From the NCBI GenBank assembly GCA_015494035.1, contig WGBZ01000369.1, forward strand, positions 1-20,051: a DNA stretch of 20,051 nt, given 5' to 3'. A model generated the notes under the pieces. The model saw only the letters and a program-made list of their open reading frames with translations, had not been told where the DNA came from and did no database searches. A program made the translations under genes and the position numbers. Below, piece by piece: positions 1 to 20,051 of the stretch; positions within the stretch are counted from its first letter, which is position 1; each line of letters begins with the position of its first letter. This DNA is from Lysobacterales bacterium. GTDB lineage: Bacteria > Pseudomonadota > Gammaproteobacteria > Xanthomonadales > Marinicellaceae.

Positions 1-1
1 G

Positions 2-955
2 GAAACGATCTTGGTGGCCGCCAGCGATGGCACCCTGGCTGCCGATGTGCGGCCGATGGTCAAAATCAGCATTCAGGTCATGGCCAACGACAATGAAGGC
101 CGCATGGAAACGGGTTTTGCCGGTGGCGGTGGGCGACGCACCCTGGGAGAAATCCTGGACACGCCCTCTCTGGTGGACTCGTTTGTGGATCAGGCGGTCA
201 AGACGGCCCTGATCAACCTCAAGGCCAGGCCGGCACCGGCCGGCACCATGCCGGTGGTGGTGGGCGCTGGCTGGCCCGGCGTGCTGCTGCATGAAGCCAT
301 CGGCCACGGACTGGAAGGCGATTTCAACCGCAAGGGTTCATCGGCCTTTTCCGGCCGCATCGGTCAGCGCGTGGCCAGTGATGCCTGTACCATCATCGAT
401 AGCGGCATCCTGCCGGGTCGGCGCGGCTCCCTGACTGTCGATGACGAAGGCACGCCAGCGGCTGAAAACGTGTTAATTGAAAAGGGGATATTGCGTGGCT
501 ATATGCAGGACAAGCTCAATGCCCGGCTGATGGGCATGCAGCCCACAGGTAACGGGCGCCGCGAATCCTTTGCCCACCTGCCCATGCCCCGCATGACCAA
601 CACTTACATGTTGGCCGGTGAGCATGACCCGGAAGAAATCATTGCCTCGGTGGACAAGGGCCTTTACGCGGTGAATTTTGCCGGTGGCCAGGTGGACATC
701 ACCAATGGCAAATTTGTGTTTTCAGCCAACGAAGCCTACCTGATTGAAAACGGCAAAATCACCACGCCGGTCAAGGGCGCCACCTTGATTGGCGATGGCC
801 CCACGGTGTTGACCCGCGTCAGCATGGTGGGCAATGACCTGGCGTTCGATCAGGGGCTGGGTGTGTGTGGCAAGGACGGTCAGAGCGTTCCGGTGGGCAT
901 CGGGCAGCCGACCTTGCGCGTGGACGAACTCACCGTCGGCGGAACCCAGTTGTAA
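2..955 (+). CDS. tldD: Metalloprotease TldD, C-terminal part (5' end outside window)
   Basis: The frame is open from the left edge, so only about the last 317 residues are present; the family is about 480 residues long. TldD is the zinc-protease subunit of the cytoplasmic TldD/TldE heterodimer, which degrades unfolded peptides and trims modified peptides such as microcin precursors. The visible signature is [11 protein letters not shown] starting at base 290, an HExxxH zinc-binding motif, followed by the conserved C-terminal fold with [23 protein letters not shown] and MVGNDL. The partner gene pmbA/tldE lies downstream on the same strand, with the minus-strand darP between them. The stop at 953-955 is 16 bp from a small palindromic element. 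Family assignment is secure; the true start is not visible. Confidence 0.96.
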
Positions 956-971
956 AGGCTGGCGGTGTTTT

Positions 972-1063
972 GGGAGCCTCTGATTAGATCGTGACACGGC
1001 ATCTTGCGGCGTAAAATCGTCCATTTCTGCGTTGCGAACCTTCACAATTCAATCAGAGGCTCC
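972..1063. mobile_element. Internally deleted copy (92 bp) of the GGGAAGCTCTGAT palindromic element
   Basis: The ends are inverted repeats: GGAGCCTCTGATT at 973-985 matches the reverse complement of 1051-1063. The left arm (AAATCGTCC, CTGCGTTGC, CCTTCAC) aligns with the copy at 8826-8987 read in reverse. The second arm and the CAATAG centre are missing, so this copy runs straight from the first arm into the right end. It fills the gap between convergent tldD and darP. The TTA next to its right end (1064-1066) is the complement of the darP TAA stop. The left flank is TTT, so any target duplication has decayed. It has no coding capacity and is presumably a non-autonomous transposon remnant. Confidence 0.8.
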
Positions 1064-1594
1064 TTAGCCCACAGGTGGTGGTAAAGGAGTCAGTTGATCC
1101 AGGTCACGCAGGGCCTCGAACAGTTTTCGCCGCTGCCGCTTGTCAACGGGCTGTTTTTTCTGGCACTGGCGAAGAATCTGCCTCAGGTTTTGCAGGGCAT
1201 CGGGCTGCCCACAGGCATAAAGGGCTTCCAGCCTGGAGGGGTCTTCCAGAAGGGCATCGACCCAGCGTTGCAGCAAATCGCCCCGAGCCGCGCGAGCCTT
1301 TTCCTCGGCCTCCTGCTGGGCAATGGTGGCCAGAATATGCTCGGGTTCGTTGTTAAGCAGTAATTTGGCCAGAAACTGCACTTCGCGTTTTTTGGCAATG
1401 TGACTCTTGATGCGCCGCGTTTTGGCGATGGTATCAAGAATTTTCTGGCTTAGCGGCAGACTGGCCAGCCACTCGGGCTTGCCGTCCAGCAATTGCAGGG
1501 CCAGATCCTGCATGCTGCGGGCATAATTTTTTTGTTGGGTTTTGCTGGCAAAAGCCGGCGTATCCGGTGAATCTTGATGATGGGAATCAGACAT
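1064..1594 (-). CDS. darP: Ribosome-associated protein DarP (YjgA, DUF615 family)
   Basis: The product is 176 residues starting MSDSHHQD; E. coli YjgA is 183. The family (DUF615) is an alpha-helical, highly charged protein that binds pre-50S ribosomal particles and helps late assembly of the large subunit. Family features are the basic RRIKSHIAKKREVQFLAKLL stretch, the acidic central helix, and a C-terminal half ending in a QPVDKRQRRKLFEALRDL-type segment. The ATG at 1594 was chosen over an upstream in-frame TTG at 1600. This start overlaps the divergent pmbA start, and darP divergent from pmbA is also the E. coli arrangement. No strong ribosome binding site is visible. The stop codon directly abuts a small palindromic element. 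Confidence 0.9.
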   Translation of the reverse strand: MSDSHHQDSPDTPAFASKTQQKNYARSMQDLALQLLDGKPEWLASLPLSQKILDTIAKTRRIKSHIAKKREVQFLAKLLLNNEPEHILATIAQQEAEEKARAARGDLLQRWVDALLEDPSRLEALYACGQPDALQNLRQILRQCQKKQPVDKRQRRKLFEALRDLDQLTPLPPPVG

Positions 1595-2960
1595 GAACAA
1601 GGCGCTTAGTGAGAATCAGGAAATGCAGAAGAAAATTGAACAAGCCAGGGGCATTGTTGCAGATGTATTGGAAACAGTAAAGTGCTCCGGGGCTTTTCAG
1701 GCCGAGGTGGCTTATGCCCAAGGCAGTGGCCTGTCGGTCAGCACCCGTCGTGGACAGGTTGATACCGTGGAACACAATGACGATCGATCCCTGTCGGTCA
1801 CCGTTTATTTGAAAAACAATTCCGGCGACGGACTCAGCAAGGGGTCGGCCAGTAGCGCCATTCTCGACCCCGATGCCATTGCCCTGACCATCGATAAAGC
1901 CATGGCCATCGCCGCGCTCACCGAGCCTGATCCCTACATGGGCCTGGCTGATAAATCGCTGCTGGCCAGTGAATTCCGTGAACTGGGCACCTGGCAGCCA
2001 CAGGCGGCCACGGCACAGGGCCTGATCGAGCGGGCGCTGGAAGCCGAGGCCGCGGCCAGTGCAGCAGGCGCCACGGTGGACCAAAGTGCCGTACAGCTTG
2101 GCGAATCCTTCTCTGTTTATGGCAACAGCCACGGTTTTCTGGCTCACCACACTGGCAGCAATGCCTCGGCCTCGGTGGTGGCCCTGGCCGAGCAGGACGG
2201 CGCCATGGAAAGGGATTATTGGTGGGACGCCACGCGGCAGGTCAACACGTTGCTATCCGCACAGGAAATTGGCCAGAAAGCGGCCCGCCGTACCCGGCGG
2301 CGGCTGGGTGCCCGCAAGGTGGCCTCCGGCGCTTACCCGGTGCTTTTTGAAGCGCCGGTGGCGAAAACGCTGGTGGGGCATCTGTTGCAGGCTATCAGTG
2401 GATCAGCCCTGTATCAGGACGCCAGTTTTCTCAAGGGTGCGCTGGGCGAGCCGATTTTCCCCCAGTGGTTGACCATTCAGGAAGACCCGTTTTTACCCGG
2501 CGGTTTTGCCAGCCGTAACTATGACGCCGACGGCGTTCAAACCCGTGCCCGCTCCCTGATTGAACGCGGGGTATTAGCCGGTTATCTGTTATCCAGCTAT
2601 GCAGCGCGTCGGCTGGGGCTGGAGACCACCGGCAACGCCGGTGGCTCGCATAATGTGCTGGTGCAGCCCAATGCCGGTGATTTGTCAGAGCTGCTGCAAC
2701 AAATGGGCACCGGCTTGCTGGTTACCGAAGTCATGGGTCAGGGAATCAACCTGGTAACGGGTGATTATTCCCGCGGCGCCAGCGGTTTCTGGGTCGAAAA
2801 TGGCCAGATTCAGTATCCGGTGAACGAAATCACCGTGGCCGGCAACCTCAAAGACCTGTATGCCAGCCTGCAAGCGGTGGGCAGCGATGTGGACAAACGC
2901 AGCAAAATCCAGACCGGTTCCTGGCTGTTTGATCGCATGGCAGTGGCTGGAGAAGGCTGA
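1593..2960 (+). CDS. pmbA: Metalloprotease accessory subunit PmbA/TldE
   Basis: The product is 455 residues, close to E. coli PmbA (450). It is the subunit of the TldD/TldE protease that lacks the HExxxH zinc motif and forms the chamber with TldD. The protein shows VSTRRGQVDTVEHN near the N-terminus, the central ERDYWWD segment, and the diagnostic C-terminal run MGTGLLVTEVMGQG, TGDYSRGASGFWVENG and EITVAGNLKD. The start at 1593 gives the length nearest the family and has a weak GGGA about 8 bases upstream. ATG 1623 is a possible shorter start, but its AGGA is too close. It is downstream of tldD but not obviously co-transcribed, because darP lies between them in the opposite orientation. Confidence 0.95.
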   Translation: MNKALSENQEMQKKIEQARGIVADVLETVKCSGAFQAEVAYAQGSGLSVSTRRGQVDTVEHNDDRSLSVTVYLKNNSGDGLSKGSASSAILDPDAIALTIDKAMAIAALTEPDPYMGLADKSLLASEFRELGTWQPQAATAQGLIERALEAEAAASAAGATVDQSAVQLGESFSVYGNSHGFLAHHTGSNASASVVALAEQDGAMERDYWWDATRQVNTLLSAQEIGQKAARRTRRRLGARKVASGAYPVLFEAPVAKTLVGHLLQAISGSALYQDASFLKGALGEPIFPQWLTIQEDPFLPGGFASRNYDADGVQTRARSLIERGVLAGYLLSSYAARRLGLETTGNAGGSHNVLVQPNAGDLSELLQQMGTGLLVTEVMGQGINLVTGDYSRGASGFWVENGQIQYPVNEITVAGNLKDLYASLQAVGSDVDKRSKIQTGSWLFDRMAVAGEG

Positions 2961-3067
2961 GCCGGGCCCAAAGCGGTTTCCGCTCCACTTTAGCCGCTCA
3001 TTTCGCGTTTTTCTGCCGAGCGGCAAAAGCCGCCAGCTGTTCGTCGCTGGCCGGTGGCTGGTATATA

Positions 3068-3346
3068 TTAACCCGGCACCATAATACGACACGTTCAGAG
3101 CCACAAGCCTCTTCCCTTTCAAGGCGCGTGCCGCCGGTAAGGGTGCTCCCTTGCCAAGACGCGCAACACGGAAAGGGGTGAGGCTTGTGGCTCCTCTCTG
3201 ATTGGTTTGAAAAGAAAGGCCGTGCTGTGCGCGCCCGCGAACTACGTTATCGAAACTTGCTGTAGGACTACTACAGCGGCGTTTCGAGGCCTTGCCGCGA
3301 ACACGCACAGTACGGCTGAATATGTCGTATTATGGTGCCGGGTTAA
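3068..3346. mobile_element. Palindromic element with TTAACCCGGCACC ends, carrying a nested insertion
   Basis: The two ends are inverted repeats of 31 bp with 2 mismatches: 3068-3098 begins TTAACCCGGCACCATAAT, and 3316-3346 is its reverse complement. The right arm continues inward as CCGTACTGTGCGTG. The matching left-arm sequence CCGTGCTGTGCGCG resumes only at 3220, so 3099-3219 is extra DNA. Without it the element is about 158 bp and palindromic throughout, with a core hairpin at 3251-3286 (CGAAAC, GCTGTAG, loop GACTA, CTACAGC, GTTTCG). It interrupts the 3' end of the DUF1244 gene within the codons around KARI/YQPP; the flanks are AT-rich (ATATATA) and an exact target duplication cannot be fixed. 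There is no reading frame of its own. The ends differ from those of the GGGAAGCTCTGAT family, so it is a separate family. Confidence 0.78.
3098..3193. repeat. 96-bp inverted repeat nested in the TTAACCCGG element
   Basis: GAGCCACAAGCCTC at 3098-3111 is exactly complementary to 3180-3193. Pairing then continues imperfectly inward through CCCTTTC, GCGCGT and AAGGG/CCCTT to a TGCT-type loop near 3144. It makes up most of the 121-bp stretch (3099-3219) that interrupts the left arm of the surrounding element. The remaining 26 bp or so (CTCTCTGATTGG onwards) is unexplained. It contains no gene. It could be a tiny element in its own right or a strong cruciform or RNA hairpin. Confidence 0.7.
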
Positions 3347-3455
3347 TCCTGGCTTTCCACTCGCTGTAGGGCATGCCATAGATTTTCTCGCGTGCGGCTT
3401 CCTTGTCCAATCCTATGCCTTGTTTGGCCGCGGCTTCCTGCCACCAGTCGGCTGG

Positions 3456-3615
3456 GGGAAGCTCTGATCGAATCGTGAACTCGCCTCTCATACCTTAACT
3501 GTCCGATAACTGTGTTGAAGTCCTGGCCAATAGCCAGCTATTGGCTCCGAACTTCGCCTGGTTCTCGACCATTTCAGGCATAAGTTGCTTCGTCCAGATT
3601 CAATCAGAGCTTCCC
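3456..3615. mobile_element. Full-length 160-bp palindromic element (GGGAAGCTCTGAT family) inside DUF1244 gene
   Basis: The ends are GGGAAGCTCTGATCGAATC on the left and its near-exact complement GATTCAATCAGAGCTTCCC on the right. The two arms pair imperfectly along their whole length and meet at CCAATAG-CTATTGG around 3530-3543. It aligns end to end with the copies at 15217-15376 and 17544-17703. It is inserted in the DUF1244 coding region, where the adjoining host sequence gives TGG on the left and AGG on the right, so any 3-bp target duplication has diverged. Its right end supplies the premature stop of the truncated DUF1244 frame. It has no coding capacity. Confidence 0.85.
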
Positions 3616-3820
3616 AGGCTGTTGCGGAAGGAAACCGGCCAGAATCATCAGATCGATATTTTGCACGTCCTTGTTGTTGTCCAGGTGCTGCAAGAGGCGA
3701 TCAAGCACAGCGGCCTTGATGGCATTTTCCTGTTCCGGGGTGAGGTCTTCGCTCATGTTCGGGTCTCCAAATCGTGAGATAATAGCTACCGTTATTTTCT
3801 CACACACAGGCAGTTTCAGC

Positions 3821-4681
3821 ATGAGTGCACAGATTCTGGACGGCAAAAAAGTGTCTTCCCAGCTTATCGACAAAATCCGTCAGAAAGTGGACGCGCGCGT
3901 GGCCGCCGGACACGCAGCACCAGGTCTGGCGGTGGTGCTGGTGGGTGATGATCCGGCCTCCCAGGTTTATGTTCGCAACAAGGTTCGGGCCTGTGAAAAA
4001 GCCGGCATTCGTTCCCTGTCCTGGCGCCTGCCACGCACGGTTTCAGCTCATGAGCTGTATGCCCTGATTGACGAACTGAACGAGAACCCGGAAGTGGACG
4101 GCATTCTGGTGCAATTGCCTTTGCCCGAACACATCAACGAAACCGAAGTCACCAACCGCATTCTGCCACACAAGGACGTGGACGGTTTTCATGCTGAAAA
4201 CGTCGGTCATTTGGCTTTGCGCCAACCGGGCTTGCGACCGTGCACGCCACGCGGGGTCATGACCTTGCTGGACCACTATGGCATTAATCCCAAAGGTCAG
4301 CATTGCGTGATCGTGGGCGCGTCCAATATCGTGGGCCGGCCGCTGGTGCTGGAAATGCTGTATGCCGGCGCCACCACCACCTGTTGCCACCGTTTTACCC
4401 GCGATCTGGCCGAGCACGTACGCAGCGCTGACATTCTGTGCGTGGCCGTGGGCAAGCCGGGTATCGTTAACAGCGACTGGATCAAGCCCGGTGCCGTGGT
4501 GGTGGATGTGGGCATCAACCGCAAGGCGGATGGTTCCCTGTGTGGGGACGTGGATTTTGACTCGGCGGCGGCCAGGGCCGCCTGGATTACCCCGGTGCCC
4601 GGTGGGGTTGGCCCCATGACGGTCGCCACCCTGATGCAAAACACGTACGAAGCCAGTCTGCTGAATTCGCAACAAGGTTGA
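3821..4681 (+). CDS. folD: Bifunctional methylenetetrahydrofolate dehydrogenase/cyclohydrolase FolD
   Basis: The product is 286 residues, the normal family length. The cytoplasmic enzyme converts 5,10-methylene-THF to 10-formyl-THF in two steps using NADP, feeding purine synthesis and fMet-tRNA formylation. Seen in the sequence: the YVRNK motif with catalytic Tyr50 and Lys54, Gln98 in LVQLPLP, Asp121 in HKDVDGFH, the Rossmann motif GASNIVGRP at 166-174, and the C-terminal [10 protein letters not shown] signature. The start [10 protein letters not shown] matches the family; a longer in-frame extension upstream would run antisense through the DUF1244 remnant and is not credible. The ribosome binding site is weak. 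A GATAAT at 3778-3783 is a possible -10 box, without a clear -35. It is divergent from DUF1244 and convergent with the DUF1631 gene. Confidence 0.97.
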
Positions 4682-4748
4682 TTCGTTTTCCGTTTTTTTC
4701 GGCGGCTTCTCGATTGTGCGGGCTTGTAGAGGCTTGGCGGGTTTAAAT

Positions 4749-4766
4749 GGCCTGTCCGAGCAGGCC
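4749..4766. terminator. Short GC-rich hairpin between convergent folD and DUF1631 gene
   Basis: GGCCTG and CAGGCC form a perfect 6-bp stem around a TCCGAG loop in the 104-bp gap between two convergent genes. No T-tract follows on either strand, so an intrinsic terminator is only a weak possibility. Nothing else was recognised in this gap. Confidence 0.25.
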
Positions 4767-4785
4767 CTGAACGTGCCCGGGCAGC

Positions 4786-7113
4786 TTATGCCTTGTCGCT
4801 GCTTTCCTGACCCGAGTTGTCTTTGAGCTTGTTGGCAATGGCGCTTAAGGCGCGGTCGAACAGCGGGATCTGTTCAAGGATGCGCGCCTTGCCAGAACGC
4901 AGATCGGCAGCCAGTCCAGCCGGTGATTTATCCATGACTTTCAGGCCGCGGGCATTCACAAACAGCAACTTGCCACTAATGGGGCTGATCCAGGACAGCT
5001 TGGCGCGCAGGGTCTTGCCTTCGCTGTTGGTGAATTCAAACCAGGTGCCCACTTCCAGTTTTTCCACCGTTTCGTTGTGTTCGTCGGTTTCAATTTCTTC
5101 GTCGTCGGTGTCTTCAGACAGCACAATTTCCTGAATAAAACTCTGCACTTCGGAAGGTTCAGCCTCATTGTCGGCAATTTGCAGGATGTCTTCCGGCGCA
5201 ATGAATTCCAGCTCCTCGTCGATTTCGCCGGCTTCAATGCCGTTGATGCTGGCCAGGTACTGGTACAGTTCTTCTGCCTGTTCGCGAATGTCCTTTTCCG
5301 GCACCGCCACCAGTTCCAGGCCATCGGCAAATTCTTCCATCAGGCGTTTCAGGTCCACTTCGGTGATGTTGACAATGTGCGCCGGATCCGCGTATTCGGC
5401 CAGTTTTTGGGCAAAAGTAACCTGTTGCTGGAACTCGTCGGAATCTTCGCCGTGGCGCAGGTGCATCAGGATCAGTACATTGGCCCATGGCTTGACCAGA
5501 ATGTCGCGCACAAGATCAGGCAGGGTATGGTCCTGCATCACATCCACCAGCACGCTGGCTGCGGTCTGTTTGGCCTTCTTGACCTTCTCCCGGCCCAAAG
5601 TGGCTTCGGTGACGCGTTTTTCGGCCACCACGGCACGTTTCTTGCGCCGCTCAAGAAACCGCTTAAGGTCGTCATTAAGCTGTTCAAACAGGCTCAGGTC
5701 ATCGTCGTAATCATTCAGCACCGTGTTGGTGATTTCAGTGATTTTTTCAATGAACTGCCCTTTGGGATCGCTTTCTTCGGTCCAGCTCACCGAGGCGGTG
5801 GAGAGCGTGTCCAGCAGCTGTCGCGCCGGGTGTTCCTTGTTGGCAAACAGGTGGCGATCCTGCAGGGCAACTTTCAGGTAAGGAATTTGCAAACGCGCCA
5901 GAATGGCCTGTATTTCCGGTGGCAGGTTGCGGTCTTCAACCAGAAACTGAAACAGCATGCCGACCAGGTCGATGACGTCTTCGTCGGCCCGGTCCACGTG
6001 TTTTTCATCCACGGAATCGTCCAGCTGCCGGAGCTGTTTCAGCAGTTCCTCCTTGATGGCTTCGGGTGACTTGTCGCTTTCTGTGCTGCTGGCGGTTTGT
6101 AACAGGCTGAGCGCGTTGATCAGCAAGCCCATGTCGATGGGCGTGCCAGTGGGCGCGCCGCCTTCTGCCACCGTGGCCACAGCCCGGCTGGCCAGGGCGG
6201 ATGAAATGGCCTGAAAGTTGGGATCAACCGGATAACTGACGCCGGTGGGCATCAGGTTGTACCCACCAGGAACACCCGCAGGCATGGTACCTGCACCCGC
6301 AGGTTGGTCTCCCGGCACCAGGCCGGCTTCGGCCGGTATCGCGCCGGCTGGCATGGCCCCGGCCGGGCCATGATAACCCCTGGCCGGGTTGCGACCCATG
6401 TTGAATTTGATGGTCGGGCAGACGCCGTGTTCAGCCAGGTATTGGTTGATTTCGCCATAGGGCTGGTGCAAGCCGGCAATCAGGTGGCGTTCAAACAGCT
6501 TGTAAAGGATGAGTCGGATCTGGATGTCTGCTTCCAGTTCCTGCATGGATTCGGCAAAGGATTTGACAATCGCAAACGGGCCCAGGGGAAGTTTTTTATT
6601 GTCCAGTTCCGAACCCCCACCCAGCAGCGCAAACCGTTTTTTCAGGGCAAACAAGGGCTGGTGGTAGGCAGTTTCGGCTTTGGCAATGAGGTTGTCGATG
6701 GCCAGGTTTTCTTCCAGGTCTTCATCGTCAACCAGTGACAGGTCTTCACTCAAGGCATTTGGCGTGGCGCTGGGGAAAAACTCCAGTTGACCGCGTTTGA
6801 AATCGGCAAAGACTTTTTCCAGCCGCTCGGCAAAAAGGCGCGTCATCAGGCCCTTTTTCTTGCGGATCTCGCGCATGCCATCAAAAAACAGGGTTTGCTG
6901 GCGGTTGGTTTCAGCTTTTTCGGCCAGGTCAAACAGGGTGTCATCAAGGCCATCGTAAAAGGCATCGATTTGTGGGCGGATCAGGGTCAGGAACTTACTC
7001 TTGGTCTTGCCCAGCAGGTTGTCCAGGTTCAGGTTTTCTTTTTTGTCGCGAATATTGACGATTTTTTCATCGCCGCTGTTCGGGGAGTTATTTTTATTAT
7101 CCGAATTGCTCAT
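4786..7113 (-). CDS. DUF1631 family protein, unknown function
   Basis: The product is 775 residues from the ATG at 7113 (MSNSDNKNNS). A longer in-frame start at 7194 would add 27 residues unlike the family's polar N-terminus and was not chosen. The protein matches DUF1631, large cytoplasmic proteins of gammaproteobacteria sometimes labelled thymidine phosphorylase without good reason. It is mostly helical and charged, with no signal peptide or membrane segment. Residues about 241-292 form a Pro/Ala/Gly/Met-rich linker with repeated MPAG/IPAE-type units. An acidic stretch lies near 661-684 (SEDTDDEEIETDE). The C-terminal segment near 685-720 (VGTWFEF, RAKLSWISPISGKLLFVN) resembles a PilZ-like beta domain, which suggests c-di-GMP or regulatory binding, but that is inference. 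It is divergent from pepP. Confidence 0.82.
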   Translation of the reverse strand: MSNSDNKNNSPNSGDEKIVNIRDKKENLNLDNLLGKTKSKFLTLIRPQIDAFYDGLDDTLFDLAEKAETNRQQTLFFDGMREIRKKKGLMTRLFAERLEKVFADFKRGQLEFFPSATPNALSEDLSLVDDEDLEENLAIDNLIAKAETAYHQPLFALKKRFALLGGGSELDNKKLPLGPFAIVKSFAESMQELEADIQIRLILYKLFERHLIAGLHQPYGEINQYLAEHGVCPTIKFNMGRNPARGYHGPAGAMPAGAIPAEAGLVPGDQPAGAGTMPAGVPGGYNLMPTGVSYPVDPNFQAISSALASRAVATVAEGGAPTGTPIDMGLLINALSLLQTASSTESDKSPEAIKEELLKQLRQLDDSVDEKHVDRADEDVIDLVGMLFQFLVEDRNLPPEIQAILARLQIPYLKVALQDRHLFANKEHPARQLLDTLSTASVSWTEESDPKGQFIEKITEITNTVLNDYDDDLSLFEQLNDDLKRFLERRKKRAVVAEKRVTEATLGREKVKKAKQTAASVLVDVMQDHTLPDLVRDILVKPWANVLILMHLRHGEDSDEFQQQVTFAQKLAEYADPAHIVNITEVDLKRLMEEFADGLELVAVPEKDIREQAEELYQYLASINGIEAGEIDEELEFIAPEDILQIADNEAEPSEVQSFIQEIVLSEDTDDEEIETDEHNETVEKLEVGTWFEFTNSEGKTLRAKLSWISPISGKLLFVNARGLKVMDKSPAGLAADLRSGKARILEQIPLFDRALSAIANKLKDNSGQESSDKA

Positions 7114-7437
7114 GACCGAGTTGTTCCAGTAGGGTTCTCCGGGGTGCCGCAGTGGAACCACGGGCTGGCAGGCAAACAGGCACCTGCTTACCAAGCCAGT
7201 TTATCATTTTTTTTCGCTTTTCGTGTGCGCCAGGTCACAAACCGGCGCTTGACAGTGACACCATATGGCCAAGACCGCGAGGCTCTGTTTGACAGTGTCT
7301 GTGATAAAACGCGGCACAGGCGCCAGAAAAACTGCCAAATGGCATTTCTCAAACGGGTTTTGGCATGGCATTTTTGCCAGGCTGGCAGTATAGTTGGGTT
7401 CCCTTTTTCTATTCCATTAATCCGTGAGCGTTGTTAC
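7114..7437. promoter_or_regulatory. 324-bp divergent intergenic region with TGCCA/TGGCA inverted repeats
   Basis: This gap separates the DUF1631 and pepP starts and holds no convincing gene. Two consensus TTGACA hexamers, each followed by GTG, occur 40 bp apart at 7249 and 7289, but neither has a good -10 at 16-18 bp. Nearer pepP there is a 12-bp palindrome TGCCAAATGGCA at 7333-7344 and an inverted repeat TGGCA-TTTT-TGCCA at 7366-7379, with further TGGCA copies at 7361 and 7383. TATAGT at 7389-7394 could be the pepP -10 box. The TGGCA cluster just upstream of it would suit a regulator site. This is motif reading only. Confidence 0.35.
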
Positions 7438-8745
7438 ATGATAAAACCGGAAGATTTCCGCAAGCGCCGACAACAGCTGCTGAAAACCCTGGGTGATGGC
7501 GCCATTGCCATTTTGCCTAGTGCCGAAGAAAAAATCCGCAACGGCGACGTGCACTACCCGTTCCGGCAGGACAGCGATTTCTGGTACCTGACCGGCTTCC
7601 CCGAACCTGAGGCCGTGTTGGTGCTGTGCCATGGCTGTGCCGATGGCGAACACATTCTGTTTTGCCGCGAGGCCGACCCCGTGAAAATGATCTGGGACGG
7701 CCCCATGCTGGGGACTGAAGGTGCCAGGGAGCAATTGCTGTTTGACGCGGTTTATGACATCAAGGATATTGATGCCATTATGCCCGGCTTGTTGAAAGGG
7801 CGGGAGCGGATCTGTTACCCGGTGGGTAAGGATCAGGCCTTTGACCTGAAAATACTGGGCTGGAACAAGGCGGTGGAAACGCGCAAGGGCGAAAAAAGCC
7901 AGGCACCGGAAAAATTCACCAACCTGCTGCACCACGTGCACGACATGCGTTTGTACAAAAGCCGTGACGAAGTGCGCTGCATGAAAAAGGCCGCTGACAT
8001 CGCCGCCGAAGCCCATCAGCGCATGATGCTGGCCACGGCGCCGGGAAAGAACGAAAGTGACCTGTTGGCCGAATACCTGCACACACTGGCCAGCCACCAG
8101 TCAGAGCCCAGTTACACGCCCATCATTGGCGGTGGCACCAATGCCTGTGTCCTGCATTACGTGAAAAACGACCAGCCGCTGCGTGATGGTGATCTGGTGC
8201 TGGTGGATGCCGGCGCCGAATACGACCTCTATGCCAGCGACATCACCCGCACCTTTCCGGTGAATGGTCGCTTCAGCGATGCCCAGCGGGCTTTGTACGA
8301 GCTGGTGCTGGCAGCGCACAGCGCGGCGGTGGAGCAGGTTCAACCGGGTCATCAATGGAACCGGCCTCACGATGCCGCCGTCGAGGTCATCGCCCGGGGC
8401 CTGCTTGACTTGGGGCTGTTGAAAGCACCGCTGGAACAGGTGCTGGAAGACCGGCTCTATGCGGAATTCTTCATGCACAAGACCGGCCACTGGCTGGGCC
8501 TGGACGTGCACGACTGCGGTGACTATCAGGTGGATGGCCTGTGGGTGGAAATGGAACCGGGCATGGTGTTGACCATCGAACCGGGCATTTACGTCTCGCC
8601 CCAGGCCAAGGTGGACAGGAAATGGCGCGGCATCGGCATTCGCATCGAGGATGACGTGCTGGTTACGCGCAAGGGGCCACAGATTCTCAGCAACAAAATT
8701 CCACGAGACATCGAATCCATCGAAAAACTGATGCAGGCTGGCTAA
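7438..8745 (+). CDS. pepP: Xaa-Pro aminopeptidase (PepP)
   Basis: The product is 435 residues; E. coli PepP is about 440. The cytoplasmic dimanganese M24B peptidase removes an N-terminal residue preceding proline. Residues 1-150 are the AMP_N domain (DSDFWYLTGFPEPEAV at 45-60). The C-terminal pita-bread domain shows the five metal ligands Asp257 (LVDAG), Asp268 (SDITRTFP), His351 (KTGHWLG), Glu381 (TIEPG) and Glu404 (RIEDD), plus His240. The start MIKPEDFRKRRQQLL matches the PepP N-terminus; the frame is open far upstream but that part is antisense to the DUF1631 gene. The ribosome binding site is weak. It stands alone rather than beside ubiH as in E. coli. Confidence 0.95.
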   Translation: MIKPEDFRKRRQQLLKTLGDGAIAILPSAEEKIRNGDVHYPFRQDSDFWYLTGFPEPEAVLVLCHGCADGEHILFCREADPVKMIWDGPMLGTEGAREQLLFDAVYDIKDIDAIMPGLLKGRERICYPVGKDQAFDLKILGWNKAVETRKGEKSQAPEKFTNLLHHVHDMRLYKSRDEVRCMKKAADIAAEAHQRMMLATAPGKNESDLLAEYLHTLASHQSEPSYTPIIGGGTNACVLHYVKNDQPLRDGDLVLVDAGAEYDLYASDITRTFPVNGRFSDAQRALYELVLAAHSAAVEQVQPGHQWNRPHDAAVEVIARGLLDLGLLKAPLEQVLEDRLYAEFFMHKTGHWLGLDVHDCGDYQVDGLWVEMEPGMVLTIEPGIYVSPQAKVDRKWRGIGIRIEDDVLVTRKGPQILSNKIPRDIESIEKLMQAG

Positions 8746-8825
8746 ACCCGGCTTGAAGGCTGTTTGACCAGGCCACGGGTTGCCCCTGTGGCATTAACAC
8801 TCGATATGACTGAAAGATTGATTTA

Positions 8826-8987
8826 GGGAAGCTCTGATTGAATCTGGCGCGAGCAGATTGTCGTGTAAAATTGTTCAGTTCAAGGCGCAAGCCGCACGCA
8901 ATAACAAGGCTATTGTGAAGGTTTGCAACGCAGAAATGGACGATTTGACGCCACAAGATGCCGTGTCACGATTCGATCAGAGCTCCC
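8826..8987. mobile_element. Full-length 162-bp palindromic element (GGGAAGCTCTGAT family), upstream of hydrolase operon
   Basis: The left end GGGAAGCTCTGATTGAATC and right end GATTCGATCAGAGCTCCC are inverted repeats, flanked by TTA on both sides (8823-8825 and 8988-8990), a clean 3-bp target duplication. Read in reverse, the core aligns along its whole length with the other full copies (TGCGTTG, CCTT, CAATAGC centre, CGCCTTG, CTGCT, CCAGATTC). It is more diverged than they are and lies in the opposite orientation. The right end is 35 bp before the start codon of the amidohydrolase gene, so the element occupies much of the operon's likely promoter region. Between pepP and the element (8746-8825) I see only a weak possible hairpin. 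Confidence 0.86.
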
Positions 8988-9022
8988 TTATTAAACCAAC
9001 CACCAAAACACGGGGACACACC

Positions 9023-10315
9023 ATGAAAAATCACGCCATGACTTCTTTTGCCCGCCTGCTGGGCCTGTCTGCGCTGCTGTCAGCCTCTCTGGCCGCTGCC
9101 GATAATCTGGTACTGCATTGCGGCCACGTCATTGATCCGGTGGCCGGAAAAGTGCTGGATAACCAGCGCATTGTCATCAAGGACGGGCGATTCAGCGAGA
9201 TTGGCCCGTGGCAAGCGGATGCCAGCGACACGGTACGGGATTATTCGGACGCCTGGTGCCTGCCGGGGTTGATTGACATGCACACCCACCTGTCCGGCCA
9301 GTTCAGCAAGGATTCCTACCGGGAAAAATTCACCAAAAACCCGGCGGATGTGGCGTTTGATTCGGCTGTCTACGCAGGCCGCACCCTGGATGCCGGATTT
9401 ACCACCGTGCGAGATCTGGGCGATTCCTTCAATGTCACCGTGGCCCTGCGCAATGCCATCCGGCAGGGCAAGGTGCGCGGGCCGCGCATTTTTACCGCCG
9501 CCAAGTCACTGGCCACCACCGGCGGCCACGCCGACCCCTCCAACGGTTACCGGCAAGGCCTGTGGCCCCACGTGGTGCCCGAACAGGGCGTGCTGGATGG
9601 CCCCGACGAGGCCCGCAAGGCCGTGCGTCAGCGTTATAAGGACGGCGCCGACCTGATCAAGATTACGGCCACCGGCGGCGTGCTCAGTGAAGCCGCCAGT
9701 GGTGATAACGCCCAGTTCCAGCCCGATGAGCTGCGGGCCATTATCGAAACCGCGCACGATTACGGTTTCAGGGTGGCGGCCCATGCCCACGGCAAGGAAG
9801 GCATGAAGCGCGCCATTGTTGCCGGTGTCAACAGCATCGAGCATGGCACCTATCTGGACGATGAAATCATTCGCCTGATGAAAAAACACGGCACCTACCT
9901 GGTGCCCACCTTGCTGGCCGGGGACTGGGTCACGCAAAAAGCGAAGGTGCCGGGCTTTTTCCCGCCCGTGGTGGCACGCAAGGCCGCCACCATTGGCCCG
10001 GTGCTGGCCTCGGCCTTTGCCAAGGCGCACGACAAGGGAGTCAAAATCGCTTTTGGCACCGACAGCGGGGTTTCGGCCCATGGCGATAACGCGCAGGAAT
10101 TTGCTTTGATGGTCAAAAATGGCATGACACCCATGGAAGCCATTCAGGCCGCCACCATCAATGCGGCGGACTTGCTCGGTCAGGGCCAGCAACTGGGTGC
10201 CATCAAGCCCGGCTTCCATGCCGACTTGGTGGTGGTCAAGGCCAACCCGCTGGAAGACATTACTGCCTTGCAACAGGTGCATTCGGTGTTTAAAAACGGT
10301 AAACAGGAGAAATAA
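9023..10315 (+). CDS. Secreted metal-dependent amidohydrolase (imidazolonepropionase/prolidase-like)
   Basis: The product is 430 residues with a Sec signal peptide (RLLGLSALLSASLAA, likely cleaved near residues 25-26), so it should act in the periplasm. It belongs to the amidohydrolase superfamily clade that includes imidazolonepropionase-like enzymes and Xaa-Pro/Xaa-Arg carboxypeptidases. The ligand set is visible: His87 and His89 in DMHTHLSG, Lys213 in LIKITATGG (the expected carboxylated lysine of a binuclear site), His254 in AAHAHG, His274 in SIEHGTY, and Asp347 in FGTDSG. GGGGA at 9012-9016 supports the start. It is the first gene of a four-gene operon, with 1 base between its stop and the next start. 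The substrate is not known; a peptide-type or amide bond hydrolase is likely. Confidence 0.9.
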   Translation: MKNHAMTSFARLLGLSALLSASLAAADNLVLHCGHVIDPVAGKVLDNQRIVIKDGRFSEIGPWQADASDTVRDYSDAWCLPGLIDMHTHLSGQFSKDSYREKFTKNPADVAFDSAVYAGRTLDAGFTTVRDLGDSFNVTVALRNAIRQGKVRGPRIFTAAKSLATTGGHADPSNGYRQGLWPHVVPEQGVLDGPDEARKAVRQRYKDGADLIKITATGGVLSEAASGDNAQFQPDELRAIIETAHDYGFRVAAHAHGKEGMKRAIVAGVNSIEHGTYLDDEIIRLMKKHGTYLVPTLLAGDWVTQKAKVPGFFPPVVARKAATIGPVLASAFAKAHDKGVKIAFGTDSGVSAHGDNAQEFALMVKNGMTPMEAIQAATINAADLLGQGQQLGAIKPGFHADLVVVKANPLEDITALQQVHSVFKNGKQEK

Positions 10316-10316
10316 C

Positions 10317-11033
10317 ATGCGCGAATACCCGCTGACCTATTTTGACGGAGACCAGGAACTGGAAGCCTGGGTGGTGGAACCCAAAAACGCCCAACCGGGC
10401 AAGACGCCGGTGGTGATGATTGCGCACATGTGGTCTGGCCGTGTGCCGTTTGTGGAAGACGTGGCGCGTGCCATGGCCGCCAAGGGCTACATCGGCTTCG
10501 CGCTGGACATGTACGGCAAGGGCAAGATTGGCCACAGCGTCGATGAAAACATGGCCTTGATGATGCCCTTCATGGAAAACCGTGCGCTCATGCAGCGGCG
10601 CATGCTGCTGGCATTAAAAGCCGCCCGCAGCCTGCCGGTGGCGGACAAGGACCGCATTGCCGCCATTGGCTACTGCTTTGGCGGTCTGTGCGTGCAGGAC
10701 CTGGCTCGTGTCACCGATCAGGTGCGCGGTGTCTGCAGCATTCACGGCCTGATGAAAAAGCCCGATAATATCGATCAGGGCCTGTGGAAAGCCATGGCCC
10801 TGTTTCTGCACGGCGATGCCGACCCCATGGTGTCGCTGGACGACTGGCTGGCCTTGCGTGAGGAGCTGAACAAGGCCGGTTGCGACTGGCAAAAACATGA
10901 CTTTGGCGGTGTCATGCACGCCTTTACCAACCCTGAAGCCAATGACCCGGAACTGGGCACGGTTTACGACCCCAAAGCCGATCGCCGCAGCCAAATTCTT
11001 CTGGATCAATTCTTACAGGAGTGTTTTCAATGA
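10317..11033 (+). CDS. Dienelactone hydrolase family protein
   Basis: The product is 238 residues, an alpha/beta hydrolase of the dienelactone hydrolase family. The catalytic triad is visible as Cys120 in GYCFGG, Asp169 in HGDADPMV and His201 in MHAF, the Cys-Asp-His arrangement of this family. There is no signal peptide, so it is cytoplasmic. AGGAG at 10305-10309 sits 7 bases before the ATG, which is 1 base after the amidohydrolase stop; the downstream DUF885 gene overlaps its stop as ATGA. Translational coupling is therefore likely. No aromatic-degradation genes are nearby, so a role in chloroaromatic breakdown is not supported. It may act on another ester or lactone. Confidence 0.92.
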   Translation: MREYPLTYFDGDQELEAWVVEPKNAQPGKTPVVMIAHMWSGRVPFVEDVARAMAAKGYIGFALDMYGKGKIGHSVDENMALMMPFMENRALMQRRMLLALKAARSLPVADKDRIAAIGYCFGGLCVQDLARVTDQVRGVCSIHGLMKKPDNIDQGLWKAMALFLHGDADPMVSLDDWLALREELNKAGCDWQKHDFGGVMHAFTNPEANDPELGTVYDPKADRRSQILLDQFLQECFQ

Positions 11034-12988
11034 GTCACCAGACCAAGCCGTTTTTTCAACCGGCCAAAGCCGCCAAACTGGCCCTTTTTCTGCTTATTAT
11101 TCTGGGGGGCGCTATCTGGTTGGGGAAAGGTTTTTTCGACCAATCCGCCAACCGCGAGGCCATGCCAGAAAAGCAGGTGCTGGCAGAAAATACTGCCCAT
11201 GCGCCAGAGGCCCAGACTAAACAGGCCAAAAAAACCCGGCCTGCGCGCACCGAAGCGCAAAAGGCGCGTCAGGTGTATCGTTGGTACGACGAGCAGCAGC
11301 TCAAGCTCAACCCCTTGTCGGCCACTTTTCGGGGCGATCATCGCTACGATGACCAGTTACCCAATTTTCTTGGTGCCCAGTGGCGTGCCAAAGCCAGAAA
11401 ACTGGAAGAAGACGCCTTGAAGCGCATCCAGAAAGTGGATCGCAAGGCCTTGCCACACAGCGAACAGACCTCTTACGACCTGTTTGTGGCCAAACGCAAA
11501 AACGCGCTGGAAGGCTTCCTGTACCCCGACCACTTGATGCCCATCAATCAGTTTTACTCCTTGCCGAATCAATTTGCCATGCTGGGTTCTGGTTCCCAGG
11601 CGCAGCCTTTCAAAACCGTCCAGGATTACCAAAACTGGCTCAAGCGCATGGACGGCGGCGTGGTCTTGCTGGATCAGGCCATTGCCAACATGAAGGAAGG
11701 CCAGGCCAAGGGCTATTCCCAACCCAAGGTGCTCATGCAGCGGGTGTTGCCGCAACTGGAGGCCCTGCTCACCGACAAGGTGGAAGACAGCCTGTTCTGG
11801 CAGCCAGTCAAAAACATGCCGGCGGATTTTTCCGATGAAGACAAGGCCCGATTGACGGCCGCCTATCGTCAGAAGCTGACCGAGAAAGTCATTCCGGCCT
11901 ATCAGCGGCTGTATGACTACATCAAGAACGACTACCTGCCCAAGGCGCGTGACACATATGGCCTGTACGACGTGCCCCAAGGCAAGGACTGGTACGCCTA
12001 CAAGGTCAAAACCATCACCACCACCGATTACACGCCAGAACAGATTCACGAAATTGGCAAGCAGGAAGTTAAACGCATTCACCAGCAAATGCGCGACATC
12101 ATGCAGCGGGTGGGTTTTACCGGCAGCCTGCAGGAATTTTTCGAATTCACCAAGAACGATCCGCAGTTTCATTTCAAGAGCAAGGAGGAACTGCTGCAGG
12201 CCTATGCTGACCTGAAAGACCGGATTAATGCCAAAGTACCGGAAATCTTTGAAATTTTTCCCAAGGCCGACTTCGAAATCCGCCCGGTGGAAGCTTTCCG
12301 CGAAAAATCCGCCTCTGGCGCCTCCTACCAGAGCCCGTCGGCCGATGGCAAACGCCCCGGCGTTTTTTATGTCAACACCTACGACCTGAAGGCGCGGCCA
12401 AAATGGGGCGTGGAAAACCTCTACCTGCATGAAGCCGTCCCGGGCCATCATTTTCAGCTTTCCATTCAGCAGGAATTGCCCAATCTGCCCAATTTCCGCA
12501 AATTCGGTGGCTACACCGCGTTTGTGGAAGGCTGGGCGCTGTATTCCGAAGGACTGGGCAAGGAGCTGGGTGTGTATCAGGATCCCTACAGCGAATTTGG
12601 CCAGTTAAGCGCCGAACTGTGGCGGGCCATCCGGCTGGTGGTGGATACAGGCATTCACCAGTTTGGCTGGTCGCGCGACAAGGTGCTGGAATACATGTAC
12701 GCCAACGCCCCGGTTGTGGAAGCCCGCGCGGTGTCCGAGGCCGAACGCTTCATGGCCATTCCCGGTCAGGCACTGGCTTACAAGATCGGCCAGATGAAAA
12801 TCAGGCAGTTACGCGAAAAGGCCGAAAATGAACTGGGTCAGGACAAGTCCGTGGTCAAGGGCTTCCACACCCAGGTGCTGAATGAAGGCGCGGTGCCGCT
12901 GGATTTTCTCGAGCAGAAAGTTAACCGCTGGATTGCGGACAAGAAGGCCGAACAGGCCGCCTCTGCTTCACACCCGAACACGCCGTGA
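11030..12988 (+). CDS. DUF885 family metallopeptidase-like protein, membrane-anchored
   Basis: The product is 652 residues. One hydrophobic segment at about residues 16-33 (LALFLLIILGGAIWLG) follows a short basic N-terminus, which fits a signal anchor with the body in the periplasm; no lipobox is seen. A charged linker follows to about residue 85, then the DUF885 domain. The domain's HExxPGHH motif is present as HEAVPGHH at 467-474, and the C-terminal YMYANAPV and PGQALAYKIGQ segments fit the family. DUF885 proteins are regarded as zinc peptidases of the gluzincin type. The start ATG overlaps the previous stop (ATGA), with AGGAG at 11017-11021. Beside a periplasmic amidohydrolase it suggests peptide processing, which is inference. 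Confidence 0.92.
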   Translation: MSHQTKPFFQPAKAAKLALFLLIILGGAIWLGKGFFDQSANREAMPEKQVLAENTAHAPEAQTKQAKKTRPARTEAQKARQVYRWYDEQQLKLNPLSATFRGDHRYDDQLPNFLGAQWRAKARKLEEDALKRIQKVDRKALPHSEQTSYDLFVAKRKNALEGFLYPDHLMPINQFYSLPNQFAMLGSGSQAQPFKTVQDYQNWLKRMDGGVVLLDQAIANMKEGQAKGYSQPKVLMQRVLPQLEALLTDKVEDSLFWQPVKNMPADFSDEDKARLTAAYRQKLTEKVIPAYQRLYDYIKNDYLPKARDTYGLYDVPQGKDWYAYKVKTITTTDYTPEQIHEIGKQEVKRIHQQMRDIMQRVGFTGSLQEFFEFTKNDPQFHFKSKEELLQAYADLKDRINAKVPEIFEIFPKADFEIRPVEAFREKSASGASYQSPSADGKRPGVFYVNTYDLKARPKWGVENLYLHEAVPGHHFQLSIQQELPNLPNFRKFGGYTAFVEGWALYSEGLGKELGVYQDPYSEFGQLSAELWRAIRLVVDTGIHQFGWSRDKVLEYMYANAPVVEARAVSEAERFMAIPGQALAYKIGQMKIRQLREKAENELGQDKSVVKGFHTQVLNEGAVPLDFLEQKVNRWIADKKAEQAASASHPNTP

Positions 12989-12996
12989 GTCAGTGC

Positions 12997-13668
12997 ATGG
13001 ACACCGGTTTCTGGATCGAGAAGTGGCAGCAGCGGCAGATTGGCTTTCATGAGGGCCGCCCCAATGCCTCGCTGCAACAGTGGTTTCATGCCATGCGGCT
13101 TGCTCCTGGCGATCACGTGTTTGTGCCCCTGTGTGGCAAAAGCCAGGATTTGCTGTGGTTGCTGGGGCAGGGTGTGCGGGTCACCGGCTGTGAGTGTTCA
13201 CCGCTGGCCGTGAATGAGTTTTTTGCCGAAAACGACTTGCGGCCACAAAGCCGCGAGGCCGCATCCGGTCATGTTGTTCATGATTGCGGCGAGCTGAGTT
13301 TATGGCAGGGGGATTTTTTCTCTCTGCCGGCTGCGGTGCTGAACGACGCCGATGGCGTGTATGATCGCGCGGCCCTGATTGCCTTGCCGCCGGACATGCG
13401 GCAAGGCTATGTGCAGAAATTCCGGCAGGAACTCCGACCCGGCACGCCCACACTGCTGGTGACGCTGGATTTCCAGCGCGATCCGGCTGCCTGTAACAAC
13501 TACCAAGGCCCGCCATTTCCGCACACCGACGCCATGGTGCAAGCACAGTACCGGGACTTTTCTTCCATCCGGAAACTCGGCCAGCGCGATATTCTCGCCA
13601 ACGAACCCAAATTCCGCGCCCAGGGCGCCACCAGTGTTTATGAAAAAACCTGGCTTATCCACCGCTAG
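12997..13668 (+). CDS. tpm: Thiopurine S-methyltransferase (bacterial TPM)
   Basis: The product is 223 residues, the usual length for bacterial TPM (about 218-229). The cytoplasmic SAM-dependent enzyme methylates thiopurines; bacterial members also methylate selenium and tellurium oxyanions. The family start MDTGFW, the SAM motif VPLCGKSQDL at 43-52, YDRAALIALPP and the GPPFPHT segment are all visible. ATG 12997 was chosen because family members begin MD-xFW. GTG 12985 in the same frame overlaps the DUF885 stop (GTGA) and would add four residues. It is the last gene of the operon. The stop TAG at 13666-13668 runs directly into a sequence resembling the end of the small palindromic elements. 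Confidence 0.95.
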   Translation: MDTGFWIEKWQQRQIGFHEGRPNASLQQWFHAMRLAPGDHVFVPLCGKSQDLLWLLGQGVRVTGCECSPLAVNEFFAENDLRPQSREAASGHVVHDCGELSLWQGDFFSLPAAVLNDADGVYDRAALIALPPDMRQGYVQKFRQELRPGTPTLLVTLDFQRDPAACNNYQGPPFPHTDAMVQAQYRDFSSIRKLGQRDILANEPKFRAQGATSVYEKTWLIHR

Positions 13669-13689
13669 GGAGCCTCTTGATAAAACCGA

Positions 13690-13715
13690 AAAAAAGGGCC
13701 AAGCGGCCCTTTTTT
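13690..13715. terminator. Bidirectional intrinsic terminator between tpm and prpD
   Basis: AAAAAAGGGCC and GGCCCTTTTTT form a perfect stem around an AAGC loop. The A-tract on one side and T-tract on the other allow termination in both directions, which suits the convergent genes tpm and prpD whose stops lie on either side. Confidence 0.9.
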
Positions 13716-13739
13716 GTTGCCTGTGGAGTGGCTTTCGGG

Positions 13740-15188
13740 TCAGAGCGTGACCAGCTCCATAAACTCGGTAATGGGGCGCTGGGCGAATTCGGCCTGATCC
13801 TTGGTCAATTCCAGGATTTTTCTGACTTTTTTGGCAGACAGGTGGCTGGCAATGGCGTCTTCGAATTTTTTTAGCAACACGGGGATGCCTTCTTCGCGCC
13901 GCAGGCGGTGTCCGATGGGGTAGTTGATTTCAATCCGGTCGGTGCTGCTGCCGTCCTTGAAAAAGATCTGGATGGCGTTGCCGATGTAGCGTTTGTCCGG
14001 GTCGAAATATTCTTCGGTGAATTTCGGGTTTTCCACCACTTCCATCTTCTCGCGCAAGGCGTCAATGCGTGGGTCGCAGGCCACCTCGTCTTCATAATCG
14101 GCAGCCGTCAGGCGGCCATGCACCAGCGGCACGGCAACCATGTATTGAATGCAGTGGTCGCGGTCGGCGGGGTTGTCCAGTGTGCCGGTTTTGTCGATGA
14201 TGCGCACGCCGGCTTCCTGGGTTTCGATTTTGATTTTTTCGATCTCGTCCAGGCGGTCCTTGACTTCCGGATGCAATTTCATGGCCGCTTCCACGGCGGT
14301 TTGGGCATGAAACTCGGCCGGGAAGGAGATTTTGAACAACACGTTTTCCATCACGTAGGAATCGTAGCCGCGCGGAAAGGAAAATTCCTTGCCCTTGAAC
14401 AGCACGTCATAAAAGCCCCAGCCCTTGGCCGACAGCGCCGAGGGATACCCCATTTCACCGGTCAGGGCAATCAGGGCCAGTTGCACCGCACGGCGGCAGG
14501 CATCGCCAGCGGCCCAGCTTTTGCGCGATCCGGTGTTGGGCGCGTGGCGGTAGGTGCGCAAGGCGCCGCCGTCGATCCAGGCGTTGGAGACGGCATTGAT
14601 GATTTCTTCGCGGGTTCCACCCAGCATGTGCGTGACCACGGCGGTGGAGGCCACCCGCACCAGCAACACATGGTCCAGCCCGACGCGGTTGAAGCTGTTT
14701 TCCAGCGCCAGAATGCCCTGTATCTCGTGCGCCTTGATCATGGCTGTGAGCACGTCGTGAACGGTCAGTGGCTCCTTGCCCTGATCTTCGCGCTGGCGGG
14801 AAATGTAATCGGCCACGGCCAGAATGGCGCCAAGATTGTCGGAAGGGTGGCCCCATTCGGCGGCCAGCCAGGTGTCGTTAAAGTCCAGCCAACGAATCAA
14901 TGCTCCGTTGTCAAAGGCACCTTTGACCGGATCCAGTTCGTACGGAGTGCCCAAAACGCGGGAGCCGTTTTCCAGCGTGGCGCCGGGCACCACCGGGCCA
15001 AGCAGCTTGACGCATTCGGGGAATTTCATCGCCAGCATGGCACAGGCGGTGCTGTCCAGCAGGCAGTAGTGAGCGGTTTTATACGCTTCTTCGCTGTCAA
15101 TGGTGCGGTTAATGACGTAATCGGCGATGTCCACCAGCACCTGATCGGGTTCTGGGCGTTTGGCGGAACGGATATCGACTGAACTCAT
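13740..15188 (-). CDS. prpD: 2-methylcitrate dehydratase PrpD
   Basis: The product is 482 residues; E. coli PrpD is 483. It is a member of the MmgE/PrpD family that dehydrates 2-methylcitrate to 2-methyl-cis-aconitate in the methylcitrate cycle of propionate breakdown. It is recognised by the N-terminal helical domain ([32 protein letters not shown]), the [16 protein letters not shown] stretch and the C-terminal [13 protein letters not shown]. It is cytoplasmic. AGGAG about 7 bases before the ATG supports the start. It is the last gene of prpB-prpC-prpD, separated from prpC by a 160-bp palindromic element. The iron-sulfur pair acnD/prpF, which replaces prpD in many gammaproteobacteria, is absent here. 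Confidence 0.96.
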
Positions 15189-15216
15189 GGAATGGCTCCT
15201 GTATGGGTTGCGGTTA

Positions 15217-15376
15217 GGGGAACCTCTGATCGAATCGTGAACTCGCTTCTCACACCTGAAATGTCCGATAACTGCGTTGAAGTCCTTGCCAATAGCTCGC
15301 TATTGGCTGCGAACTCCGCCTTGTTCTCGACCATTTCCGGCATAACCTGCTTCGTCCAGATTCAATCAGAGCTTCC
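15217..15376. mobile_element. Full-length 160-bp palindromic element (GGGAAGCTCTGAT family) between prpC and prpD
   Basis: The ends GGGGAACCTCTGAT and ATCAGAGCTTCC are inverted repeats, flanked by TTA at 15214-15216 and 15377-15379, a clean 3-bp target duplication. The right-hand TTA is the complement of the prpC TAA stop, so the element went into the stop codon and duplicated it without harming the protein. The arms pair around CCAATAGC-TC-GCTATTGG. This copy and the one at 17544-17703 differ at only about a dozen positions, so both may be fairly recent. Lying inside the prp operon, it would be transcribed as a strong hairpin and could affect prpD expression or mRNA stability. Confidence 0.9.
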
Positions 15377-16504
15377 TTAGTGGCGTTCTTCAATGGGGGT
15401 GACACGGCGCGGTTCCGGCCCGACGTATTCGGCATTGGGACGGATAATGCGGTTATTGGCGCGCTGCTCCATCACGTGGGCAGCCCAGCCGGTGACGCGT
15501 GACATGACAAAAATGGGCGTGAACAACTTGGTGGGTATGCCCATGAAATGGTAGGCCGAAGCGTGGAAGAAGTCGGCATTGGGGAACAATTTCTTTTCTT
15601 CCCACATGGTCTTTTCCACTTCGACGCTGACCGGATAAAGCACCGTATCGCCCACTTCTTCGGCCAGTTTTTTTGACCAGCTCTTGATGATGGCATTGCG
15701 TGGGTCGCTGGTGCGGTACACGGCGTGGCCAAAGCCCATGATGAGTTCCTTGTTGGCCAGTTTGTCAAGAATCGCCTGGCGGGCTTCTTCGGGTGAGTTC
15801 CACTGTGCAATCATGTCCATGGCCGCTTCGTTGGCGCCACCGTGCAGCGGGCCGCGCAGGGCGCCAATGGCTGCGGTGATGCACGAGTGCATGTCCGACA
15901 GGGTGGAAGCCACCACGCGGGCGGTGAAGGTGGAGGCATTGAATTCATGTTCGGCATACAGAATCAGGGACACGTCCATGACCCGCTCGTGCAGCGGGTT
16001 GGGTTTTTCACCGCGCAACAGGTGCAGAAAATGCCCGCCAATGGTGTCGTCATCGGTTTCGGTTTCAATGCGCACGCCGTCGTGGGTAAAGCGGTACCAG
16101 TAGGCAATGATGGACGGGAACACAGCCAGCAGGCGATCGGCCACGTCGTGCTGTTGAGAGAAGTCTTTTTCCGGTTCCAGATTGCCCAGAAAAGAACAGC
16201 CGGTGCGCATCACGTCCATGGGGTGGGCGTCGGCCGGGATCATTTCCAGTGCGGCTTTAAGTTCTTCTGGCAGGCCACGCAGGGATTTGATTTTGGCCCG
16301 ATAGGCTTCCAGTTGCTCGCGGGTGGGTAATTCGCCATAAAGAATCAGGTAGGCCACTTCCAGAAACTCGGCCTTGTCGGCCAGTTCCGCGATGTCGTAG
16401 CCGCGATAGGTCAGTCCGGTGCCGGAAACACCCACGGTGCACAATTCGGTTTGTCCGGCAATTTGCCCGCGCAAGCCGGCGCCTCCAATTTTCTTTTCAG
16501 CCAT
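15377..16504 (-). CDS. prpC: 2-methylcitrate synthase PrpC
   Basis: The product is 375 residues, a citrate-synthase-fold enzyme that condenses propionyl-CoA with oxaloacetate to 2-methylcitrate. The catalytic residues are visible: His221 in GPLHGGANE, His260 in GFGHAVY and Asp311 in NADFFHA. The short length without an N-terminal regulatory extension, and the position between prpB and prpD, identify it as PrpC rather than GltA. AGAGGAG just before the ATG is a strong ribosome binding site. The TAA stop coincides with the target duplication of the adjoining palindromic element. Confidence 0.96.
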   Translation of the reverse strand: MAEKKIGGAGLRGQIAGQTELCTVGVSGTGLTYRGYDIAELADKAEFLEVAYLILYGELPTREQLEAYRAKIKSLRGLPEELKAALEMIPADAHPMDVMRTGCSFLGNLEPEKDFSQQHDVADRLLAVFPSIIAYWYRFTHDGVRIETETDDDTIGGHFLHLLRGEKPNPLHERVMDVSLILYAEHEFNASTFTARVVASTLSDMHSCITAAIGALRGPLHGGANEAAMDMIAQWNSPEEARQAILDKLANKELIMGFGHAVYRTSDPRNAIIKSWSKKLAEEVGDTVLYPVSVEVEKTMWEEKKLFPNADFFHASAYHFMGIPTKLFTPIFVMSRVTGWAAHVMEQRANNRIIRPNAEYVGPEPRRVTPIEERH

Positions 16505-16524
16505 GATGATCTCCTCTTGCTGAG

Positions 16525-16549
16525 GCCCGGCGCAGTAATGTCACCGGGC
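16525..16549 (-). promoter_or_regulatory. Small hairpin in the prpB-prpC gap
   Basis: GCCCGG at 16525-16530 pairs with CCGGGC at 16544-16549 across a 13-base loop in the 64-bp gap between prpB and prpC, upstream of the prpC ribosome binding site. No T-tract follows, so it is more likely an mRNA-stability or attenuation structure than a terminator, if it matters at all. Confidence 0.3.
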
Positions 16550-16568
16550 GGGTCTTCAAGGGCAGCGA

Positions 16569-17459
16569 TTAATCACTGTCCTTGCTGAATAATTCGTCGA
16601 GTTTTTGTTCGTAGGCGTGGTAGTCGAGGTAACCATACAGTTCCTCGCGGGTTTGCATTAGCGGCAACACGTCGTGCTGATGGCCTTTTTCGAGAATGGA
16701 CTGGTACACGGTCTCGGCCGCCTTGTTCATGGCCCGGTAGGCGCTGCAGCAGTAAAGCACCATGTCCACGCCCACTTCAGCCAGTTGCTCGCTGGTATAC
16801 AGCTCGGTTTTGCCGAATTCGGTGATATTGGCCAGAATGGGCACCTTGACGGCCTGCTTGAATTGTCGGTATTGCGCCAGGCTTTGCACTGCTTCGGGGA
16901 AAATCATGTCGGCACCGGCTTCCACGCAGGCCACGGCCCGTTCGATGGCCTTGTCCATGCCTTCCACGGCCAGGGCGTCGGTGCGTGCCATGATGACAAA
17001 GCTGTCATCGGTGCGCGCATCCACGGCTGCCTTGATGCGATCCACCATTTCCGCTTGCGACACGATGGCCTTGCCGGGGCGGTGTCCACAGCGTTTCTGG
17101 GCCACCTGGTCTTCAATGTGGGTGGCTGCCGCGCCGGCCTTGATCAGTGACTTAACCGTGCGGGCGATGTTAAAAGCACCGCCAAAACCGGTGTCCGAGT
17201 CCACCAGCAATGGCAGTTCGGAGGCGTCGGTAATGCGCCACACGTCAATCAGTACGTCATGCAGGTCGCTGATGCCCAAGTCCGGCATGCCCAGTGAATT
17301 GGCCGCCAGTCCACCGCCGGAGAGGTAAATAGCCTGATGGCCGATCTGCTCGGCCATGCGTGCGGTGTAGGCATTGATGGTGCCGACAATTTTCAGGGGC
17401 TGGTTGTTTTTAACGGCCGCACGAAAGCGCTGGCCCGGCGTGCTACGGGTAATGGTCAT
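16569..17459 (-). CDS. prpB: 2-methylisocitrate lyase PrpB
   Basis: The product is 296 residues, as in E. coli PrpB. It belongs to the isocitrate lyase/PEP mutase superfamily and cleaves 2-methylisocitrate to pyruvate and succinate, the last step of the methylcitrate cycle. Visible active-site elements are IYLSGGG, the metal-binding DSD at 87-89, HIEDQ near 114-118, and the KRCGHRPGK motif with Cys124 and His126. It is the first gene of prpBCD. Its upstream region has a perfect TATAAT box. No prpR or prpE is present in the window. The ribosome binding site before the ATG is weak. Confidence 0.97.
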
Positions 17460-17484
17460 GGCTATTCACGCAAAAAGAAAGGCG

Positions 17485-17526
17485 GCCGGCATTATATCAC
17501 CGGCCACCGGATGAGACTAATTAGTG
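17485..17526 (-). promoter_or_regulatory. Likely prpBCD promoter with palindromic operator candidates
   Basis: On the minus strand a perfect TATAAT (17491-17496 on the plus strand) lies about 32 bases before the prpB start. It is embedded in GGCCGG-CATTATATCA-CCGGCC, whose 6-bp arms make an inverted repeat over the -10. A 10-bp perfect palindrome ACTAATTAGT lies about 20 bp further upstream, at 17517-17526. The -35 position is poor (TAGTCT-like), which fits an activator-dependent or regulated promoter. The regulator is not in the window. Confidence 0.45.
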
Positions 17527-17543
17527 GCGGCTAATAAACTCTA

Positions 17544-17703
17544 GGGAAGCGCTGATCGAATCGCGAACTCTCTTCTCACACCTGAAATGTCCGATAACTG
17601 CGTTGAAGTCCTTGCCAATAGCCCGCTATTGACTGCAAACTTCGCCTTGTTCTCGAACATTTCCGGCATAAGCTGCTTCATCCAGATTCAATCAGTGCTT
17701 CCC
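17544..17703. mobile_element. Full-length 160-bp palindromic element (GGGAAGCTCTGAT family) between permease gene and prpB
   Basis: The ends GGGAAGCGCTGAT and ATCAGTGCTTCCC are inverted repeats with one mismatch. Both differ from the family's CTCTGAT at the same place, leaving a G-T wobble pair. The flanks are CTA on the left and TTG on the right, so the target duplication is not intact. The arms pair around CCAATAGC-CC-GCTATTG. It ends 14 bp past the stop codon of the metal ABC permease gene, upstream of the prpB promoter, so it may act as a transcription barrier between the two operons. Confidence 0.88.
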
Positions 17704-17717
17704 TTGCTATATTCCCG

Positions 17718-18494
17718 TCACAATGCGCTTTCAGGCGTTTTTTTGCGGCCCGTGAACCACGCGCCGAGCCCGGCGGTCAGCGCCAGTGTCCAAACAATCA
17801 GGGCGCCGCTGGGCAGGTCAAAAACCACTGATAACCACAAGCCCAGGGCATAGCCCAGCAGGCCAATGGCGTAGGCAGTCAGCAGGCGTTTTGTGCCGGA
17901 TAGCCGAATGGTGGCCAAAGCCGGGATAATCAGGCTGCTGAATACCAGGTACACGCCCACCACCTGCACTGAGGAGGTGACGGCCAGGGCAAACACCGGA
18001 TAAAACAGGCGTTGCCGCCACTGCACCGGAGCCAGGAACCAGAACAGGGCAATGGCGGCGCTAATCAGGCCCAGCGTGCGCAGTTGGGCCAGGTCGGCCC
18101 ATAAAATCTGGCCGGTGAGCAGATCCTTGATGTGTTCGCCGCCGTGCGGGTTGTTGGCCAGCAACAGCAATGAGCCGGTGGCCGCCAGCACAAACACCAC
18201 CCCGATAATGGCTTCCAGCACATCGGCAAAGCGTTTTTCGAGCCAATGAATCAGTGCCGCTCCGGTCAGGGCACTGGCCAGGGCAATGGCCTGAGTGGCC
18301 CAGCCATGGGTTTCATACCCCAGCGCGGCGGCCAGAATCAGCCCCAGCCCGGCAATTTGGGCGATGGCCAGGTCCACAAAGATAATGCCACGTTTGAGTA
18401 CTTCCATGCCCAGCGGCACGTGGCTGAGCAGCACCAGAACGCCAGCGGCAAAAGCCGGCAGCAAGATGCTCAATTCCATGCCTTCAAAGTTCAT
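17718..18494 (-). CDS. Zinc/manganese-type ABC transporter permease (ABC-3 family)
   Basis: The product is 258 residues with about seven to eight hydrophobic segments, an inner-membrane permease of the ABC-3 (ZnuB/TroC/MntB) family. Family features include the early VPLGMEVLKRGIIFVDLAIAQ segment, the LLTGQILWAD loop and the conserved VGVYLVFSSLIIPALAT helix. The ATG overlaps the stop of the binding-protein gene (ATGA), so the two are translationally coupled; a shorter start at MELSILL is possible. No ATPase gene follows. Zinc is the most likely substrate given the binding protein, but manganese cannot be excluded. I withhold the symbol znuB because the ATPase partner is missing. Confidence 0.88.
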   Translation of the reverse strand: MNFEGMELSILLPAFAAGVLVLLSHVPLGMEVLKRGIIFVDLAIAQIAGLGLILAAALGYETHGWATQAIALASALTGAALIHWLEKRFADVLEAIIGVVFVLAATGSLLLLANNPHGGEHIKDLLTGQILWADLAQLRTLGLISAAIALFWFLAPVQWRQRLFYPVFALAVTSSVQVVGVYLVFSSLIIPALATIRLSGTKRLLTAYAIGLLGYALGLWLSVVFDLPSGALIVWTLALTAGLGAWFTGRKKTPESAL

Positions 18495-19429
18495 GGCTGC
18501 GCGTCCTTCTGCGGGTTAATGACTTGCGCCTTGAGCAGGGCATCTATGGTGGTGTCATACAGGCTGAACAGATCGGTGGCCTGTTTGTTGCCACCCACCG
18601 TAAAGGGCAGCTCCACGGCGGGAATGCCGGTTTTTTCAGACAGCCACCTGGCCGATTTGGGGTTCTGGTAAGCGGCATAAATAATGGCCAACACCGGCTG
18701 CTGTTTAGCCACTGACAACAGTTGTCCCAGGTGTGAAGCGGTGGGTGGTATGCCGGGTTTGGGTTCCAGGGTGGCGATTTCGTGCAAGCCCAGCCAGTCT
18801 TCCAGGTAGACCCAGCTTTTGTGGTGGGTGATGATGTTTTTACCTTTCAAAGGCTGTGCCCTGGCAGTCCATTTGTCGATGGCCTGCTGCCATTTTTCAG
18901 CAAATTCCGTATAGCTTTGTTGGTAATCTGCTGCATTTTTCGGGTCCAGTTGTTGCAGGCGCTGATTCAGGACTTTCGCCACTGTGGCCAGGCGACGCGG
19001 ATCGGTCTGGATGTGCGGGTTGCCCGCCGCGTGAATATCGCCGGCGCTGCGATCCAGCTGCTGGGGCTTGTCCAGCAACGGCACAAAGGCCGTGGCCATA
19101 AAATAGCCCGGTTGCCCGGGTTGAATGCGGGCATTGCCGGCCTTGCGCAGCAATACCGGCAGCCAGCCAATTTCCAGATCTGCGCCGGTGCAAATCAGCA
19201 AATCGGCATTGCGCAGTTTGGCAATCAGGCTCGGGCGCGCCTGAATGTAGTGCGGGTCCTGTTTGCCGTGCGTGGCAGAAAAGGCCTTGATGTGTTTACC
19301 ACCCAACTCGGTGGCCAGCGCGGCCCATTCGGGCTCGCAGGCAAAAACACGGAGTTTGGCGTTGGCCGCCGTGGTCATGAATAGGCCAGCCAGCATAAAA
19401 AAAACAATCACAAGTGTTTTGGTTTTCAT
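18491..19429 (-). CDS. Periplasmic zinc/manganese-binding protein of an ABC transporter (ZnuA/TroA-like)
   Basis: The product is 312 residues from the ATG at 19429, with a clear signal peptide (TLVIVFFMLAGLFMTTAANA, cleaved after residue 24). It is a cluster A-I metal-binding protein. Likely ligands are His60 in DPHYIQARPS, His139 in GNPHIQTDP, His202 or His203 in ITHHKSWVY, and an acidic residue near Asp286. The long His-rich loop of typical ZnuA is absent. A longer in-frame start at 19513 overlaps the upstream gene and lacks a signal peptide at its own N-terminus, so it was rejected. Only 16 bp separate it from the outer-membrane gene upstream and it overlaps the permease gene, so one operon is likely. 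Confidence 0.9.
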   Translation of the reverse strand: MKTKTLVIVFFMLAGLFMTTAANAKLRVFACEPEWAALATELGGKHIKAFSATHGKQDPHYIQARPSLIAKLRNADLLICTGADLEIGWLPVLLRKAGNARIQPGQPGYFMATAFVPLLDKPQQLDRSAGDIHAAGNPHIQTDPRRLATVAKVLNQRLQQLDPKNAADYQQSYTEFAEKWQQAIDKWTARAQPLKGKNIITHHKSWVYLEDWLGLHEIATLEPKPGIPPTASHLGQLLSVAKQQPVLAIIYAAYQNPKSARWLSEKTGIPAVELPFTVGGNKQATDLFSLYDTTIDALLKAQVINPQKDAQP

Positions 19430-19445
19430 GAGTCTCACTCCGCTA

Positions 19446-20051
19446 TCAGTATTGGTGGGCGCCATGGCTGCCCATGGAAACGGTGTATTGGAAAGTCCAT
19501 TTGTTGTCTTCAATCAGGCCAGCAGTGCCTGTCGATGAGGTATCCACGGCGTCGTTATATTGCAGGCGCAGGCGGGAAAATTCCGAAGGAATCCATTCCA
19601 GCATGGCGCTGACGCGGGTAAAGGCATCGCCATTATCCAGCAAGCCGCTCTCACTCAGCCACTGCGGATTATCGGCCCGGGCATCGGCGTGCACGCGGTC
19701 GTAGCGCAGGCCGGTACGCCAGAGGGACGAAACTGCCACACGGCCTGGGCATACCAACCGCTGCGTGTCGCGGCATAGTTTTGTTGCCGGCTGGACTCGG
19801 TCAAGTCGCCATTTTCACGGCTGCGCAGGTATTCGAACTGAAGTTTGACGTTCTTTTCCTTGGTGTTGCCCATGGGCGCCCATTTGTAAACCAGGTCCAG
19901 GGCGTTGATCCAGGTGTCACCGTTAAATTGCCACGGCGACCCGTTGACTTCGCTGTCTTCGGCTTTGCCATGCCACCACGACAGGCCGGCTTGCCACGAA
20001 TGGCTGAGGCCAATATCGCCACCACTGGTAATAAACGCGGTTTGTGAAGAC
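19446..20051 (-). pseudogene. Outer-membrane beta-barrel protein (zinc-linked, TonB-receptor-like), C-terminal part, frameshifted
   Basis: Two minus-strand frames join into one barrel C-terminus. The first runs from the right edge to about 19727 (LSHSWQAGLSWWHG, ALDLVYKWAPMGN, KLQFEYLRSRENGDL, WYAQAVWQF). The second runs from there to the stop at 19446-19448 (WRTGLRYDRV, LEWIPSEFSRLRLQY, DNKWTFQYTVSMG, final SHGAHQY). Alternating aromatic strands and a terminal Tyr fit an outer-membrane barrel, and the GSHGAHxx ending resembles barrels found beside zinc ABC genes. The break is a single missing base in a GGG run at 19724-19726. It is either a real recent mutation or a sequencing error. The gene lies 16 bp before the binding-protein gene, presumably in one metal-uptake operon. 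The N-terminal part, which would show any plug domain, is outside the window. Confidence 0.72.

What the first reader, a model, noticed from the sequence alone, without database searches (positions are those of the whole stretch)
972..17703. Five copies of a small whole-length palindromic element in 17 kb
Copies at 972-1063, 3456-3615, 8826-8987, 15217-15376 and 17544-17703 share ends (GGGAAGCTCTGATTGAATC type). The four full copies are 160-162 bp and each can fold end to end into one imperfect hairpin around CAATAG-CTATTG. The 8826 copy aligns with the others only in reverse and is more diverged, yet keeps the palindromic plan. Clean TTA duplications flank two copies. The 3-bp TNA-type target and ends recall IS5-group transposons, so these are probably MITEs moved by a transposase elsewhere in the genome. 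That parentage is inference.
Basis: partly seen in the sequence, partly recalled or inferred. Interest (0 to 1): 0.7.

Follow-up and report, generated by a model that had tools for sequence, protein, structure and literature searches.

The report
Palindromic jumping elements with folded core
The repeats are small gene-less jumping DNA elements whose interior is a conserved fold of one particular strand; the same fold rides on elements with quite different ends in many other bacteria, which suggests that the fold itself has a job.

Summary
The copies are one MITE family in two subtypes (158 and 161 bp) with over 400 ends in the genome. The duplication is 4-bp YTAR, not 3-bp TTA. IS5-family ISs with the same ends and YTAR flanks occur in two other gammaproteobacterial genomes; no such transposase was found in this genome or two congeners.

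The larger finding lies inside. The end-to-end hairpin is kept by compensatory changes, on one strand. Its 82-nt core, two conserved internal loops between freely varying helices, matches 111 of 398 sampled genomes of the phylum. It sits in elements with several different ends, singly (~160 bp) or as an inverted pair (~270 bp). One pair, TTAA-flanked and with other ends, lies at 3072-3342 of this window and was missed. Variants shared among copies keep the fold; private ones show no preference. I infer that the folded strand serves the element's own spread. RNA or ssDNA is unsettled. Rfam has no match; MRSC-65-2 is the nearest described kind.

The parts
973..1063 (-). Internally deleted copy of subtype S2 (91 bp); no core match
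   Evidence: Ends and length; reverse match to the 8827 copy; full-length copy at the orthologous site of G002; no core hit there
3072..3342 (.). Double-core MITE with other ends (CCCGGCACCATAATACGACA), 271 bp, TTAA on both sides
   Evidence: Inverted repeat I3, sequence, ends and flanks, MFE -166.4 with z -15.5 (folded as 3071-3343); absent at the G002 site
3105..3186 (+). First core of the 3072 element
   Evidence: R1 E=2e-13, R2 E=1.5e-16
3226..3309 (-). Second, inverted core of the 3072 element
   Evidence: R2 E=2.8e-7
3457..3614 (-). S1 copy, 158 bp; core 3495-3576 (-)
   Evidence: near-exact empty site in G002
8827..8987 (+). S2 copy, 161 bp; core 8866-8948 (+)
   Evidence: absent at the G002 site
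15219..15376 (-). S1 copy, 158 bp, between the prpD-type and citrate-synthase-type genes; core 15257-15338 (-)
   Evidence: shared with G002, absent in G001
17545..17702 (-). S1 copy, 158 bp; core 17583-17664 (-)
   Evidence: 80 bp in G001 against 244 in the window at this place

Best explanation
These are non-autonomous IS5-type elements (MITEs). A transposase of the IS5 group, acting in trans, recognises their 18-19-bp GGAAGCTCTGATTGAATC-type ends and inserts them at YTAR with a 4-bp duplication (ends, flanks and sites without the element are shown; the act of transposition is inferred). Their interior is a conserved folded module: outer helix, internal loop CAAGGC(G)/AACGC.G, a 7-bp helix, internal loop CGC/AAG, apical stem-loop. 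The module is kept by compensatory change on one strand and is shared by MITEs with several different ends, as one copy or as an inverted pair so that each strand carries one (shown). I infer that the module works in cis as a folded single strand that copies need in order to spread: folded RNA made from the element as first choice (about 50%), a single-stranded DNA hairpin exposed at replication or transposition as second (about 35%). What binds it is unknown.
For: Ends, YTAR flanks and copy number; absence or presence at orthologous sites; IS5-family transposase inside identical ends in G416 and Halothiobacillus STB_50, nine left and three right ends in G416 all with YTAR flanks, and core-bearing MITEs with the same ends in that Halothiobacillus genome (L112, L116). 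Covariation: 34 of 64 pairs in 8 lineages, score 0.504 against 0.063-0.107 slid; 29 of 32 pairs in 56 cores, 0.875 against 0.10-0.17. One strand: RNA energy lower on the same strand in 8 of 8 lineages; G.T 130 against A.C 10. Shared core under different ends. Shared variants 26 G.T to 5 A.C, private 38 to 28. Folded strand runs with co-directional genes 69 to 38, p=0.0035.
Against: No helper transposase in G000, G001 or G002. The orientation bias is carried mainly by subtype S2 (own 20:10, G002 20:7) and is not significant in S1 alone (22:16 and 9:7); gene and replication direction are confounded in it. The private-versus-shared contrast weakens at the looser cut of two copies (38:13 against 38:28, Fisher p=0.078). 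The same strand is also favoured with DNA parameters, so RNA is not singled out. No transcript was seen; no binding factor is known.
Confidence: 0.62

Rival explanations
1. Ordinary IS5-group MITEs. The palindrome is a by-product of an inverted duplication whose arms are kept alike by template switching at replication (quasi-palindrome correction), and the shared core is only a leftover of common descent.
For: Whole-length near-palindromes are common in this set. Private variants show no structural preference. Template switching is an established mutational process (recalled).
Against: Correction restores Watson-Crick pairs on both strands alike, but G.T exceeds A.C strongly on one strand (59:28 strand-neutral; 130:10). 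Near-invariant letters lie in the unpaired loops while helices vary (1.24 against 0.73 bits). The core is kept where the ends and the rest differ.
Confidence: 0.15
2. The fold serves the host at the insertion site, as a terminator, RNase III site or mRNA stabiliser in untranslated regions, and copies are kept for that.
For: Orientation bias with neighbouring genes, strongest where a gene's 5' end faces the element (66 to 31, p=0.0005); the 3'-end class is borderline (88 to 63, p=0.050). About a quarter of copies supply a stop codon (22 of 83 against 16.5% of 541 control YTAR sites).
Against: Private variants in single copies show no constraint on the fold (38:28). Six of the seven window sites compared between congeners differ in presence or length of the element or were not comparable; only 15219 is an intact shared copy. 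The stop-codon excess is weak and follows from YTAR containing TAR on both strands.
Confidence: 0.13
3. The module acts as a single-stranded DNA hairpin, not as RNA: exposed on one strand at the replication fork or during transposition and read by a protein there.
For: DNA folding also prefers the same strand in 13 of 13 single-core elements folded. The orientation bias could follow the fork, because genes tend to run with it (recalled).
Against: G.T pairs are about 7% of paired positions, easier to bear in RNA. No replication-direction test was made; no Y1 transposase or integrase was looked for.
Confidence: 0.3

Closest known systems
IS5-family MITEs (BrickBuilt and MITEPgRS of Porphyromonas gingivalis, ATR of Neisseria; PMC4596501, passages seen)
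   Same: Non-autonomous, ends matching IS5-family ISs, no transposase remnant.
   Different: Different interiors; nothing in the passages seen about a strand-specific covarying core. One end type met here (GAGACCTCTGCATAA) resembles the ISNme1 end GAGACCTTTGCAAAA given there.
MRSC-65-2 mobile/repeat structured motif (PMC11109978, passages seen)
   Same: Long stem with strong covariation, dozens of copies per genome, thought selfish, RNA or DNA form left open.
   Different: Its hallmark UYCCGG repeat is absent here (2 of 14 elements have one occurrence, 12 none). Its figure and alignment were not seen.
REP and REPIN repeats
   Same: High-copy extragenic palindromes.
   Different: REPs are described as 20-40 bp with GTAG or CGTC tags (PMC3733652, abstract in the listing); these elements have DDE-type ends and target duplications. 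RAYT genes were not searched.
Correia elements of Neisseria
   Same: About 100-160-bp palindromic MITEs (recalled).
   Different: Other ends and TA target (recalled, not tested).

Membership tests
MITE | Short, without a transposase gene, terminal inverted repeats, many copies | tested here: met
   157-163 bp for most of 107 copies; 203 + 209 ends
MITE | Target site duplication | tested here: met
   62 of 121 identical 4-bp flanks; control 0.5%
MITE | Mobility seen as presence and absence at orthologous sites | tested here: met
   only the 3457 site is near exact
MITE | Autonomous partner in the same genome | tested here: not met
   No match in G000, G001, G002; partner and MITEs do occur together in Halothiobacillus STB_50
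IS5 family, IS5 group | YTAR target | tested here: met
   98 of 121 with YTAR on at least one side; IS5 linked to YTAR in PMC10359306 (passages)
IS5 family, IS5 group | Same ends as an IS with an IS5-family DDE transposase | tested here: met
   L196: PF05598, PF01609, NF033581 at 329 bits; ends. No single contig shows one whole copy with both ends
Rfam family | Match at gathering score | tested here: not met
   0 in the window, 0 in 10 loci; only chance-level matches at E up to 5
MRSC-65-2 | Conserved UYCCGG repeat | tested here: not met
MRSC-65-2 | Match of its alignment to the core model | not testable with these tools
   Alignment not held
REP/REPIN | RAYT (Y1) transposase partner | not tested
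   No Y1 family was searched

The most novel reading that the evidence does not exclude
The core is a distinct, widespread selfish module: a one-strand folded RNA or ssDNA device with two sequence-specific internal loops that passes between MITEs served by different IS5-type transposases. It is kept because some factor common to these bacteria reads the fold and the element needs that to spread. Double-core elements are its orientation-independent form.
Probability: 0.42. Interest if true: 0.87.

Novelty: new variant of a known kind. Interest (0 to 1): 0.74.

Why it matters
MITEs are usually read as bare ends around junk. Here the interior is a highly conserved part, under strand-specific structural selection, found in over a quarter of the sampled genomes of a phylum (111 of 398) and under several ends. 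If the reading holds, MITEs have an interior function, and the open question of how non-autonomous elements outnumber and outlive their helpers becomes testable: find what reads the loops.

Tried and rejected
3-bp TTA duplication: replaced by YTAR. L061 (IS427-type by recall; NCBIfam transpos_IS5_3) as parent: rejected, it has its own ends and is inserted in an element remnant. L062 (IS1182) as parent: its nearest end-like sites have 3 mismatches. L110 ORF as parent: an FtsW-type protein. Special stop-codon targeting: only a weak excess. Clostridia elements as proven homologues of the core: not established; they share ends, length and a covarying hairpin, but 11 of 200 gamma-Clostridia interior comparisons beat all 100 shuffles, model R1 hits one locus of the Clostridia set (L146, E=1.7e-6) and R2 only at E=0.11. 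The gamma-gamma count wrongly included self-pairs; corrected, 41 of 45 distinct pairs exceed all 200 shuffles. Literature: ten searches showed no description of this core in the listings and passages seen; only openly licensed PMC text was searched, no supplements.

Full report
OBSERVATION. All five copies are present, with borders 973-1063, 3457-3614, 8827-8987, 15219-15376 and 17545-17702. Each full copy is self-complementary over its length: best alignment to its own reverse complement 42-56, maximum 19-21 in 200 shuffles each. The genome (G000, 2.14 Mb, 386 contigs, 88% complete) holds 203 forward and 209 reverse end motifs and 0 of the reversed pattern. There are two subtypes: S1 (158 bp; 3457, 15219, 17545) and S2 (161 bp; 8827 and the deleted 973). 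Of 107 distinct own copies in my sample, 101 of 150-170 bp were classed: 57 S1 and 44 S2, mean identity to consensus 0.947 and 0.936.

TARGET AND MOBILITY. Of 121 own copies with enough flank, 62 have identical 4-bp flanks, 63 have YTAR on both sides, 98 on at least one; in the congener G002, 33, 38 and 55 of 62. Control positions give 0.5% identical and 0.6% YTAR. Some copies sit head to tail 3-4 bp apart. G001 and G002 match most of the window. In G002 the 3457, 8827 and 3072 elements are missing, the 15219 insertion is shared and the 973 site carries a full copy; G001 lacks the copies at the 973 and 15219 sites, and its intervals at 3457, 8827 and 17545 are shorter accordingly. Junctions often differ; only the 3457 site is near exact. 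G001, 99% complete, has no copy in two searches.

PARENT. G000 has two PF01609 matches: L061, with its own ends and inserted in an element remnant, and L062, IS1182. Of 29 genomes holding such ends, 17 have PF01609 matches. In two an IS5-family transposase lies directly inside an identical end: L196 in G416 (325 aa, PF05598 and PF01609, NF033581 at 329 bits) and L202 in Halothiobacillus STB_50 (79% identical, cut by the contig end). In G416 nine left ends and three right ends of this IS are seen, all YTAR-flanked, but on different contigs, so no whole copy is seen in one piece. A related IS with similar ends is complete at 1,211 bp with TTAA on both sides in G402 (L197). The L196 protein has no match in G000, G001 or G002; 5 of 14 genomes searched match. 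The helper type is known; a helper in this genome is not.

THE FOLD. Eight related elements from different gamma lineages align end to end. On the consensus hairpin, which was predicted from the same alignment, 34 of 64 pairs change on both sides with pairing kept; covariation 0.504 against 0.063-0.107 for slid structures, 0 of 500 shuffles as high. Thirteen Clostridia elements with like ends and length show 26 of 60 pairs with double changes.

ONE STRAND. In homologous orientation the same strand folds better as RNA in 8 of 8 lineages (-71 to -93 against -44 to -76 kcal/mol), 57 of 57 S1 and 44 of 44 S2 copies (not independent), and 13 of 13 Clostridia elements. Strand-neutral pairing gives 59 G.T to 28 A.C in the 8 lineages and 58 to 34 in the Clostridia. 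This speaks against a double-strand cruciform and against plain palindrome correction.

THE CORE. A covariance model of the central 82 positions (R1) matches elements with different ends. Ends seen with the core: GGAGCCTCTGATC (L379), GGGCACCTCTATTGATTC (L382), GAGACCTCTGCATAAGTC (L383; variants in L387, L389, L390, L398, L067), CTAG-TGTACCCCGCC (L401, L407), AGTGTCCTG types (L388, L391, L412, L426), CTAG-GGTCTGTTCCCG (L420, L432), CTAG-GGGGCGTTCTC (L411) and, in this window, TTAA-CCCGGCACCATAATACGACA. For several other loci the ends could not be placed. The ISNme1 end GAGACCTTTGCAAAA is IS5 family (PMC4596501, passages), so several of these ends may belong to IS5-family relatives (inference). 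Double-core elements carry one core + then one -, about 20-25 bp apart (39 in the window element), and measure 264-272 bp where ends are clear. Both strands of the window element fold equally (-165.3 and -164.8).

In 56 aligned cores 29 of 32 pairs have double changes; covariation 0.875 against 0.10-0.17 slid (the alignment was fitted to the model). Unpaired columns carry 1.24 bits on average, paired 0.73; the near-invariant letters are those of CAAGGC, CGC, AAG and AACGC, in the internal loops and their closing pairs, with a milder peak in the apical stem; G.T outnumbers A.C 130 to 10, though the model leans to this strand. R1 matches 62 of 151 genomes of the order, 22 of 64 genera (E<=0.001); R2 matches 111 of 398 of the phylum, 56 of 213 genera (E<=1e-4). 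Both scans score few candidates per genome, so copy numbers are lower bounds. None of 13 loci with parental or other transposases contains the core, nor do 10 loci of the G001 syntenic region. Rfam: no match.

WHAT IT DOES. At Watson-Crick pairs of the S1 and S2 consensus, variants seen in one copy are 38 G.T to 28 A.C. Variants in at least three copies are 26 to 5 (p=0.0002; against private, Fisher p=0.012; S1 16:1, S2 10:4); in at least two, 38 to 13 (against private p=0.078). So the fold seems to matter for copies that spread, while inserted copies drift; parallel mutation could inflate the shared class. Among 176 distinct insertions of two genomes the folded strand runs with co-directional neighbours 69 to 38 (p=0.0035), with genes whose 5' end faces the element 66 to 31 (p=0.0005), with genes whose 3' end faces it 88 to 63 (p=0.050) (genes called by my own codon model). 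Apart, the co-directional count is 42:26 (p=0.068) in G000 and 29:14 (p=0.032) in G002, significant in neither genome for S1. This fits RNA but is confounded with replication direction, and DNA parameters prefer the same strand in 13 of 13 single-core elements.

KNOWN OR NEW. IS5-family MITEs are known. A selfish motif with a long covarying stem, MRSC-65-2, is described (PMC11109978, passages), but its UYCCGG repeat is absent here. Ten searches of open papers showed no description of this core. I file it as a new variant of a known kind; the core as a separate, shared module is the part that would surprise a specialist.

Noticed in passing
L099:1084-1110, L104:5435-5461, L150:2674-2700, L177:6186-6212, L187:75-101: 27-bp perfect or near-perfect palindromes made of two ends back to back, some YTAR-flanked: minimal elements, or footprints of loss.
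   Followed up: no
L115, L127, L138, L163 and other Clostridia loci: Oscillospiraceae and related Clostridia carry 159-162-bp whole-length hairpin MITEs with the same ends and YTAR flanks but another interior: horizontal spread or convergence on one length.
   Followed up: partly
window 1064 and 15377: The YTAR at the element border supplies the stop codon of the DarP-type and citrate-synthase-type genes; genome-wide 22 of 83 elements with a YTAR side do so for a frame of 100 codons or more, against 16.5% of 541 control YTAR sites.
   Followed up: yes
L061:1474-2365: An IS5-family IS (transpos_IS5_3, two overlapping frames) flanked by CTAG is inserted in or beside an element remnant.
   Followed up: partly
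L399:13-1160: Five cores within 1.2 kb, two of them complete inverted pairs, in one genome.
   Followed up: no
L093, L094, L095: Three viral contigs hold one exact end motif each; not examined.
   Followed up: no
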